A DNA stretch of 64,000 bases from Microbacterium salitolerans (GTDB lineage Bacteria; Actinomycetota; Actinomycetes; Actinomycetales; Microbacteriaceae). The DNA lies in the NCBI RefSeq assembly GCF_019720895.1, contig NZ_JAHKSH010000001.1, forward strand, positions 672,247-736,246. Direction: 5' to 3'. The notes under the pieces were generated by a model that was given only the letters and a program-made list of their open reading frames with translations, did no database searches and was not told the DNA's origin. Of this stretch, positions 1-64,000 are shown one piece after another. The first letter of the stretch is position 1. Each line of letters starts with the position of its first letter. A program made the position numbers and the translations under genes.

Positions 1-380
1 CGATCTCGAAGGGCGTCGAGGAGGCGAAGCGCAACTTCTTCCGCGTTCCTCGTGCCGGCCAGTCGATCCCGCACCCCGTGCAGGGTGAGGCCGCAGCCGG
101 TGTCGTCATGCTCCGCCCGGCGTCCGCGGGTACCGGTGTCATCGCCGGTGGTCCCGTCCGCGCCGTGCTCGAGTGCGCCGGCATCCACGACGTGCTGTCG
201 AAGTCGCTCGGCTCGTCGAACACGATCAACATCGTGCACGCGACGGTCGCGGCTCTGAAGCAGCTCGAGGAGCCTCGTGCGGTCGCCGCGCGTCGCGGTC
301 TCGAGTTCGACCAGGTCGCGCCCGCCCGTCTGGTTCGTGCGGAGGCAGAGGCCGCCGCTGCTGCGAAGGTAGGTTCCTGA
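1..380 (+). CDS. rpsE: 30S ribosomal protein S5, C-terminal part
   Basis: This is the 3' end of rpsE; the start lies outside the window and the reading frame begins at base 3. The 125 visible residues contain the S5 C-terminal domain, including the stretches [13 protein letters not shown] and [23 protein letters not shown] that are diagnostic of bacterial S5. S5 sits in the small subunit and contributes to decoding accuracy. The stop codon overlaps the rpmD start by one base (TGATG), so translation of the two is probably coupled, as is usual in the spc operon. Confidence 0.97.
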
Positions 381-565
381 TGGCTGCGCGTCTGAAGGTT
401 ACGCAGATCAAGTCCAAGGTGAGCGAGAAGCAGAACCAGCGTCACACGCTGCGGAGCCTCGGTCTCAAGCGCATCGGTGACGCGGTCGTCCGCCCCGACG
501 ACGCTCAGACCCGCGGTTACGTCCGTGCCGTCGCTCACCTCGTGAAGGTTGAGGAGATCGACTGA
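380..565 (+). CDS. rpmD: 50S ribosomal protein L30
   Basis: A 61-residue protein of the normal L30 size. It begins [20 protein letters not shown] and contains the L30 signature around [20 protein letters not shown]. It lies between S5 and L15 in the standard spc-operon order and overlaps both neighbours by one base (TGATG at each end), which fixes its start. Confidence 0.97.
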
Positions 566-1023
566 TGGCTGAGAACAACGAGCGCCCCGGCGTGCTCAAG
601 GCTCACCACCTGCGTCCCGTCCCCGGCGCCAACACCGCGAAGACCCGCAAGGGTCGCGGTGAGGGCTCGAAGGGCAAGACGGCGGGTCGAGGCACCAAGG
701 GAACGCGCGCGCGCAACACCGTGCGCGTCGGCTTCGAGGGTGGCCAGATGCCGCTGCACATGCGCACCCCGAAGCTGCGCGGGTTCAAGAACCCGTTCCG
801 CACCGAGTACCAGGTCGTGAACCTGGACAAGCTGGCCGAGGCCTTCCCCGAGGGCGGCGACATCACTGTCGACGACATCGTGGCCAAGGGCCTCGTGCGC
901 AAGAACCAGCTGGTCAAGGTTCTGGGCGACGGCGAGATCTCGGTCGCGCTGAACGTCCAGGCCGACAAGGTCTCGGCGTCGGCCAAGGCCAAGATCGAGG
1001 CCGCAGGCGGTTCCATCAAGTAA
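565..1023 (+). CDS. rplO: 50S ribosomal protein L15
   Basis: A 152-residue L15. The N-terminal half has the usual basic, glycine-rich stretch ([21 protein letters not shown]) that threads into 23S rRNA. It is followed by [22 protein letters not shown] and a C-terminal globular domain ending near AAGGSIK. It overlaps rpmD by one base at its start. A strong hairpin follows its stop codon, which is unusual because secY is normally cotranscribed with rplO. Confidence 0.98.
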
Positions 1024-1045
1024 CGCACTCGCGTGCGTTCTGCCG

Positions 1046-1078
1046 AAAGGACCGGGAGCGACGAGCTCCCGGTCCTTT
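1046..1078 (+). terminator. Hairpin between rplO and secY
   Basis: A perfect 14-bp inverted repeat (arms 1046-1059 and 1065-1078, loop GACGA) runs into a short T-rich stretch (CCTTTTCGG). It looks like an intrinsic terminator or attenuator placed 22 bases after the rplO stop and 65 bases before the secY start. It could reduce ribosomal-protein readthrough into secY. Confidence 0.75.
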
Positions 1079-1142
1079 TCGGTTAGTCTTGAGGCTGGTG
1101 TGCGCTCCTGCGCGTTCATCGTCCTGTTTGGGAGGCAGTTTC

Positions 1143-2465
1143 TTGTTCAGCGCCATCGCGCGGATCTTCCGCACGCCTGACCTTCGCCGGAAGATCGGCT
1201 TCACGCTCGGCATCATCGCCATCTACCGCTTCGGCGCGCATGTCCCGGCGCCGTTCGTGAGCTATCCGAACGTGCAGGCCTGCCTCCAGGAGAACGAGGG
1301 CGGCGACGGACTGCTGTCGCTCGTCAACCTCTTCTCGGGCGGCGCGCTCCTGCAGCTCTCGATCTTCGCCCTCGGCGTCATGCCGTACATCACGGCGACG
1401 ATCATCACGCAGCTGCTCCGCGTCGTCATCCCGCACTTCGAGGCGCTCCACAAGGAGGGCCAGGCGGGCCAGGCGAAGCTCACGCAGTACACGCGCTACC
1501 TCACGATCGCGCTGGCGCTGCTGCAGTCGACGACGCTCGTCACGGTCGCCCGCTCGGGTCAGCTGTTCGGCGTCACCGACATCCCCGCCTGCAACAACCT
1601 CCTGACGGACAGCGGCTGGCTCGCGCAGGCCATGATCGTCATCACGCTGACGGCCGGTACGGGCCTCGTGATGTGGATGGCCGAGCTCGTCACCGAGCAC
1701 GGCGTCGGCAACGGCATGTCGCTGCTCATCTTCACGTCGATCGCCGCGACGTTCCCCGGTGCGCTCGGCGCCATCCTCGCCGCGCGCGGACTCGAGGTCT
1801 TCCTCCTCGTCCTCGCGATCGGCCTCGTCATCGTCGCGCTCGTCGTCTTCGTCGAGCAGTCTCAGCGCCGCGTCCCCGTGCAGTACGCGAAGCGCATGGT
1901 CGGCCGTCGCACGTACGGCGGCACCAACACGTACATCCCGATCAAGGTCAACATGGCCGGCGTCGTGCCCGTCATCTTCGCCTCGTCGCTGCTCTACATC
2001 CCGGCTCTGATCGCGCAGTTCAACACCCCGACCGACGGATCCGCGCCGCCCGAGTGGGTGCAGTGGATCGGCCAGTACTTCACGACGGGCGATCAGCCCG
2101 TCTACATGGCGGTCTACTTCCTGCTGATCATCGGGTTCACGTACTTCTACGTCGCGATCACCTTCAACCCGGTCGACGTCGCCGACAACATGAAGAAGTA
2201 CGGCGGATTCGTTCCCGGCGTCCGCGCCGGTCGGCCCACGGCCGAGTACCTCGACTACGTGCTCACGCGCATCACGTTCCCCGGTTCGATCTACCTGGGC
2301 CTCATCGCGCTGATCCCGCTCATCGCGCTGGCGACGGTGCAGGCGAACCAGAACTTCCCGTTCGGCGGCGCCTCGATCCTCATCATCGTCGGTGTGGGTC
2401 TCGAGACCGTCAAGCAGATCGACGCGCAGCTCCAGCAGCGCCACTACGAAGGGCTCCTCCGATGA
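1143..2465 (+). CDS. secY: Preprotein translocase subunit SecY
   Basis: SecY forms the membrane channel of the Sec translocon. The 440-residue product starts MFSAIARIFRTPDLRRKIGFT and has the ten hydrophobic segments expected. Conserved stretches include SLVNLFSGGALLQLSIFALGVMPYITATI near the N-terminus and the cytoplasmic loop with QSQRRVPVQYAKRMVGRRTYGG. I chose the TTG start at 1143 because GGGAGG lies seven bases upstream and it gives the family N-terminus; an in-frame ATG at 1089 would add 18 unconserved residues. The stop overlaps the adk start (ATGA). Confidence 0.97.
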   Translation: MFSAIARIFRTPDLRRKIGFTLGIIAIYRFGAHVPAPFVSYPNVQACLQENEGGDGLLSLVNLFSGGALLQLSIFALGVMPYITATIITQLLRVVIPHFEALHKEGQAGQAKLTQYTRYLTIALALLQSTTLVTVARSGQLFGVTDIPACNNLLTDSGWLAQAMIVITLTAGTGLVMWMAELVTEHGVGNGMSLLIFTSIAATFPGALGAILAARGLEVFLLVLAIGLVIVALVVFVEQSQRRVPVQYAKRMVGRRTYGGTNTYIPIKVNMAGVVPVIFASSLLYIPALIAQFNTPTDGSAPPEWVQWIGQYFTTGDQPVYMAVYFLLIIGFTYFYVAITFNPVDVADNMKKYGGFVPGVRAGRPTAEYLDYVLTRITFPGSIYLGLIALIPLIALATVQANQNFPFGGASILIIVGVGLETVKQIDAQLQQRHYEGLLR

Positions 2466-3055
2466 CGACACGTCTCCTGATCGTCGGGCCGCAGGGCTCG
2501 GGCAAGGGCACGCAGGGCGTGCGCATCGCGGAGGGCTTCGGCATCCCCGTCGTCTCGACGGGCGACATCTTCCGCGCGAACATCAAGAACGAGACCGAGC
2601 TCGGCAAGAAGGTCCAGGCGATCACCGACGCCGGTGACCTGGTGCCCGACGAGGTCACGAGCGAGATCGTGCGCGACCGCCTCGGGGAAGACGACGCGCA
2701 GCAGGGCTTCCTGCTCGACGGCTACCCGCGCAACCGCGCGCAGGTGGCGCACCTCGACGAGTTCCTGTCGGCGCGCGACGAGAAGCTCGACGCCGTGATC
2801 CTCCTCGACGTGCCGCGCGACGAGTCGATCTCCCGCATCCTCCAGCGGGCGACCGAGCAGGGCCGCAGCGACGACACCGAAGAGGCCGTGGCGAAGCGCC
2901 TGTCGATCTACGAGAGCGAGACCGCGCCGATCATCGACACGTATGCCGAGCGCGGCATCGTCGACCGCATCGACGGCGTGGGCTCGCTCGACGAGATCAC
3001 CGCGCGCATCGTGTCCGCACTCGAGGCCCGCGGCCTCGTGCGCGTCGCCGTCTGA
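2462..3055 (+). CDS. adk: Adenylate kinase (short form)
   Basis: Catalyses ATP + AMP to 2 ADP. The 197-residue protein has the P-loop GPQGSGKGT at residues 9-17, the NMP-binding part with STGDIFRANI, and the DGYPRNRAQ motif. Between roughly residues 130 and 145 it has a short loop instead of the zinc-binding LID domain of long-form kinases, which is typical of actinobacterial Adk. Translationally coupled to secY by an ATGA overlap; map follows 18 bases later. Confidence 0.97.
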   Translation: MTTRLLIVGPQGSGKGTQGVRIAEGFGIPVVSTGDIFRANIKNETELGKKVQAITDAGDLVPDEVTSEIVRDRLGEDDAQQGFLLDGYPRNRAQVAHLDEFLSARDEKLDAVILLDVPRDESISRILQRATEQGRSDDTEEAVAKRLSIYESETAPIIDTYAERGIVDRIDGVGSLDEITARIVSALEARGLVRVAV

Positions 3056-3073
3056 CGGATCCGCCTGGTGGGC

Positions 3074-3925
3074 ATGTTCCGTCGCTCGATCTACAAGAAG
3101 CCCGCGCAGCTTCGCGGCATGATCGAACCCGGCGCCATCACGGCCGCGGCGCTCGATGCCGTCGCCGAGGCGATCCGGCCGGGCATCACGACGCTCGAGC
3201 TCGATCGCATCGCGGAGCAGGCGATCACTCAGAGCGGGGCCCACTCGAACTTCCAGCTCGTCCCGGGCTACCGCCACACCGTCTGCGTCTCCGTCAACGA
3301 CGAGGTCGTGCACGGGATCCCCGGTGAGCGTGTGCTCGAGGCCGGCGACATCGTGTCGGTCGACTGCGGCGCCGAGACGCCCGAAGGATGGAACGGCGAC
3401 TCCGCGCGCACGTTCATCGTCCCGGGCGAGCACGCGGATCCCGAGCTCGTCGCGCAGCGCCAGGAGCTCAGCGACGTGACGCGCGCCTCGATGTGGGCCG
3501 GCATCGCGGCCCTCGCGTCGGCGTCGCATCTCGGACAGGTGGGCGCCGTCATCCAGGATCACATCGAGGCGAATCCGCTGCCCTCGACGGGTCAGCCCGC
3601 CGGCATCCTGCGCGACTACGTCGGCCACGGCATCGGCAAGAGGATGCACGAGGAGCCGACGCTCTTCCACTATGCGACGCCGGGGCGCGGCGCCGAGATC
3701 AAGCCCGGACTGTGCATCTGCGTCGAGCCGATGATGACGGCCGGCAGCGAAGAGGTCGTCGTCGAGGACGACGACTGGACGATCTCGACGGTCGACGGAT
3801 CCAGCGGCGCACACTGGGAACATAGCGTCGCCGTGCATGCTGATGGCATCTGGGTCCTGACGGCTCCCGACGGGGGAGCAGAGGGCCTGGCGCCCTTCGG
3901 CGTGACGCCGACCCCCATTCCCTGA
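3074..3925 (+). CDS. map: Type I methionine aminopeptidase
   Basis: Removes the initiator methionine from nascent proteins. The 283-residue protein has the five pita-bread metal ligands at the expected spacing: D97 (VDCGAE), D109 (NGDSAR), H185 (GHGIGKRMHEEP), E218 (CVEPM) and E249 (HWEHSVAV). The ATG at 3074 gives the usual short N-terminus (MFRRSIYKKPAQLRG); an in-frame GTG at 3068 is the alternative. It follows secY-adk as in most Actinobacteria. Confidence 0.95.
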   Translation: MFRRSIYKKPAQLRGMIEPGAITAAALDAVAEAIRPGITTLELDRIAEQAITQSGAHSNFQLVPGYRHTVCVSVNDEVVHGIPGERVLEAGDIVSVDCGAETPEGWNGDSARTFIVPGEHADPELVAQRQELSDVTRASMWAGIAALASASHLGQVGAVIQDHIEANPLPSTGQPAGILRDYVGHGIGKRMHEEPTLFHYATPGRGAEIKPGLCICVEPMMTAGSEEVVVEDDDWTISTVDGSSGAHWEHSVAVHADGIWVLTAPDGGAEGLAPFGVTPTPIP

Positions 3926-3950
3926 CACCCCTCACCGAAAGTCACCGCAC

Positions 3951-4640
3951 ATGATGATGGCAGCAGCAGCAGGCAAGAACCGGAGCGTCTTCGCGATCGT
4001 GATCTCGGTCGTCGTGATCGTCGCGGTCGCCGGCGTCGGAGCCCTGGTGTTCTGGATGAACCAGACGGCGAAGGAGCCCGCCGCGTCGCCCGCGGCGGCT
4101 TCGATCAACGAGGAGACCGGCGCGATCGCGATCGGCGACGGGGAGAACACGGTCGCCGAGTACATCGACTTCATGTGCCCGTTCTGCCAGCAGGCGTTCG
4201 AATCGTACAGCGACACGACCACCGAGCTGGTCGAGAGCGGTGACATCACGCTCGAGATCCACCCGATCTCGATCCTCGACCGTGCCTCGCAGGATACGCA
4301 GTTCTCGACGCGCTCGGCGAGCGCGGCCTACTGCGTCGCGGAGGACAACGGCGACGCCGTCTACCCGTTCGTCGACCTGATGTTCCGGAATCAGCCGAGC
4401 GAGGGCTCGTCGGGCCTCGACGACGCGCAGATCATCGAGTACGCCGAGCAGGCGGGAGCGACGGGCGCGGCCGACTGCATCGAGGCGGGCGAGTACATGG
4501 ACTACGTCACGGAGATGACGGAGGAGACGCCGATCGCCGAGGGCGGGCAGGGCATCTCGACGCCCACGGTCGTCGTCAACGGCGAGGTCATCGCGGTCAC
4601 GATGGATCCGGAGACGGACATCGTCGCGAACCTCCAGTAA
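3951..4640 (+). CDS. DsbA-like thioredoxin-fold protein, membrane-anchored
   Basis: A 229-residue protein with one N-terminal membrane helix (about residues 13-37) and no lipobox, so it is probably held on the outer face of the membrane. The extracytoplasmic part has a thioredoxin fold with the redox motif CPFC at residues 76-79, following EYIDFM, and a late cis-proline region (GISTPTVVVNG). These features fit the DsbA family (PF13462-like) of thiol oxidoreductases or isomerases. Three consecutive ATG codons occur at the start; I took the first. It sits 25 bases after map and is the last gene before the catabolic island. Confidence 0.9.
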   Translation: MMMAAAAGKNRSVFAIVISVVVIVAVAGVGALVFWMNQTAKEPAASPAAASINEETGAIAIGDGENTVAEYIDFMCPFCQQAFESYSDTTTELVESGDITLEIHPISILDRASQDTQFSTRSASAAYCVAEDNGDAVYPFVDLMFRNQPSEGSSGLDDAQIIEYAEQAGATGAADCIEAGEYMDYVTEMTEETPIAEGGQGISTPTVVVNGEVIAVTMDPETDIVANLQ

Positions 4641-4669
4641 CGTCACCGCACGCATCGCGTGCGTTTCCT

Positions 4670-4704
4670 GAGGGCCCCGTTCTGCTTCGGCAGGCGGGGC
4701 CCTC
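4670..4704 (+). terminator. Terminator after the dsbA-like gene
   Basis: A perfect 10-bp inverted repeat (GAGGGCCCCG at 4670-4679, CGGGGCCCTC at 4695-4704) with a 15-base loop. There is no clear U-tract. It would close the sec/ribosomal transcript just before the inserted island. Confidence 0.65.
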
Positions 4705-4800
4705 GGCGTGTTACCGAAATGTGAAGATTCTCGCTTGGGGGAGACATCCCTGTGACAGCGGGGCAGAAACGCGTCCGCATCCGGTAGGAATGAATGTGAG

Positions 4801-4842
4801 GTGCAACTGTACATTGCACGGTCCTACATCACACGGCTAGAG
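4801..4842 (+). promoter_or_regulatory. Promoter with overlapping operator for the hydroxyproline-peptide operon
   Basis: A perfect palindrome GTGCAACTGTACATTGCAC occupies 4801-4819. Its right arm doubles as a -35-like TTGCAC (4814-4819), followed 17 bases later by CTAGAG as a weak -10 (4837-4842). The substrate-binding-protein gene begins 44 bases further on. The position suggests repression by a dimeric regulator, most simply the GntR protein encoded in the island. This is inferred from sequence only. Confidence 0.55.
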
Positions 4843-4886
4843 TCCCGCGTATGCAATGGGGCACACAGAAAGCAGGTTCACGCGCG

Positions 4887-6578
4887 ATGACCACGAAGAC
4901 GAACACCAGGGCGGGCGTTCTCGCTCTCGGGATGGCGGGCGTGCTGGCGCTGGCCGGCTGCAGCGGCAGCGCCGCGACCGGCCCCGAGTCGAGCGACGAG
5001 CCGCAGAGCGGCGGCACCGTCCACATGCTGCAGAACACCGACTTCTCGTACCTCGACCCGGCCCGCGGATGGGACGGCGGCGTCAACGCGTTCTACCGCC
5101 TGATGTACCGCGGCCTCATGATGCAGACGGCGGGCGACGCCGAGGATCCGAACGCGATCGTTCCGGACCTCGCGACGTCGGCGGGTGAGCCCTCCGAAGA
5201 CGGCCTCACCTGGACCTACACGCTGAAGGACGACATCTTCTTCGACAACGGCGACCCGATCACGTCGGCCGAGGTCAAGTTCGGCATCTCGCGGGCCTGG
5301 GATCCTCAGATCGGCATCGGATCCCCGTACCTCAAGAGCGTCATCGACGCCCCCGAGGGATACGAGGGGCCCTACGTGACGGGCGACCTTCCCACGATCG
5401 AGACGCCGGACGACAAGACGATCGTCTTCCACCTCAAGGAGCCGTTCCGCGAGTTCGACAACGTGCTCGCGCAGGCGAACGCCGTGCCGTTCCCCGAAGG
5501 AACGGGCGGCGGCGACGAGTTCATCAACGACGTGATCGCCTCCGGGCCCTACACGCTCGAGAGCTACACGCCGGGCAGCTCGATCTCGCTCGTGCGCAAC
5601 GAGTACTGGGAGCCCGAGAGCGATGACGTGCGCGAGGCCTACCCCGACGCCTGGGAGGTCGAGATCGGCATCGATCCCGCGACGATCGACGAGCGGATGG
5701 TCGCCGGCCAGGGCACCGACGGGAACGCGATCGCGAGCCGGATCCAGGGAGCCACCCTGCCGCGCCTGCAGACGCCCGAGCTGCAGGACCGGGCCATCGC
5801 GGCCGAGGCATACTGCCTCACCTACATGGGCCTGAACACGACGAAGGAGCCCTTCGACGACGTGCGCGTGCGCCAGGCGGTCAACTGGGCGCTCGATCGC
5901 TCGACCGTCCAGAACGTCTCCGGCGGCAGTCAGCTCGCCGACCCGGCGACGACGATCATCCCGCCGGCCGTCACGGGCCACAAGGACTTCGACCTGTACC
6001 CCAGCGACGACATGGCGGGCGACCCCGAGAAGGCGAAGGAGCTGCTCGCCGAGGCGGGCTACGAGGACGGCGTCTCGTTCACGCTCGACATCCGCTCCAA
6101 CGACATCGCCCAGGCGCAGGCCGAGGCCGTGCAGGAGTCTCTGCTGGATGCGGGCATCGAGGTCGAGCTCAACGTCATCGACGCGGCGATCTTCTACGAG
6201 ACGATCGGCACGCCCTCGCAGCAGCACAACGCCGCGATCACGGGCTGGTGCCCGGACTGGGCGTCGAGCGCCAGCACCTTCATCCCGCCGCTGTTCGACG
6301 GCGACAACATCCTCGAGAAGGGCAACTCCAACCTCGCCCAGCTCGACGAGGCCGATGTCAACTCGCGTATCGACGAGATCATGGCGATGGAGGACATCGA
6401 GGAGGCGAACGCCGCCTGGGGCGACCTGGACGAGCAGATCATGGAGCTCGCTCCGATCGCGCCCCTCGTGCTCGAGAAGAGCATCTTCGTTCCGGGCGAG
6501 AACATCGCCGGCTACTACCCGAACACCAACATGACCGACCTCACCATCATCGGTCTCAAGGATCCCTCGAAGGGCTGA
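4887..6578 (+). CDS. Peptide ABC transporter substrate-binding lipoprotein
   Basis: A 563-residue family 5 (DppA/OppA-type, PF00496) solute-binding protein. The N-terminus is a lipoprotein signal ending at LALAGC, so the mature protein is anchored by Cys and lies outside the membrane. Family stretches include GGTVHMLQNTDFSYLDPARG, TYTLKDDIFFDNGDPITSAEVKF and VRQAVNWALDR. The ATG at 4887 is preceded by AGAAAGCAGG; an in-frame ATG at 4851 would add 12 residues before the signal peptide and is less likely. First gene of a tightly packed operon; from context its ligand is probably a proline- or hydroxyproline-containing (glyco)peptide. Confidence 0.92.
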   Translation: MTTKTNTRAGVLALGMAGVLALAGCSGSAATGPESSDEPQSGGTVHMLQNTDFSYLDPARGWDGGVNAFYRLMYRGLMMQTAGDAEDPNAIVPDLATSAGEPSEDGLTWTYTLKDDIFFDNGDPITSAEVKFGISRAWDPQIGIGSPYLKSVIDAPEGYEGPYVTGDLPTIETPDDKTIVFHLKEPFREFDNVLAQANAVPFPEGTGGGDEFINDVIASGPYTLESYTPGSSISLVRNEYWEPESDDVREAYPDAWEVEIGIDPATIDERMVAGQGTDGNAIASRIQGATLPRLQTPELQDRAIAAEAYCLTYMGLNTTKEPFDDVRVRQAVNWALDRSTVQNVSGGSQLADPATTIIPPAVTGHKDFDLYPSDDMAGDPEKAKELLAEAGYEDGVSFTLDIRSNDIAQAQAEAVQESLLDAGIEVELNVIDAAIFYETIGTPSQQHNAAITGWCPDWASSASTFIPPLFDGDNILEKGNSNLAQLDEADVNSRIDEIMAMEDIEEANAAWGDLDEQIMELAPIAPLVLEKSIFVPGENIAGYYPNTNMTDLTIIGLKDPSKG

Positions 6579-6579
6579 C

Positions 6580-7548
6580 ATGACCACCCCCTCGACTGAG
6601 CTCGAGGCGGAGGCGCCCGGCGACGACTCTTCGCATGATCTGCGAGAGTCGTCGCCGGCTTCCGGCCGCCGCCTGCTGAAGGCCTTCGTCACGGATGTGC
6701 CGTCGATGCTGTCGACCGGCTACATCGTCGTGATGACCCTCGCCGCGATCTGCGCACCGCTCGTCGTGCAGATCAGCGGGTGGGGACCGTACGAGTTCGA
6801 CCAGGACGCGATCGACCCCGACATGGGGGCGATCCCGATCGGCCCGCTCGGCGGGATCAGCGCGGAGCACTGGTTCGGCGTCGAGCCGGGCAGCGGCCGC
6901 GACATCTTCGCGCGCATCGTCTACGGCGCGCGCGTCTCGTTCACCGTCGCGCTCAGCGCCACCCTGCTCACCACGATTCTGGGCGTCGTCTTCGGCCTGC
7001 TGGCGGGATACTTCGGCGGGATCATCGACAACGTGATCTCCCGCGTCATGGAGTTCCTCATGGCGTTCCCCGCGCTCATCTTCATGATCGCGATCCTCTC
7101 GGCGCTTCCTGCCGACAACCGCGTGCTGCTGCTCGTCCTCGTGATCTCGATCTTCGGGTGGCCCTACCTCGCCCGCATCGTGCGATCGCAGACCCTCTCG
7201 CTCAAGGAGCGCGAGTTCGTCGAGTCGGCGCGCGCGTCCGGCGCGACCCACGCCCAGATCATCTTCCGCGAGGTCCTGCCGAACCTGCAGTCGACCATCG
7301 TCGTCATGGCCACGCTCGCGGTCCCCGGCTACGTCGGAACCGAGGCGGGGCTGTCGTTCCTCGGCGTCGGCGTCGTGCCGCCCACGCCCAGCTGGGGCCA
7401 GATGATCGCCGCGGCCGCTCCCTGGTACGCCGTCGATCCGATGTACTTCATCATCCCCGGCGTCTTCCTGTTCCTGCTCGTGCTGTCGTTCACGACGCTC
7501 GGCGACCGCGTGCGCGTCATCGCGCGCAGCGGGGAGGTGCGCGCATGA
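6580..7548 (+). CDS. Peptide ABC transporter permease (DppC type)
   Basis: A 322-residue inner-membrane permease with an N-terminal cytoplasmic tail, a first membrane helix near residues 46-62 and the BPD_transp_1 domain in the second half. The EAA-type loop that contacts the ATPase is visible as EFVESARASGATHAQIIFREVLPN. A DppC-like extracytoplasmic segment with HWFGVEPGSGRDIFARIVYGARVS precedes the core. It starts one base after the binding-protein stop (AAGGG upstream) and overlaps the next gene by ATGA. DppC precedes DppB here, the reverse of the E. coli order. Confidence 0.93.
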   Translation: MTTPSTELEAEAPGDDSSHDLRESSPASGRRLLKAFVTDVPSMLSTGYIVVMTLAAICAPLVVQISGWGPYEFDQDAIDPDMGAIPIGPLGGISAEHWFGVEPGSGRDIFARIVYGARVSFTVALSATLLTTILGVVFGLLAGYFGGIIDNVISRVMEFLMAFPALIFMIAILSALPADNRVLLLVLVISIFGWPYLARIVRSQTLSLKEREFVESARASGATHAQIIFREVLPNLQSTIVVMATLAVPGYVGTEAGLSFLGVGVVPPTPSWGQMIAAAAPWYAVDPMYFIIPGVFLFLLVLSFTTLGDRVRVIARSGEVRA

Positions 7549-8543
7549 TCCGCTTCATCGCCTCCCGCCTGTCCGGAATGGTGATCGTGCTCGCGCTGGT
7601 GACGCTGTTCACCTACGTGATCTTCTTCGTGCTCTCCCCGGATCCCGCGGTGCAGATCTGCGGCAAGCACTGCACCCCCGAGCGCATCGATCAGATCCGC
7701 ACGAGCCTCGGGCTCGATCAGCCGTTCTGGGCCCAGTTCTTCACCTACGTCGGCGGCCTCTTCGCCGGACGGACGTTCATGGTCGCCGGTTCCGAGGTCG
7801 TCTGCTCGGCGCCGTGCCTCGGGTACTCGTTCCAGACGAGCCAGCTCGTGGGCGACATGATCGTGCAGCGCCTGCCGATTTCGGTGACGATCGCGCTCGG
7901 CGCGGCCGTGCTGTGGCTGCTCGGCGGCGTCTCCGCCGGCGTGATCAGCGCCGTCAAGGAGGGGAAGTTCCTCGACAGGTTCATCGCGGGGCTCACGCTC
8001 GGATCCATGTCGGTGCCGAACTACGTCGTCGCCCTGACCCTGCAGTTCCTGCTGGTCGTCGTGCTCGGGTGGCTGCCCTTCCCGCAGGCGGTGCCGTTCG
8101 CGGACGATCCGGTGCAGTGGTTCCTCAACTTCCTCATGCCCTGGATCGTGCTCGCCCTCACCTACGCGGCGGTCTACACGCGCCTCACCCGCGCCAACGT
8201 GATCGACACCCTGCAGGAGAACTTCGTGCGCACCGCGCGGGCGAAGGGCCTGAAGCCCGGTCTCGTCTGGCGCCGCCACGCGCTGCGGCCGGCGCTGACG
8301 CCCATCGTGACGATGTTCGGAATGGACATCGCCGGCCTGCTCGGCGGCGCCCTCATCACCGAGACCGTGTTCGGCATGAACGGCGTCGGCAAGCTCACGG
8401 CCGATTCGATCGCGAAGAACGATCAGCCCGTCATCATGGCGGTCACGCTGCTGTCGGCCTTCTTCGTGATCATCGGGAACTTCGTGGTCGATCTGCTCTA
8501 CTCGGCGATCGATCCCCGCGTCCGGACAGGAGCACGCGCATGA
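7545..8543 (+). CDS. Peptide ABC transporter permease (DppB type)
   Basis: A 332-residue membrane permease. It begins with the DppB-type helix MIRFIASRLSGMVIVLALVTLFTY and carries the EAA loop NFVRTARAKGLKPGLVWRRHALRPALTP. An extracytoplasmic segment at about residues 35-90 contains four cysteines (CGKHC and CSAPC), more than usual for this family, and might form disulfides. It overlaps both flanking genes by four bases, so its start is well supported. Confidence 0.93.
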   Translation: MIRFIASRLSGMVIVLALVTLFTYVIFFVLSPDPAVQICGKHCTPERIDQIRTSLGLDQPFWAQFFTYVGGLFAGRTFMVAGSEVVCSAPCLGYSFQTSQLVGDMIVQRLPISVTIALGAAVLWLLGGVSAGVISAVKEGKFLDRFIAGLTLGSMSVPNYVVALTLQFLLVVVLGWLPFPQAVPFADDPVQWFLNFLMPWIVLALTYAAVYTRLTRANVIDTLQENFVRTARAKGLKPGLVWRRHALRPALTPIVTMFGMDIAGLLGGALITETVFGMNGVGKLTADSIAKNDQPVIMAVTLLSAFFVIIGNFVVDLLYSAIDPRVRTGARA

Positions 8544-9394
8544 ACCAGCAGACGGATCCGCTGCTGACCGTCGACGGTCTCCGCGTCGCCTTCACGACGG
8601 CGCAGGGCGAATCGGCCGTCGTGAAGAACCTTAGCTTCTCGCTTCCGCGCGGAGGATCTCTCGGGATCGTCGGCGAATCGGGGTCCGGGAAGTCGATGAC
8701 GAGCCTCGCGATCATGGGCCTGCTGCCCAAGGGCGGGAAGGTCTCCGGGGCGATCGACTTCGACGGGGTGCGGCTCACCGATCTTCCCGAGAAGCAGATG
8801 CGCAGAGTGCGCGGCGACCGGATCGCCATGATCTTCCAGGATCCGCTCTCCTCGCTGAACCCGTACTACCGGGTCGGCATGCAGATCGAGGAGGCCTACC
8901 GCTCGCACCGGCCCGGCGCCTCGCGCAAGGAGGCGAGGAAGGTGGCGATCGCCGCGCTCCAGCGGGTGAGGATCCGCGACGCCGAGACCCGCATCGACCA
9001 CTATCCGCACCAGTTCTCGGGCGGCATGCGGCAGCGCATCATGATCGCGATGGCTCTGACGATGGAGCCCGACCTGATCATCGCCGACGAGCCCACGACC
9101 GCCCTCGATGTGACGGTGCAGGCGCAGATCCTCGATCTGCTCGCCGAGATCCGGGAGGAGACCGGCGCGAGCCTGATCCTCATCACGCACGACCTCGCGG
9201 TCGTGAGCGAGGTCACGGACGACATCATCGTGCTCCGCGAGGGCGACATGGTCGAACAGGGACCCACCGAGCAGATCTTCTGCGATCCGCAGCACGTCTA
9301 CACGCGGCGGCTGCTCGACGCGGTGCCGCGCATCGACGACGAGATCGGCACGCTGCGCACGACCGACATCACGACGGTGGGAGAAGACGAATGA
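8540..9394 (+). CDS. Peptide ABC transporter ATPase (DppD type)
   Basis: A 284-residue ABC ATPase. Walker A is GESGSGKS, the Q-loop is FQDPLSSLNP, the signature is FSGGMRQR and Walker B is DLIIADEPTTALD, followed by the H-loop ITHD. The C-terminal extension with PQHVYTRRLLDAVPRID is typical of oligopeptide importers. Four-base overlaps with both neighbours. Confidence 0.94.
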   Translation: MNQQTDPLLTVDGLRVAFTTAQGESAVVKNLSFSLPRGGSLGIVGESGSGKSMTSLAIMGLLPKGGKVSGAIDFDGVRLTDLPEKQMRRVRGDRIAMIFQDPLSSLNPYYRVGMQIEEAYRSHRPGASRKEARKVAIAALQRVRIRDAETRIDHYPHQFSGGMRQRIMIAMALTMEPDLIIADEPTTALDVTVQAQILDLLAEIREETGASLILITHDLAVVSEVTDDIIVLREGDMVEQGPTEQIFCDPQHVYTRRLLDAVPRIDDEIGTLRTTDITTVGEDE

Positions 9395-10248
9395 CCGCTG
9401 CGCCGCTGTGCCGGGCAACCGGCCTCGTCAAGGAGTTCGCCACGGGGCGGCCGTCGCTTCTCGGACGGAAGAGCTCCTTCCGCGCCGTCGACGACGTCTC
9501 GCTCGAGGTGCGCGCAGGGGAGACCCTCGCGATCGTGGGCGAGTCGGGATCGGGCAAGTCCACCACGGCGCGCCTCGTGGCGCGGCTCATGGAGCCGACG
9601 GCCGGCACGGTCGAGCTCGAGGGCGAGGACGTCACCTCGTATCGGTCGAAGGACCTCCACGAGTTCCGCCGGGCCGTGCAGGTCATCTTCCAGGATCCGT
9701 TCTCCTCGCTGAACCCGCGTCACACGGTCGAGCGCCTGGTCACGGCGCCGCTCGTCTACCAGAAGCGAAAGATCCCCGGGGGAGCGAAGGCGTTCACGCG
9801 CGGTCTCATGGAGCGCGTCGGCCTCAACCCCGACCTGTCGGATCGCTACCCGTCGCAGTTCTCGGGCGGTCAGGCGCAGCGCATCGGCATCGCGCGGGCC
9901 CTCGCCGTCGGGCCCAAGCTCGTGATCTGCGACGAGGCGGTCTCAGCACTCGACGTCTCGGTGCAGGCGCAGGTCATCAACCTGCTGCGCGACCTGCAGG
10001 CCGATGAGGGCTTCGGGTACCTCTTCATCGCGCACGATCTCGCAGTCGTGCGCCAGATCGCCACGCGCGTCGCGGTCATGAGCGAGGGCCGCATCGTCGA
10101 GCAGGGCGATCGCGACGCGATCTTCGACGCGCCCCAGCACGAGTACACCCAGACGCTGCTGAAGGCCGTGCCGCGCATCGATCCCGAGTGGGATCGCCGC
10201 AGGCGCGAGGCGCAGCGTCGCCGTGAGGAACAGGAGAGGTCCGCGTGA
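9391..10248 (+). CDS. Peptide ABC transporter ATPase (DppF type)
   Basis: A 285-residue ABC ATPase that would pair with the preceding one. It has Walker A GESGSGKST, Q-loop FQDPFSSLNP, signature FSGGQAQR, Walker B LVICDEAVSALD and H-loop AHDLAVV. The alanine in DEAVSALD is the usual DppF/OppF variant. The C-terminus is highly charged (RRRREAQRRREEQERSA). It overlaps the next gene by GTGA. Confidence 0.94.
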   Translation: MTAAPLCRATGLVKEFATGRPSLLGRKSSFRAVDDVSLEVRAGETLAIVGESGSGKSTTARLVARLMEPTAGTVELEGEDVTSYRSKDLHEFRRAVQVIFQDPFSSLNPRHTVERLVTAPLVYQKRKIPGGAKAFTRGLMERVGLNPDLSDRYPSQFSGGQAQRIGIARALAVGPKLVICDEAVSALDVSVQAQVINLLRDLQADEGFGYLFIAHDLAVVRQIATRVAVMSEGRIVEQGDRDAIFDAPQHEYTQTLLKAVPRIDPEWDRRRREAQRRREEQERSA

Positions 10249-11531
10249 CCACGACGTACATGCTTCCGGGGATCCGCGTGCGCGAGCAGCGCGTGACGGT
10301 CCCGCTCGACTGGTCGGCGGACGGCGGCGAGACGATCGACCTGTTCGTGCGCGAGCTCGTGGATCCCGACCGCGACCGCGCCGACCTCCCCCTGCTCACC
10401 TACCTGCAGGGCGGCCCGGGCGGCGCGAACCCGCGGCCCCTCAGTCGCGGCGGGTGGATCGACGAGGCGCTGCGCGACTACCGCATCGTCTTCGTCGACC
10501 AGCGCGGCACGGGCGCGAGCACGCCCCTCGACGCGCAGGTCGTCGCCGAGCGCGGCGACGGGCGCGCGGGCGCCGACTACCTCGCCCTGTTCCGCGCCGA
10601 CTCGATCGTTCGCGACCTCGAGCACGTGCGGCGCACGCTGTACGACGGCCGGCGGTGGTCGACGCTCGCGCAGAGCTACGGCGGGTGGATCACGCTCACC
10701 TACCTGTCGTTCGCGCCCGAGGCGCTGGCCGCCAGCTACATCTGCGGAGGCGTTCCGGGAACGCCTCCGCGGGCGAGCGAGGTGTACCGGCGGACGTTCG
10801 GTCGCGTCGCCGCTAAGACGGCCGAGCTGTATCGCCGCTACCCCGACGACGAGGCGCGCGTCGCCGAGATCGCCGACGCCCTGTCGTCGGACGACGTCCT
10901 GCTGCCCGACGGCGACGTCCTCACCGTGCGCCGGTTCCAGTCTCTGGGCATCGACATGGGCATGAAGCCGGGCCATGAGCGCCTGCACTGGCTGATCGAG
11001 AAGGCGTTCGTGCGCCCGGGGCGCTTCTCCGAAGCGTTCCTCCTCGACGTGCTGGTGCAGTCGTCGAACGCGACGAGCCCGCTGTTCTGGACCCTCCAGG
11101 AGACGCTGTACGGGGATCCCGCGAGCGGCGCCACCGGCTGGGCCGCGCAGGCGGAGCGCGACCGGCGGCCCGAGTTCGACGAGGACCGACGCCCGCTGAT
11201 GTTCACGGGCGAGATGGCGTTCCCGTGGATGTTCGACGAGATCCGGCTCCTGCGCGGCTTCGCGCCGGCGGTGCACGAGCTCGCCGCGCGCACCGACTGG
11301 AGCCCCCTCTACGACCTGGGGCGCCTGGCCTCGAACGAGGTGCCTGTCGCGGCCGCGGTGTACTTCGACGACATGTACGTCGACGCCGAGCTGCAGCTCG
11401 ACACCCTCTCGCGTCTCGGGAACTCCGAGCGCTGGGTCACGAACGAGTACGAACACGATGGAATCGGATCCGGACGCACGTTCTCGCGCCTGCGCGAGAT
11501 CGTCCGCGACCGGGGAGGAGAACGCGCGTGA
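10245..11531 (+). CDS. Alpha/beta hydrolase, proline-iminopeptidase-like (S33)
   Basis: A 428-residue cytoplasmic hydrolase. The oxyanion-hole segment is LTYLQGGPGGANPRP, followed by the family-typical VFVDQRGTGAS. The nucleophile elbow is AQSYGGW with Ser144, which matches the GQSYGG motif of prolyl (imino)peptidases except for the leading Ala. These enzymes release N-terminal proline from peptides; cleavage of Pro- or Hyp-starting peptides is the natural guess given the neighbours. The GTG start overlaps the ATPase stop. No signal peptide, so it acts on imported peptides. Confidence 0.85.
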   Translation: MTTTYMLPGIRVREQRVTVPLDWSADGGETIDLFVRELVDPDRDRADLPLLTYLQGGPGGANPRPLSRGGWIDEALRDYRIVFVDQRGTGASTPLDAQVVAERGDGRAGADYLALFRADSIVRDLEHVRRTLYDGRRWSTLAQSYGGWITLTYLSFAPEALAASYICGGVPGTPPRASEVYRRTFGRVAAKTAELYRRYPDDEARVAEIADALSSDDVLLPDGDVLTVRRFQSLGIDMGMKPGHERLHWLIEKAFVRPGRFSEAFLLDVLVQSSNATSPLFWTLQETLYGDPASGATGWAAQAERDRRPEFDEDRRPLMFTGEMAFPWMFDEIRLLRGFAPAVHELAARTDWSPLYDLGRLASNEVPVAAAVYFDDMYVDAELQLDTLSRLGNSERWVTNEYEHDGIGSGRTFSRLREIVRDRGGERA

Positions 11532-12943
11532 CCGCACGACCGCCCTACGCAGGGACCCGATACCCGAAGCTCGCCGAGATCCCGGCCTTCACGGAGTGGA
11601 TCGCCGGCGGCTGGGAGGACCGACAGGTCGCCCCGACCATCCCCGAGGGATCCGCCACGGCCGCCGCCGCGCACCGCGACCGCCTGAGCGCCCGCTTCCC
11701 CGGGCAGACGCTGGTCGCGGCCGCAGGGACCGCCCCGACGCGCAACGACGACAGCGTGTACGGCTTCCGCGCCGACAGCAGCTTCGTCTGGCTCACGAGC
11801 TGCCAAGTCGAGGACGCGGTGCTCGTGATGTGGGCGCGCGACGGCGGGCACGACGCCGTCCTCTACATGCCGGCGCCGTTCCGTCCGGGCGACGCGGGCT
11901 TCTTCTCGAACGCCCTGCACGGCGAGCTCTGGGTGGGGCCCTCGGCCGGACTCGCGGAGTGGGCTGACGCCCTCGGCGTCGACGTGCGCCCGCTGGCCGA
12001 CCTCGAATCCGCGGCCGGGGGAGACGCCCTGGCGACGCGCGCGGCGGCGCCTCTCCTCGCGGGCGTCGAGTCCTCGTCGGAGCTCGAGCGCGAGCTGTCG
12101 AAGCTGCGGATGATCAAGGACGCGTGGGAGATCGAGCAGCTGCGCGGCGCCGTCGACGCGACGGTGAGCGGCTTCGCGGCGACCGCGGCGGAGATCCCCC
12201 GCGCGATCGCTGAGGGCACCGGCGAGCGCTGGCTGCAGGGCACGTTCGACCGGCACGCGCGCACGTACGGCAACGGACCCGGGTACTCGACCATCGTCGG
12301 CTCGGGGGCGCACGCGCCGGTGCTGCACTGGGTGCGCTGCGATGGGCCCGTCGTGGAGGACGCGGCGCTCCTGCTCGACATGGGCGTCGAGGCCCGCTCG
12401 CTGTACACGGCTGACGTCACGCGCACGCTCCCCGCGAGCGGATCCTTCAGCGCGGCGCAGCGGGAGGCGCACGACCTCGTCGAGAAGGCCCACCGCGCCG
12501 GCCTCGCCCAGATCCGCCCCGGCACCGAGTACCTCGACTTCCACTTCGCGGCGATGGAGGTCGTCGCGCAGGGGCTGAGCGACTGGGGGCTGCTGCCCGT
12601 CTCGGTCGACGAGGCGCTGTCGCCGAGCGGCCAGCACCACCGCCGCTATCTCGCCTGCGGCATCGGGCACCACCTGGGCCTCGATGTGCACGACTGCAGC
12701 CAGTCGCACTACGAGGACTACATGGGCGCGCAGCTCGAGCCCGGCGTGGTGATGACCGTCGAGCCCGGCCTGTACTTCCACGCGCACGACGAGACGGTGC
12801 CGCCTGAGCTCCGCGGCGTCGGCGTGCGCCTCGAGGACGATGTGCTCGTGACCGAGACCGGATCCGATGTGCTGTCCGATGCGCTCCCGATCGACGCCGA
12901 CGGCATCGAACGCTGGACGCGCGCGCAGCGGGGCGACGCGTGA
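11528..12943 (+). CDS. Xaa-Pro aminopeptidase (M24B)
   Basis: A 471-residue two-domain enzyme that removes the residue preceding a proline. The N-terminal half (to about residue 180) is the aminopeptidase-P domain; the C-terminal half is the pita-bread domain with all five metal ligands: D284 (LLDMGVEA), D296 (TADVTRT), H381 (GIGHHLG), E412 (VEPGLYF) and E436 (LEDDVLV). The GTG at 11528 overlaps the upstream stop (GTGA). No signal peptide. With the preceding hydrolase it would let the cell strip imino-acid-rich peptides down to free Pro or Hyp. Confidence 0.92.
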   Translation: MTARPPYAGTRYPKLAEIPAFTEWIAGGWEDRQVAPTIPEGSATAAAAHRDRLSARFPGQTLVAAAGTAPTRNDDSVYGFRADSSFVWLTSCQVEDAVLVMWARDGGHDAVLYMPAPFRPGDAGFFSNALHGELWVGPSAGLAEWADALGVDVRPLADLESAAGGDALATRAAAPLLAGVESSSELERELSKLRMIKDAWEIEQLRGAVDATVSGFAATAAEIPRAIAEGTGERWLQGTFDRHARTYGNGPGYSTIVGSGAHAPVLHWVRCDGPVVEDAALLLDMGVEARSLYTADVTRTLPASGSFSAAQREAHDLVEKAHRAGLAQIRPGTEYLDFHFAAMEVVAQGLSDWGLLPVSVDEALSPSGQHHRRYLACGIGHHLGLDVHDCSQSHYEDYMGAQLEPGVVMTVEPGLYFHAHDETVPPELRGVGVRLEDDVLVTETGSDVLSDALPIDADGIERWTRAQRGDA

Positions 12944-15690
12944 CGGCGGCGGCGCCCGCGCTCGAGCCGTTCCCGCTCGGAGACGTCGCCCTCGGCGAGG
13001 GCAACGTGGCGATCCGCGCGCGCGACGCGATGCTGCACCTGGCGCGCGCGTACCCCGCCGACCGGATCCTCGCCGTGTTCCGCCGCAACGCGGGGCTCGA
13101 CACGCACGGCGCCGAACCCCCGGGGGCCTGGGAGGGCTACGGCCACCCGAGCGAGGACGCGTGGGGCGAGGCGGACTATCCGGGCAGCGAGAACGCGCAG
13201 ACGGCGAACCTGCTGCGGGGCCACTACGCGGGCCACTTCCTGTCGATGCTGGCGCTCGCCGCGGCGAGCGAGGACGACGATCAGCTGCGCGCCAAGGTCG
13301 ACGCGATCGTCGAGGGCCTCGGCGAGGTGCAGAAGGCGCTCGCCGCGACGGGGCGGTATTCGCACCCCGGATTCCTCGCGGCCTACGGCGAGTGGCAGTT
13401 CTCGCGCCTGGAGGGATTCGCGCCGTACGGCGAGATCTGGGCGCCCTACTACACCTGTCACAAGATCATGGCGGGCCTGCTCGACGCCTACGAGCAGACC
13501 GGCAGCACCCGTGCGCTCGAGATCGTCACGGCGATGGGGTGGTGGGTCACCGCGCGGCTGGCGCGGCTCGACCACGACCACATCCAGAAGATGTGGTCGC
13601 TCTACATCGCGGGCGAGTACGGCGGGATGAACGAGACCCTCGCGCGCCTCAGCGTCGCCGCCGGGGTCCCCGAGTTCCTCGACACGGCGCGCCTGTTCGA
13701 CATGGACAGCCTCCTGGAGGCGGGATCCACGGGCGTCGACATCCTCACGGGAATGCACGCGAACCAGCACCTGCCGCAGCTCATCGGCTACGTGCGCGAG
13801 TATGAGATCACGGGGGAGCGGCGCAGCCTGGACGCGGCGACGGGACTCTGGGAGCAGATCGTGCCCGGCCGCACCTTCGCGCACGGCGGCACGGGCCAGA
13901 GCGAGCTCTGGGGGCCGCCCGATACCGAGGCCGGCAACATCGGTCACCGCAACGCCGAGACGTGCGCGACCTACAACCTGCGGAAGCTGGCGCGCGCCCT
14001 CTTCGCGCACACACTCGACGCCCGGTACATGGCGTACGTCGAGCGCGCCTCGCTCAACCACATCCTCGCGTCGCGTCGGGCCGTCGACTCCGACACGAGC
14101 CCCGAGGTGACCTACATGTTCCCCGTCGACCCGGGCGCGCTGCCCGAGTTCGACAACATCGGCACCTGCTGCGGCGGCACGGGCCTCGAGAACCACGTCA
14201 CGCACCACGACACGATCTTCTTCCGTGCCGCGAACGGCAACCCTGAGCTGTGGGTCAACCTGCTCGTGCCCGCTCGGCTGTCCTGGGTGGAGCACGCCGT
14301 CGACGTGGCGATCGACGGCGACCACCCGTGGGTCGGGCGGACGACGCTGCGTGTGGATCCTCGCAATCCGGAGGGGCTCGAGGCCGCGATCCACGTGCGG
14401 ATCCCGGCGTGGTCGAGCGGTCCGGCGTCGGTGACGGTCGCCGGCGCGACATGGGCCGCCGACGCCGCTCCGGGCGAGTACGTCGCGATCCGGCGCACGT
14501 GGCGGCGCGGCGACACCGTCGAGATCGATGCGCCGATGTCCCTCCGCGCCGAGGGCGCGATCGACGACCCCACGCTGCAGAGCGTGCATCTGGGGCCGAG
14601 CCTCCTCGTGGCCCGAGACGAGGCGACCACGACGCGCGAGCTTCCCCTGCTCGGGAGGCGCCGCGTCGACGGATCCGTGCGGGCGGATGACGCCGGCGAC
14701 CCGGGAGAGCGGCTGCGGGAGCACGGCGCGATCGACATCGCCGGTATCCGGTACGAGCCGGTCTGGACGGGCTCCGACGCCCGGTACCACATGTACGTGC
14801 GCGACCGTTCGGACGAGATCGCCTTCGTGGGAGTGTCGACCGGGGTCCCCGCACGCCCCCGCGCGGACGGGCGCACGCTGCTCGACGACGTGTGGGCGGA
14901 GCCGGCGCCGCGCACGCGAGAGGCGTTCCTCGACCGCGTCCTGTCGTGCGTCGTGGCGGCCAGAAGCGAGGGGCTCCTGACGCGCGACGAACGCGAGCGC
15001 GTCCTCGACGGCGCGGCGCGCGCCGAGGTGGCCGGGCCGCTCGACGTGGGCGAGGTCCGCGTCGTCGCCGGAGCCGACGCGGCCTGGCGCTCCATCGGCG
15101 ATCGCGGCGTCGAGTGGGTTCTCCCCGAGGGAGCCGGCGACGCGGCGATTCCGCCGGCCGTGCGCATCGACGCCGATGCGCCGCCCGCGACCACGGGGTG
15201 GCACACGAGCGAGCCGACCGTGCGCGTCGATGCGCTCGACCTCACGGGGGTCGGGTCGGAGACTCCTCGTGTGGAGGTGCGTATCGACGACGGCCCGTGG
15301 CGCGCGTACGACGGCCCCTTCGTCGTATCGGCGGAGGGCGCGATCCGCGTCGAGGCGCGGGCCACGTCCGGGTCGGGGTCCGTCGGGTACGCGGCGCGCG
15401 ACTTCGCCGTCGACACGCACGCCCCCGCCGTGGAGCCGCGCGTGCGGGTGCTGGGCGCGAGTGCGGAGATCGACTTCCGCGCGCACGACGACGTCTCGGG
15501 CGTCGAGAGGATCCAGTGGGGCGGCGAGGGGACCTTCTGGGCGACGTTCCAGGAGGCGTTCGTGCGCAGCCTGTCCGACCGTGAGCAGATCATCGAGTTC
15601 TCGGCCACCGACCGCGCCGGGAACGAGGGCGCCCGAGAGCGTCTCGTCCTGCCGCCGCGCGGCGCGGCGGGCGCGGATTCGGGTGGGTAG
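12940..15690 (+). CDS. GH127 beta-L-arabinofuranosidase
   Basis: A 916-residue glycoside hydrolase 127. The residues known from Bifidobacterium HypBA1 are recognisable: E322 as the likely acid/base (GQSELWG), E340 and C342 (NAETCATYN), and the Cys pair C410-C411 (GTCCGGTG), which supplies the zinc ligands and the cysteine nucleophile. An (alpha/alpha)6 barrel covers roughly residues 20-430, then beta domains; the last 130 residues look like an Ig-type module (DDVSGVERI, ATDRAGNEG). There is no signal peptide, so it should act in the cytoplasm. HypBA1 removes beta-L-arabinose from arabinosylated hydroxyproline of plant extensins, which ties this gene to the hydroxyproline genes beside it. GTG start overlapping the peptidase gene. 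Confidence 0.9.
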   Translation: MTAAAPALEPFPLGDVALGEGNVAIRARDAMLHLARAYPADRILAVFRRNAGLDTHGAEPPGAWEGYGHPSEDAWGEADYPGSENAQTANLLRGHYAGHFLSMLALAAASEDDDQLRAKVDAIVEGLGEVQKALAATGRYSHPGFLAAYGEWQFSRLEGFAPYGEIWAPYYTCHKIMAGLLDAYEQTGSTRALEIVTAMGWWVTARLARLDHDHIQKMWSLYIAGEYGGMNETLARLSVAAGVPEFLDTARLFDMDSLLEAGSTGVDILTGMHANQHLPQLIGYVREYEITGERRSLDAATGLWEQIVPGRTFAHGGTGQSELWGPPDTEAGNIGHRNAETCATYNLRKLARALFAHTLDARYMAYVERASLNHILASRRAVDSDTSPEVTYMFPVDPGALPEFDNIGTCCGGTGLENHVTHHDTIFFRAANGNPELWVNLLVPARLSWVEHAVDVAIDGDHPWVGRTTLRVDPRNPEGLEAAIHVRIPAWSSGPASVTVAGATWAADAAPGEYVAIRRTWRRGDTVEIDAPMSLRAEGAIDDPTLQSVHLGPSLLVARDEATTTRELPLLGRRRVDGSVRADDAGDPGERLREHGAIDIAGIRYEPVWTGSDARYHMYVRDRSDEIAFVGVSTGVPARPRADGRTLLDDVWAEPAPRTREAFLDRVLSCVVAARSEGLLTRDERERVLDGAARAEVAGPLDVGEVRVVAGADAAWRSIGDRGVEWVLPEGAGDAAIPPAVRIDADAPPATTGWHTSEPTVRVDALDLTGVGSETPRVEVRIDDGPWRAYDGPFVVSAEGAIRVEARATSGSGSVGYAARDFAVDTHAPAVEPRVRVLGASAEIDFRAHDDVSGVERIQWGGEGTFWATFQEAFVRSLSDREQIIEFSATDRAGNEGARERLVLPPRGAAGADSGG

Positions 15691-15713
15691 CGCGCATCGC
15701 GCGCACCTGTGAC

Positions 15714-15729
15714 TACAATTGCAATTGTA
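15714..15729. promoter_or_regulatory. Palindromic operator upstream of the deaminase gene
   Basis: TACAATTGCAATTGTA is a perfect 16-bp palindrome, 24 bases after the GH127 stop and 43 bases before the deaminase ATG. Its first six bases (TACAAT) could serve as a -10 element. With flanking bases it contains GTACAATTGCA, one base different from GTACATTGCA in the palindrome at 4801-4819, so the same regulator may bind both. Confidence 0.6.
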
Positions 15730-15771
15730 CTTAACGACAACGGCGCCTCGGCGCCAGGAGAAGGGGAAGTC

Positions 15772-16680
15772 ATGACCAGCAACAAGCCGTGGCTCGGGGT
15801 CAACCTCGCGACGACGCTGCCGTTCCACGAGGACTACTCGGTGGCCTACGACGCGTACGCCGATCACGTCCAGGCCATGTCCGCGGCCGGCGTGAACGGG
15901 ATCATCCCGAACGGCTCGCTCGGCGAGTACCAGACGCTGACCGAGGAGGAGCGTCAGCGTGTCGTGACCACGGCGTTCGAGGCGGCCCCCGAGGGCGTCA
16001 ACGTCATCCCCGGCGTCGGCGCGTACGGCGCGTTCGAGAGCGTCCGTCACGCCGAGCACGCGGCAGAGAACGGGGCGCCCGCCGTCATGCTGCTTCCCCC
16101 CAACGCGTATCGCGCGAGCGACGACGAGGTCATGGACCACTTCCGTCGCGTCGCGGCCGTGGGCCTGCCGGTCCTCGCCTACAACAACCCGATCGACACC
16201 AAGGTCGACCTGCGCCCCGACCTGCTGGCGCGCCTGTACGACGAGGGCCTCATCGTCTCGGTCAAGGAGTTCTCGGGTGACGTGCGCAACGCGTACGCGA
16301 TCCGCGAGCAGGCGCCCGGCCTCGACGTCTCGATCGGGTCCGACGACGTCGTGCTCGAGCTCGGGATCAACGGCGCCGTGGGCTGGGTGGCCGGCTACAC
16401 CAACGCGATCCCGCACTCGACGATCGAGCTCTACGAGCTGTCGACCTCGGGCGACCCCGAGAAGTGGAAGCGCGCGCACGAGATCTACCGCGACCTCCAC
16501 GCGCTGCTGCGCTGGGATTCGAAGCACCTCTTCGTGCAGGCGATCAAGCTCTCGCAGCAGGTCGCCGGAACCGCGCCCGCCGGCATCACGACCCGTCCGC
16601 CCCGCCTGGCGCTGCCGGAGCAGATCCGCGCGCAGATCATCGCCGACACCGAGGCCGTCCTGGCCAAGGGCTACCGCTGA
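15772..16680 (+). CDS. lhpC: 1-pyrroline-4-hydroxy-2-carboxylate deaminase (DHDPS family)
   Basis: A 302-residue member of the DapA/NAL class I aldolase superfamily. The Schiff-base lysine is K165 (VSVKEFSGD) and the catalytic tyrosine Y137 (LAYNNP). In hydroxyproline catabolism this family converts pyrroline-4-hydroxy-2-carboxylate to 2-oxoglutarate semialdehyde plus ammonia. I prefer that to dihydrodipicolinate synthase because it is followed by the epimerase and the other hydroxyproline genes. The ATG at 15772 has a strong upstream AGGAGAAGGGG. Confidence 0.87.
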   Translation: MTSNKPWLGVNLATTLPFHEDYSVAYDAYADHVQAMSAAGVNGIIPNGSLGEYQTLTEEERQRVVTTAFEAAPEGVNVIPGVGAYGAFESVRHAEHAAENGAPAVMLLPPNAYRASDDEVMDHFRRVAAVGLPVLAYNNPIDTKVDLRPDLLARLYDEGLIVSVKEFSGDVRNAYAIREQAPGLDVSIGSDDVVLELGINGAVGWVAGYTNAIPHSTIELYELSTSGDPEKWKRAHEIYRDLHALLRWDSKHLFVQAIKLSQQVAGTAPAGITTRPPRLALPEQIRAQIIADTEAVLAKGYR

Positions 16681-16695
16681 GCGACACTGACCACC

Positions 16696-17697
16696 ATGCG
16701 AACGACACACCTCTACCACGCCGTCGACTCCCACACGGAGGGCATGCCCACCCGTGTGATCGTCGGCGGCGTGGGGACCTTCCCCGGCGACACGATGGAG
16801 GAGCGCCGGCAGTGGTTCATGGCGAACAGCGACGACCTGCGCACGCTGATCGTCACCGAGCCGCGCGGCCACAGCGCGATGAGCGGCGCGATCCTGCAGC
16901 CGCCCACGCGCCCTGACGCCGACTTCGGCGTGCTGTACATCGAGGTGTCGGGGTGCCTGCCGATGTGCGGCCACGGCACGATCGGAGTCGCCACCGTCCT
17001 CGTCGAGACCGGCATGGTGCCCGTCGTCGAGCCCGTCACCACGATTCGCCTCGACACCCCGGCGGGCCTCGTCGTCGCCGAAGTGGCCGTATCGGACGGA
17101 CACGCGGAGAACGTGACGATCCGCAACGTGCCGTCGTTCGTCGTCGGGCTCGACCGCACGGTCGACGTGCCCGGCCTCGGCGAGGTCGCCTACGACCTCG
17201 CCTTCGGCGGCAACTTCTACGCGATCGTCGAGCTCGAGGCGCTCGGTCTGCCGTTCGACCGCGCGCGCAAGGACGATCTCCTGCGGGCGGGGCTCGACAT
17301 CATGGCCGCGGTGAACGCGGCGGGCGCCCCGGTGCACCCGACGGATCCGGGGATCCGCGGATGCCGTCACGTGCACCTCGTCGCGCCCGGCTCGACGGCG
17401 GCGCACTCGCGTCACGCCATGGCCATCTCACCGGGCTGGTTCGATCGGTCGCCGTGCGGCACGGGCACGAGCGCGCGCATGGCGCAGCTGCACGCGCGGG
17501 GAGAGCTCGCGCTCGGCAGCGACTTCGTGAACGAGTCGTTCATCGGCACCTCGTTCACCGGAAGGCTGATCGAGGAGACGATCGTCGCCGGGATCCCCGC
17601 GGTCGTCCCGACCATCACGGGTCGCGCCTGGGTGACCGGCACGGCGCAGTACATGCTCGACCCCACCGACCCGTTCCCGCACGGTTTCGAGCTGTGA
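16696..17697 (+). CDS. lhpA: 4-hydroxyproline 2-epimerase (proline racemase family)
   Basis: A 333-residue enzyme expected to convert trans-4-hydroxy-L-proline to cis-4-hydroxy-D-proline. Both catalytic cysteines are present: C91 in MCGHG and C254 in SPCGTGTSARMA. Having Cys at both sites excludes trans-3-hydroxy-L-proline dehydratase, which has Ser or Thr at the first. Proline racemase remains possible from the motifs alone; the pathway genes favour the epimerase. It follows the deaminase by 15 bases. Confidence 0.88.
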   Translation: MRTTHLYHAVDSHTEGMPTRVIVGGVGTFPGDTMEERRQWFMANSDDLRTLIVTEPRGHSAMSGAILQPPTRPDADFGVLYIEVSGCLPMCGHGTIGVATVLVETGMVPVVEPVTTIRLDTPAGLVVAEVAVSDGHAENVTIRNVPSFVVGLDRTVDVPGLGEVAYDLAFGGNFYAIVELEALGLPFDRARKDDLLRAGLDIMAAVNAAGAPVHPTDPGIRGCRHVHLVAPGSTAAHSRHAMAISPGWFDRSPCGTGTSARMAQLHARGELALGSDFVNESFIGTSFTGRLIEETIVAGIPAVVPTITGRAWVTGTAQYMLDPTDPFPHGFEL

Positions 17698-17717
17698 CCG
17701 CCATTGCGGTGTCGCGC

Positions 17718-17744
17718 GTCACATCCTGGAAGGATCGATGTGAC
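17718..17744. promoter_or_regulatory. Inverted repeat upstream of gntR
   Basis: GTCACATC (17718-17725) and GATGTGAC (17737-17744) are perfect 8-bp arms separated by 11 bases, in the 100-base gap before the GntR gene. It is a candidate autoregulatory site, but unlike the 4801 and 15714 palindromes in sequence, so a small RNA hairpin or a different factor is equally possible. Confidence 0.4.
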
Positions 17745-17797
17745 GGGGGAAAGCCGGCCGGCACCCGCCGCTCGTCTACGTTCGGGGAGGACCAGTC

Positions 17798-18475
17798 ATG
17801 ACCACCACAGCAGGTCGCAACGTCGTTCGTCTGCCCAAGCAGCCGAACATCCGCGAGACGGTGAAGATGGCGCTGCAGTCGGCCATCATCAGTGGCGAGA
17901 TGGAGCCGGGGCGGGTGTACTCCGCGCCGAGCCTGGCGGAGGAGTTCGGAGTGTCGGCCACGCCGATCCGCGAGGCGATGCTCGACCTCGCGCGGCAGGG
18001 CCTCGTCGTCGCGATGCCCAACCGGGGCTTCCAGATCACGCAGCTGTCGGAGAAGGACCTCGTCGAGGTCACTCAGCTGCGCCTGATGCTCGAGCCGCCC
18101 GCGGTCGAGGCGGCGACCGCGAACGTGCCCGCCGAGGCGCTCGTCGGGCTCCGCGAGCAGTGCGACGCCATCCTGCGCCACGCCGAGTCGGGTGACCTCG
18201 TCGCGTACCTCACGGCGGATCGCGAGTTCCACCTCGCGCTGCTGGCCTACGCGCAGAACGATCGTCTCGTCGATCTCGTCGCCTCCCTGCGCTCGCAGAC
18301 GCGCCTGTTCGGGCTGTCCGAGCTCTACGCAGAGGGGCGCCTGCCGGCCTCTGCCCGCGAGCATCACGCGATGATCGACGCCATCGAGGCGGGCGACGGC
18401 GCCCGCGCACGCGAGATCACCCACGCGCACATCGAACACGTGCTCACCGACTGGTCGGACCGCGACCGGCGATGA
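17798..18475 (+). CDS. GntR-family regulator (FCD/VanR type)
   Basis: A 225-residue regulator. The winged helix-turn-helix occupies about residues 18-75 (YSAPSLAEEFGVSATPIREAMLDLARQGLVV), followed by an all-helical FCD effector domain with metal-ligand-type residues in DREFHLALL and REHHAMIDAI. Its effector is probably a hydroxyproline-pathway intermediate. ATG at 17798 follows GGGGAGGACC. The next gene overlaps its stop (ATGA), so regulator and dehydrogenase are cotranscribed. Confidence 0.92.
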   Translation: MTTTAGRNVVRLPKQPNIRETVKMALQSAIISGEMEPGRVYSAPSLAEEFGVSATPIREAMLDLARQGLVVAMPNRGFQITQLSEKDLVEVTQLRLMLEPPAVEAATANVPAEALVGLREQCDAILRHAESGDLVAYLTADREFHLALLAYAQNDRLVDLVASLRSQTRLFGLSELYAEGRLPASAREHHAMIDAIEAGDGARAREITHAHIEHVLTDWSDRDRR

Positions 18476-19638
18476 CGCAGGGGCAGACCACATACGACCT
18501 CGTCGTCATCGGCGCGGGAATCATGGGCGCGGCGACCGCGTACTTCGCCGCCCGCGCCGGGCTCTCGGTCGTCGTCATCGAGCGCGGATCCATCGCCTCG
18601 GGCACGAGCAGCAGGTGCGAGGGCAACATCCTCGTCTCGGACAAGGAGCGCGGCCCCGAGCTCGAGCTCGCGCTCTACTCCCGGCAGGTGTGGCGCGAGG
18701 ACCTCGCGGAGCACGCCGACGACTGGGAGTACCAGGACAAGGGCGGCATGATCGTCGCCGAGACCGACGCGAGCATGCAGAACCTGCTCGCGCTCGTCGA
18801 ACACCAGCGCGCACTCGGCATCGACGCCGACGTGCTGCACGGCGAGCGCGAGCTGCACGCGCTCGAGCCGTACCTCGCCCCCGACCTCGTCGGCGGCGCG
18901 TTCTATCCCGGCGACGCCCAGGTGCAGCCGATTCTCGCGACGCATCATCTCCTGCGCCTCGCGCGTGACGCGGGCGCGGAACTGCGCACCCACACGCCGG
19001 TTCTCGCGATCGAGACCGGTCGGGGGCGCGTGACGGGCGTGCGCACGCCCGACGGCGTCATCGGCGCGGAGGCCGTCATCAACTGCGGCGGTGCGTGGAG
19101 CGCCGACGTGGCCGCCCTCGCGGGGGTCGAGCTGCCGGTGCTGCCGCGGCGCGGCTTCGTGCTCGTCACCGAGCCGGTGCCCATCACGATCCATCACAAG
19201 GTGTACTCGGCGGGATACGTGGGCGACGTCGCCAGCTCGGATCCGTCGCTGCAGGTCTCGCCTGTCGTCGAGGGCACCCCGAGCGGCACCATCCTGCTCG
19301 GCGCGAGCCGCGAGCGCGTCGGCTTCGACGAGTCGTTCTCGATCGAGGCGGTCTCCCGCATCGCGCGGGCCGGGGTCAGCCTCTTCCCGGCCCTCGCCGA
19401 CCTCAAGCTCCTCCGCGCGTACTCCGGCTTCCGCCCGTACTGCCCCGACCACCTCCCGGTCATCGGGCCCGACGCCCGTCTCCCGGGGCTGTGGCACTCG
19501 GCGGGGCAGGAGGGCGCGGGCATCGGGCTGTCGGTCGGCGTCGCCAAGGTGCTCGCCCAGGCGCTCGTCGGCGCGCAGACCGACCTCGACCTCACCCCCT
19601 TCCGGCCTGAGCGATTCGAAGGAGACGCCGCCGCATGA
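18472..19638 (+). CDS. lhpB: D-hydroxyproline dehydrogenase, FAD (DAO-type) subunit
   Basis: A 388-residue FAD-dependent amino-acid oxidase-type protein (PF01266). The dinucleotide-binding motif VIGAGIMGAATAYFAARAG lies near residues 11-29, and the C-terminal flavin-contact region reads YSGFRPYCPDHLPVIGP and SAGQEGAGIGLS. Together with the two following genes it matches the three-subunit (LhpBEF/HcnABC-like) dehydrogenase that oxidises cis-4-hydroxy-D-proline to pyrroline-4-hydroxy-2-carboxylate. Four-base overlaps at both ends. Confidence 0.87.
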   Translation: MTQGQTTYDLVVIGAGIMGAATAYFAARAGLSVVVIERGSIASGTSSRCEGNILVSDKERGPELELALYSRQVWREDLAEHADDWEYQDKGGMIVAETDASMQNLLALVEHQRALGIDADVLHGERELHALEPYLAPDLVGGAFYPGDAQVQPILATHHLLRLARDAGAELRTHTPVLAIETGRGRVTGVRTPDGVIGAEAVINCGGAWSADVAALAGVELPVLPRRGFVLVTEPVPITIHHKVYSAGYVGDVASSDPSLQVSPVVEGTPSGTILLGASRERVGFDESFSIEAVSRIARAGVSLFPALADLKLLRAYSGFRPYCPDHLPVIGPDARLPGLWHSAGQEGAGIGLSVGVAKVLAQALVGAQTDLDLTPFRPERFEGDAAA

Positions 19639-19937
19639 GTCCACAGGAAGAGCGGGCGACGTCGCTCACGTTCGACGGGCGCCGCGTGCCGTTCCGCCCG
19701 GGGCAGACGATCGGCGCCGCGCTCATGGCGCACGGCATCTCGTCCTGGCGCACCACACGTCGCGAGCGCACCGAACGCGGTCTCTTCTGCGGCATCGGCG
19801 TGTGCTTCGACTGCCTCGTGACCGTCGACGGCGCACGGGCCGAGCGCGCGTGCATCACACCGGCTGCGGGCGGGCAGGTCGTGACGAGCGAGGATCCCGA
19901 TCGCCCCGTGCGGCGGCCGGAGGCTCGCCATGACTGA
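19635..19937 (+). CDS. lhpF: D-hydroxyproline dehydrogenase, [2Fe-2S] ferredoxin-like subunit
   Basis: A 100-residue plant-type ferredoxin-fold subunit (HcnA/SoxX-like). Four cysteines for one [2Fe-2S] cluster are at residues 52, 57 and 60 (CGIGVCFDC) and 73 (RACITP). The N-terminus has the family beta-grasp stretch FDGRRVPFRPGQTIGAALMAHG. It lies between the two flavoprotein subunits and overlaps them by four and eight bases, as expected for a stoichiometric complex. Confidence 0.88.
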   Translation: MSPQEERATSLTFDGRRVPFRPGQTIGAALMAHGISSWRTTRRERTERGLFCGIGVCFDCLVTVDGARAERACITPAAGGQVVTSEDPDRPVRRPEARHD

Positions 19938-21384
19938 GGCGGGAGCGGCGGATCTCGCGATCGTCGGAGCCGGTCCCGCGGGGCTCAGCGCCGCCGTGAC
20001 GGCCGCCGACGCGGGGCTCGCCGTCACCGTCGTCGACTCCGCGCGGCAGACCGGCGGCCAGTTCTGGCGGCACCCGGACGAGCGCCATCTCGACAGCTTC
20101 GAGCGACCGGAGTCGACGGGCCACCACCACTGGTCGACGTATCGCACTCTGCGCGATCGGTTCGACACGGCCGTCCGCGAGGGACGGATCCGCCACGTCC
20201 GCGAACGCCAGGTCTGGCGCGTCGAGCGGGCGGAGGGCGGGGGAGCGGTGCTGCACACGACCGCCGTCGCCGGCACCGAGCAGTGGGCGCCGGCGCAGCG
20301 CGCGATCGCCGCACGCCGCGTCCTGCTCGCCACGGGCGCCTCCGACCGGCAGCTGCCGGTTCCCGGGTGGACGCTCCCCGGCGTCATGGCCGCGGGCGGC
20401 GTGCAGGCGCTGCTGAAGGCCCATCAGGTCTCGGCGGGCCGACGCGCGGTGGTCGCCGGCACCGGCCCCTTTCTGCTGTCGGTCGCGGCGGGGCTCGCCG
20501 AGGCGGGCGTGGAGGTCGTCGCGGTCTGCGATGCCAACGCCCTCACGCGCTGGGCGCGGACGCCGCTGCGCGCCCTGCAGGAACCCGGCAAGCTGCTCGA
20601 GGGAGCCGGCTACGCCGCGACGTTCGTGCGCAGGCGCATCCCCCTCCGCACCCGCACGATCGTCGCCGAGGTGCGCGGGTCGGGGCGCGCGAGCGAGGTC
20701 GTCCTGCAGAAGGTCGACGCGACGGGTCGCACCGTGGACGGCACGGCCCGCACCGTGGCCGCAGACCTGGTGGCGCTCGGGTGGGGCTTCACCCCGCAGC
20801 TGGAGCTCGCCGTCGGACTCGGGGTCGACACGCAGGTGGATGTCGACGGATCCCTGGTGGTCGCGGTCGACGACGCGCAGCGCACCTCGATGCCCGAGGT
20901 GTACGCCGCGGGCGAGGCCACGGGCATCGGCGGCGCCGTGCAGTCGTGCGCCGAGGGCGAGCTGGCGGCGCTCGCCGTGGCGAACGACCTCATCGCCTCC
21001 GAGCCCGGCAGGCGCGCCGCACGCCTGCGCCGTCGCATCGCACGCGGACGCCGGTTCTCCGTCGGGATGCATCGCGCCAGCCCCGTCCCCGCGGGTTGGG
21101 CCACCTGGCTGCGCCCCCAGACCACCGTCTGCCGCTGTGAGGAGGTGTCCGCCGCCGAGGTGAGCGAGACCGTCTCGTGCCTGGCGGCCGACGACCCCCG
21201 CGACGTGCGCGTCACGGCCCGCCCTGGCATGGGATGGTGCCAGGGGCGCATCTGCGGATTCGCCCTCGCGAAGCTCGTCGGGCACCACACCCATGCCGAG
21301 CCCGACGCACACGACCTGGCGCCGCTCGCGAAGCGACCGATCGGGATCCCCGTGCGCCTGGGCGACATCGCCGACCTGACCTGA
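19930..21384 (+). CDS. lhpE: D-hydroxyproline dehydrogenase, FAD/NAD(P)-type subunit with [2Fe-2S] domain
   Basis: A 484-residue pyridine-nucleotide-disulfide-type flavoprotein (HcnB-like). The FAD motif IVGAGPAGLSAAVTAADAG is at the N-terminus, a second nucleotide-binding region at GRRAVVAGTGPFLLSVAAGL, and a BFD-like iron-sulfur domain at the C-terminus with C401, C403, C437 and C442 (CRC ... CQGRIC). It completes the dehydrogenase complex and passes electrons onward, probably to the respiratory chain. Confidence 0.87.
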   Translation: MTEAGAADLAIVGAGPAGLSAAVTAADAGLAVTVVDSARQTGGQFWRHPDERHLDSFERPESTGHHHWSTYRTLRDRFDTAVREGRIRHVRERQVWRVERAEGGGAVLHTTAVAGTEQWAPAQRAIAARRVLLATGASDRQLPVPGWTLPGVMAAGGVQALLKAHQVSAGRRAVVAGTGPFLLSVAAGLAEAGVEVVAVCDANALTRWARTPLRALQEPGKLLEGAGYAATFVRRRIPLRTRTIVAEVRGSGRASEVVLQKVDATGRTVDGTARTVAADLVALGWGFTPQLELAVGLGVDTQVDVDGSLVVAVDDAQRTSMPEVYAAGEATGIGGAVQSCAEGELAALAVANDLIASEPGRRAARLRRRIARGRRFSVGMHRASPVPAGWATWLRPQTTVCRCEEVSAAEVSETVSCLAADDPRDVRVTARPGMGWCQGRICGFALAKLVGHHTHAEPDAHDLAPLAKRPIGIPVRLGDIADLT

Positions 21385-21412
21385 ACGCATCACCAGAAGA
21401 GGAGCACACCAC

Positions 21413-22879
21413 GTGAGCACCGACCAGACTCCGTCCGCCGACGTCGACCGGATCGTCGCCGACGCGGCGATCGCCTCCGCCGAGTGGAAGAAGACCCCCT
21501 CTGACGCGCGCGCCGCGGCCCTCGTCGCCGTCGGCGATGCGCTCGACGCGCGCGCCGACGAGCTCGTCGCCCTCGCCCAGCACGAGACCCACCTCGCCGA
21601 AGCGCGCCTCCGCGGCGAGCTGAAGCGCACCACCTTCCAGCTGCGTCTGTTCGGCGAGGTGCTCGCGGAGGGCAGCTGGCTCGACGCCCGCATCGATCAC
21701 GCCGACCCCGAGTGGCCCATGGGGGCGCCTCGCCCCGACCTGCGCCGGCAGCTCGAGTCGATCGGCCCCGTGCTGGTCTTCGCGGCGAGCAACTTCCCCT
21801 TCGCGTTCTCCGTCGCCGGCGGCGACAGCGCGAGCGCGCTCGCCGCGGGCAGCGCCGTCGTCCTCAAGGCGCATCCCGGGCACCCCGAGCTCTCGGCGCT
21901 CACCACGCGTGTCGTGAGCGAGGCACTGGCCGCGGCCGGGGCGCCGCCGGCACTGTTCCAGACCATCTTCGGAACCGACGCCGGGGTGCGGGCGCTCCGC
22001 GCGAGCGAGATCAAGGCGGCCGCCTTCACCGGATCGATCGCCGGAGGGCGCGCCCTGCTCGACATCGCGAACGCGCGCGACGAGCCGATCCCCTTCTTCG
22101 GCGAGCTCGGCAGCGTCAACCCCGTGTTCGTGACGAGGGCGGCCGCCGACGCCCGGGGAGAGGCGCTCGCAGGGGACTTCCTCGCCTCGGTCATGGGAAG
22201 CGCCGGGCAGCTCTGCACCAAGCCGGGAGTGCTGTTCGTCCCCGAGGGAGCCGTCGCGGTCGAGCGCCTGACCGACGCCAGCGCGCTTCCGAGCGCGGGT
22301 CCCCTTCTGAACGACAGCATCGCGCAGGGCTTCGCCCGCTCCGTCGCACGCACGCGCGACCACGAGGGCGTCGCGGTGGCCGCCGCCGCGGACGACGCAG
22401 GCGGCACGGCGCCCGTCGTGTTCCGCACGACGATCGATCGGGTCCTCGCCGACGCCGATGCGCTCCTGGCCGAGATGTTCGGGCCGGCGGCGCTCGTCGT
22501 CGAATACGCCGACGAGGCCGACCTGATCGCGGTCGCCGGACGCCTCGAAGGGCAGCTCACGGCGACGATCATCGCGGAGGACGGCGACGAGATCGCCCCG
22601 ACGCTGATCGGCGCCCTCGCACAGCGCGCGGGGCGCGTGCTCTGGAACCAGTGGCCGACGGGCGTCTCCGTCACCTGGGCGCAGCAGCACGGCGGCCCCT
22701 ATCCCGCGACGACGGCCGTGGGCACGACCTCGGTCGGCACGGCCGCGATGGGGCGCTTCCTGCGGCCCGTCGCCTACCAGGGGCTTCCCGATCACCTGCT
22801 GCCGGATGCGCTGAAGGAATCCAATCCGCTCCGCATCCCGCGGCGGGTCGACGGTGCGATGCAGCTGGCAGATCGCTGA
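21413..22879 (+). CDS. lhpG: 2-oxoglutarate semialdehyde dehydrogenase (KGSADH)
   Basis: A 488-residue aldehyde dehydrogenase. The general-base glutamate is E231 (FFGELGSVNPVF) and the catalytic cysteine C268 (GSAGQLCTKPG). The sequence style (ELGSVNPVF, GQLCTKPGVLF) is that of the hydroxyproline-linked KGSADH group. It would oxidise 2-oxoglutarate semialdehyde to 2-oxoglutarate, the last pathway step. The GTG start at 21413 follows AGAGGAG; it lies 28 bases after the dehydrogenase and ends at a strong terminator. Confidence 0.88.
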   Translation: MSTDQTPSADVDRIVADAAIASAEWKKTPSDARAAALVAVGDALDARADELVALAQHETHLAEARLRGELKRTTFQLRLFGEVLAEGSWLDARIDHADPEWPMGAPRPDLRRQLESIGPVLVFAASNFPFAFSVAGGDSASALAAGSAVVLKAHPGHPELSALTTRVVSEALAAAGAPPALFQTIFGTDAGVRALRASEIKAAAFTGSIAGGRALLDIANARDEPIPFFGELGSVNPVFVTRAAADARGEALAGDFLASVMGSAGQLCTKPGVLFVPEGAVAVERLTDASALPSAGPLLNDSIAQGFARSVARTRDHEGVAVAAAADDAGGTAPVVFRTTIDRVLADADALLAEMFGPAALVVEYADEADLIAVAGRLEGQLTATIIAEDGDEIAPTLIGALAQRAGRVLWNQWPTGVSVTWAQQHGGPYPATTAVGTTSVGTAAMGRFLRPVAYQGLPDHLLPDALKESNPLRIPRRVDGAMQLADR

Positions 22880-22891
22880 GGGCTCGTGCCG

Positions 22892-22929
22892 GACGACGCG
22901 CCCGGGTTGATCCACCCGGGCGCGTCGTC
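22892..22929 (+). terminator. Terminator closing the hydroxyproline island
   Basis: A perfect 15-bp inverted repeat (22892-22906 and 22915-22929) with an 8-base loop, 12 bases after the KGSADH stop. It marks the right edge of the island, before the ribosomal run resumes with infA. Confidence 0.8.
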
Positions 22930-23033
22930 TAACATGGATCTTTGGTGTCTTGCGCCTGCGTACGAGCGCGCTCAGACGCCGATCCACTCATTCACCGCAG
23001 ACCGGTCGGTCTGCTCAGAAGGTAAGCGAGTCT

Positions 23034-23252
23034 ATGGCTAAAGACGGTGTCATCGAGATCGAAGGCACGGTGTCCGAGGTTCTGCCCAACGCGATGTTCC
23101 GCGTCGAGCTGAGCAACGGTCACAAGGTGCTCGCCACGATCTCCGGCAAGATGCGACAGAACTACATCCGCATCATCCCCGAGGATCGCGTCGTTGTAGA
23201 GCTCAGCCCCTACGACCTCACGCGCGGGCGCATCGTCTACCGCTACCGCTGA
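23034..23252 (+). CDS. infA: Translation initiation factor IF-1
   Basis: A 72-residue single OB-fold protein beginning [29 protein letters not shown] and ending GRIVYRYR, the classical IF-1 sequence and length. It assists subunit joining and initiator tRNA selection. The ATG at 23034 is preceded by AGAAGGTAAG; upstream in-frame starts would add residues not found in IF-1. In most related genomes it lies close to map; here 18 kb separate them. Confidence 0.98.
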
Positions 23253-23326
23253 TCGGCCCGACCGAGAAGTAACGGCCCTGCGGATCACCAGGATCCGCGA
23301 GGCACGAAGACAGCGATAGGAACATC

Positions 23327-23443
23327 ATGAAGGTTCAGCCCAGCGTCAAGCGCATCTGTGAGCACTGCAAGACGATCCGCCGCCACGGCGTCGTGATGGT
23401 CATCTGCAAGTCGAACCCGCGTCACAAGCAGCGTCAGGGCTGA
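23327..23443 (+). CDS. rpmJ: 50S ribosomal protein L36
   Basis: A 38-residue protein running from [15 protein letters not shown] to RHKQRQG. It has the zinc-ribbon ligands C11, C14, C27 and H33, so it is the zinc-containing form. It occupies the usual place between infA and rpsM; ATAGGAAC precedes the ATG. Confidence 0.97.
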
Positions 23444-23446
23444 CGC

Positions 23447-23468
23447 GCACCCGCGGTTCCGCGGGTGC
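23447..23468 (+). other. Short hairpin between rpmJ and rpsM
   Basis: GCACCCGCGG and CCGCGGGTGC form a nearly loopless inverted repeat three bases after the rpmJ stop. There is no U-tract, so partial attenuation or RNA stability is more likely than full termination. Confidence 0.4.
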
Positions 23469-23609
23469 CGTCACGACGGCTTCACAACTCCATATTTCGG
23501 CAGGATCAGAACCCGCATCGTCCGTGAAGGACGCGCGGGGGACACCTCGGGGCGGAGGCCCGGGCACCGATCCTGCTCCACACCTCCACTATCAAATAGG
23601 AGAGACCGC

Positions 23610-23984
23610 ATGGCACGTCTTGCCGGCGTCGACATCCCGCGCGACAAGCGCGTGGTGATCGCACTCACGTACATCTACGGCGTGGGACGCACCCGCTCGA
23701 ACGAAATTCTCGCTGCCACGGGCATCGACGAGAACATCCGCGTCAAGGACCTCACTGACGACCAGCTCATCGCTCTGCGCGACCACATCGAGGGCGCCTA
23801 CAAGGTGGAGGGTGACCTCCGTCGCGAGGTCGCCGCCGACATCCGCCGCAAGGTCGAGATCGGCTCCTACGAGGGCATCCGCCACCGTCGCGGCCTGCCC
23901 GTGCGCGGCCAGCGCACCAAGACCAACGCGCGTACCCGCAAGGGCCCCAAGCGCACGGTCGCAGGTAAGAAGAAGGCTCGCTGA
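23610..23984 (+). CDS. rpsM: 30S ribosomal protein S13
   Basis: A 124-residue S13. It starts [27 protein letters not shown], has the helix-two-turn-helix region, and ends with the basic tail [31 protein letters not shown] that reaches the P-site tRNA. AGGAG precedes the ATG. First gene of the S13-S11-RpoA-L17 group. Confidence 0.98.
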
Positions 23985-24010
23985 GGCGCGTAAAGGTTTA
24001 GGAGAACACC

Positions 24011-24409
24011 ATGGCTGCACCGAAGTCCGCAGCGCGCAAGCCGCGCCGCAAGGAGAAGAAGAACGTCGCGCTGGGCCAGGCCCACATCAAGTCGACGTTC
24101 AACAACACGATCGTCTCGATCACCGACCCGAAGGGCGCCGTGCTGAGCTGGGCGTCGTCGGGTGGCGTCGGGTTCAAGGGTTCGCGCAAGTCGACCCCGT
24201 ACGCCGCTGGCATGGCCGCCGAGTCGGCTGCCCGTCAGGCGCAGGACCACGGCGTCAAGAAGGTCGACGTCTTCGTCAAGGGTCCGGGCTCGGGCCGCGA
24301 GACCGCGATCCGCTCGCTTCAGGCCGCTGGCCTCGAGGTCGGCTCGATCCAGGACGTCACGCCGCAGGCGCACAACGGCTGCCGCCCGCCGAAGCGTCGC
24401 CGCGTCTGA
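24011..24409 (+). CDS. rpsK: 30S ribosomal protein S11
   Basis: A 132-residue S11 with the family core [28 protein letters not shown] and the C-terminal [15 protein letters not shown]. It starts 26 bases after rpsM with a TAGGAGAA ribosome-binding site. A short hairpin follows its stop. Confidence 0.98.
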
Positions 24410-24424
24410 GCTACTAGCCGCCGG

Positions 24425-24448
24425 GGTGCTGCAGATACCTGCAGCACC
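24425..24448 (+). other. Hairpin between rpsK and rpoA
   Basis: A perfect 10-bp inverted repeat (GGTGCTGCAG / CTGCAGCACC, loop ATAC) lies 16 bases after the rpsK stop in an unusually long 149-base gap before rpoA. It may attenuate transcription between ribosomal protein and polymerase genes. Confidence 0.5.
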
Positions 24449-24558
24449 TCGGCGCACAGTCGTTCCACCTGCGCGCGCCGAGCGCGCGCACGAGTCACAA
24501 CTCAAGACCTCATTCACCAAGTGTCAAATAGCGGGCACTTGATCGAAAGGAACACATA

Positions 24559-25548
24559 GTGCTCATCGCACAGCGTCCTACTCTGACCGAGGAGAAGATC
24601 TCCGAGTTCCGCAGCCGGTTCGTCATCGAGCCGCTCGAGCCCGGTTTCGGCTACACGATCGGCAACTCGCTGCGCCGCAGCCTGCTGTCGTCGATCCCCG
24701 GCGCTGCCGTCACGAGCATCCGCATCGACGGCGTTCTGCACGAGTTCAGCACGATCCCCGGTGTCGTCGAGGACGTCACGCAGATCATCCTCAACGTCAA
24801 GCAGCTCGTCGTCTCGAGCGAGCGCGACGAGCCCATCACCGCCTACCTTCGCAAGACGGGCGCGGGCGAGGTCACGGCAGCCGACATCTCGGCTCCCGCG
24901 GGCGTGGAGATCCACAACACCGAGCTCGTCATCGCGACGCTCAACGACAACGCCAAGTTCGAGCTCGAGATCACGATCGAGCGCGGCCGCGGCTACGTGT
25001 CGGCGGGCCAGAACCGCAACGAGTACGCCGAGGCCGGCCAGATCCCGGTCGACTCGATCTACTCGCCGGTCGTCAAGGTCGCATACCGCGTCGAGGCGAC
25101 TCGTGCCGGTGAGCGCACCGACTTCGACAAGCTCGTGCTCGACGTCGAGACCAAGGACTCGATCCTTCCTCGCGACGCCGTCGCGTCGGCCGGCCGCACG
25201 CTGGTCGAGCTGTTCGGTCTCGCTCGCGAGCTGAACGAGGAGTCCGAGGGAATCGAGATCGGCCCCGCGCCGGTCGAGCAGGTCCTCTCGAACGAGCTGT
25301 CCATGCCGATCGAGGACCTCGATCTGTCGGTTCGCTCGTACAACTGCCTCAAGCGCGAGGGAATCAACACGGTCAGCGAGCTCGTCGCCCTCTCGGAGAC
25401 GCAGCTCATGAACATCCGCAATTTCGGACAGAAGTCGGTGGACGAGGTGCGCGACAAGCTCACCTCGCTCGGACTGTCGCTCAAGGATGCTGTTCCCGGT
25501 TTCGACGGGTCCAACTTCTACGGCGGCTACGACGACGAGACGCTCTGA
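24559..25548 (+). CDS. rpoA: RNA polymerase alpha subunit
   Basis: A 329-residue alpha subunit. The N-terminal dimerisation domain (about residues 1-230) includes [31 protein letters not shown]. The C-terminal domain (about 250-310), which contacts UP elements and activators, includes [19 protein letters not shown] and [14 protein letters not shown]. The GTG start at 24559 has GAAAGGAAC upstream. Gene order rpsM-rpsK-rpoA-rplQ is standard for Actinobacteria, which lack rpsD here. Confidence 0.98.
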
Positions 25549-25584
25549 TCCATCCGACTCTCTTCGATACTGGAGTAAATCGAA

Positions 25585-26262
25585 ATGCCTAAGCCCACGA
25601 AGGGTGCCCGCCTCGGTGGCGGAGCCGCACACGAGCGTCTGATCCTCGCGAACCTCGCGTCGGCGCTGTTCACCAACAAGTCGATCAAGACCACCGAGAC
25701 GAAGGCCAAGCGCCTCCGTCCCGTGGCTGAGCGACTGATCACGTTCGGCAAGCGCGGCGACCGCGCCGCTCACCGCCGCGCGATGTCGATCCTCCGCAAC
25801 TCGGACGCCCTGTACGCGCTCTTCAACGAGATCGCTCCCCAGGTCGCCGACCGCGAGGGCGGCTACACCCGCATCACGAAGATCGGTCCCCGCAAGGGTG
25901 ACAACGCCCCCATGGCCGTCATCGAGCTCGTCCTCGAGCCCGTGACGCCGAAGTCGAAGGCCGCTCCGAAGGCCGACGAGGCGCCCGCGGAGGAGCCCGT
26001 CGTCGACGAGACCGTCGCCGAGGAGACCGAGGTCGTCGAGGAGACGACCGCGGCTCCCGCAGAGGAGGCCCCCGCGGCCGAGGCCGGCGACGACGTCGCC
26101 GAGCCCCTCGAGGACGGCTCGGCGCCCGAGGGCTTCGAGATCAAGGGCAAGAAGGCCACGAAGAAGTTCTACGAGCCCGGTGCCGGCGGTTACGCGCAGG
26201 TCAAGGCCGACGTGTACTTCCGTACGGCTGAGGCGGCCCAGGCCGCCGGCTACGCGAACTGA
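25585..26262 (+). CDS. rplQ: 50S ribosomal protein L17 with long C-terminal extension
   Basis: The first 125 or so residues are a normal L17 ([29 protein letters not shown]). About 100 more residues follow: an acidic Ala/Glu-rich linker (residues ~130-175), then a small conserved-looking end ([44 protein letters not shown]). Extended L17 proteins are common in Microbacteriaceae. The role of the tail is unknown. A strong terminator follows. Confidence 0.96.
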
Positions 26263-26276
26263 CGCGACGCCCCACA

Positions 26277-26308
26277 CGAAAGGCCCCCGGATTTCCGGGG
26301 GCCTTTCG
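26277..26308 (+). terminator. Terminator after rplQ
   Basis: A perfect 14-bp inverted repeat (26277-26290 and 26295-26308, loop ATTT) 14 bases after the rplQ stop. The arms contain AAAGG/CCTTT, so a short T run falls inside the stem. It ends the ribosomal region and may work for both strands, as the next gene converges. Confidence 0.85.
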
Positions 26309-26337
26309 CGTGCACCGGGAAGTGTCGCATCCCCGGT

Positions 26338-26571
26338 TCAGGCGCTGTCGGTGAGAGGCGCCGAGGTGCTGCGGCGTGCGCAGTTCGCGCAGCAGAAGGA
26401 CTCGTCAGAGACTTCTACGCCGTGGCCGATGATGACGCAACCGCACCGGGCGCATCGCGGAGCGGTCGCCTGGATGGCGCATTCGAAGCTGTCGAACGTG
26501 CCGGTCTGCTCTCCACGCGTGATCGTGAAGGTCTTGTCGTAGTCGTTTCCGCAGGTGTCGCAGGTCGCCAT
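26338..26571 (-). CDS. Small Cys-rich zinc-binding protein (prokaryotic metallothionein-like)
   Basis: A 77-residue protein with eight cysteines arranged as CDTCGNDYDK, DSFECAIQ, CARCGCVIIGHG and FCCANC. Actinobacterial proteins of this kind are annotated as metallothionein or zinc-ribbon proteins; metal storage or buffering is plausible but not shown by sequence. The ATG at 26571 has GGAG seven bases upstream; an in-frame start at 26646 would add 25 unconserved residues. Confidence 0.8.
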   Translation of the reverse strand: MATCDTCGNDYDKTFTITRGEQTGTFDSFECAIQATAPRCARCGCVIIGHGVEVSDESFCCANCARRSTSAPLTDSA

Positions 26572-26685
26572 GATGCTCCGATCCGTTGAGAGTGTCGTGT
26601 GGTGCGCGCGCTTCCCCGGGGAGGGGCCGCCGGTCTGCACGGGCATCGTGCGCGCATCAGCCCGCGGGGCCCGTCTGCCGTGAGG

Positions 26686-27810
26686 TCACTCCTGCGACCA
26701 GCGCAGCAGCGCGAGCGGTTCGTCTGCCGCGCTGCTCGGCCGGTGCTCATCGTCGGCGAGCGGTTCCTCTTCGACGATGAGCACCCGCGCGTCCGTGAGG
26801 ACGGCGGCGCGCGCCAGACCCTCGGCGAGCGGAACGCTGCCGAGCTGCGTGGTGCCCGCCGTATCGCCCTCGCCGGCGGAGACCCACGGAGGACCGTCCA
26901 GAGCCTCGATGGTGCGTTCGGACTCGCCGAGTCGCGCGTCCAGCACGAGCGTCGCGACGCGCGATTCCCGCAGCGCGTCGCGCACCGCGTCTGCCCCGCG
27001 GGCGCCGTCGGCGCCGTCGTTCGCGGACGCGAGATCCACCGCCTCCGCGATCTCACCGCGCAGCCTCTCGCCGATGGCCTCGGCGACGGCGTCGTCCACG
27101 ACCGTGTCATCTGCGCCGTCCGGGCGGGTGTGGGCGGCGACGTCCACCACCCGCTCGCGCGCCGGGACGGAGAGCTGCTCGAGAAGCAGCTGGCGCGCTC
27201 GCACGTCGCCGGCGATGACGACGAACCGCGGTTCGTGTTCGCGCACCATTCGGTCGACGGCGTCAGCGATCTCGGACTGGTTGTGCTTCCAGACCTCCTC
27301 GGCGTGCGCCTGGATCCGGCGGTGCGACCACCCTCCGCCTCTCACCTTCTGCAGGTGGTGGGGCTCGCGTCCCTCGACATCCGCTTCATGCAGGTCACCG
27401 GTCCGGTGCGCGCGGCGCAGCCGCATCTCCCCACCGTCTCGCCCGGTTTCGACGAGCAGGTAGGGGACGTCCGCGGCGCGATGGCGCAGGAGCGGCAGGA
27501 CCTCCGGCACGTGCCCATGCCGGAGCAGCGGTGCCCCGAGCCTCGCTCCGGTGAACTGCTCGTCGACCTCGATCGTGCCGTGCCGCACCAGGAGGTAGTG
27601 CGCGGAGGGTGCGGGCACGCCCTGGTCTGCCTGAAGCGCGCGGTCGACGCTCTCGATATCCTCTTCCGGCGCGCCGGCGGCGCTCAGGCCCTCGCGCACC
27701 GCGCGGCGGTGTCCTTCTTCCTCTGGTCGCGGTCGGTCTCCGTGTCCGTCGACGTAGGCGACCGTCCAGGGACCGGGTTCTGCCAGCAGGCGCGCAAGTG
27801 GGTCACTCAT
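26686..27810 (-). CDS. baeRF2-type peptide-release-factor-like protein (Rv2629 family)
   Basis: A 374-residue protein of the bacterial archaeo-eukaryotic release factor group, related to M. tuberculosis Rv2629. The N-terminal part has GPWTVAYVDGHGD; the middle has EVWKHNQSEIADAVDRMVREHEPRFVVIAGDVRARQLLLEQL, typical of the eRF1 domain-2-like fold; the C-terminal part resembles the L7Ae-like domain (LARAAVLTDARVLIVEEEPL). Ribosome rescue or hibernation roles are proposed for the family. It overlaps the upstream small gene by eight bases, forming a two-gene operon. Confidence 0.85.
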   Translation of the reverse strand: MSDPLARLLAEPGPWTVAYVDGHGDRPRPEEEGHRRAVREGLSAAGAPEEDIESVDRALQADQGVPAPSAHYLLVRHGTIEVDEQFTGARLGAPLLRHGHVPEVLPLLRHRAADVPYLLVETGRDGGEMRLRRAHRTGDLHEADVEGREPHHLQKVRGGGWSHRRIQAHAEEVWKHNQSEIADAVDRMVREHEPRFVVIAGDVRARQLLLEQLSVPARERVVDVAAHTRPDGADDTVVDDAVAEAIGERLRGEIAEAVDLASANDGADGARGADAVRDALRESRVATLVLDARLGESERTIEALDGPPWVSAGEGDTAGTTQLGSVPLAEGLARAAVLTDARVLIVEEEPLADDEHRPSSAADEPLALLRWSQE

Positions 27811-28015
27811 CCTCGTTCCCTTCGTCGTCGGTCATCTCTTTCCAGAACGCGCGTTCCACCTCGTCGTCGGGGTCGTTCGGCGACGGCGCCGCATCGCGAA
27901 GCGGCGCCGCCTGCGGCGGATCCCCGTGATCATGGACGAGCCCGCGCGACTCCTGCTCCATCTCGTCGTCGAGAGTCGTTCCGTGGGTCGTGTCTCTTCG
28001 TTCGTCGTCGCTCAT
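27803..28015 (-). CDS. Small acidic protein of unknown function
   Basis: A 70-residue, very acidic and probably disordered protein (MSDDERRDTTHGTTLDDEM ... DEVERAFWKEMTDDEGNEDE). It has a good AAGGAG eight bases upstream of the ATG and overlaps the baeRF-like gene by eight bases. I do not recognise a domain; operon position suggests a partner or regulator of the baeRF protein. Confidence 0.7.
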   Translation of the reverse strand: MSDDERRDTTHGTTLDDEMEQESRGLVHDHGDPPQAAPLRDAAPSPNDPDDEVERAFWKEMTDDEGNEDE

Positions 28016-28118
28016 CCTCGGCTCCTTTCCACGCGGCTACCGTAGGGGCGAGTGGTGGATCTTCCGAAGGGGTTGACAGGCGAATTCGTGAGCTGGTACC
28101 CGGTCTGCGCGGTCGTTC

Positions 28119-28955
28119 TCACGCCGTACTGAGACGCGCGTACTTCCCTCGAAGCATCAGAAACAGGCCGTACGCGATGAGTCCGACACCCACCACGGCC
28201 ACCGCAAGCGGCCCGAAACGCCTGTCCCGGAGGGCCTGGAGCGCGCCGTCGATGCTGCCCGCGGCATCCGGGTCGACCGTGATCGCCGCCACGACCAGCA
28301 GGATGCCGACGACGAGGAGCGCTGCGCCCTTCGCGCAGTACCCGACGACTCCCAGCATCATGACGGTCGTGCCCGTCGCGCCTCCCGGCATCTTCAGCCT
28401 CTTGCGGAAGCCGCCCCGCACGCCGATCACGCCGAATCCGACGCCGACTCCGGCGATCACCAGACCCCCGAGCCCGAGCAGGATCGGCCCGCCGGGCAGT
28501 CCCAGGACCCCGCGGCTGGCCGACTCCGCGGACGACTCCCCGCTGCCGCGCGCACCCACCGCGACGACCGCGGCGAGCACCCCGAGCGACGCGTAGACGA
28601 TCGCGAGGATCCACGCGCCGAGCCGGCGCCCCCACTTCTTCGCCTGCGCCGTGGCGTCGCGACCGCCGTACGTGAGGATCCCGTCGAAGAGACTCCAGGC
28701 GGCGAGGCCGCACAGGGCGATCGCCGCGATCCAGAGCGCGGCGAAGCCGAACGGCGCCTCCGCCACGACCTTCAGGGCACCGCGCTGATCGCTCGACCCA
28801 CTGCTCTCGCCGAAGGCGATCGTGAGCGCGATGGCGCCCATCAGGCCATGAACGACGCCGTTCGCGACGAATCCGGCGCGGGCGAGCACCCGCATGACCG
28901 GGTTCCGCGTCACCTCCTCGGCGGCATCTTCCGCGATGTCGTCCGGATCGTTCAC
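28119..28955 (-). CDS. DUF1206 integral membrane protein
   Basis: A 278-residue protein with six hydrophobic segments arranged as three two-helix repeats, each with the DUF1206 pattern (ARAGFVANGVVHGLMGAIAL; GRRLGAWILAIVYASLGV; VGYCAKGAALLVVGILLV). Function is unknown for the family, which is common in Actinobacteria. The N-terminus is acidic (MNDPDDIAEDAAEE). Confidence 0.88.
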   Translation of the reverse strand: MNDPDDIAEDAAEEVTRNPVMRVLARAGFVANGVVHGLMGAIALTIAFGESSGSSDQRGALKVVAEAPFGFAALWIAAIALCGLAAWSLFDGILTYGGRDATAQAKKWGRRLGAWILAIVYASLGVLAAVVAVGARGSGESSAESASRGVLGLPGGPILLGLGGLVIAGVGVGFGVIGVRGGFRKRLKMPGGATGTTVMMLGVVGYCAKGAALLVVGILLVVAAITVDPDAAGSIDGALQALRDRRFGPLAVAVVGVGLIAYGLFLMLRGKYARLSTA

Positions 28956-29006
28956 CGCGTCACCTCGTCGCCGAGGCCGAACGGGTGTGCGCAGTCCATT
29001 GCAGAA

Positions 29007-29372
29007 TCATGGCAGGGAGGGCTCCCGGTCGACGCCAGAATCCTCCGCGCGCCCCTCGGGCTCGCGAACGACGTAGAGCCCCGTCGATGAGTTCGCCACG
29101 TGAGCGAGTGCGTCGATCCACGCGATGTTGAGCCGCGGGTTGCGACTGCCGTGATACGCGAAGACGAGCGAGCAGCCGGGGTGCATCCAGATCGTGGTGC
29201 GCCCCTTGCCGGTGCCGGGTGCGGCCTTCCACGTGAAGAAGAACGACTCTCCGCGCCGCAGCTTCGAGCCGATCACGACCTGCAGATGCGCGAGCGTCCG
29301 GTCCTCGAACTCCGTCTCCACGTCGTGGTTGTATCTGAATCTTCCCAACACGGCTCCGATCGTTCCGCTCAT
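29007..29372 (-). CDS. DUF7882 small protein (paralogue 1)
   Basis: A 121-residue protein of the actinobacterial family often mis-named ATP-dependent DNA ligase. It contains the family block LAHLQVVIGSKLRRGESFFFTWK and TTIWMHPGCSLVFAYHGSRNPRLNIAWIDALAHVANSSTGLYVV. I chose the ATG at 29372 (MSGTIGAVLGRFRYN) because it matches the family N-terminus; an upstream start at 29516 would add a Cys-rich tail of 48 residues. No ligase motif is present; the function is unknown. Confidence 0.8.
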   Translation of the reverse strand: MSGTIGAVLGRFRYNHDVETEFEDRTLAHLQVVIGSKLRRGESFFFTWKAAPGTGKGRTTIWMHPGCSLVFAYHGSRNPRLNIAWIDALAHVANSSTGLYVVREPEGRAEDSGVDREPSLP

Positions 29373-29553
29373 CGATATCGATGACAGCTCCCTGACGAGC
29401 ACACCAGCACCGTATCCCAGCGCGTCGCGTGCACAGCCGCTCACATCGGCAGATGCTGCGCCCCCGCACGGACATGGACAGGGCTCCGCGGCCACGGAGC
29501 AGGTCGTCCGATGCACGGAACTCTGATCCCTCGCGGGCCGTAGGGTGTGGAAC

Positions 29554-29895
29554 GTGGGAACTCTCTTCTACGGCGGCTCGTCGCCGATCGACATCGAAGA
29601 TCGCATGCTCGCGCACCTGAAGGTCGTGATCGTGACGAAGCTGCGCCGGTCCGAGAGCTTCACGGTGTCGTGGCGGCATTTCGAGGACGCTCCTGCTGGC
29701 CGCTCGACGATCTGGCTGCATCCCTCCATTCCCCTGCGCTTCACCTTCGACGAGCCAGAGCCGACGGAGCTCGATCGCGCGTGGATCGAGTCGCTGGCCC
29801 TGTCCGCGAACTCGACGGGCGGGATCCTGCTGACCCGCTGGCACGAGGACAGCTCGACCCTCGACACGAGCAAGGACGTCGCGCAGCGCGGCTGA
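29554..29895 (+). CDS. DUF7882 small protein (paralogue 2)
   Basis: A 113-residue protein similar along its length to the divergent neighbour (LAHLKVVIVTKLRRSESFTVSWR; STIWLHPSIPLRFTFDEPEPTELDRAWIESLALSANSTGGILL). The GTG at 29554 gives the family start MGTLFYGG; another GTG lies three codons upstream. The two copies are head to head across about 180 bases, as if a pair duplicated and diverged while sharing a control region. Confidence 0.82.
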   Translation: MGTLFYGGSSPIDIEDRMLAHLKVVIVTKLRRSESFTVSWRHFEDAPAGRSTIWLHPSIPLRFTFDEPEPTELDRAWIESLALSANSTGGILLTRWHEDSSTLDTSKDVAQRG

Positions 29896-30023
29896 CCGAG
29901 CGGCGCAACCTACCACTTCTCTGATGGACGATCCACCCCGTTGTGATTCGAAGGCGCGGGCTTCAGGCTCGATCCCGCCTGACGCCATCCTGGCGGCAGG
30001 ACGGATCGGAAGGAGTCGAGCAC

Positions 30024-30572
30024 ATGGCGAATCTCTCGGGAAAGCAGGTCGCGTTCCTGGCCACGAACGGCTATGAGGACAGCGAGCTGAGCAGCCCATG
30101 GAGTGCAGTGACCGGCGCGGGGGCGACAGCCACCATGGTCGCTCCTGACGGGGAGGACATCACGGGGAAGAACGGGCACGTGCAGAGCGTCGACGTCACC
30201 GCCGACCGTGCCTCCGTCGGCGATTTCGATGCGCTGGTGCTGCCCGGCGGCGTCGTGAACGCCGATCACCTGCGTATGGATCACGCGTCAGTCGAGTTCG
30301 CGCGCGGATTCTTCTCGCAGCACAAGCCGGTCGGGGTGATCTGTCACGGTGCGTGGATTCTGATCGAGGCGGATGTCGTCGACGGCCGCACGATGACGAG
30401 CTATCCCAGCCTGCGCACCGACCTCAGCAATGCCGGAGCGGAATGGGTCGATGAGGAGGTCGTGGTCGATCAGGGGCTGGTCTCCAGCCGAACGCCCGAC
30501 GATCTGCCGGCGTTCAACGCGAAGGTCATCGAGGAGATCGGCGAGGGCGCGCACTCCGGGCAGACGACGTAG
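30024..30572 (+). CDS. DJ-1/PfpI family protein (type 1 glutamine amidotransferase-like)
   Basis: A 182-residue PfpI-type protein. The nucleophile is C107 in VICHGAW with H108 next to it, and the companion glutamate is in GYEDSEL near residue 14. Family members act as glyoxalases, deglycases or proteases under stress; the precise role is not clear from sequence. AAGGAG lies before the ATG at 30024. It ends opposite the Y4yA-like gene, with a bidirectional hairpin between. Confidence 0.9.
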   Translation: MANLSGKQVAFLATNGYEDSELSSPWSAVTGAGATATMVAPDGEDITGKNGHVQSVDVTADRASVGDFDALVLPGGVVNADHLRMDHASVEFARGFFSQHKPVGVICHGAWILIEADVVDGRTMTSYPSLRTDLSNAGAEWVDEEVVVDQGLVSSRTPDDLPAFNAKVIEEIGEGAHSGQTT

Positions 30573-30606
30573 CAGGGCGCGTGCTCGTGCGCGGGGCCTG
30601 ACCCGC

Positions 30607-30650
30607 CCGGCACCGGGGTCCTTCAGATCGCTGGAGGACGCCGGTGCCGG
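30607..30650. terminator. Long hairpin between convergent genes
   Basis: Arms CCGGCACCGG (30607-30616) and CCGGTGCCGG (30641-30650) enclose a further imperfect stem (GTCCTTCAG / CTGGAGGAC). It sits between the PfpI and Y4yA-like stops and could terminate both. Confidence 0.65.
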
Positions 30651-30656
30651 CGAGGT

Positions 30657-32171
30657 CTACGCGCGGATCGGCATCACACGATCGATGCCGTCGCGCTCGA
30701 ACCTGGGAACGCGGTGCTCCGGTGCCGCGCCGCGGCCGTTCGCATCGCCCGAGAGGTCTCCGCAGTGCCGCTCGACGTTGGACGCCAGCGGGATCTGATG
30801 GGAGGCGCTCTCGAGGATGTGCATCAGGTAGCCCGCCGTATTGGGCAAGGCGATGACGTCACCGACCGCGACCCCGTACGGGAATGCGAGGCGTCGGCGC
30901 AGGATCAGCTCTTCTTCGATGCAGTACGCGCCCACGAGGAAGCCCTCGAGCGGAGTGGATGGATCCGAGGGAGAGCCGCCGCCGGTGCGCACCAGGATCG
31001 GGTCGACCAGGAAGTCGTCCGAGGTGGAGCGGCACTGGGTGCGGTTCATCTCCAGCCCGACCAGCGGCACTCCGTCGCTGGCGGTGGTGCGCTGGATGAC
31101 GCGGGCGAGGGTCATGCCGCAGCCGTCCATCATGGACCGACCGGGCTCACATCGCAGCTGCACCCCACGTTCGCGAAGCGCCTGCGCCACGGTGGTCCCG
31201 GGGCGGATCTCGTGGTGGAGGAGCGCCCGCAGCCATGGTCCGCGGACGACCTGCTGATGATAGGGGTAGACGCGGGTCAGCGGATCCCCGCGCCACGTGA
31301 GCGGCAGGTCGCGCGTATCGGCTGCAGCCTGGTCGTGAGCTTGCCAGAAGGCGTCCCACTGGTCGGCGGAATCCAGGTAGCTCATCGGCACACCGCCTCC
31401 GATGTCCACGAACGCGTCCTTCTCGGCCAGACCCCGTTCTCGCAGCCGGTCGATCAGGTCCAGGGCCTCTCCGAGCGCGGCGGCGCGCGCGATCGCGTCG
31501 TAGCCGTGCAGGTGGAAGTGCACGCCGTCGACGCGGAGCATCCCTCCGAGCATGCCGCCGTCGATGAGCTCGAGCCAGGTGCGGGCCGATTCACCGAACC
31601 GGGTGGGAGGGATCAGGTCGGTGGGCTCTGGCGCGAGGCGCAGCGCCACCGGAAACGACTCGTCGCGGGCCGCCGTCGCTCCCGCTCGGGCGGCAGCGAT
31701 CTCCTCCGCCACGCGTCGTGCGGCGGCGACCTCGTCGAGGTTGTCCAGCACCAGGAGGGATCCTGACTCGAGTGCGAGACGGAGGACCGCCGCGGGCTTG
31801 ATGGCGGCGCTGACCACCACATCCTGCGGAGGCACGCCGACATCGAGCACCTGCAGCAGCTCCCGCTCGCTGCCGACGTCCACCCCGAGCTCGGCGCGGT
31901 GCGCGGCGCGCACCATCCCCAGCGTCTTGTTGGCCTTGCGGGCGACGAAGATCCGCAGATCCACCCCGGACGCCTCGGCGACCTCGGTGAGCTCCGCGGC
32001 GTTGCGCGGAAGGGCGGCGAAGTCGTGCACGTTCAGCGGACTCCCGTACTGCTCCAGCAGGGCGGAGCAGGTGTCGGGATCCGCGAGCAGCTCGCGCATC
32101 CACGGCTCGAGCCGGGCGGAGAGAGGAGGGGTGCCCTGGCACCCCTCGCGCAGGGTGAGATCCTCGGTCAT
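30657..32171 (-). CDS. Y4yA-like PLP-dependent decarboxylase (fold type III)
   Basis: A 504-residue protein of the ornithine/diaminopimelate decarboxylase superfamily. The PLP lysine is in FVARKANKT near residue 80, the HFHLHGY and DIGGGVPMSYL segments form the phosphate-binding barrel face, and the C-terminal barrel contains EPGRSMMDGCGMT. It resembles Rhizobium Y4yA. It overlaps the upstream FAD gene by ATGA. With the SbnA-like gene it suggests formation and decarboxylation of an amino-acid conjugate; the product is unknown. Confidence 0.82.
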   Translation of the reverse strand: MTEDLTLREGCQGTPPLSARLEPWMRELLADPDTCSALLEQYGSPLNVHDFAALPRNAAELTEVAEASGVDLRIFVARKANKTLGMVRAAHRAELGVDVGSERELLQVLDVGVPPQDVVVSAAIKPAAVLRLALESGSLLVLDNLDEVAAARRVAEEIAAARAGATAARDESFPVALRLAPEPTDLIPPTRFGESARTWLELIDGGMLGGMLRVDGVHFHLHGYDAIARAAALGEALDLIDRLRERGLAEKDAFVDIGGGVPMSYLDSADQWDAFWQAHDQAAADTRDLPLTWRGDPLTRVYPYHQQVVRGPWLRALLHHEIRPGTTVAQALRERGVQLRCEPGRSMMDGCGMTLARVIQRTTASDGVPLVGLEMNRTQCRSTSDDFLVDPILVRTGGGSPSDPSTPLEGFLVGAYCIEEELILRRRLAFPYGVAVGDVIALPNTAGYLMHILESASHQIPLASNVERHCGDLSGDANGRGAAPEHRVPRFERDGIDRVMPIRA

Positions 32172-33982
32172 GGCACGTCCTCCTGTTCGGCGGTGTCGGT
32201 GAGGGGGCGTTCGCCGGCAGGAGGTGCCGGGCGAGACTCCGGCCGTCCGCGGGCGTGCGGGGGAGCGGAGATGAGGCCCGCGATCCGCTGCGCCCAGCGG
32301 CGCCCCTCCTGGTGCAGGTGGCGGTTCAGCGAGTCGTGCCCGATCACATGGTCTTCCGTCGGACGGCCGATCAGCGCCAACCCGTCAGACGTTTCGGCGC
32401 CGGGACGGTGATCGCGGTGGACGGGGGCGCCTGCCTCGTCGACCATCGCTCCCCGCCTGCCCGGTCGCACTTGCACGAACCCGCGGCGCAACAGCGCGCC
32501 GGTCAGCTCGTCGGTGATGTCGACGAGGCCGGGCGGGGTGAGCACCGCATCGATCACGACGTCGACATCCGGGATCCGGTGGCCGGAGGCGTCGTGGGGG
32601 CCCCGGCCGTCGATCTGGACGTCGTCGTCCATCCAGGACAGGTCGACGGCGCCGGAATCGATCATCGCCAGCAGCTTCCGGGCGTTCACAAGCGGCGGAC
32701 CGAAGGCGAACCGCTCCAGCACCTGGGCGGCGTGCCGGAAGCGAAGCCACTCCGTCTCACTGGCGTCGCAGCCGCGCAGGCTCGCGGAGATCTGGTGAGA
32801 GAGCGCCTGCCAGAGACGCCCCAGAACCCAGGCCGGGCCCGGCTGGCGGGTGCCCTCCGCGGTCTCGATGCTGCGTCGCAGCGCGGTCTCGGATCGACCC
32901 GCCTCGTGGGGGAGGTCCGGTTCCGCGCCGGTGCGCAGGGTGCTCTCGACGGCTTCTCGCCCGTCGTCGCCGAGCACGGCGACGGCCGCATCGACCAGGA
33001 TCTCCCGCACCGCGTCCGGGCCGAACGGGATCCCGGTCGCGTGGGCATCACCGGCACGGGAGCCGGAGGGGAATCGCGTGCCCGCGCGTTCCGCGGCGCG
33101 CCTGATCTCCTCGGACACCGGCATGCTCGGGTCCGGCTTGGCGTCGAGCAGCAGACCGTGCCGGGTGACCGGTCGGATCGTGGCGGGCTCCGCGTCGCCA
33201 CGGCGGTGCACCAGCCGGCAGGAGCCGTCGGCATCGGGGGCGAAGGCGCCGCCGCGGCCCTCGGTGAGGAACAGGCACGCGTCGATGAACGTCAGCGCGC
33301 CACCGCGCACCGCCACCCGCGAACCGGGCGGCACGCGCTCGGTCGTCAGCATCCGCTCCACGGGGAGCGTCGCGGGCACGAGAGGGACGGGCGAGCGCCA
33401 GTGGCGGGCGAGGGCTCCCGCGTGACCCGCGGCATGTCCGCTGGCGATGAGCACCTCATCCACGGGGCGCATCGCGGCCGCGGTGGTCGCATCGGTGACC
33501 AGCTGCCAGGCGTCACCGACTCGTCGCACGTCCGTCACGCGAGCGGAGACGACGAATACGCGGGCGTGCGGGGAGAGGTCCTGGAGCATCCGCTGCCAGC
33601 GCTGCGCGAGGTACTCGCCCACGACGGCACGCGGAGGATACGGCTCGCCCGCCAGCCGCGGATGCGCGCCGCGCACCCAGGCCGGAAAGCCGGGGAAGGC
33701 GCCGGTCGCCGGTGCGTCGAGGATCGTCGCGGTCACGTTCAGTCGCAGGTGATGGGGCTGATCCGGATCATAGGCGGTGCCGGTGCCGGGCACTCGTATC
33801 GAGTCGATCACCGTGACGTCCAGGCGAGGCGCGGCATCGCCGTGTTTCAGGGCCGCCGCGAGCTCCTCGAGGGCGTACAGCGCCTTCGGTCCGGCGCCCA
33901 CGACGGCGACACGCAGGGACGGCAGGGCGGTGCGGAGCGCGTCCTCGGAGCCGGGCCGCGGTCGGGTGAGCCGCTCAGCCAC
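32168..33982 (-). CDS. FAD/NAD(P)-binding protein (NAD_binding_9 type)
   Basis: A 604-residue protein whose N-terminus has the Rossmann motif VAVVGAGPKALYALEELAAAL and then PGTGTAYDPDQPHHLRLNV, features of the PF13454 family. A second nucleotide-binding region may be at GSRVAVRGGALTFIDACL. The family includes enzymes in specialised metabolism. I placed the GTG start at 33982, where it overlaps the SbnA-like stop; a longer reading from 34099 gives an Arg/Thr-rich stretch that is out-of-frame noise from the neighbour. Confidence 0.78.
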   Translation of the reverse strand: MAERLTRPRPGSEDALRTALPSLRVAVVGAGPKALYALEELAAALKHGDAAPRLDVTVIDSIRVPGTGTAYDPDQPHHLRLNVTATILDAPATGAFPGFPAWVRGAHPRLAGEPYPPRAVVGEYLAQRWQRMLQDLSPHARVFVVSARVTDVRRVGDAWQLVTDATTAAAMRPVDEVLIASGHAAGHAGALARHWRSPVPLVPATLPVERMLTTERVPPGSRVAVRGGALTFIDACLFLTEGRGGAFAPDADGSCRLVHRRGDAEPATIRPVTRHGLLLDAKPDPSMPVSEEIRRAAERAGTRFPSGSRAGDAHATGIPFGPDAVREILVDAAVAVLGDDGREAVESTLRTGAEPDLPHEAGRSETALRRSIETAEGTRQPGPAWVLGRLWQALSHQISASLRGCDASETEWLRFRHAAQVLERFAFGPPLVNARKLLAMIDSGAVDLSWMDDDVQIDGRGPHDASGHRIPDVDVVIDAVLTPPGLVDITDELTGALLRRGFVQVRPGRRGAMVDEAGAPVHRDHRPGAETSDGLALIGRPTEDHVIGHDSLNRHLHQEGRRWAQRIAGLISAPPHARGRPESRPAPPAGERPLTDTAEQEDVP

Positions 33983-34997
33983 GCCGGGCTGTCCTGCGCA
34001 GCTGGTCGAGCCCCTCCGCGATCGCCGCCGCGTCGGCATCGAGGTTGTCGCGCACCCATTCGTCGTCGTACACCGTCTCCAAGTAGGGCACGCCGCCATC
34101 GTGCACCATGAACACCACGCGCGTGCCGGGCGCGAGATCCGGGATCAGGTCGCCCAGCGCGCTGACGACGCCGCCGGTCGAGGCGCCGGCGAGGATCCCC
34201 TCCGAGCGCGCGAGATGTCGGGCGCCCACCACGCAGTCGAGGGCTCTCATGCGGATCACCTGATCGGGGTCGACCTGGGTGGACAGCTCGGTGACCACGC
34301 CGGCCCCCATGCCCGGCAGGAGGCGGGGCGCGGCGGTGCCGCCGAACAGCACGCTGCCGACCGCATCCACCGCGACCACGCGGGTGTCCATGCGGTGGTC
34401 GCGGATGTACGCGGCGCATCCGCCGATCGTGCCGGTGGTGGACACCGCCGCCATCAGCACGTCGACCTGGTGTCCCGTCGCCTCGGCGATCTCTCGCATG
34501 GTGCCGTCGTAGTGGGCGCGGGGGTTCGCGGGGTTGCCGTACTGGTAGAGATTGACCGCACCGGGGATCTCCGCGAGCAGCTCCTCGACGCGGTGGAACC
34601 GCGCCGTGAGGAGATCCCCCGTCTCGGGATCGGGCTCGGTGACCACATCGACCTCCCCACCGAGGGCCGTGATGAGTCGCACGGTGGTGGCGTTGGTTCT
34701 GGCATCGACGACGCACACGAACCTCACGTCGTGGGCGTTGCACGCGCGGGCCAGGGCCACGCCGAGGTTCCCGGAAGACGACTCGACGACTGTGCCGCCG
34801 CGAGTGAGACGACCGGTCTTCAGGGCGTCGCGCACCATCCCCCTCGCGGGCCGGTCCTTCGTGGATCCGCCGGGATTCACCGACTCGAGCTTCGCGAGGA
34901 TCTCTATACCGGAATCGGGGAACAGCGCATCCAGGCGCACGAGGGGCGTGCTCCCGACGGCCTCGTCGATGCCATCGACGATCAGCGACATGGGCAT
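33975..34997 (-). CDS. Cysteine-synthase-like PLP enzyme (SbnA-like)
   Basis: A 340-residue fold-type II PLP enzyme. The PLP lysine is K47 in NPGGSTKDRPA, the substrate loop is SSSGNLG, and the phosphate-binding loop is STTGTIGG. The NPGGS-KDRPA form and VSTTGT loop resemble SbnA, which makes N-(2-amino-2-carboxyethyl)-glutamate from phosphoserine and glutamate. Starts at 34997 or two codons later. First gene of the three-gene unit; no SbnB homologue, NIS synthetase or transporter is nearby. Confidence 0.82.
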   Translation of the reverse strand: MPMSLIVDGIDEAVGSTPLVRLDALFPDSGIEILAKLESVNPGGSTKDRPARGMVRDALKTGRLTRGGTVVESSSGNLGVALARACNAHDVRFVCVVDARTNATTVRLITALGGEVDVVTEPDPETGDLLTARFHRVEELLAEIPGAVNLYQYGNPANPRAHYDGTMREIAEATGHQVDVLMAAVSTTGTIGGCAAYIRDHRMDTRVVAVDAVGSVLFGGTAAPRLLPGMGAGVVTELSTQVDPDQVIRMRALDCVVGARHLARSEGILAGASTGGVVSALGDLIPDLAPGTRVVFMVHDGGVPYLETVYDDEWVRDNLDADAAAIAEGLDQLRRTARRG

Positions 34998-35057
34998 GGA
35001 GTCACTCTACGGAGGCGTCTGGCGCAGTGATAGCGCCACGTGATCCCGCGTCGGACA

Positions 35058-35117
35058 CGACGAGACCGCCAGGCTCCCTGGGAGCTTCGCTGTCGTGAAT
35101 CTTCCTGAGGAATTGCC
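35058..35117. repeat. Degenerate copy of the terminator-like repeat
   Basis: The segment beginning GACACGACGAGACCGCCAGG and continuing CTCCCTGGGAGCTTCGCTGTCGTG resembles the first half of the 92-bp repeats at 47856 and 62724, with several substitutions. The stem is imperfect. The rest of the 190-base gap between the SbnA-like and SpoIIM-like genes shows nothing else. Confidence 0.5.
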
Positions 35118-35187
35118 CGCGCCCGGTGGTGACAGGCTCCCAGTGGCGGCGAGACCTGGGCAGATTCCACTCGACCATCGCCGATCC

Positions 35188-35850
35188 CTACAGCAGCATC
35201 TGGTTGAGCGGGTGGACGAGGTAGCGCAGCGAGTACGCCTCCCAGAGCGCGCCGATGACGAGCAGCATGAGGGCGGGAAGGGCGAGTAGTCCGGTCTCTC
35301 GCAGTCCGCGCAGGTAGCCCTGCCGCCGGGTCGGCGCACCTGAGGAGTGCGGGAACAGCCAGTGCGCTCCGAGGCGGTACGCGCCAAGCGCGAGCAGGAT
35401 GTACGCCTGGAACTCGATGAGGATGGTGAGCGCGTGCGGGATGAGTGCTACCCACCCTGCGGCGTCGGTCGGCGCCAGGGTGATGCCGGTCTGGACGCTC
35501 CAGTAGCCGAAGAGCACCAGTCCCGCGAACGGAATGATCAGTGAGGGCAGCACGATGGTCAGGAGGCTGAGTCGGAGCACGTTGACGGCCAGGATGGTCA
35601 CTGCGAACAGTGGGGGGAAGTTCACGAGCCGGGTCACGAGGTCGGCGGTGCCGTCGTCCACCATCGCGGTGGTCCGTGCCGCGACGAGCTCGGGGAAGGC
35701 CAGGCCGAGTGCGAACCCGAGGAGCCCCAGGCCGTAGGCGGCCGCGTTGATGAGGAGATAGGCGCGCCGGTTCTCGCCGATGAGCCGGAACGGCCGTCGC
35801 CATACAGGCACGCGCAGATGCTGGGTCGAAGGAGTCGTTTCGGAGGTCAT
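35188..35850 (-). CDS. SpoIIM-like integral membrane protein
   Basis: A 220-residue protein with five or six hydrophobic segments (about residues 30-50, 80-105, 107-125, 135-160, 185-205). The layout and the end LPALMLLVIGALWEAYSLRY fit the stage II sporulation protein M (DUF95) family, which occurs widely in non-sporulating bacteria. It is divergent from the small membrane protein and two-component genes and could be their target. Family assignment is moderate. Confidence 0.6.
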   Translation of the reverse strand: MTSETTPSTQHLRVPVWRRPFRLIGENRRAYLLINAAAYGLGLLGFALGLAFPELVAARTTAMVDDGTADLVTRLVNFPPLFAVTILAVNVLRLSLLTIVLPSLIIPFAGLVLFGYWSVQTGITLAPTDAAGWVALIPHALTILIEFQAYILLALGAYRLGAHWLFPHSSGAPTRRQGYLRGLRETGLLALPALMLLVIGALWEAYSLRYLVHPLNQMLL

Positions 35851-35959
35851 GACAACATCCGACGCCCACTGGCCTCTTCCCGCCAGTGCCCCTGGATCAC
35901 CGGTGGAGATGACGCTGCGTCACTGTCCCATCGTGCGGGGCCCTGGCATCGTGAGGCGC

Positions 35960-36205
35960 ATGAAGATGCTCGATGCGCTGCTGAACCTCCTCCTCGTGGT
36001 GTCCGTGACGGTGTTCCTCGCGTACGTCGGGCTGCGGTTCTTCGATCATGGGCTCTTCACGGTTCTTCCCGACGGCATCGTCGAGTTCTTCACGAGAAAT
36101 CCGGCGCTGGGCTACGTGGCGCTCGTCCTCGTGATCGCGACGATGATCGCCAAGGTTCCTCTGGGCCGCGCCATCGCGCGCGAGGACAGTGAGAGACGGA
36201 GCTGA
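35960..36205 (+). CDS. Small two-helix membrane protein
   Basis: An 81-residue protein with two membrane helices (LLNLLLVVSVTVFLAYVGL and LGYVALVLVIATMIAKV). GAGG lies a few bases upstream of the ATG at 35960. It ends 44 bases before the histidine kinase and is probably cotranscribed with it. I do not recognise a family. Confidence 0.65.
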   Translation: MKMLDALLNLLLVVSVTVFLAYVGLRFFDHGLFTVLPDGIVEFFTRNPALGYVALVLVIATMIAKVPLGRAIAREDSERRS

Positions 36206-36249
36206 CCATCACGGACGACGCGCCGGGCGGCGCTGCGAGCGATCTGACG

Positions 36250-37338
36250 ATGCGGCGGGTGGCGATGGCCACCGCCGTCGCCGCGATCGCGCCTGTGAGC
36301 GTGCTTGGCGTTGCCCTGACGGCGACGTCCTGGTGGGAGGGGCTGACGATGGCGATCGGCTACCTGCTGACTCTCGGGGTGCTGCGCGAGTGGAACCTGG
36401 ACGGCTACCCGCGGCGCGCGGTCTTCGCACTCATGTTCACCGCAGCGTCGTGGGCGGTCGGTGCGCTGACGGCCGAGAGCCCGATCAGCTTCGTCCCGCT
36501 GTCGCTGGTGGGTGCGCTGCTCGTGGCCCGCTCCGGGCACCGGGCGCTGTGGATCGGCGTCCTCGCGCTCGGTGTCGCGGCGATCGGGACCTGCGCCTTC
36601 GCCGCCCATCCGGTCAGCTGGGAGCTCGCCGCAACCTACCTTCTGACCCCGTTCCTCGGCACGCTCTTCATCGCCGGAGTGATTCTCGTGAGCGAGCACG
36701 CCTGGCAGATCGTGCGCCGACTCGAACGGGCGACGGAGACGGAGCGGGAGCTCGCCGTCGCCCGTGAGCGAATGCGCTTCGCCAGCGATCTGCACGACAT
36801 CCAGGGCCAGTCACTTCACGTGATCAAGCTCAGGACCATGCTCGCCCGACGCATGGTGCGCACCGACCCCGACCGCGCCGAGAGCGAGCTCGACGAGATC
36901 CGCCGACTTGCCGACGAGACCATCACGGAGACCCGTTCCCTGGCATATGCCCGACGCGAGCTGAATCTGACAGCGGAGGTCGAGAACGCGAAGCGGCTGT
37001 GTGAAGCTGCCGGCATCGCCGTCGAGACGCGACTCGAGGAGCAGACCGCCGCCGCTCATCCTCTGCTGGCACAGGTGCTCCGCGAGGCCACGACCAACCT
37101 GCTCCGGCACGCGCGCCCCGCAACCGTCACGATCACCGTCTCCTCACGCATAGTTGAGGTCGTCAACGACGGCGTGCGGGAGCACGGCGCGGGTGCTCTG
37201 AGCGGCCTCGCGCGGCTGCGCCAGCGAGTGGAGGAAGCCGGCGGCGAACTGCGGATCGACCGCCCACCGGGACAGTTCATCATCGAAGCGCGGATCGATC
37301 CCATCCGTGTTCGTCCGGCGGTCCAGGAGGCACGATGA
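36250..37338 (+). CDS. Sensor histidine kinase (DesK/NarL-partner type)
   Basis: A 362-residue kinase. The first 170 residues hold four to six membrane helices with no large external domain. A HisKA_3 dimerisation region follows with the phospho-accepting H182 in DLHDIQGQSLHV, then a small ATPase domain: N-box REATTNLLRHARPATV, VVNDG, and the G2-type SGLARLRQRVEEAGG. The ligand is probably sensed in or near the membrane. It overlaps the response regulator by ATGA. The start could lie a little upstream. Confidence 0.9.
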   Translation: MRRVAMATAVAAIAPVSVLGVALTATSWWEGLTMAIGYLLTLGVLREWNLDGYPRRAVFALMFTAASWAVGALTAESPISFVPLSLVGALLVARSGHRALWIGVLALGVAAIGTCAFAAHPVSWELAATYLLTPFLGTLFIAGVILVSEHAWQIVRRLERATETERELAVARERMRFASDLHDIQGQSLHVIKLRTMLARRMVRTDPDRAESELDEIRRLADETITETRSLAYARRELNLTAEVENAKRLCEAAGIAVETRLEEQTAAAHPLLAQVLREATTNLLRHARPATVTITVSSRIVEVVNDGVREHGAGALSGLARLRQRVEEAGGELRIDRPPGQFIIEARIDPIRVRPAVQEAR

Positions 37339-37952
37339 GCGACCCGAACCCCGTGAGGATCCTGTTGGCCGATGACGAGCACCTGCTGCGCACGGCGCTC
37401 GCAGCGCTGCTGCCGATGGACGGGACGATCGAGGTCGTCGCGCAGGCACAGAGTGGCTCCGAGGCCGTGGCCGCGACCCTGCAGCACCAGCCCGACGTCC
37501 TGGTCATCGACCTCGAGATGCCCGAGATGGACGGTCTCGAGGCTGTCGCCGCGATCCTGGCGGAGCGCCCGGGACAACCGGTGCTGATGCTCACCCGGCA
37601 CGCCCGACCTGGCGTCCTGCGCCGCGCGTTGGGACTCGGCGTGCAGGGCTTCATGTCCAAGGGCGCCGACCCGGACGAGATCGTCGGCGTGGTCCGCACA
37701 CTGCACGACGGGGGTCGCTGGATTGCCCACGACGTGCTCGAAGCGTCCGTCATGGATGACTCGCCGCTCACCGACCGTGAGACCGACACCCTCCGCGAGA
37801 CCCGCGAGGGCTACTCCGTCAAGGACATCGCCCGACGCCTGCACCTCGCGCCCGGCACCGTTCGCAACTACCTCTCCAGCGCTCTGCACAAGACCGGCAC
37901 GAGCACGCGGCATGACGCGGCACGGGTAGCCCGCGACCGCGGCTGGCTCTGA
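37335..37952 (+). CDS. LuxR/NarL-type response regulator
   Basis: A 205-residue response regulator. The receiver has acidic LLADDEH, phospho-acceptor D59 in VLVIDLEMPEMDG and K in FMSKGA. The C-terminal helix-turn-helix is TDRETDTLRETREGYSVKDIARRLHLAPGTVRNYLSSALHKTG. It is the partner of the preceding kinase by overlap and family. Confidence 0.95.
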   Translation: MSDPNPVRILLADDEHLLRTALAALLPMDGTIEVVAQAQSGSEAVAATLQHQPDVLVIDLEMPEMDGLEAVAAILAERPGQPVLMLTRHARPGVLRRALGLGVQGFMSKGADPDEIVGVVRTLHDGGRWIAHDVLEASVMDDSPLTDRETDTLRETREGYSVKDIARRLHLAPGTVRNYLSSALHKTGTSTRHDAARVARDRGWL

Positions 37953-38030
37953 CACCATCGTCGAGGCGCTCTGGAATGTCCGTCTGAGATGGCGATACGG
38001 GCGATCTGGCCCGGCTTTCGTCATGTCCGG

Positions 38031-38828
38031 TCACGGTGATGTCGGCGCGATCCGTCCCGCGGATGCCCGCGCATCGGTGCGGGATATCTCCTGCGACTCG
38101 GCGACCCGGGCGGAGTCCGTGGGATCTTCGCGCGCGCGCCGGTATGCCTGGCGCAGAACCTCCACCTGGGCGGGGTTGTAGAGGTCGGTGACCGCCTGGG
38201 CGAGGTCTTCCATCGAGGTGCGTCTGCTGATGTCGAGCGGCGGGGTCCGCGTGTGCGGGTACTGCTCGTGGATCGTTCGGAGCACGGGAGCCAGACGAGC
38301 GGCGACAGCCCGGATCTCGTCGGCCGTCGCATCCGAAGCCAGCTCGTCGAAGGCATCGTCGGCCTCCCGGTGGTGCGCAACGATGGCCCGCATATCCTGG
38401 TGGCCCTGCTCGTCATAGATTCGAGCGCTGATCATGACCATCGCGCGGTCGGCAGGTGTGAGATCGTCCGCGAGGTCGGCGAACCCGGCAGGGACGTCGG
38501 GGTCGGCGCGATGGCGCAGGAGCTCCGCGATCGCGATCCGCAGCTGCTGCTGGTGGTCGATGGAGGCGGCGAGCTGGGAATCGAGGGCGCGCAGCGTCCG
38601 TGTGAACGCCTCCCCGGTTTCATCGAGCTCCGCGATGCTCGACAACGGCATGCCCAGCTCTCGCAGGCGTCCGATCTGCAGCAACCGCACGAGGTGGGGC
38701 GTGCCGTACTGCTTGTAGCCGTTCCCGGCCCGGGCGGGCTCTTCGAGGAGGCCGATCGCGTGGTAATGCCTGACCGTCTTGACGGTGGTGCCCGCGAGGT
38801 CGGCGAGTCGGCGCGTGCTCCAGGCCAT
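38031..38828 (-). CDS. MerR-family regulator
   Basis: A 265-residue regulator starting MAWSTRRLADLAGTTVKTVRHYHAIGLL, a MerR winged helix, with a second DNA-recognition part KQYGTPHLVRLLQIGRLRELGMPLSSI. A long helical C-terminal part may bind a ligand. The ATG at 38828 gives the family start; 78 upstream in-frame codons are non-homologous and run into the promoter. Divergent from the S9 peptidase, which it probably controls. Confidence 0.9.
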   Translation of the reverse strand: MAWSTRRLADLAGTTVKTVRHYHAIGLLEEPARAGNGYKQYGTPHLVRLLQIGRLRELGMPLSSIAELDETGEAFTRTLRALDSQLAASIDHQQQLRIAIAELLRHRADPDVPAGFADLADDLTPADRAMVMISARIYDEQGHQDMRAIVAHHREADDAFDELASDATADEIRAVAARLAPVLRTIHEQYPHTRTPPLDISRRTSMEDLAQAVTDLYNPAQVEVLRQAYRRAREDPTDSARVAESQEISRTDARASAGRIAPTSP

Positions 38829-38897
38829 CAGACGTCGCTCAACGGGTCGTGCATGAGGCCATCTTCTCGGCTGTGGCGGGGAATCGGAAGTCGGGCC

Positions 38898-38917
38898 TTG
38901 ACTCTGCCCCCAGGGCA
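38898..38917 (+). promoter_or_regulatory. MerR-type operator before the S9 peptidase gene
   Basis: A -35-like TTGACT (38898-38903) is followed by the palindrome TGCCCCCAGGGCA (38905-38917) in the spacer. A dyad inside an extended spacer is typical of MerR targets. The -10 is not clear. Confidence 0.45.
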
Positions 38918-38961
38918 TCGTTTCGGCTGAGGGCACCGCTTCCATCTCCCTGAAGGAGCCC

Positions 38962-40857
38962 ATGACCGTGCGTGCTGCGTCTGTCCCCCACCGATTCGAG
39001 GCCGAGGACCTGTTCTGCGATCCCGCCTTCTCCCACCCTGTGATCTCCCCTGACGGCACCACGCTCGCCTATCTGGCACCGTCAGGTGGACGGAGGAACG
39101 TCTGGGTGCGGGGGATCGATCAGGAGCACGAGGGCGCCCGCTGCGTCACCCACGACTCCCGACGCGGAATCCTCACCTTCTTCTGGTGCGACGACCCCCG
39201 CTGGCTGCTCTACCTCCAGGACACTGATGGGAACGAGGATTGGCACCTGTTCCGCGTGGACCTCGATCATCCCGAGGCCGCACCGCGCGACCTGACTCCC
39301 TTGGAGCCGGGGTCGCGGGTGTTCTTCGCCGAGCCGATGCCCTCCCGGCCCGGGACGGTGCTGGCCACGATGAACCAGCGGCCCGCGCGCCTGGACATCT
39401 TCCTGATCGACGTGAGCACCGGCGAGATCTCCCTGCTGCACGAGCAGGCCGAGGCCGGGGTCGACCTGCTGCTGGACCGGGATGGCGAACCGGCATTCGT
39501 CTCCCGGGTCACCGAGGACGGGAGCACCGAGTTCTTCGCGCTCGACGCTGCTACCGGCCAGAAACGCCCTCTGCTGCGCGCCGGCGGAGCCGAGCAGCCC
39601 ATGGGGATCGAGGTGCAGCGCTCCACGCCCGATGGCAGGGGCCTCATCCTGAGCCTCTATCTCGAGGACGATGACCTGCAGCTGGTACGCGTCGACCGGG
39701 AAACTGCGGAGGCGGCCGTGCTGGCGGCCGTCCCGGGGCGGAGCCTGGACATCATGGGCATGCTGGCCCCCGGCGTGCTGCCACCCACCCTGTTCACCGA
39801 TCGGGCGACCGGAAATATCCTCGCCGCACGCTTCACGGGGCCCCGCCCGCACATCGAAGTGATCGACCCGGGATTCGCCGCGGTGCACACGGCTCTGAGC
39901 GCGCTCTCGGACGGCGTCCTCGGCTCCCTGAGCTCGGACGCATCCGGGGCACGCTGGGTCGCGACCTTTCTTCACGACCGCGAACCGGAGGCCTGGCTGT
40001 ACGACCACGACACCGGCCGCAGCCGCCGCCTGTTCCAGCCTCATCCGCACCTGGACCCCGCGCATCTCGCCCCCATGGAACCGGTCCGGATCCTCGCCCG
40101 CGACGGGTTGGCCCTGGACTCCTACCTCACCCTTCCTGTCGGTATCCCCGCCAGGAAGCTGCCGTTGGTGCTCGTGGTTCACGGCGGGCCGTGGGCGCAC
40201 GACAGCTGGGGTTTCAGCGCACAGGCCCAGTTCCTGGCCGACCGCGGGTACGCAGTGCTGCAGGTGAACTTCCGCGGCTCCACCGGCTGCGGCAGGCGCC
40301 ACACCCTCGCCGCGCGTGGCGAGTTCGCCGGCGCCATGCAGACAGATCTCCTGGACGCGGTGGACTGGGCCGTCGACCGCGACATCGCCGACCCGGATCG
40401 AGTGGGGATCATCGGCGGCTCCTACGGCGGGTACGCCGCTCTCGTCGGAGCGGCGTTCACCCCGGAGCGCTTCGCGGCGGCCGTGGATCTCGTCGGTATC
40501 GCGGACCTGTCGAGCTTCCTGCGCAGTCTCCCGCCCGTGAGTCGTCCGTACATCGCCAGCAGCTGGCTTGCCTATGTCGGCGACCCGGAGAACCCCGCGC
40601 AGGAGGCGGACATGCTCGCCCGTTCCCCGATCAGCAGGGTGGATGAGATCACCGCTCCACTGCTGATCGCGCACGGCGCGAACGATGCCCGGGTGCGGCG
40701 CGAGGAGTCGGAACGGATCGTCACCTCGCTGCGCGATCGCGGGATCCCGGTCGAGTACCTGCTGGCCGACGACGAGGGCCACGGCTTCGGCAATCCCGAG
40801 AACGAGATCCGCTTGCAGCGCGCGATCGCCGCGCACTTCGCCCGGCACCTGACCTGA
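38962..40857 (+). CDS. S9 family prolyl-oligopeptidase-like peptidase
   Basis: A 631-residue protein with an N-terminal beta-propeller (to about residue 370) and a C-terminal alpha/beta hydrolase domain. The triad is S487 (GGSYGGYA), D575 (GANDARV) and H607 (DEGHGF); VVHGGPWAHDSWGF supplies the oxyanion hole. These are acyl-aminoacyl or dipeptidyl peptidases acting on short peptides. GAAGGAG lies five bases before the ATG. No signal peptide, so cytoplasmic. Confidence 0.92.
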   Translation: MTVRAASVPHRFEAEDLFCDPAFSHPVISPDGTTLAYLAPSGGRRNVWVRGIDQEHEGARCVTHDSRRGILTFFWCDDPRWLLYLQDTDGNEDWHLFRVDLDHPEAAPRDLTPLEPGSRVFFAEPMPSRPGTVLATMNQRPARLDIFLIDVSTGEISLLHEQAEAGVDLLLDRDGEPAFVSRVTEDGSTEFFALDAATGQKRPLLRAGGAEQPMGIEVQRSTPDGRGLILSLYLEDDDLQLVRVDRETAEAAVLAAVPGRSLDIMGMLAPGVLPPTLFTDRATGNILAARFTGPRPHIEVIDPGFAAVHTALSALSDGVLGSLSSDASGARWVATFLHDREPEAWLYDHDTGRSRRLFQPHPHLDPAHLAPMEPVRILARDGLALDSYLTLPVGIPARKLPLVLVVHGGPWAHDSWGFSAQAQFLADRGYAVLQVNFRGSTGCGRRHTLAARGEFAGAMQTDLLDAVDWAVDRDIADPDRVGIIGGSYGGYAALVGAAFTPERFAAAVDLVGIADLSSFLRSLPPVSRPYIASSWLAYVGDPENPAQEADMLARSPISRVDEITAPLLIAHGANDARVRREESERIVTSLRDRGIPVEYLLADDEGHGFGNPENEIRLQRAIAAHFARHLT

Positions 40858-40961
40858 GCCGGGATCCACCCTGCGCTCGCCGCCCAGGGGCTGTAGCAGG
40901 AACACGGGATAGTCCTCCTTCTCGTGCGGATGCAAACGCACCGAGAGCGATTCATGTTAGG

Positions 40962-40984
40962 TTACGACACGTGCCGTATCGTAA
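40962..40984. promoter_or_regulatory. TetR-type operator overlapping the TetR start codon
   Basis: TTACGA (40962-40967) and TCGTAA (40979-40984) are perfect arms spaced by 11 bases, and the GTG start of the TetR gene lies inside. Binding would block its own expression and that of the coupled hydrolase. Confidence 0.6.
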
Positions 40985-41657
40985 AGATGATGAAAGGTCG
41001 CGCCCACCGGGTCGGCCACGAGATCCAGTCCGCGAGGCTGAGATCCTCCGAACCGTTCTCGATGTCATGAGTGATGTGGGTGTTGAGGGAGTGACGTTCG
41101 AGGAAGTTGCGCGACGGGCTCAGGCGTCCAAGCGGACGTTGTATCGGAGGTGGGCAACGAAGCAGGAGATGGTCGTGGCCGCCATCAAGGCGGGGCCCGC
41201 GGCTCAGAACAATCCGGAACCCATCGACACAGGGTCGCTGCGCGGGGATCTGCTCGCACTCCTCGAGCGGCTGGAATCCACGATGGACGCCGGCGAACCC
41301 GTCAGCCTGGCGATCATGCAGGCGGGATTGCGAGATCCGGAGCTGTGCGAGTTCATCGAAGCATCCGCCGGGCCCACCGGAGCGCGTCTGACGGAGGCGG
41401 TGCGTCAGGCGGCCATCGCTCGCGGGGAGCTCCCCGAGTCAGCGGATCCGTTCGCGTACGAAGAGATCGCTGCGGCCACCCTGATCATTCGCAAACTCAA
41501 TGGCTTGTCGACTGACGCTTCCTACCGTGCGGCACTCGTCGATGCGGTCCTCATTCCCGCTCTGCGCAGCGGCATACCTGCCGGACAGCACGGCATCTTC
41601 TCCGGGAGCCCAACACCTTCCACCCACCGACCCACTGAGAGCAGGACCCCTCGATGA
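40971..41657 (+). CDS. TetR-family regulator
   Basis: A 228-residue regulator. The helix-turn-helix is in residues 22-68 (AEILRTVLDVMSDVGVEGVTFEEVARRAQASKRTLYRRWATKQEMV), preceded by a basic tail, and followed by a TetR_C domain. The gene uses GTG at 40971 with no good ribosome-binding site; a leaderless mRNA is possible. Stop overlaps the hydrolase ATG (ATGA). Confidence 0.9.
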   Translation: MPYRKDDERSRPPGRPRDPVREAEILRTVLDVMSDVGVEGVTFEEVARRAQASKRTLYRRWATKQEMVVAAIKAGPAAQNNPEPIDTGSLRGDLLALLERLESTMDAGEPVSLAIMQAGLRDPELCEFIEASAGPTGARLTEAVRQAAIARGELPESADPFAYEEIAAATLIIRKLNGLSTDASYRAALVDAVLIPALRSGIPAGQHGIFSGSPTPSTHRPTESRTPR

Positions 41658-42568
41658 CCGAGTTCGCCATCCCCGAGTTCGCCTACGATCGCATCCACGG
41701 GCCGGACGGGGTAGCGCTCAACGTTGCGCATGCTGGCGTCGGGCCCGCCGTGGTGCTGCTCCATGGCTTCCCGCAGACACATCTGATGTGGAACGCCGTC
41801 GCGCGTGACCTCGCGCGCGACTTCACCGTGATCGCACCAGACCTCCGCGGTTACGGCGACAGCGACAAGCCCGACGCCGACAGCGTCGACGTGTACTCGA
41901 AGCGAACGATGGCCGCCGACGTCGTTGCGACCGCCTCTCAACTGGGACACGAACGGTTCGCCGTCGTCGGCCATGATCGGGGTGCACTCGTCGCCGTCCG
42001 TGCAGGACTCGACCATCCAGACCGGGTTTCGCACATCGGGGTACTGGACGTCCTGCCCACGCTGGATACCTGGGATGTGTTGCGCGGCGTCGACGCGAAG
42101 GTCGCGTGGCATCTCTACCTCATGGCGCAGCCCCAGGGGCTTCCGGAGAAGATGATCGCTGCGGTGGCAGAGGAGTTCTTCTCGTCGTTTCTCGACGCCT
42201 GGGACCCCTCGGGGGCGACGTTCTCGCCCGAGTTGCGTGATCACTACATCAAGGCCTCTGTCGCTGCGGTGCCCTCGATCGTCGCCGACTATCGAGCAAC
42301 TGCCAGTGTCGACCTCGACATGGACCGCGCTGATCGAGACGCGGGCCGGGCGCTCACGATGCCCGTTGCCGCGATCTCGCAGGACTGGGGCAGCCAACTC
42401 GGATTCGACCCGACGCAGATCTGGAGCGCATGGGCACCGGACTTCACATTCGAGTCGATCGACGCTGGACACTTCATGGCCGAGGAGCGCCCTGGCGCTG
42501 TCGCGAACTTCGCCCGCAAGCTGCTGGCACGGGGTCAAGTCTCGTGGAGTGGTGTAACGCTCGAGTGA
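41654..42568 (+). CDS. Alpha/beta hydrolase resembling haloacetate dehalogenase/epoxide hydrolase
   Basis: A 304-residue hydrolase close in layout to fluoroacetate dehalogenases: LLHGFPQTHLMW, nucleophile D108 in GHDRG, D in LDVLPT, Y in DYRAT and H in DAGHF. However, the carboxylate-binding Arg expected four residues after the nucleophile is Leu112, and the halide-binding Trp in the WHWY-like stretch is Leu (AWHLY). Dehalogenation of haloacetate is therefore doubtful; epoxide hydrolysis or another ester-type reaction is more likely. Coupled to TetR. Confidence 0.85.
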   Translation: MTEFAIPEFAYDRIHGPDGVALNVAHAGVGPAVVLLHGFPQTHLMWNAVARDLARDFTVIAPDLRGYGDSDKPDADSVDVYSKRTMAADVVATASQLGHERFAVVGHDRGALVAVRAGLDHPDRVSHIGVLDVLPTLDTWDVLRGVDAKVAWHLYLMAQPQGLPEKMIAAVAEEFFSSFLDAWDPSGATFSPELRDHYIKASVAAVPSIVADYRATASVDLDMDRADRDAGRALTMPVAAISQDWGSQLGFDPTQIWSAWAPDFTFESIDAGHFMAEERPGAVANFARKLLARGQVSWSGVTLE

Positions 42569-42696
42569 TCGATCGAGCTCGGGTGGTCGGGCAGTCAGGG
42601 CGAGGACGGGATCGTCGGCATCGGTTTCCTGTCCGGCGTCGGGGACGTGATTCGCTCTGAGTTTCGTTCCGTCCTTTCCTTGTGGAGGGCGGAGCT

Positions 42697-43227
42697 ATGC
42701 CTGAACCGTATCCGGCCGAGTTCCGTCAGCGTGCGCTGCGGATGTTGAGCGAGGCTCGCCCCGATCAGCAGACCGATCACGCCGCGATCAAGCACGTCGC
42801 CGCGAAGCTCGGCGTCCACCCTGAGACGCTCCGATTGCGGAAGGAGCGCCTCGACGTCGACGAGAGCCGTCAGCCGGGGACCTCGACGGGCTCGTTCATC
42901 ACGCCGATCACGGATCGAACTACCTTGCCGTGGTCTACACGGACCGGATCGAGGAACTCGGCGCGAAGCCGTCGACGGGAACCGTCGGCGACAATTTCGA
43001 TAACGCGATGGCCGAGGCCGTCAACGGGCTCTGCAAGACCGAGCTGATTCGCCGCCGCGGCCCGTGGCGCACGGTCGAGCAGGACGAACTCTGGAACACG
43101 TGTGGTGGGGAACAACCAGCGCCTCCACGGAGAGCTCGACATGCGCACGCCTGCCGAGGTCGAAGCCGACTACTACGCTGACCTCGATACACCCTTGGGT
43201 GCACATGTCTCCCAAACCGCCCGATAG
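42697..43227 (+). mobile_element. IS3-family insertion sequence remnant
   Basis: Two decayed pieces remain. From 42697, the OrfA N-terminus reads MPEPYPAEFRQRALRMLSEA and LGVHPETLRLRKERLDVDE. After an internal deletion, an OrfB piece begins near 42898 with HHADHGSNYLAVVYTDRIEELGA and continues through GDNFDNAMAEAVNGLCKTELIRRRGPWRTVEQDEL; it then shifts frame to NNQRLHGELDMRTPAEVEADYYADLDT before a stop at 43225. The DDE catalytic core is incomplete and at least two frameshifts are present, so it cannot move by itself. Confidence 0.88.
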
Positions 43228-43322
43228 GAACGAAAATCAGGGTGAATCACTGCCCGATCGACATCCTCAGACAGTCGGGGTTCTGCAGTCTTGGCAACAG
43301 GTCGGAGCGAGCTGACAGTACG

Positions 43323-44195
43323 CTACTGGACCGCCTGGGAGAGCGCATCGAACTCCGAACCTCGGAGGTCGATGGTCGCGGCGCGGAGATTCTCTTCGAG
43401 ATGGGTGACGCTCGCCGTGCCCGGAATGGGGAGGACGACGGGACTCCTCTTCAATAGCCAGGCGAGCGCTAGCTGCGCGGGCGACGCACTTCGGGTCGTT
43501 GCGAGCGTTGTGAGCGGGCTGTGCTCGCCGGTGAGTCCGCCGGTCGCCAGCGGGAACCAGGGGATGAACCCGATGTTCCTTTCCGTGGCCCAGTCGAGCA
43601 GCGCTTCGGCGTTGCGCTGGGCTAGATTGTAGAGATTTTGGACGGACACGATGGGGGCGACTTTTAGGGCAGCCTCGGCCTCGGCAACTGTGACCTCGCT
43701 GAGGCCGATGTGCCGGATCTTCCCTTCCTCCTGGAGGAGCTTCAGTGTGCCGATCTGATCCTCCAGTGCAACGGCCGGATCGATGCGGTGTAGCTGGAGC
43801 AGATCGATCCGGTCGACGTCGAGGTGTCGGAGCTCCCCCTCGACTTGCTGTCGCAGGTGAGCCGGCGTGCCGTTCGGACGCCATTGGTCAGGGCCTTGGC
43901 GGGTCTGGCCGACCTTCGTCGCGAGGACGATGTTGCCGGCGTAGGGGTAGAGCGCGTCGCGGAGAATGCCGCTCGTGACATCCGGTCCGTAGGCGTCTGC
44001 ACTGTCGAAGAAGGTCACACCGAGCTCGGCCGCCCGGCGAACCACCCGGATGGCGTTGTCGCGGTCCGCGGGCCCGCCCCACGTACCCGGACCGGTGAGT
44101 TGCATGGTGCCATAGCCGAGTCGCGAGACGGCGAGGTCGCCGCCCAGGAGGAAGGTGGCGGGGGCCTTGTCGGGGAGGGGGGTCTGTTCGATCAT
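43323..44195 (-). CDS. Aldo/keto reductase
   Basis: A 290-residue (beta/alpha)8 oxidoreductase. The catalytic residues are visible: D and Y in FFDSADAYG, K in LATKVG, H in LQLHR. The NADPH-site region near IPGTASVTHLEENLRA is typical of AKR family 11/13-like enzymes. It is probably cotranscribed with the monooxygenase upstream (about 38 bases apart, same strand). Confidence 0.92.
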   Translation of the reverse strand: MIEQTPLPDKAPATFLLGGDLAVSRLGYGTMQLTGPGTWGGPADRDNAIRVVRRAAELGVTFFDSADAYGPDVTSGILRDALYPYAGNIVLATKVGQTRQGPDQWRPNGTPAHLRQQVEGELRHLDVDRIDLLQLHRIDPAVALEDQIGTLKLLQEEGKIRHIGLSEVTVAEAEAALKVAPIVSVQNLYNLAQRNAEALLDWATERNIGFIPWFPLATGGLTGEHSPLTTLATTRSASPAQLALAWLLKRSPVVLPIPGTASVTHLEENLRAATIDLRGSEFDALSQAVQ

Positions 44196-44232
44196 GGGAG
44201 TCCTTCTGTTGGCAGGGGCGAGAGACGTGCGT

Positions 44233-45588
44233 TCACGTCACGCGAATCGGTGTCGGTGAGGTGGCGGAGATGTCGTCATCTCTGCCGTACTGGTGCGGCG
44301 CACCAAGGTGGTCTCGGAGGGTGTCTCCTTCGTAGTCGTGGTGGAAGAGGCCTCGTTGCTGGAGCAGAGGCACGACCCCGTCGACGAACGCGTCGATTCC
44401 GTCCTCGTAGACATCCGGGTTGAGCCAGAATCCGTCGCAGGCGCCAGCCTCGAACCACTCCTGCATGTGGTCGGCAGTGATCTGCGCGGGGCCAACGGGA
44501 GCGGGGTGGTAGTCGATGACACCGTGGTAAAGGATGTCGCGAACGCTCCATCCTTCTCGCGCAATCTCCAGGGCGGTCATCGATCGTGGGTCCGACGGAG
44601 TTGCGCGGGCCGCTGCGAGCTCCGTTGCGCTCAGGGACCTGTCGAGGTCGGCCGTAGTCAGGGGGATCCCCAGCATCATCCCGAGGTAGCCGATTTGCTG
44701 GTGGATCCGCGGTTCGACGAAGAGGCCGCGCCGGTCGAGCGCCTCACGCTTCGTGGGTGCGATGGTCGGGCTGATCCCTGCGAAGTACTTGATTTCGTCG
44801 GGGTTGCGGCCCGCTTGCTCAGCCGCCCGCCGAACGTTGGAGCGCTGGCGGATCGAGTCTGCGATGGAATGGGTGTTCCCGATCACCCCATTCGCGAAAC
44901 CGCCCGCGAGTGCCAGGCTGTGAGGACTTTGGCCGGCGTGAAAGACGACAGGCTGTCCTTGCTTGGACGGAGGGATCTCCAGAGGACCGCGGGAGGCGAC
45001 GTATCGGCCTTGAAGATTGATGGGCTGGATCTTCGTCAGGTCGGCGAAGATCCCCGACTCCTGATCCGCGATCCACGCGTCCTTTTGCCAGCTGCCCCAG
45101 AGGGCCTGGACGATCTGAACGACCTCTTGAGCGCGACCGTAGCGCTCGTCGCGGCCGGCGATCGATGTACCGAAGTTGGCTGCAGAGCCCTCATCGGACG
45201 TGGTGATCGCATTCCAGCCGATGCGGCCGCCGCTGATCACATCGAGAGTTTTCAGCTGGCGCGCAAGGTTGTACGGCTCGTAGAACGTCGTCGACGCGGT
45301 CGACACGAAGCCGATCTTCTGAGTATCCCGAGCCATTATCGCCATCGTGATGAACGGGTCCATCGTCAGCATGGGCGAGTCCTGATCGGAACCCTGGCTC
45401 TGCGTAAGCATGTCCGGCAGGAACAGGAACTGGAACTTGCCCCGCTCCGCTGCCTGCGCGTACCGCACATACGCGTCGAGGTTCGTGTAGTTGCGCGGGT
45501 CAACATGGGGTGCACGCCAGGCCAGCGTTGGGGCACCGTACCCGTTGCCCAGCTGCATGCTTATCAGCATCTTCTTCTCAGCAGTCAT
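44233..45588 (-). CDS. FMN-dependent monooxygenase (NtaA/SnaA/DszA family, LLM class)
   Basis: A 451-residue bacterial-luciferase-like monooxygenase. Family stretches include FLFLPDMLTQSQG, GFVSTASTTFYEPYNLARQLKTLDVISGGRIGWNAITTSDEGSAANFG and QPVVFHAGQSPHSLALAGGFANGVI. Relatives use FMNH2 from a separate reductase to attack chelators, sulfones or other xenobiotics; none of these substrates can be chosen here. The ATG at 45588 has GGAAAGGGG upstream; an upstream ATG at 45618 would add ten residues. Confidence 0.9.
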   Translation of the reverse strand: MTAEKKMLISMQLGNGYGAPTLAWRAPHVDPRNYTNLDAYVRYAQAAERGKFQFLFLPDMLTQSQGSDQDSPMLTMDPFITMAIMARDTQKIGFVSTASTTFYEPYNLARQLKTLDVISGGRIGWNAITTSDEGSAANFGTSIAGRDERYGRAQEVVQIVQALWGSWQKDAWIADQESGIFADLTKIQPINLQGRYVASRGPLEIPPSKQGQPVVFHAGQSPHSLALAGGFANGVIGNTHSIADSIRQRSNVRRAAEQAGRNPDEIKYFAGISPTIAPTKREALDRRGLFVEPRIHQQIGYLGMMLGIPLTTADLDRSLSATELAAARATPSDPRSMTALEIAREGWSVRDILYHGVIDYHPAPVGPAQITADHMQEWFEAGACDGFWLNPDVYEDGIDAFVDGVVPLLQQRGLFHHDYEGDTLRDHLGAPHQYGRDDDISATSPTPIRVT

Positions 45589-45642
45589 CTCTGGGCCCCT
45601 TTCCTGTGGGCAGTACATTCGTCATCCAGGGGTGGGACCCGG

Positions 45643-46851
45643 TCACGACTGATCTGTCAGGTGCGGAGCGGGAAACGCGTGCCTTCGTCCCGCGGCGACG
45701 ATGACGAGAACGAGCACGAGCAGCGTCAATGTCGCAAAGGGCAGGGCGCCGGCCCCGAAACCGGTCAGGACGAGCCCGCCAAGGACCCCGCCCACCGCGA
45801 TCCCCAGGTTCAAACCAGTGACAAGGACCGACTGTGCGGCGTCGACGGCGGTGCCGGACGCGTTCGTCAGAGCTGTCTGCTGAAGACTTCCCGACCCGCC
45901 GAAGGCAACTCCCCACGCGACAATGCTGATGATGATCGCATTGGGCGCACTCGTGGCCAGTCCGAGCACGAGGACCGCGAGCGCGAACACAGCGGTAGTG
46001 ACCAGCATGAGTACGCGTAGATGCCGATCGATCAAGAGTCCGGTCACCCAGAGGCCGACAAGGGCCGATACGCCGAACACGAGGAGCACGACGCTAACCG
46101 TGTCGCCCATGCCTGCGAGGGCGAGGAACGGTGCGATGTAGGTATAGAGCAGGGCGTGACCCGAGAAGAAGAACAGAGCGACGGCGATGATCGGCAGAAC
46201 CCCGGGGATTCGGAGCGCCTGGAGTGCAGTCGTGCGCTCGTGCCGTTCCTGCCCCGGGAGGGGAGGAACCACTGCCAGGACCCAGACCAGCACGCCTGCG
46301 GTGATGACGGCCATGGTCACGAAAGTGAGTCGCCAGCCGATGGCTGAAGCGAGCAGGGTCCCTGCGGGCGTGCCGAACGCGAGGGCGATCGGGGTCCCGG
46401 AGAGTCCGATCGTCAGGGCGCGGCCTCGTTGTGTTGGATCGACGATGCGACCGACGTATCCCGCCAGGATTCCCCAGAGGGCTCCGGCGAAGACGCCCGC
46501 GATGAACCTCGCGGCCAGCGTCACTGCGAATACCGGTGACGCCGCGACGATCAGGCTGGTGAGGACGTAGCCGCTCAACGCGATGACGAGCAGCCGCCGA
46601 CGGGGCCATCCCATCGTTGCGCTGATGATTGGAATGGCACCTAGGAGTGCTCCGAGCGCATAAAGGGTGACCGTCTGTCCGGCAGTCCCCTCCGAGACGC
46701 CCAAGTCACTGCTCATGGCGGGCAGGACACCCGCCGGAAGTGTCTCGAGCATGACGGTTAAGAATCCGCTCGTGGCGAGTGCTAACAGGGCACCGAGGGG
46801 GAGCCGCGCAGGAGCGGAAGATCGTGCAGGGGGCAAGGAGGTCTTCGACAT
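45643..46851 (-). CDS. MFS transporter (DHA1-type efflux)
   Basis: A 402-residue 12-helix major facilitator protein. The segment GWPRRRLLVIALSGYVL resembles the motif A loop and SGTPIALAFGTPAGTLL resembles motif C of drug/H+ antiporters. The ATG at 46851 (MSKTSLPPARSS) follows GGAGACTGGCGAG. A MerR-type palindrome lies 16-35 bases upstream. It is divergent from nothing directly but lies head to tail with the MerR gene. Confidence 0.9.
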   Translation of the reverse strand: MSKTSLPPARSSAPARLPLGALLALATSGFLTVMLETLPAGVLPAMSSDLGVSEGTAGQTVTLYALGALLGAIPIISATMGWPRRRLLVIALSGYVLTSLIVAASPVFAVTLAARFIAGVFAGALWGILAGYVGRIVDPTQRGRALTIGLSGTPIALAFGTPAGTLLASAIGWRLTFVTMAVITAGVLVWVLAVVPPLPGQERHERTTALQALRIPGVLPIIAVALFFFSGHALLYTYIAPFLALAGMGDTVSVVLLVFGVSALVGLWVTGLLIDRHLRVLMLVTTAVFALAVLVLGLATSAPNAIIISIVAWGVAFGGSGSLQQTALTNASGTAVDAAQSVLVTGLNLGIAVGGVLGGLVLTGFGAGALPFATLTLLVLVLVIVAAGRRHAFPAPHLTDQS

Positions 46852-46866
46852 CTCGCCAGTCTCCAA

Positions 46867-46886
46867 CCTTGACATTAGTGTCAAGG
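46867..46886. promoter_or_regulatory. MerR-type operator/promoter before the MFS gene
   Basis: CCTTGACATTAGTGTCAAGG is a perfect palindrome with 8-bp arms and a 4-base centre. On the minus strand it contains TTGACA as a -35. It shares arms with the site at 47369-47388. Confidence 0.7.
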
Positions 46887-46974
46887 TCAAATCGGGTTAA
46901 ATGCCTGCGCCTCGGGCCTGCTCTCCAATGACGGGATTTCCGCTGCGGACGGCTCCTCATTAGCCGTCGGCGGC

Positions 46975-47352
46975 TCAGGCCGATCGAGCGCTGAGTGCGT
47001 CGTCGATGGAGGTGATGTACCGATCAATTGCCGCGCGGTTCTCGGACAGAACGCGGATGTTCTCGGACATGCGCTCGCGCTGCCGCACCAGTGTCTCCCG
47101 GAGCCTCGGGTCCGGATCGACGGGGACCACGGAGTTGGGCTTGTCGAAGCAGGGCAGGATCTCACCGATGATCCGAGTGGGTATCCCGGCGTCGAGCAGC
47201 CCGCGGATCTTGATGACTCGATCGACAAGATAGTCGTCGTAGTCTCGGTACCCGTTGTGCAGACGCACCGGCTGGATGAGGCCCTGTGCTTCGTAGTACC
47301 GCAGCATCCGGGCGGGTGCTCCGGTGCGGGCAGCGAGTTCCCCGATCTTCAT
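46975..47352 (-). CDS. MerR-family regulator
   Basis: A 125-residue MerR protein: MKIGELAARTGAPARMLRYYEAQGLIQPVR for the DNA-binding domain, then IRGLLDAGIPTRIIGEILPCF and a C-terminal dimerisation helix. A single cysteine sits in ILPCF. It lies between two near-identical operator palindromes and probably controls itself, the MFS gene and the divergent reductase fragment. Confidence 0.92.
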   Translation of the reverse strand: MKIGELAARTGAPARMLRYYEAQGLIQPVRLHNGYRDYDDYLVDRVIKIRGLLDAGIPTRIIGEILPCFDKPNSVVPVDPDPRLRETLVRQRERMSENIRVLSENRAAIDRYITSIDDALSARSA

Positions 47353-47368
47353 TCAGTACTCCTCTTGA

Positions 47369-47388
47369 CCTTGACACTGATGTCATGG
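47369..47388. promoter_or_regulatory. MerR-type operator/promoter between merR and the reductase fragment
   Basis: CCTTGACACTGATGTCATGG has 8-bp arms with one mismatch. TTGACA (47371-47376) and CTACAG (47395-47400) are 18 bases apart, a stretched spacing usual for MerR activation. The same half-site occurs at 46867-46886. Confidence 0.65.
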
Positions 47389-47427
47389 TTGAGGCTACAG
47401 GAGAGCATCGAGAGAAAGGCTCTACCC

Positions 47428-47682
47428 ATGAGAATCGGAATCCTCGGCGCCGGCGCGATCGGCTCCATCCTGTCCGAGCGGCTGCCTATGGGCGGTCACG
47501 ACGTGATGATCGCGAACTCGCGAGGACCGGGGGCGATCAGCCCCGCAGCCCTCCGTAGTGCCGCCCGCGCCGTCAAAGCTGTCGACGCCGTCGGCGACTT
47601 CGCGGCACGACCGCGCAGTCGTTCCTCATGGTGCTCGTCGTCGCGGCGGCCAGTATCAGCAAGATTCGCGACTTCCTCCTGA
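47428..47682 (+). pseudogene. NADPH-dependent F420-reductase-like gene, truncated
   Basis: The first 55 or so residues (MRIGILGAGAIGSILSERLPMGGHDVMIANSRGPGAISP...RAVKAVDAVGD) match the NADP-binding N-terminus of F420H2:NADP oxidoreductase-like proteins, which normally run to about 200-220 residues. After about 47600 the reading turns to low-complexity Arg/Ser and stops at 47682. The rest of the gene is missing. GAAAGG precedes the ATG at 47428. Confidence 0.8.
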
Positions 47683-47855
47683 AGGAACGCAAATCATGGG
47701 TGCGGCGCCCGAGGTGCCCGCCTCCCGCACCCGCGGCTACCGGCGTACACGCAAGAGCACATCGACGGCACGCATGGCCCACCGCGAACGCAGCGCTCGG
47801 CGGCGCCGTCCATCAGAAGGCGACGTGCTCCGCACGTAGCGGCTCCACCGCGCCT

Positions 47856-47947
47856 GACACGACAAAGCCCCCAGATCTCTCTGGGGGCTTCGCTGTCGTG
47901 CGGTTTCCTGGACTCTCTTCGCGAGAACCCTGCACAACCCAACGTGG
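47856..47947. repeat. 92-bp direct repeat, copy A
   Basis: Identical to copy B (62724-62815) at 86 of 92 positions by eye. It contains a hairpin terminator (47865-47890) followed by GCTGTCG and the shared tail GAGAACCCTGCACAACCC and AACGTGG. The stretch from 47683 to 48215 otherwise shows no recognisable gene. Confidence 0.85.
47865..47890. terminator. Terminator hairpin in repeat copy A
   Basis: An 11-bp perfect stem (AAGCCCCCAGA / TCTGGGGGCTT, loop TCTC). Compared with copy B, two base changes (A to G and T to C) fall at paired positions, so pairing is kept. Confidence 0.8.
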
Positions 47948-48215
47948 GGTGTGCAGGGAACTCGTTGTCCCGCGGAATGCCGGGAGGTGCTTTCCTTCCT
48001 GTGACGGCGCATCCTCCGGGGAGACCTGCTTAATCCTCCGAGCTGCTTAGTTTGCCTCGGCATCCGTCGCGGGTTCACGCGCCGGGACCGGTCTTTACAG
48101 CAGCCCCGGTCTCCGCTCTCGGGGGGGAACTGGACACCCGATCGTGTCAGGCTCCCCGAGGGAGGGGGGTCCCTGGCGTTGCAGGGGGCAACGCGTTCTT
48201 GCATAGTCGGGCGGT

Positions 48216-48491
48216 ATGGGTGAGAGAGACATCGAGATCCGCCTCGGCAACGAAGAGATCGTGATCCGGCACCGCTACGAGGTGCTGAGCATCATCAACG
48301 ACATCCTCGTCGCGGTGTGGTTCATCGTCGGCAGCTTCCTGTTCTTCTCGCCCGAGACATCCACCGCCGGCACCTGGCTGTTCGTGATCGGCAGCTTCCA
48401 GCTGCTCCTGCGACCCGCCATCCGGCTCGTGCGACACATTCATGTGCAACGAGTGTCAGGAGGACCCACAGACGCTGGTGGCGACTACTGA
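48216..48491 (+). CDS. YrhK-domain small membrane protein
   Basis: A 91-residue protein with two membrane helices and the YrhK pattern (RYEVLSIINDILVAVWFIVGSFLFF and WLFVIGSFQLLLRPAIRLVRHIH). The function of YrhK proteins is unknown. It lies alone just after repeat copy A. Confidence 0.85.
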   Translation: MGERDIEIRLGNEEIVIRHRYEVLSIINDILVAVWFIVGSFLFFSPETSTAGTWLFVIGSFQLLLRPAIRLVRHIHVQRVSGGPTDAGGDY

Positions 48492-49034
48492 CGAGGCTTG
48501 GCGGCGAATTCCTCGGGAGGCGCGTTCGGGGCGTCTCAGTGCGTTCGTGGAATCGACGGACCGACGCCGTAGTGCCGAGCGCTACCCGATGGATACCGGG
48601 CTCTTCATGCCTCATCTGGCTCTGCCGAGCGAGTGGGTGACATCTGAGATGGCGTATCGGAAGAGTGCGCCAGAGGGGATGTCCCCATGCCTGCTCCGTA
48701 GACCCAACACGATCGGTCGTCACCGTGTTGGCAAGAGGGCGAATGAGGCCCTTTCGTAGTCTGCTGGAAAGAACTCCAGCGCCGTGGCCTCTTCGATCGG
48801 CGCCTCGCAGCATCAGAATCCACATGCCGCCCAGAAGTCGCTCGAGTTTGACGCCCGAACACGTGACAGTTCGTGGTTAGGGCCGAGAGGGCCATGGGCG
48901 TGTTGATGACGGACTCGTGCACGAGCGGGGTCAACGTCCCGGGCAGCGCGTACAGACGACGCCGGGTGATACCTCGACTCGATTCGGGTCGCGATCGTGA
49001 TACGCAGCTCCTCCCGCATCAACCCGTGTAATGC

Positions 49035-49135
49035 CCTGAGGATGATGCCCGTGTCGGACAGAACCTGCCGATGATCGAGTGCATCGGGACGCATGCAGGC
49101 AGGACGAGAACGCCATTGCTCGTCAAGCCCAGGCT
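49035..49135. repeat. About 100-bp direct repeat flanking the first surface-protein gene, copy A
   Basis: Starts CCTGAGG. The first 53 bases match copy B (52982-53079) at 46 positions, and similarity continues more weakly to AGGCT. Both copies keep two inverted repeats: CCGATG/CATCGG and a second one with GACGAG/CTCGTC here. Confidence 0.7.
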
Positions 49136-49294
49136 CTGGCCCCGCGCCATGCGCGCGATTCCCTGGTTCTCGTAGCGATGGGACCCGCTCTCAGCGCGGC
49201 TGTCGTGCAGGTCGCCTGGCACTTCTGGCGCTCGCGCGCGCAGACTGCGGCTGGGCTAAATCATAACGCGGGTCGCACGTTCAAAGTTGGAGCA

Positions 49295-49312
49295 GGGGGT
49301 AAATCGGGGGTA
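49295..49312 (+). promoter_or_regulatory. Paired GGGGGTA boxes upstream of the first surface-protein gene
   Basis: GGGGGTA-AATC-GGGGGTA, two direct repeats with an 11-bp period, about 255 bases before the start codon. The same pair with another 4-base spacer lies upstream of the second surface-protein gene (56402-56419). Likely target of the large LuxR regulator encoded between them, by analogy with MalT-type direct-repeat boxes. Confidence 0.6.
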
Positions 49313-49566
49313 GATCCCGGACGCGCGTCATTGGCGTGTCCGCCTCCGGGCGACAGTAGGGGACGGAGAACACGGCGCGTTCTCCGGCTCCATCGCGCGG
49401 GCGAGGAGTTGACCGCACGCCGTGCACCGTCTACGCCACACGGCGACCCGATAGACGAGTGAGCTCACACGATGACCGCCTGAGCGGCGTCTCACGACGG
49501 AGCCCCGGGGCGCCTTCGTGCGCCTGCGGAGCGCGGCAGCGACATCACCAACCCGGAGAGGATCTC

Positions 49567-52500
49567 TTGAGATCAGATACTGACCCCGGCGGCGTCCTCA
49601 CACGCTCGCCTCTCATCCATCGCGCCCTCGCGGGCTTCCTCGCACTGCTCCTCGCCGTGACGGGTCTCGTCGGCGCCGGAGCATCCGCGGCGTCGGCGGC
49701 GACGCCGGGCGTCACCACGACGGTCACCCTCAATGGCGACACTTACGACGGCACGGAAGTCGTCTCCGAGGGCGACACCGTCACGATGCGGGTGCAGTAC
49801 AGCAGCGATGTCGCGCCCGGTTCGACCGCGAGGATCGATCTCGGTGCCGGCCTCACCCTCGGAGACCTCCCTGCGGGCAACTCGGCGGTCACGAGCATCG
49901 AGCCGGCGCCCGATGACCCGAACTCGGTCATCCTCACCTTCGCCGACCCGTGGCCGTCGGACGTGAACCAGGGCGTTCTCCAGCTCGACTTCGTGGTCGA
50001 CGAGGTCGAGCACAGCTCGCACGAGACGATCTCGTGGAGCCTCGACGGCGAAGAACAGGGCATCGACGTGATCGTCCGAGACAATGGAGATCGGTTCGCC
50101 GACGTCACGGACGGCGTCAGCAAGGCGGTCGCTGATAACGGCAACCTCGGCCAGTACGTGTCCTACGACGCCGAGACCGGCGACGTCACCCTCTCCGAGG
50201 ACATCATCGGCGCGCCCGTCGCGTACCGCCTGAACATCGACACGAACGACGCGCAGCCCGGATACGCGGTCGCGGACCAGCTCCCCGACGGCTTCGCCTA
50301 TGTCGACGGCTCGTTCCGCGCCACTCAGACGACGTGGGACGAGGACGGTCTAAACGAGGAGACGGCCGAGGTCGCGTTCGATCCCGAGATCGTCGGCGGC
50401 ACGTTCGCCGGCGCCATCGATCTTCCCGGAACGTCGCGCACAGCGATCACGTACGAGGCCGCCGTCGCGGACGAGGCCGCGCGCGCGGCGCTCGAGGACG
50501 CGCTGCAGGCCGAAGCCGATGCCGTGAACACGGACGATGGCGGCTCGTACGAGGTGGCTCTCACGAACACCGCGATCTTCGGATCGAGCGAGTCCCGTGA
50601 CGCGAGTTTCCGATTCGGCGGTTCGATCGCCGGGATTCCGGGACCGAACGTCGGAGAGGCCTTCCAGAAGTCCGCCGACTGGAAGGAGCGCGCGGTCGAA
50701 CCGGGCGAGGACGGCACGATCTTCGAGGACGTCACGTACACGCTCTCGGTCGACCTCGGCACCTTCGATGGCAGCAACGCCAAGAAGACCCTCGACCGCA
50801 ACGTCGTCGTGACCGACACGCTGCCCGAGCAGATCGCGTTCGCCGCGGAGGATCCTGTCACGAGCACCGGATTCGACCTCACAGAGGTCGCCGCGCCGGC
50901 CGACGGTGAGGACTTCGCCGCCGACGCGCACGTCGGCGAGTACTACATCGACGGCCAGACGCTCGTGATCAACCTCGGTCGCGACTCCGAGACGACGGCT
51001 GAGATCACCGTGGCGGCCGAGATCACCACGATCAACGGACTCGCGGAGAAGTGGACGGATGTCCCCGGCGAGACGAAGTACGGCGTGACGAACGTCGCGC
51101 GCTACACGTACGGCGACGACGTGTTCCACGATGCGCGTTACGAGAACATCCTCACGACGACGGAGGAGAACGAGGACGGCTGGAACGCGTCGGACTACTT
51201 CAACAAGACGGCGGAGCCGTCCGTGGTCGAAGTGGATCCGGGTGAGTCCGCGACGGTCACGTACACCTTCACAGTGGGCGCAGGGAAAGGCATCGACCTG
51301 ACCCAGAGCACGATCGTCGATCACATCGACACCAACGTGTTCGACATCAGCGACCTCGACGCCATCCAGTCCGGACTGACCGCCACCTACGACTGGTGGC
51401 GCGAGATGGGCACCGATGACTTCGCCCTCTCCGTGAACGCGGACGGCGACCTGGAGATCGCGCTCAGCGAGGCCGGCATCGAGAAGATCGACGCCTGGGG
51501 CGCAGACAAGCAGTTCGTCCTCGACATTCCTCTGTCGACCAAGCCGCTCGTCGGCAAGGAGACGGTCGAGATCGCCAACAAGGCGTCCTTGTTCGGCGCG
51601 GATGACCAGGTGCTGTACTGGTCCGAGGTGACGACCGACGCGACGTCGTACGGCGACGAGGCAGAGGTCCGCAAAGAGGTGCGCGACACCCCGAACCAGG
51701 AGTGGACGAGCAACCTCCGCGCGGAAGTCGACCCTGACGGAAACCTGATCCGCGACGAGTACGTCTACAACATCACGCTGATCCCGCACGGCGACTATGA
51801 CGGCGTGCCGATTCTCGATGTCGTGGACACGCTCCCGGAAGGTGTCGAGTTCGTCGGCTTCGTGAGCGACGAGAACGTCGACGACGGCGCGAACCCGTCG
51901 ATCGAGGTGCAGGATCTCGTGGGCAACGTCCAGGCGCGCTACGACGCCCCGACGGACGGTGCTCCGGCAGGATCTGTCACCTTGTTCCAGAAGGAGGGCA
52001 CGGTTCTCGATGCCAGCCAGGGCGCACCCTCGGTGAACCTTCTGGTGCGCATCGCCGACTACGACGTCGATGAGCCCATCGTGAACACGATCGGGACCAC
52101 CTCGGCGACCATCACACCGTCCGACGGGTACCCGCTGAGCATCAAGAAGGTCGACGCGGAGGACAGCACGGTCGTCATCACCGATGAGGACGCGCACTTC
52201 CAGATCCTGGATGCCGATGGCGCCGTCGTGGTCGACGATGTCATGGTGGTCGACGGCGCGCTGCGCGTGTTCGACGCCGACGGCGCGATCAAGAACGTGA
52301 AGGTCGATGAGCCGGGCGCCTACACAGTAAAGGAGCTCGACGCTCCGGCGGGGTACCTGACCACGACGGAGACGGTCGACGTCGACGTCGCTGAGAACGG
52401 TGCATCCGACGAAGTCACCTTCTACAACACGCCGGGCGAGGACCCGACGCCGGATCCTGAGCCGACGCCGGACCCGACGCCGGATCCTGAGCCGACGCCG

Positions 52501-52986
52501 GACCCGACGCCGGATCCTGAGCCGACGCCGGAACCCACGCCGGATCCTGAGCCGACGCCGGAACCCACGCCGGATCCTGAGCCGACGCCGGAACCCACGC
52601 CGGATCCTGAGCCGACGCCGGAACCCACGCCGGATCCTGAGCCCACGCCGGAACCCACGCCGGATCCTGAGCCCACGCCGGACCCGACACCGGATCCTGA
52701 GCCCACTCCGGACCCCGAGCCCGAGTCGACGGAGCCGCCGAGCGCCCCGTCGCCGGACCCCTCAGATCCGTCCGAGCCGCCGAGCGCCCCGTCGCCGGAC
52801 CCCTCAGATCCGTCCGAGCCGTCCGAGCCTGCCGCGCCGCCGGCTCCCCGGGAGGACCTCCCCGCAACGGGTGGCGAGATCAGCGGTGTCGCGATCGGAG
52901 CCGCGCTGCTGGCGCTGCTCACGGGGGTCGGGCTGCTCCTGACGCGCCGCTTCCGAGACGAGCGAGTGGAGAGCCCGTCGTCCTGA
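49567..52986 (+). CDS. LPXTG-anchored surface protein with isopeptide/SpaA-like domains and Pro-rich stalk
   Basis: An 1139-residue secreted protein. Signal peptide in the first 40 or so residues ([25 protein letters not shown]). Several beta-sandwich domains follow, with fimbrial isopeptide-type stretches ([42 protein letters not shown]), then a SpaA/prealbumin-like domain ([31 protein letters not shown] ... [10 protein letters not shown]) and a Pro/Asp/Glu/Thr stalk from 30-bp repeats. It ends with LPATG at 1098-1102, a membrane helix and a basic tail: a sortase substrate. I chose TTG at 49567 because GGAGAG sits six bases upstream; a GTG at 49459 is the alternative. No sortase is in the window. 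Confidence 0.88.
52441..52710 (+). repeat. Nine 30-bp tandem repeats in the stalk
   Basis: Nine in-frame 30-bp units encode [10 protein letters not shown] or [10 protein letters not shown]. Units 1-3 are identical, 4-6 are identical, and 7-9 carry small changes, which shows expansion by unit duplication. Length changes would alter the reach of the adhesin without breaking the frame. Confidence 0.95.
52732..52815 (+). repeat. Two identical 42-bp repeats in the stalk
   Basis: Two exact 42-bp copies encode [14 protein letters not shown]. They follow the 30-bp array and extend the proline-rich wall-spanning segment before LPATG. Confidence 0.9.
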
Positions 52987-53079
52987 GGTTGACGCCCGTC
53001 TCGCACAGAGCCTGTCGATGACCGAGTGCATCGGCAGACGGGGCGGATGAGAACCCCATTTCTCATCCGCCCCCAGGCT
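52982..53079. repeat. About 100-bp direct repeat flanking the first surface-protein gene, copy B
   Basis: Overlaps the stop codon of the surface-protein gene and runs downstream. It includes CGATG/CATCG and a 13-bp stem (53041-53053 with 53060-53072) that pairs GGGCGGATGAGAA with its complement. See copy A at 49035. Confidence 0.7.
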
Positions 53080-53118
53080 GCGAGGGCTCTGCGCAATTCG
53101 CGCAGAGCCCTCGCAGCC
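53076..53118 (+). terminator. Strong 19-bp hairpin downstream of the surface-protein gene
   Basis: Perfect 19-bp arms (53076-53094 and 53100-53118) around the loop AATTC. It follows directly on the 13-bp stem at 53041-53072, giving two stacked hairpins about 55 bases after the stop codon. No U-tract. Confidence 0.8.
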
Positions 53119-53129
53119 GAGGCATGGTT

Positions 53130-53529
53130 GTGCTCGCATCGGCTGCGCGAGAAGAAGGATCTGCACCTCTTCTCGGGCCGGATCGAGGGTGTCACCTGCC
53201 CGCGCATCGCGGTGCTCGGCACCGACGGCGCGATCGGCAAGCGCACCACCGCGACGCTCGTCGTGCAGGCGCTCGTCGACCGCGGGATCCGCGCTGTCAT
53301 GGTCGGCACCGGGCAGACGACGATCATTCAGGGAGGCCGCTACGGCGTCGCTCTCGACGCGCTCGTGCCGCAGTTCTGCTCCGGCGAGGTGGAGAACCAG
53401 ATCGTCGCCGCCTTCGAGGGCGAGGATCCCGACATCATCATCGTGGAGGGGCAGGGCGCGCTGAGTCATCCCGCCTACCTGACCTCGGCGCACATCCTGC
53501 GCGACAGCCGGGTCGCACGAGCGACATGA
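53130..53529 (+). pseudogene. DUF1611 (DgcN-like) fragment
   Basis: From about 53150 the frame reads LHLFSGRIEGVTCPRIAVLGTDGAIGKRTTATLVVQALVDRGIRAVMVGTGQTTIIQGG...DIIIVEGQGALSHPAYLTSAHILRDSR, the P-loop half of DUF1611/DgcN-type proteins. The N-terminal Rossmann part is absent and the reading ends at 53529 well before the family C-terminus. The upstream portion overlaps the terminator hairpin. It is a both-ends-truncated relic. The gap to 53789 shows nothing recognisable. Confidence 0.75.
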
Positions 53530-53789
53530 CCCGGAGCAGGTTAGCTCGTGCTGCTCGCGGAGATCATCCACGACTCAGAGACGGTCGGCGTCGTCTAAAG
53601 CTGGGGGATGTCAGGGCCTCAGTGCCGCAGGCGACGCAGACACTGGGCGCAGCAGCCGATCGGGGTCTATGGCGCTTGGCCCGCGGCTGGCCGTGCTGAT
53701 GCGCCGGCAGTAGGACCAGCAGAAGGTGCCCGGCCACTGATCTGAGCGCCTGCGAAGCAGTCGCATCGCCATTGCGCCAGTCACGACGG

Positions 53790-56192
53790 CTATCGCTCCG
53801 AGAACGTCTGCTCGACGATCAAACCCGCTGCCGCGGCCTTGAATATCGCTTCCGCCTGGCTGTGGGCGTCGAGCTTCTTGTAGATCGTGCGGAGGTGTGC
53901 CTTCACAGTTGCCGGAGACAGGTAAAGCTCCTGAGCAACCTTCTGCCTATCGCCATGTCGGGCGAGCTGCGTGATGATCGTGAGCTGCTTTGGCGTGAGT
54001 GCCAGATCGGCGAACGACGTGGATTGGTCTTTGAACGGGCGCAGAGCGGCGAACGCCTCGGCGAGCGGGCCAGCGTTCGTCGTCGTTGCGAGAACTGATT
54101 CCTTCTCCTCAACAGAGAGGAGAGTGAATCCGATGCGCAGTCCGTGCTCCTGGAGAAGCACGTGCAGATGGCTCGCAGCGCTGCGTACGCTCTCCATGTC
54201 TTGTCTCGCGATCCCCAGCCGCGCGAGCATTGTGAACGCCAGGTGCTGTTCTACGGGCGTGCGGGCATAGACCGTGGCCCTCCCCAACTTCTCCGATGCG
54301 GCCGCGATTCGACGCCTGTCGAGGTCGAAGGCAGCACGGAGGGCGAGGTTGATCGGGTACTCGGAGTCACGCGCTGCCGTCTGCGGCACCATGATGGGCC
54401 GTTCACCTACGAGGGTGAGGACTCTTCGAAGAGTGGTCAGCCGCCGAAGGATGCCCGGGTGGATCATGGCGTCTACGTTCGACCGCACCGTCGTCTCGAA
54501 CCGCACTCGCGCCGCGCCGGTGTTCCCTTCGGCGAGGAGCAGCAGAACCTCACCGGTGAGGAAAATGTCCCAATGTTCGGTTGTCCCCGCAGTGGGGCGG
54601 AAATCCTCCACCGCGTTTCGAAGGGCTACGAAGTCGGCCCGGTGGGCAGCGCGAACGATCGCGGAGAGTAGGAAGTACGTCTTGATGTTGCCGCCACGCC
54701 AGACTCGCGGCCAATCCTCGTCCGAGACACGCACGGCGAGCGCTTCTGAGTCGTGCGTGCGTCCCGCGATGGCTTCCAGATAGGAGCGCGCTGCGATCGC
54801 AGAGTTCCGGCCGTAGGCGATCCCTCGTGTGTGACAGAACCGCTCGCTGGCCGTGAGGAGTTCCATCGCCTTGGCGTGCTGATCTCCGTACATCAAGGAC
54901 ACGCATGCCTGGTAGGTGAAGTGTGCGAAGGCGTGGTCGAGATCGGGGTCGCTGCCATCGGCTGCCATGCTTGTGATGGCACGGGCGTGGAATCGCATCG
55001 CAGCGGCAGCGCTGCGTCGCGCCTCGCCGGTCCTCCGCAGCGCGTATGCCTCGATTCCAACGAAGAGCAGTCGTTCGGTATCGCTGAGGCCGCGGGGGCG
55101 CACCCGCGCGGCGTCGATCGCGGCACGGAAGAACTCTTCCGAATTGAGGTGCGACCGAGGTGAGAGCTCGATCTGAATGCCCATCCACATGGAGAGAAGA
55201 GCGTTTTCCTTCACCCGTCCGATAGGGAGAGCGGCGATTCGGTCAAGCGTGAGCTCCGCGAGCCTCATCGAGAGTGGAAACGCTCTCAGTGCGATGTGCC
55301 CGACGAGGTCGATCTCCTCGCCGTCAATGGCATACTCCAGGGCGAGTTCGGGGTGCCCGTGTGCGAGGTACCACCGGGCCAGTTCTCGGGACGCGGCGCG
55401 CCAGTCCTCGCTCCACTGCCGTCGAAGGAAGCTCAGAGCTTCCCGGCGGATCGCGCCCCGGTACTCGAAGCTCGCATGCTGCAGTTCGTTCTTCACCCAG
55501 GAACCCAGACCGAGCCGTTCGAAGTCGTCGAGCAGCTCCGCGCTGCGCTCGTTCCCCGTGAGTATCACTGCGAGATGCCTGTCGACGCTCGGAGGGAGCG
55601 CAGTGATGCACAGGTGCTTGAGCAGGTTCGGGTCTCGGATCTCCTGGAGGGCGCCGACCGTCGCCCCAGACGTTGGCAGGTCGTGTGAGCGAATATCCAC
55701 GCGTCGGATGTGCGCCGTCTGGACGCTGTCGATCGCGCTCGTGTCGCTTTCGCTGACGACGATCTTCACCTGTGGGGCGCGGTCGATCAGCCGCACGATG
55801 TCGTCCACAGCTTGCTGATAGAGAGACTGGTCAACGAGCGCCTGCAGGTCATCGATGACGAGAACAGGCTGGTCATCGATTATCGAGATGGCCTCTCCGA
55901 GACCTGTGAGTACCGCGTCATCCGCCTGGCTGGCTTCGGCGGTCGTGCGGTAGAGGAACTCATCCGAGACGAGGCCGCGTGAGTGGAGCAGTGTGATTGC
56001 GCGCATCCAGAAGCTGGCAGCCGATGTCGGAGGCGGCGTTGTGTCGGGCCAAATGACGACGCTGCGGGGGAGGCACGATGCCCAGCTGCGAAGGAGGCTG
56101 GTTTTCCCCTGCCCGCTGGACGCACGAACGACCACGAGCTGCGCATCGGCGGACAACTCTTTCGCCAGCCGATCCCACCGATCGTCTGCCAA
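53790..56192 (-). CDS. Large ATP-binding LuxR-family (LAL/MalT-type) regulator
   Basis: An 800-residue regulator. An ATPase module comes first (Walker A ASSGQGKTSLL near residue 28; Walker B PVLVIDDL), then a long helical TPR-like middle, and a C-terminal LuxR helix-turn-helix (LTPKQLTIITQLARHGDRQKVAQELYLSPATVKAHLRTIYKKL). I chose TTG at 56192 because GGGAGGAG lies just upstream and it places the P-loop near the N-terminus as in the family; a GTG at 56348 has no ribosome-binding site. It lies between two LPXTG genes and is divergent from the second. Confidence 0.88.
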   Translation of the reverse strand: MADDRWDRLAKELSADAQLVVVRASSGQGKTSLLRSWASCLPRSVVIWPDTTPPPTSAASFWMRAITLLHSRGLVSDEFLYRTTAEASQADDAVLTGLGEAISIIDDQPVLVIDDLQALVDQSLYQQAVDDIVRLIDRAPQVKIVVSESDTSAIDSVQTAHIRRVDIRSHDLPTSGATVGALQEIRDPNLLKHLCITALPPSVDRHLAVILTGNERSAELLDDFERLGLGSWVKNELQHASFEYRGAIRREALSFLRRQWSEDWRAASRELARWYLAHGHPELALEYAIDGEEIDLVGHIALRAFPLSMRLAELTLDRIAALPIGRVKENALLSMWMGIQIELSPRSHLNSEEFFRAAIDAARVRPRGLSDTERLLFVGIEAYALRRTGEARRSAAAAMRFHARAITSMAADGSDPDLDHAFAHFTYQACVSLMYGDQHAKAMELLTASERFCHTRGIAYGRNSAIAARSYLEAIAGRTHDSEALAVRVSDEDWPRVWRGGNIKTYFLLSAIVRAAHRADFVALRNAVEDFRPTAGTTEHWDIFLTGEVLLLLAEGNTGAARVRFETTVRSNVDAMIHPGILRRLTTLRRVLTLVGERPIMVPQTAARDSEYPINLALRAAFDLDRRRIAAASEKLGRATVYARTPVEQHLAFTMLARLGIARQDMESVRSAASHLHVLLQEHGLRIGFTLLSVEEKESVLATTTNAGPLAEAFAALRPFKDQSTSFADLALTPKQLTIITQLARHGDRQKVAQELYLSPATVKAHLRTIYKKLDAHSQAEAIFKAAAAGLIVEQTFSER

Positions 56193-56219
56193 ACCCTCTC
56201 CTCCCGTCGCCGTCGATGA

Positions 56220-56242
56220 GTACCCAGGGACGCTGTGGGTAC
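56220..56242. promoter_or_regulatory. Palindrome GTACCC-N11-GGGTAC upstream of the LuxR regulator
   Basis: Perfect 6-bp arms (56220-56225, 56237-56242). The right arm continues as GGGTACCCGGGTA, so it contains two GGGTA units related to the GGGGGTA boxes. It lies 28-50 bases before the chosen TTG start, as expected for autoregulation. Confidence 0.5.
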
Positions 56243-56401
56243 CCGGGTAAGCGTCCGCGCTAACCCGATCGACCTTACTGAGAGACCGAGCGAACTCGCG
56301 GGTGTCGAGCCTCTGGGGCTGGGGCACAAGGAGGTTCGTGCCTCTCACGGGCGCGGAAACGGGCCGCTTATGAGGCGGAATACCCGGGCCCTTCGCGATG
56401 A

Positions 56402-56419
56402 GGGGGTAACTCGGGGGTA
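56402..56419 (+). promoter_or_regulatory. Paired GGGGGTA boxes upstream of the second surface-protein gene
   Basis: GGGGGTA-ACTC-GGGGGTA, the same 11-bp-period pair as at 49295-49312, about 190 bases before the ATG. Confidence 0.6.
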
Positions 56420-56610
56420 ATTTGTCGATGCACCCTCCCCAGCGGGCATGTCACCGCGAGAGCCTCAACCGCGGGCCGCTCACCTCGAGTGACCGAGTGC
56501 GACACCGGTGCGTCTGCAGGACGAGGCCGGCGGAGAATTCTGGAGGGGTATATGTCCTTTGCCGACATGAGGTGCGATTGCGCGCCGGGACGCACACTGG
56601 GCGGGATCAC

Positions 56611-59600
56611 ATGAATCGCCGGAGTCGCCCGATGATGGGAGCGCGACGTGAACCGCGTCGTTCGATTGCGGCCACGATCGCAGCGACGATGGTCGGTGGT
56701 CTGCTCGGGGCTGCGGGTGTACTCGGAGTGGCACAGCCTGCGTTGGCGGTGGCGGGGGATCCGTTCCTGCCAGATTCACCGACAGTCCTGGTCGCTCAGG
56801 AGTCGCCATCGCAGCTTTATCGTGCCGAGACCACCGGGGATGGGTCGTTCGATTTCACTCCTGAAGGAACGCTGGAGCCTGGTGTCGAATACAACGCCAT
56901 CGGATTCAATCCCGCAGACAACTACCTGTACGGGATCGTTCAAGGAGGTGACGAGTACCCGATCGGCACCCTCGTCCGAGTAGGTCAGGATGGCACCGAG
57001 CCCGTGCGCACAGCGCCCTACCAGCATCCGAATGGGTCGACTCGCTTCTTCGTCGGAGCTTTCAATCCCGCGGACGGGCTCTACTACGTGGCCGACTCCG
57101 GTGTGCCGGACAGCACCGCGCCGCAGACGACTGTGCTCGCGATCAATGTGGTGACGGGTGCCGTCGTCAACACGATCGATCTCGGTGTCGGCACGGGTGT
57201 GCAGGATTTCGCTTTCAAGGATGGCTACGCATGGGGCGCGGCCTCTGACGGGAGCCTCCATCGAATCGACGTGATCACTGGTGCGCTTGACATCTTCCCC
57301 GGTGTGCTCCCTGCCTCGGGCGGTGGATACGGCGCAGCATGGACCTTCGGCAACGGGAATCTCGGAGTGTCAGCGAACGATTCGGGAGTAGTTACACAGC
57401 TCGTCATCGAGGACGGCGCATCCGCGAATCCCTCGTTCTTCACCGGGCAGACCGTGCCCGGGCCGAGCTCCAATCGCAATGACGGCACGTCGATTCCCGG
57501 TCTTCCTGCGGACCTTTCGATCGAGAAGACCGGCGCTGCGACATTCACCAGCGGCGACTCGGTCACCTACGACATCACGGTGACGAACAACGGTCCTGGT
57601 GTCTCGAGTGGCTGGCAGATGACCGACACCATCCCCGATGGTCTCAGCAATCCGGTCTTCGAGGGGGACGTCCAGGAGGATCCTGATTCTTTTCCAGGGG
57701 AGCTGCGCCTCAACGGAGGGCGGCTGGAGGCCGGCACCTCGACGACCATCAGCATCACCTTCGATACCGAGACTGCGCCCGGTGAATGTGTCGAGAACAA
57801 TGTGAGCATCTTCGGGAACGAAGAAGATGACAACGCCGACAACAACCAGGACTCGGCGATCGCGTGTGACCCGGTCCTCGACATCGAGAAGACCTCGAAC
57901 GCGACGCCCGACTCTCGTCCGGGCGACATCATCGAGTACACGGTGACCGCCACCAACAACGGCGAGGGAGACTACACCGCGGAGAACCCGGCGTTCGTCT
58001 TCGACGACCTGTCGGCCGTCATCGAAGATGGCGCGTACCAGGGGGATGTCACGGCAGATCGTCCCGGCGTTCCCTCTGTCGACGGCGACCTGCTCTCCTG
58101 GAGCGGTCCGCTCGCATCCACCGAGTCCGTGGAGATCACGTACTCCGTGGAGCTAATGGCCGGCGGCGACGGCGACGTGACGAACGTCGCCTGGGAGCCG
58201 AACGATCCCGAGGAGACGGAATCGCCGGAGTGCGATCCCGCGGACGAGAACGGCCGCGACCCCGTGACGGGGGAGCCGTGTGCTGTCGTCCAGTACGAGC
58301 TTCCGCGTCTGACGATCGAGAAGGCGGCCGACACCACGGAGCTCCCGCTCGATGGTCAGCAGGTCGAGTACACCGTGCGGGTCACCAATGAGGGCCCGGG
58401 AAACTTCACCGCGGATGCGCCGGCGACGCTGACCGACGATCTGACGGACGTGCTGGACTCCGCGACGTTCAACGGCGATGAGGCCGCGACCGTCGGAGAG
58501 GTCGGCTACGCCGAGCCGGAGCTGACCTGGGAAGGCGTGCTCGCCGCAGGCGAGTTCGCGGAGATCACGTACTCGGTCGATTACTCTGCCGAGGGCGACA
58601 ACGAGCTCATCAACACGGCGTGCGTGCCCGAGACTCTCGTCCTTCCGGGAGCCGAGGCATGCGACACCGTGCGCATCCCCGGCGCGGATCTCGAGCAGTG
58701 GAAGACCGCCGAGACGACGGATTCGCCCGCGGTCGCGGGGTCGGTGCTCACGTACACGCTGCACTTCAGCAACGACGGGCAGTCGACGGCCGCGGTCGAT
58801 GCGGTCGACGACCTGACGCACGTCCTGGACGACGCGGAGGTGACCCTCGCGCCGGAATCTTCGGACGGGCTGACTGCCGAGCTCGACGGAAACCGCATCG
58901 CGGTGACGGGAGATGTTCCCGCAGGCGAGACGTACACCGTCGTGTACGAGGTGACGGTGAAGGCCGATGGCGAGCGCGGCGATGACCTCGCGGCGAACTT
59001 CCTCTTCGAGGGCCCGCCGCCCGAGACGCCGCCGGAGCCGGTATGCGAGCCGACCGACAGCGAACTGCCGGACTGCACACTCACGCCGATCGCGGCGGTC
59101 GAGTACAGCAAGCAGGTCGAGGCGTCGACGGATCCTGTCGAGGCCGGGACGGTCCTGACATACACGATCACGATCGACAGCATCGGCGAAGCAACCACCC
59201 CCGTGTCTCGCGAGGACGTCCTCACGTCGGTTCTCGACGATGCCGAGCTGCTCACGCAGCCGGCCTCCGACACGGATTCGGTGACGGTCACGGATGTGGT
59301 CGACGGACGGTTCGAGATCGCCGGCGAGCTCGCCGGCGGCGAATCGGCGACGGTGACCTACGAGGTCACCGTGCTTCCCGATGACGAGCGCGGGAACAAC
59401 AGCGCTGACAACTTCCTTGTGCCGCCGGGAGAGGACCCGCCTCCGCGGGGAAGCTGTGAGGAAGCCGACCCGGAGTGCACGTCGACTCCGATCCCACTGA
59501 TCACCGCTGCGAAGTCGGTCGACCCCGAGTCGGGTTCGATGGTCGTCGCGGGCCAGGAGGTCACGTACACGCTGACGTTCGCGAATGACGGCACGGCGAC

Positions 59601-62067
59601 AGGCTCGGTCGACTACGTCGACGACCTGACGGGCGTGCTGGACGACGCGGCGCTCACTGCGGGACCGACGGTCTCCGATGACGCCCTTGGCGTGGAGCGT
59701 TCGGGCGATGCTTTCGTCGTCGAGGGAGACCTGCAGGCCGGTCAGACGGTGACGGTGGTGTACACGGTGACAGTTCTGCCCGACTTCGAACGCGGGGACA
59801 ACCGGCTCGGCAACGTGCTCGCCGACAGCGACACTCCCGATCCGGAGTGCGGTGATGACGGTGTGTCCTGCACGGAGAACCCGATTCCGCAGCTGGACGC
59901 GTGGAAGTCCGTTGAAGCGGACAGCACGCCGGTCGCGGAGGGCACCACGCTCACCTACACGCTGTTCTTCGAGAACAGCGGGCAGGCGCCGGCGGCGGTC
60001 GACTTCACCGACGACCTCACGCACGTCGTCGACGACGCGGACGTGACCGTCGAGCCGACGTCGACGAACGGTCTCGAGGTCGAGCGCGACGGTGTCCACA
60101 TCTTCGTCTCGGGCGAGGTTCCTGCGGGGGACACCCGCACGGTGACTTACGAGGTGACGATGAAGGCGGATGAGGAGCGCGGTGATGACATCGCCGCGAA
60201 CTTCCTGCTGGAGGGGCCGCCTCCCGAGGAACCGCCCCTGCCCGTGTGTCAGCCGACGGACGCCGAGCACCCCGATTGCACGATGACGCCCGTCGGACAC
60301 CTGCTCACCTCCAAGGCCGTCGAGGCCTCGTCCGACCCCGTCACGGAGGGGACGGAGCTCACCTACACCCTGACCTTCGACAACCAGGGCGAGGGTGCGG
60401 CGATCGTCGACCACGAGGATGACCTCTCGGGTGTCCTCGACGATGCGGAGCTTTCTGCCGCACCTGAGGCGTCCGCCGATGCGCTGAGCGTCTCGGATGT
60501 CGAGAACGGAACCTTCGGAGTGACGGGAGAACTGGCCGCCGGGCAAACTGTGACTGTGACCTACACCGTCACGGTGCTGCCGGAGTCTGAGCGTGGTGAC
60601 AACGTCGCGGACAACTTCCTCGTGCCGGAAGGGGAGGAACCTCCCTCCGGTGGCTGTGAGGAGAGCGACCCGAACTGCACGACGACGCCCATGCCGGTCA
60701 CTAATGCACAGAAGGCGTCGGATCCGGACTCGGGCGAGACAGTTCAGCCGGGTCAGGACGTGACGTACACGCTGACGTTCTCCAACACCGGGCAGGCCCC
60801 GGGCGAGGTGGACTACACCGACGACCTGACGAACGTGCTCGACGATGCCGTGCTCACGTCGGCGCCCGAAACAAGTGATTCTGCGCTCGCGGCGACGTCC
60901 GGTGAAGACGGTGCGATTCGTGTGACGGGCTCGCTGGAGGCGGGACAGACCGTCACGGTCACCTACGTCGTGACGATCGGCGCCGATGGTGAGCGCGGTG
61001 ATGACCGACTTGCCAATGTGGTGCTGCCGTCAGGCGAAGAGCCCGACGCAGAGTGCGCGCCGGAGGACGACAACTGCACGGTCCACTACGTGCCGGAGAT
61101 CAGCGACGAGAAGTCCGTGGACCCAGTGTCCGGGACACCCGTCGTGACCGGTCAGGAGCTGACCTACACGCTGACGTTCCGAAACGACGGCGCGGCAATC
61201 GGGACGGTGGAGAAGGTCGACGACCTCAGCCACCTGCTCGACGATGCCGAGGTCATCTCGGAACCGCGCACATCTGACGACGCTCTGACGGCTGTTCGCG
61301 ACGGCGCACGGATCATGATCGATGGCGCACTCGAGCCCGGGCAGGTCGTCACGGTCTCGTACACGGTGCTCGTGAAGGAGTCGGGAGAACGCGGGGACGA
61401 TATTCTCGCGAACTTCCTCATCCGACCGGACGTCGAGGAAGTGCCCACGCCCGAGTGCGTACCCGGAGAGGGCGAGTTCGCGGACTGCACGACCAACCCC
61501 ATCGGAGACATCGTGCCGTCGAAGTCGGTCGACCCGGAATCGGGGACGACGGTGATTGCGGGCGATGAGCTGACGTACACGCTGTCGTTCGAGAACACGG
61601 GTCAGGCGCCCGCGGCTGTGGACTACACCGACCACATGGACGGCGTGCTCGACGACGCCGCCCTCTCAGGAGAGATTGCGGCCGACGACGGCCTGACCGT
61701 CGCCGGTCCTGAGAACGGGAAGCTCCACGTCACGGGCGAGGTGCCGGCTGGCGCAACGCTCAGCGTGACGTACACGATCGTCGTGAACGCATACGACGAC
61801 CAGGGCGATCACCAGCTGGCGAACTTCCTCACGCTCGCTTCTGAAGATCCTCAGGATGAGTGCGGGGATGCCGATCCGCTGTGCACCGAAAACCCGATCG
61901 ATCCCGCTCCCGTGGTGGATCCTCCGGCTCCGGGGCCGGATCTGCCGAACACGGGCGGGACGGTCGCGTTCGGCGCGATCGGCGCGGCGGTACTCGCGCT
62001 CCTGCTCGGCGGTGGACTGATGCTGATCAGCAGGCGTCGCAGCGCTGAGGCGCACGACATCATCTGA
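56611..62067 (+). CDS. Giant LPXTG-anchored surface protein with DUF11/DUF7507-type repeats
   Basis: An 1818-residue secreted protein. Signal peptide (ATIAATMVGGLLGAAGVLGVAQPALA), then a beta-propeller-like N-terminal domain of DUF6923 type (VLVAQESPSQLYRAETTGDGSF; YNAIGFNPADNYLYGI). From about residue 290 there are roughly ten Ig-like repeats: first DUF11-like (LSIEKTGAATFTSGDSVTYDITVTNNGPG), then about 130-residue DUF7507-like units of the form YTLTF-N-G-A--VDY-DDLT-VLDDA. Most repeats end in a Cys pair (C-x6-10-C-T-x-x-P), probably a disulfide. LPNTG lies at 1778-1782, followed by a helix and basic tail. ATG at 56611 follows GGGCGGGATC. Confidence 0.9.
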   Translation: MNRRSRPMMGARREPRRSIAATIAATMVGGLLGAAGVLGVAQPALAVAGDPFLPDSPTVLVAQESPSQLYRAETTGDGSFDFTPEGTLEPGVEYNAIGFNPADNYLYGIVQGGDEYPIGTLVRVGQDGTEPVRTAPYQHPNGSTRFFVGAFNPADGLYYVADSGVPDSTAPQTTVLAINVVTGAVVNTIDLGVGTGVQDFAFKDGYAWGAASDGSLHRIDVITGALDIFPGVLPASGGGYGAAWTFGNGNLGVSANDSGVVTQLVIEDGASANPSFFTGQTVPGPSSNRNDGTSIPGLPADLSIEKTGAATFTSGDSVTYDITVTNNGPGVSSGWQMTDTIPDGLSNPVFEGDVQEDPDSFPGELRLNGGRLEAGTSTTISITFDTETAPGECVENNVSIFGNEEDDNADNNQDSAIACDPVLDIEKTSNATPDSRPGDIIEYTVTATNNGEGDYTAENPAFVFDDLSAVIEDGAYQGDVTADRPGVPSVDGDLLSWSGPLASTESVEITYSVELMAGGDGDVTNVAWEPNDPEETESPECDPADENGRDPVTGEPCAVVQYELPRLTIEKAADTTELPLDGQQVEYTVRVTNEGPGNFTADAPATLTDDLTDVLDSATFNGDEAATVGEVGYAEPELTWEGVLAAGEFAEITYSVDYSAEGDNELINTACVPETLVLPGAEACDTVRIPGADLEQWKTAETTDSPAVAGSVLTYTLHFSNDGQSTAAVDAVDDLTHVLDDAEVTLAPESSDGLTAELDGNRIAVTGDVPAGETYTVVYEVTVKADGERGDDLAANFLFEGPPPETPPEPVCEPTDSELPDCTLTPIAAVEYSKQVEASTDPVEAGTVLTYTITIDSIGEATTPVSREDVLTSVLDDAELLTQPASDTDSVTVTDVVDGRFEIAGELAGGESATVTYEVTVLPDDERGNNSADNFLVPPGEDPPPRGSCEEADPECTSTPIPLITAAKSVDPESGSMVVAGQEVTYTLTFANDGTATGSVDYVDDLTGVLDDAALTAGPTVSDDALGVERSGDAFVVEGDLQAGQTVTVVYTVTVLPDFERGDNRLGNVLADSDTPDPECGDDGVSCTENPIPQLDAWKSVEADSTPVAEGTTLTYTLFFENSGQAPAAVDFTDDLTHVVDDADVTVEPTSTNGLEVERDGVHIFVSGEVPAGDTRTVTYEVTMKADEERGDDIAANFLLEGPPPEEPPLPVCQPTDAEHPDCTMTPVGHLLTSKAVEASSDPVTEGTELTYTLTFDNQGEGAAIVDHEDDLSGVLDDAELSAAPEASADALSVSDVENGTFGVTGELAAGQTVTVTYTVTVLPESERGDNVADNFLVPEGEEPPSGGCEESDPNCTTTPMPVTNAQKASDPDSGETVQPGQDVTYTLTFSNTGQAPGEVDYTDDLTNVLDDAVLTSAPETSDSALAATSGEDGAIRVTGSLEAGQTVTVTYVVTIGADGERGDDRLANVVLPSGEEPDAECAPEDDNCTVHYVPEISDEKSVDPVSGTPVVTGQELTYTLTFRNDGAAIGTVEKVDDLSHLLDDAEVISEPRTSDDALTAVRDGARIMIDGALEPGQVVTVSYTVLVKESGERGDDILANFLIRPDVEEVPTPECVPGEGEFADCTTNPIGDIVPSKSVDPESGTTVIAGDELTYTLSFENTGQAPAAVDYTDHMDGVLDDAALSGEIAADDGLTVAGPENGKLHVTGEVPAGATLSVTYTIVVNAYDDQGDHQLANFLTLASEDPQDECGDADPLCTENPIDPAPVVDPPAPGPDLPNTGGTVAFGAIGAAVLALLLGGGLMLISRRRSAEAHDII

Positions 62068-62083
62068 TCGACTGGGATCCGAC

Positions 62084-62119
62084 CCAGAGAGCGCCGCGCC
62101 ACCGCGCGGCGCTCTCTGG
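62084..62119 (+). terminator. Terminator after the giant surface gene
   Basis: Perfect 16-bp arms (62084-62099, 62104-62119) with a 4-base loop, 16 bases after the stop codon. Confidence 0.85.
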
Positions 62120-62204
62120 CGTTGCAGCGTGCGAATGTCTGCGCGATGGCTCGCTTCAGGTCAGCCGCGGGCTTTCTGACGTGAAGGCTGCTGTCGGGTC
62201 AGCG

Positions 62205-62715
62205 ATTCATGGCCCCTCGTCTGCACGGCAGCGAACAGTCAGCGTGCATCGGTACCCAAATGGGCTGACGCTCCATACACAGAAGCCTGGGACGTGCGTC
62301 CCACGACGGGACAGATGCGAATCCGCGCTTCCGGTACAGCCGGATGGCATCGTCTCGTCCGTCCCACACCGTGAGTCGCATAGGCTCGTTCTCCACGCGC
62401 AGGGCGGCGTCGAGCAGCGCCGATCCGACTCGGTGGCCGCGCGCTGGGCTCGACCTATACGCGTTTGACCTCGCGTGCCCACGACTTCTCCTGCACCACG
62501 ATGACGCCGACAGTCGTAGCATTCAGGTCCGCCACCTAGACCGTCGCATGCGCGTAGGCGTGCTGGGGGTTCTCGGCCTCGACGCGATAGCGCTCCGGCA
62601 ACTCGTCGATCGTCCCGGTTCCCAGGTGAAGGGCCTTCTCACGCTCGGTCTGAGCCAGGTATGCGCCGACGAGCTGGCCGACAGCTTCGTCGTCGCGCCC
62701 GAGCCGCTCTCAGAA
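62205..62715 (-). pseudogene. GNAT acetyltransferase, inactivated
   Basis: Read on the minus strand, DEAVGQLVGAYLAQTEREKALHLG ... ATV-stop-VADLNATTVGVIVVQE ... EVKRV-stop-VEPSAR, and after a 1-base shift RGHRVGSALLDAALRVENEPMRLTVWDGRDDAIRLYRKRGF. That is a complete GNAT acetyl-CoA site and C-terminus. Two in-frame TAG codons stand where a Trp (TGG) is common, and one frameshift separates the halves. The N-terminus runs into repeat copy B. No functional product is expected. Confidence 0.8.
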
Positions 62716-62723
62716 CCGCCTCC

Positions 62724-62815
62724 GACACGACAAAGCCCCCAGGTCTCCCTGGGGGCTTCGCTGTCGCGCGGTTTCCTGGACTCTCAGCACGAGAACCCTG
62801 CACAACCCAACGTGG
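62724..62815. repeat. 92-bp direct repeat, copy B, abutting tRNA-Tyr
   Basis: Matches copy A (47856-47947) at 86 of 92 positions. Its last three bases fall inside the 3' end of the tRNA-Tyr gene; similarity to copy A stops there. It carries the tRNA terminator. Confidence 0.85.
62733..62758. terminator. Terminator of tRNA-Tyr in repeat copy B
   Basis: An 11-bp stem (AAGCCCCCAGG / CCTGGGGGCTT, loop TCTC) downstream of the minus-strand tRNA gene. Confidence 0.8.
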
Positions 62816-62894
62816 CGAGTGAGGGATTCGAACCCCCGAAGCATTCCGCGGCTGATTTACAGTCAGCTCCCTTTGGCCGCTCGGGCAACTCGCC
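62813..62894 (-). tRNA. tRNA-Tyr (anticodon GTA)
   Basis: An 82-base class II tRNA on the minus strand. The acceptor stem pairs GGCGAGT with ACTCGCC, the anticodon arm is GCTGA-CTGTAAA-TCAGC with anticodon GTA (complement at 62858-62860), a long variable arm follows, and the T-arm contains GGTTCGAATCC. CCA is not encoded. Confidence 0.97.
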
Positions 62895-63079
62895 AAGTGC
62901 GCACCCGCCCAACTTACTCAGCCGACCGGAGACGCAATAGGAAAGCATACGCGCGAACGGACCCCGACGAAAATCGAGAGGCTCGGGCGTGCCTGTGGAT
63001 CCGCGGGGAGGGCTCTCCTCCCGCCGAGCGGGTGCGGAGTGGAAGGATGTGAACACATCATCACTCAGGGGGACACATC

Positions 63080-64000
63080 ATGACGACACCTGCTCAGCCG
63101 CAGCCGCCGCAGCCCGGACAGCCGCCTGCCGAGGATCCGGGGATGCCCCTCCTTCTGCGGGGCGCGATGTGGGTCGCGATCGGCGCGCTCATCGCCGCCG
63201 CGATCGTGTGCGTGATCTGGGTCCTCGTGTCTCCGGAAGGAGACGTGATCCCGAAGGCGTTCCTCACGATCATGCTGCTGGCGGCGTTCGCCGGGGTCTC
63301 GCTGCTCGACGCGCATCTCGCGCAGAGTCGCGCGCCGTGGCTGGTGCTCGCGAGCATGGCGTCGTGGGTCATCGCGATGCTCTGCGGCCTCACGCTCATC
63401 TGGATGGCCTGGGACGACTGGGACGCCTTCTTCAAGGTGTGGAACTTCATTCTCATCGTCGCCTGCCTGCAGCTGACGGTGCTGCATCAGCGCCTCCTGT
63501 GGAAGGCGCATGCGCGCTACGTCACGACGTTCACGCGGATCCTCATGTACGCGACCACGGCGATCGTGCTCGCGCTGCTGCTGATGGTGCTCGTGACGCT
63601 GACGCTTCCCGACCTGTTCGACTATCCCGACATGTACGGGCGCATCATGGTGTCGCTCGCGATCCTCGGCGCCGTCGGCACCGCGCTGATCCCGCTCATC
63701 ACGGCGCTGTTCCGGCCGCGCTCCCCGCGTGCCGCCGCTCCCGCCGCGGAACCGCTGCCGTGGCCGACGTACGGAGACGGCGTCACGCCGCTCCCGATGC
63801 TGCCGAACGGCCAGCCCGACTTCGCGGCGCAGATGTCGGGGGTCCGCTCGCCCGGTGCTCACGAGTTCGCACCGGCGCCCGGCGCGCCGCCGCTGCAGCC
63901 CGCGCAGGCGGCTCCGAGCGTCCCGCAGGCGCCGCCCGTCCCGCAGGCGCCGCCTGTCCCGCCGGCTCCCGCGGCCCCGCCGCAGCCTCCCGCCCCGCCG
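63080..64000 (+). CDS. Membrane protein with proline-rich tail, partial
   Basis: The reading frame is open from the ATG at 63080 (AGGGGG upstream) to the end of the window, 307 codons. A short proline-rich N-terminus is followed by six hydrophobic segments in pairs (about residues 30-50, 58-73, 80-105, 115-130, 150-170, 185-205). The visible C-terminal part is an Ala/Pro-rich, probably disordered tail (PQAPPVPQAPPVPPAPAAPP). I do not recognise a family; such proteins are common in Microbacteriaceae. Confidence 0.8.
   Translation, partial: MTTPAQPQPPQPGQPPAEDPGMPLLLRGAMWVAIGALIAAAIVCVIWVLVSPEGDVIPKAFLTIMLLAAFAGVSLLDAHLAQSRAPWLVLASMASWVIAMLCGLTLIWMAWDDWDAFFKVWNFILIVACLQLTVLHQRLLWKAHARYVTTFTRILMYATTAIVLALLLMVLVTLTLPDLFDYPDMYGRIMVSLAILGAVGTALIPLITALFRPRSPRAAAPAAEPLPWPTYGDGVTPLPMLPNGQPDFAAQMSGVRSPGAHEFAPAPGAPPLQPAQAAPSVPQAPPVPQAPPVPPAPAAPPQPPAPP

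Follow-up and report, generated by a model that had tools for sequence, protein, structure and literature searches.

The 64,000-nt stretch of DNA analysed here (the window) contains a block of 15 genes, all on the + strand at 4887-22879, that most probably acts as one catabolic unit for plant-derived arabinosylated hydroxyproline (Hyp) peptides, extensin-like and possibly also arabinosylated signalling peptides. The original prediction had described the block as a single co-oriented unit made up of a peptide ABC importer, two proline-directed peptidases, a glycosidase (PF07944), Hyp enzymes and a GntR gene, and each of these components is supported by Pfam, NCBIfam and PDB-sequence comparisons; neighbouring genes overlap by a few bases at most junctions. 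The proposed path of import, intracellular deglycosylation, cleavage and Hyp oxidation is also the interpretation that comparative evidence favours most: the linkage recurs with two Hyp lineages and in three or more layouts, the linked glycosidase clade has no export signal, conserved sites precede both halves of the block, and the secreted paralogue of the glycosidase co-occurs with GH121 homologues.

The upstream half opens with a complete oligopeptide/dipeptide ABC importer set, consisting of a solute-binding lipoprotein of the oligopeptide type (SBP_bac_5; 4887-6578; LAGC lipobox recognised by eye; best PDB match 2wok, E 1.6e-81), two permeases (6580-7548, PF00528; 7545-8543, with BPD_transp_1_N) and two ATPases with oligo_HPY C-termini (8540-9394 and 9391-10248). 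The product of the next gene (10245-11531) is assigned as an alpha/beta-hydrolase prolyl aminopeptidase, of the long S33-like kind. It has full-length similarity (E 1.5e-95, query residues 5-409) to AT3g61540/DM3 (8jgn), which we take to be a prolyl aminopeptidase, with the serine motif AQSYGG against GQSFGG, and its matches to the NCBIfam prolyl aminopeptidase models are weak and under cut-off. The second peptidase (11528-12943; AMP_N and M24 domains) is assigned as an M24 aminopeptidase P (Xaa-Pro aminopeptidase), since its best PDB matches are to PepP (E down to 5.5e-50), with prolidases behind (5.6e-25), and it falls under the NCBIfam cut-offs of both.

The glycosidase (12940-15690), a predicted beta-L-arabinofuranosidase, had been called a GH127 enzyme, and this assignment needs revision. 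Its nearest relatives by sequence are in GH146 rather than GH127 (5opj, E 2.6e-54, and 8k7y, 8.8e-38, against 4qjy, 3.1e-8, 5mqo, 1e-7, and 6ex6, 3.1e-7), in a comparison that covers solved structures only, with the XeHypBA1 and Bll4HypBA1 sequences not among them. The GH127 C-terminal domain PF20737, which the GH127-like proteins of genomes G000 and G552 do carry, is absent, PF07944 and PF20736 being the only Pfam matches at E <= 0.001. The architecture is that of BtGH146, an (alpha/alpha)6 barrel with beta-sandwich domains, plus an additional C-terminal Ig-like part. A Zn site (Glu-x-Cys and Cys-Cys), Cys nucleophile and Glu acid/base are all present, a pattern common to GH127, and E340, C342, C410, C411 and E322 are aligned and invariant in 30/30 orthologues. 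GH146 includes enzymes active on Araf-beta-Hyp, according to passages in PMC10850190 and PMC6085000.

Where in the cell would this enzyme act? The Hyp-linked glycosidases have no signal peptide, secreted paralogues carry Tat signals in all 12 examined, and the export signal is missing in the Hyp-linked clade only (two rows were left out of the GH tree, L065, whose frame is interrupted close to the N-terminus, and L066, which lies at a contig end). The secreted paralogue is accompanied by a GH121 homologue in 22/22 genomes, 13 of these homologues being 66-100% identical to that of the source genome and nine only 41-43%.

The downstream half was predicted to encode every enzyme of trans-4-Hyp breakdown, and at the family level it does. 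The predicted pyrroline-4-hydroxy-2-carboxylate deaminase (DHDPS family) is given at 15772-16680; its open reading frame is listed from 15709, but 15772 is the more likely start because 15709 precedes a conserved palindrome and one relative has its start at the position equivalent to 15772. It is followed by a predicted 4-hydroxyproline epimerase of the proline racemase family (16696-17697; Pro_racemase, both Cys present), which scores 359.9 bits against the 376 cut-off for 4-Hyp epimerase and 353.4 bits against the 556 cut-off for proline racemase. Three genes represent the D-Hyp dehydrogenase, for a DAO subunit (18472-19638), a small Fer2_4 subunit (19635-19937; PF13510, 78.9 bits, no NCBIfam match) and a Pyr_redox/BFD subunit (19930-21384), and the block closes with an aldehyde dehydrogenase (Aldh; 21413-22879), predicted to act on 2-oxoglutarate semialdehyde.

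The unit had also been placed under a GntR regulator. A HypR-like gene with GntR and FCD domains is indeed present, in the middle of the block (17798-18475) and not at its head. The conserved site before the importer has a TGC(A/C)ATGT core to which binding is predicted; in the window it is the candidate operator GGTGCAACTGTACATTGCAC (4800-4819), which contains, on the reverse strand, TGCAATGT, the core of the Streptomyces coelicolor HypR motif as given in part of PMC6608401. Among 28 importer upstream regions that were scanned, a set in which one G079 promoter is counted twice, 23 have this exact core, and in the 64,000 nt of the window it occurs nowhere else; upstream of the regulator gene its count is 0/28. 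A predicted second operator, the palindrome TACAATTGCAATTGTA at 15714-15729, precedes the Hyp half and is related to the importer site; ATTGCAAT is found in all 25 rows listed for this position, and G312 has AGTACAATTGCACATTGCAC. An importer-type site also lies at one stand-alone Hyp module. A TGTACA upstream of the regulator gene in some relatives was dropped as a candidate, as it falls at the end of an ornithine-cyclodeaminase-family gene.

The original prediction had proposed a search for the same gene set in other genomes, and the set was found elsewhere in Microbacterium and in Glycomyces. An orthologue of the glycosidase is present in 27/367 Microbacterium genomes, every one of which also has a Hyp epimerase, located beside or near the glycosidase in 26 (one of these 26 being on split contigs). 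The 15-gene set is retained in unchanged order in 20 of 26 other loci, and both peptidases in 30/30 orthologous loci. Two Hyp-gene lineages are found attached to the importer/GH146 module, in at least three layouts and also in Glycomyces; in G079 the module has the different lineage, on its other side. Because the gene set recurs within the genus and outside it, the linkage is more than chance. The Glycomyces loci come solely from a pattern scan, which may miss relatives. The epimerase and oxidase trees leave out rows of 300 residues or fewer, and the deaminase proteins, several of them incomplete, were not used in the comparison. The oxidase tree carries a long-branch warning, and G079 and Glycomyces may share one joining event, since both are among its long branches. 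In a sparse draw of 396 genomes from the phylum, the only relatives beyond the source genome were four from one genus, at 39-49% identity, with no importer and no Hyp genes within the 20-kb stretches.

The idea that every unit-bearing genome also has a GH121 trimming enzyme was not upheld: a GH121 homologue is found in 7/27 of them, versus 28/340 others (one-sided Fisher p 0.0085, a descriptive value that ignores relatedness; the co-occurrence counts take in 57 of 67 genomes, with matches at >= 60% identity).

From these gene families, the following route can be proposed. The lipoprotein and ABC importer would take up short Hyp glycopeptides, which on the best reading are mostly mono-arabinosylated, and the cytoplasmic GH146-type cysteine glycosidase would remove Hyp-linked beta-L-arabinofuranose. 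Aminopeptidase P would then take off whichever residue stands ahead of Pro/Hyp, and the exposed N-terminal Pro/Hyp would be released by the prolyl aminopeptidase, the two enzymes alternating. Free trans-4-Hyp would pass through the epimerase, the three-subunit dehydrogenase, the deaminase and the semialdehyde dehydrogenase to 2-oxoglutarate, while L-arabinose would enter metabolism via an araA-family isomerase encoded outside the locus. The HypR-like regulator may control both halves via the related sites.

Perhaps what enters through the importer is instead small Hyp-arabinosides (Ara1-2-Hyp) or Hyp peptides without sugar, with the peptidases serving unglycosylated Pro/Hyp peptides that enter by the same route. 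Ligands of SBP family 5 are diverse, and the lipoprotein's matches include proteins that bind agrocinopine, mannoside or nickel; considering, however, that its best match is the oligopeptide-binding protein 2wok and that the two peptidases are kept in every orthologous locus, such a cargo is unlikely. It is less probable still that the glycosidase is directed at some other beta-L-Araf (RG-I arabinan, AGP or beta-Ara2) and that its place in an operon for the breakdown of Hyp peptides is incidental. Two GH146 enzymes, BT0349 and Bll3HypBA1, have substrates derived from arabinan or AGP, as described in passages of PMC10850190, and the glycosidase has Trp W167 (W162 of BT0349; offset checked with C416) rather than Ile I522 of Bll3HypBA1. 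Against this, no arabinan or AGP enzyme lies within the locus, the GH121 homologues go with the secreted paralogue, and the glycosidase is linked to both Hyp lineages. That the two halves adjoin by chance, or hitch-hike on one mobile island, seems very improbable indeed. The block lies between dsbA-like and infA genes here and at other places in G094 and G071, and therefore moves as a block, but in G079 the partner is a different Hyp lineage, attached at the opposite flank, related sites precede both halves and the regulator sits within the block; chance neighbourhood is likewise disfavoured by the recurrence.

Hyp-rich glycoproteins, extensins among them, form a pool of plant protein that resists digestion. 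The literature cited here covers release and use of their arabinose and says little about how the peptide part is used. The glycopeptide unit is proposed as a complete and testable one-locus route from glycopeptide to 2-oxoglutarate; it suggests a role for the cytoplasmic GH146 clade, and its binding protein, GH146 enzyme and prolyl aminopeptidase offer a tool set for arabinosylated peptides. A more tentative and rather doubtful extension is that the unit scavenges arabinosylated signalling peptides (CLE, PSY or HypSys type) besides wall extensin, with which the oligopeptide-type importer, the deglycosylase predicted to be cytoplasmic and the finding that 20/27 genomes have no GH121 homologue are compatible. 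If so, plant-associated actinobacteria would import intact short arabinosylated peptides, destroy them intracellularly and deplete root-zone peptide hormones. The joined unit had been thought new, and no title or abstract linking GH127 or GH146 with Hyp catabolism, nor any published description of such a unit, was found in the open-licence literature; the parts are known separately and their union seems undescribed.

To our knowledge, the lhp/hyp clusters of Pseudomonas and Sinorhizobium have no GH127 or GH146 gene; a peptidase-like gene is present in the S. meliloti hyp cluster. With the unit they have in common the reactions leading from trans-4-Hyp to 2-oxoglutarate, which PMC6608401 summarises. 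Another related system is the S. coelicolor HypR regulon (SCO6289-6294), with a GntR/FadR-type repressor whose motif core TGCAATGT fits, a three-subunit D-Hyp dehydrogenase, a deaminase, an epimerase and also a putative collagenase; in the account of the cluster in PMC6608401 the semialdehyde dehydrogenase gene lies outside it, and the words 'arabino' and 'extensin' are absent from that paper. For Latescibacteria (WS3), passages of PMC4454575 propose in silico, from single-cell genomes, extensin use by GH127 and oligopeptide import, as a genome-wide inventory without a joined locus or Hyp pathway.

The XeHypBA1/BA2/AA system of Xanthomonas euvesicatoria resembles the unit in that XeHypBA1 (GH146 per PMC10850190) prefers Ara-Hyp; it differs in that this enzyme carries a signal peptide and is described as extracellular in the relevant part of PMC6085000, a paper from which the words 'transporter' and 'catabolism' are absent. 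In Bifidobacterium longum, HypBA1 (GH127), HypBA2 (GH121), HypAA (GH43) and Bll4HypBA1 (GH146) belong to a system that combines beta-L-arabinofuranosidases with an ABC importer for plant Hyp-rich glycoproteins, as outlined in portions of PMC7263609 and PMC10850190. Outside the locus, the source genome has a GH121/GH43/GH146/sugar-importer cluster resembling that system. By those accounts B. longum imports beta-Ara2, whereas the Microbacterium unit brings together a peptide-type importer, prolyl peptidases, the Hyp pathway and a predicted cytoplasmic GH146 enzyme.

The unit comprises 15 genes on the + strand (4887-22879), most of which overlap or almost touch. Gene families were assigned by Pfam, NCBIfam and PDB-sequence comparisons, and these bore out the gene list of the original prediction. 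The importer consists of an SBP_bac_5 lipoprotein, two permeases and two oligo_HPY ATPases; the peptidases are an alpha/beta hydrolase, whose closest solved relative is AT3g61540 (E 1.5e-95), and an AMP_N/M24 enzyme closest to PepP. The PF07944 glycosidase (916 residues, GH146-type) has its catalytic residues intact in the sequence. The hydroxyproline (Hyp) half follows, with DHDPS-family, proline-racemase-family, GntR/FCD, DAO, Fer2_4, Pyr_redox/BFD and aldehyde dehydrogenase genes, in that order.

The same gene set, sought in other genomes, proved to be recurrent. Among 367 genus genomes, 52 match the glycosidase at E <= 1e-50, and 27 (the window's own counted) carry an orthologue of 56% identity or more. 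All 15 genes occur, with their order kept, in 20 of the 26 other loci; L050, L058 and L066 are interrupted by contig ends, in L045 the aldehyde dehydrogenase went unmatched, the regulator of L060 has no Hyp genes next to it, and in L064 these lie on the opposite side (visible in L127). Loci from the named collection (L005, L010, L006 and L008) belong to M. oryzae, M. hibisci, M. arabinogalactanolyticum and a MAG. An epimerase at 60% identity or more is found in 27/27 orthologue-bearing genomes, as against 30/340 other genus genomes, and it lies within the GH146 locus in 26 of the 27. This count includes G273 via a second contig (L009), which starts in the C-terminal half of a GH146 gene and continues with deaminase, aldehyde dehydrogenase and epimerase genes in an order unique to it; in G012 the epimerase is ~190 kb from the GH146 locus. 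A family draw of 299 genomes yielded the orthologue in two other genera, one with the whole set (G387) and one (G552) with importer, peptidases and GH146 together and the epimerase on a different contig. The whole set is likewise present in Glycomyces paridis, where the Hyp genes are ordered differently.

How often were these genes joined? The epimerase and oxidase trees split the Hyp genes into two lineages. The window-type layout runs importer, peptidases, GH146, deaminase, epimerase, GntR, oxidase subunits and aldehyde dehydrogenase, and one genome (G312) has a window-type Hyp half with no importer and no GH146 within the 20 kb read. The Hyp genes of G079 and Glycomyces fall instead in the second lineage, a group of nine rows with support of 100/100 (epimerase tree) and 98/97 (oxidase tree). 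In the other seven loci examined (L128-L134), genes of this lineage have no adjoining GH146. The Hyp genes are upstream of the importer in G079 and downstream of GH146 in Glycomyces, and because the oxidase tree pairs the two (95/96, with a long-branch warning), they may reflect one common joining event and a later move. That the linkage has persisted with two partners, in no fewer than three layouts, is difficult to account for unless the genes share a function.

The unit is evidently mobile, since G094 and G071 hold it at other positions. In the window (3951-23252), it splits a block of adk, map-like and dsbA-like genes from infA, rpmJ, rpsM, rpsK and rpoA (infA to rpsK identified by eye); in four of five relatives read, 163-237 bases separate the dsbA-like match from the infA match, and in the fifth 2.5 kb of other sequence intervenes. 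The epimerase-GntR gap (17698-17797) is 77-104 bases in the window, L043, L045 and L088, and 965-1015 bases in 21 of 26 rows, where the two tested (L005, L010) contain an ornithine cyclodeaminase/mu-crystallin gene; G312 has no such gap.

Signal peptides, judged by eye with a hydropathy score, were seen in none of the 29 linked GH146 orthologues whose N-terminus could be read (of 30 rows; L065 is broken). Twin-arginine signals occur in 12/12 exported paralogues examined, from the 22 genomes with such a paralogue (45-50% identity), and in both of the outer relatives examined, of four. As the linked clade lacks signal peptides while the Tat-exported paralogues form a separate group in the GH146 tree, a split with full support, the linked enzymes are most likely cytoplasmic, consistent with the adjoining importer and exopeptidases without export signals. 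The C-terminal Ig-like/OmpL47-type region (15040-15690 in the window) is unexpected in a cytoplasmic enzyme; it is found in the linked clade and missing from the aligned exported paralogues, which stop near residue 700.

A predicted operator, variants of AGTGCARTTGYACATTGCAC, lies 63-80 bases upstream of the lipoprotein start. Its exact core, TGCAATGT, is present in 23 of 28 importer upstream stretches (two of the 28 being the same G079 promoter) and missing from those of L007, L043, L064, L127 and L088. The core fits the motif given for HypR, the S. coelicolor Hyp repressor, CTNTGC(A/C)ATGTCAC (PMC6608401). Upstream of the other 14 genes, it occurs in 7/396 stretches, with the deaminase gene accounting for six, and in 0/28 before the regulator gene; the random background is 1.6% of 330-base pieces. 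The deaminase gene has its own upstream palindrome (TACAATTGCAATTGTA in the window), containing ATTGCAAT in 25/25 rows compared. With a matrix built from importer sites (9 different sequences, G312 not included), these palindromes score 3.9-13.8 bits, equalled by 0.006-0.052 of random 210-base pieces. The stand-alone Hyp half of G312 has AGTACAATTGCACATTGCAC at 32.6 bits, within the importer-site range of 28.3-34.9, and no other single finding hints as strongly as this importer-type site that one regulator serves both halves.

Where would the substrates come from? The window's own genome carries a secreted Hyp-arabinoside type cluster (C5 ~455-495 kb, G000:C5:455000-494999, L067 and L068) with a sugar importer, a GH121 homologue matching 6m5a HypBA2 (E 8.5e-173), GH43, the Tat-exported GH146 paralogue and a separate GH127. 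At C8 the genome also has an L-arabinose isomerase family gene. GH121 homologues accompany the exported paralogue in 22/22 genus genomes, 13 at 66-100% identity and 9 at 41-43%. Since GH121 is described as freeing beta-Ara2 from Hyp-linked chains (PMC7263609; PMC10850190), this co-occurrence connects Hyp-arabinosides with the exported clade and Hyp catabolism with the cytoplasmic one. The homologue is found at E <= 1e-40 in 35/367 Microbacterium genomes; GH121 has been placed mainly in bifidobacteria and Xanthomonas (PMC7263609). Of the 27 genomes carrying the unit, however, only 7 have it, so many hosts must either rely on an outside source of short arabinosides or trim them by other means. 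In G552 (L089:6191-13236), GH146 is flanked by a GH36 alpha-galactosidase and GH127, a fuller extensin-like glycan set. Given that extensin carries alpha-galactose on Ser adjacent to arabinosylated Hyp (PMC5371791), this variant is a good fit for extensin glycopeptides.

Gene content, intact catalytic residues, a GH146 without export signal, conserved sites and recurrent linkage are all seen in the sequence. In the pathway we propose, arabinosylated Hyp peptides would be imported, Hyp-linked arabinose removed, the peptides cleaved by aminopeptidase P and prolyl aminopeptidase in alternation, and Hyp converted to 2-oxoglutarate, with the GntR protein as the putative repressor. The Serratia prolyl aminopeptidase is of a shorter type. 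A work cited by title in a review (PMC9147577) reports its high activity on acetylated hydroxyproline, and the review links prolyl aminopeptidases to degradation of proline- and hydroxyproline-rich peptides. The chemistry, enzyme families and regulator type are already known; a joined importer-deglycosylase-peptidase-Hyp unit is absent from the titles and abstracts that searches of open-licence literature listed. The nearest precedent, a proposal for Latescibacteria (PMC4454575), was made in silico and genome-wide, whereas the present case is a joined unit.
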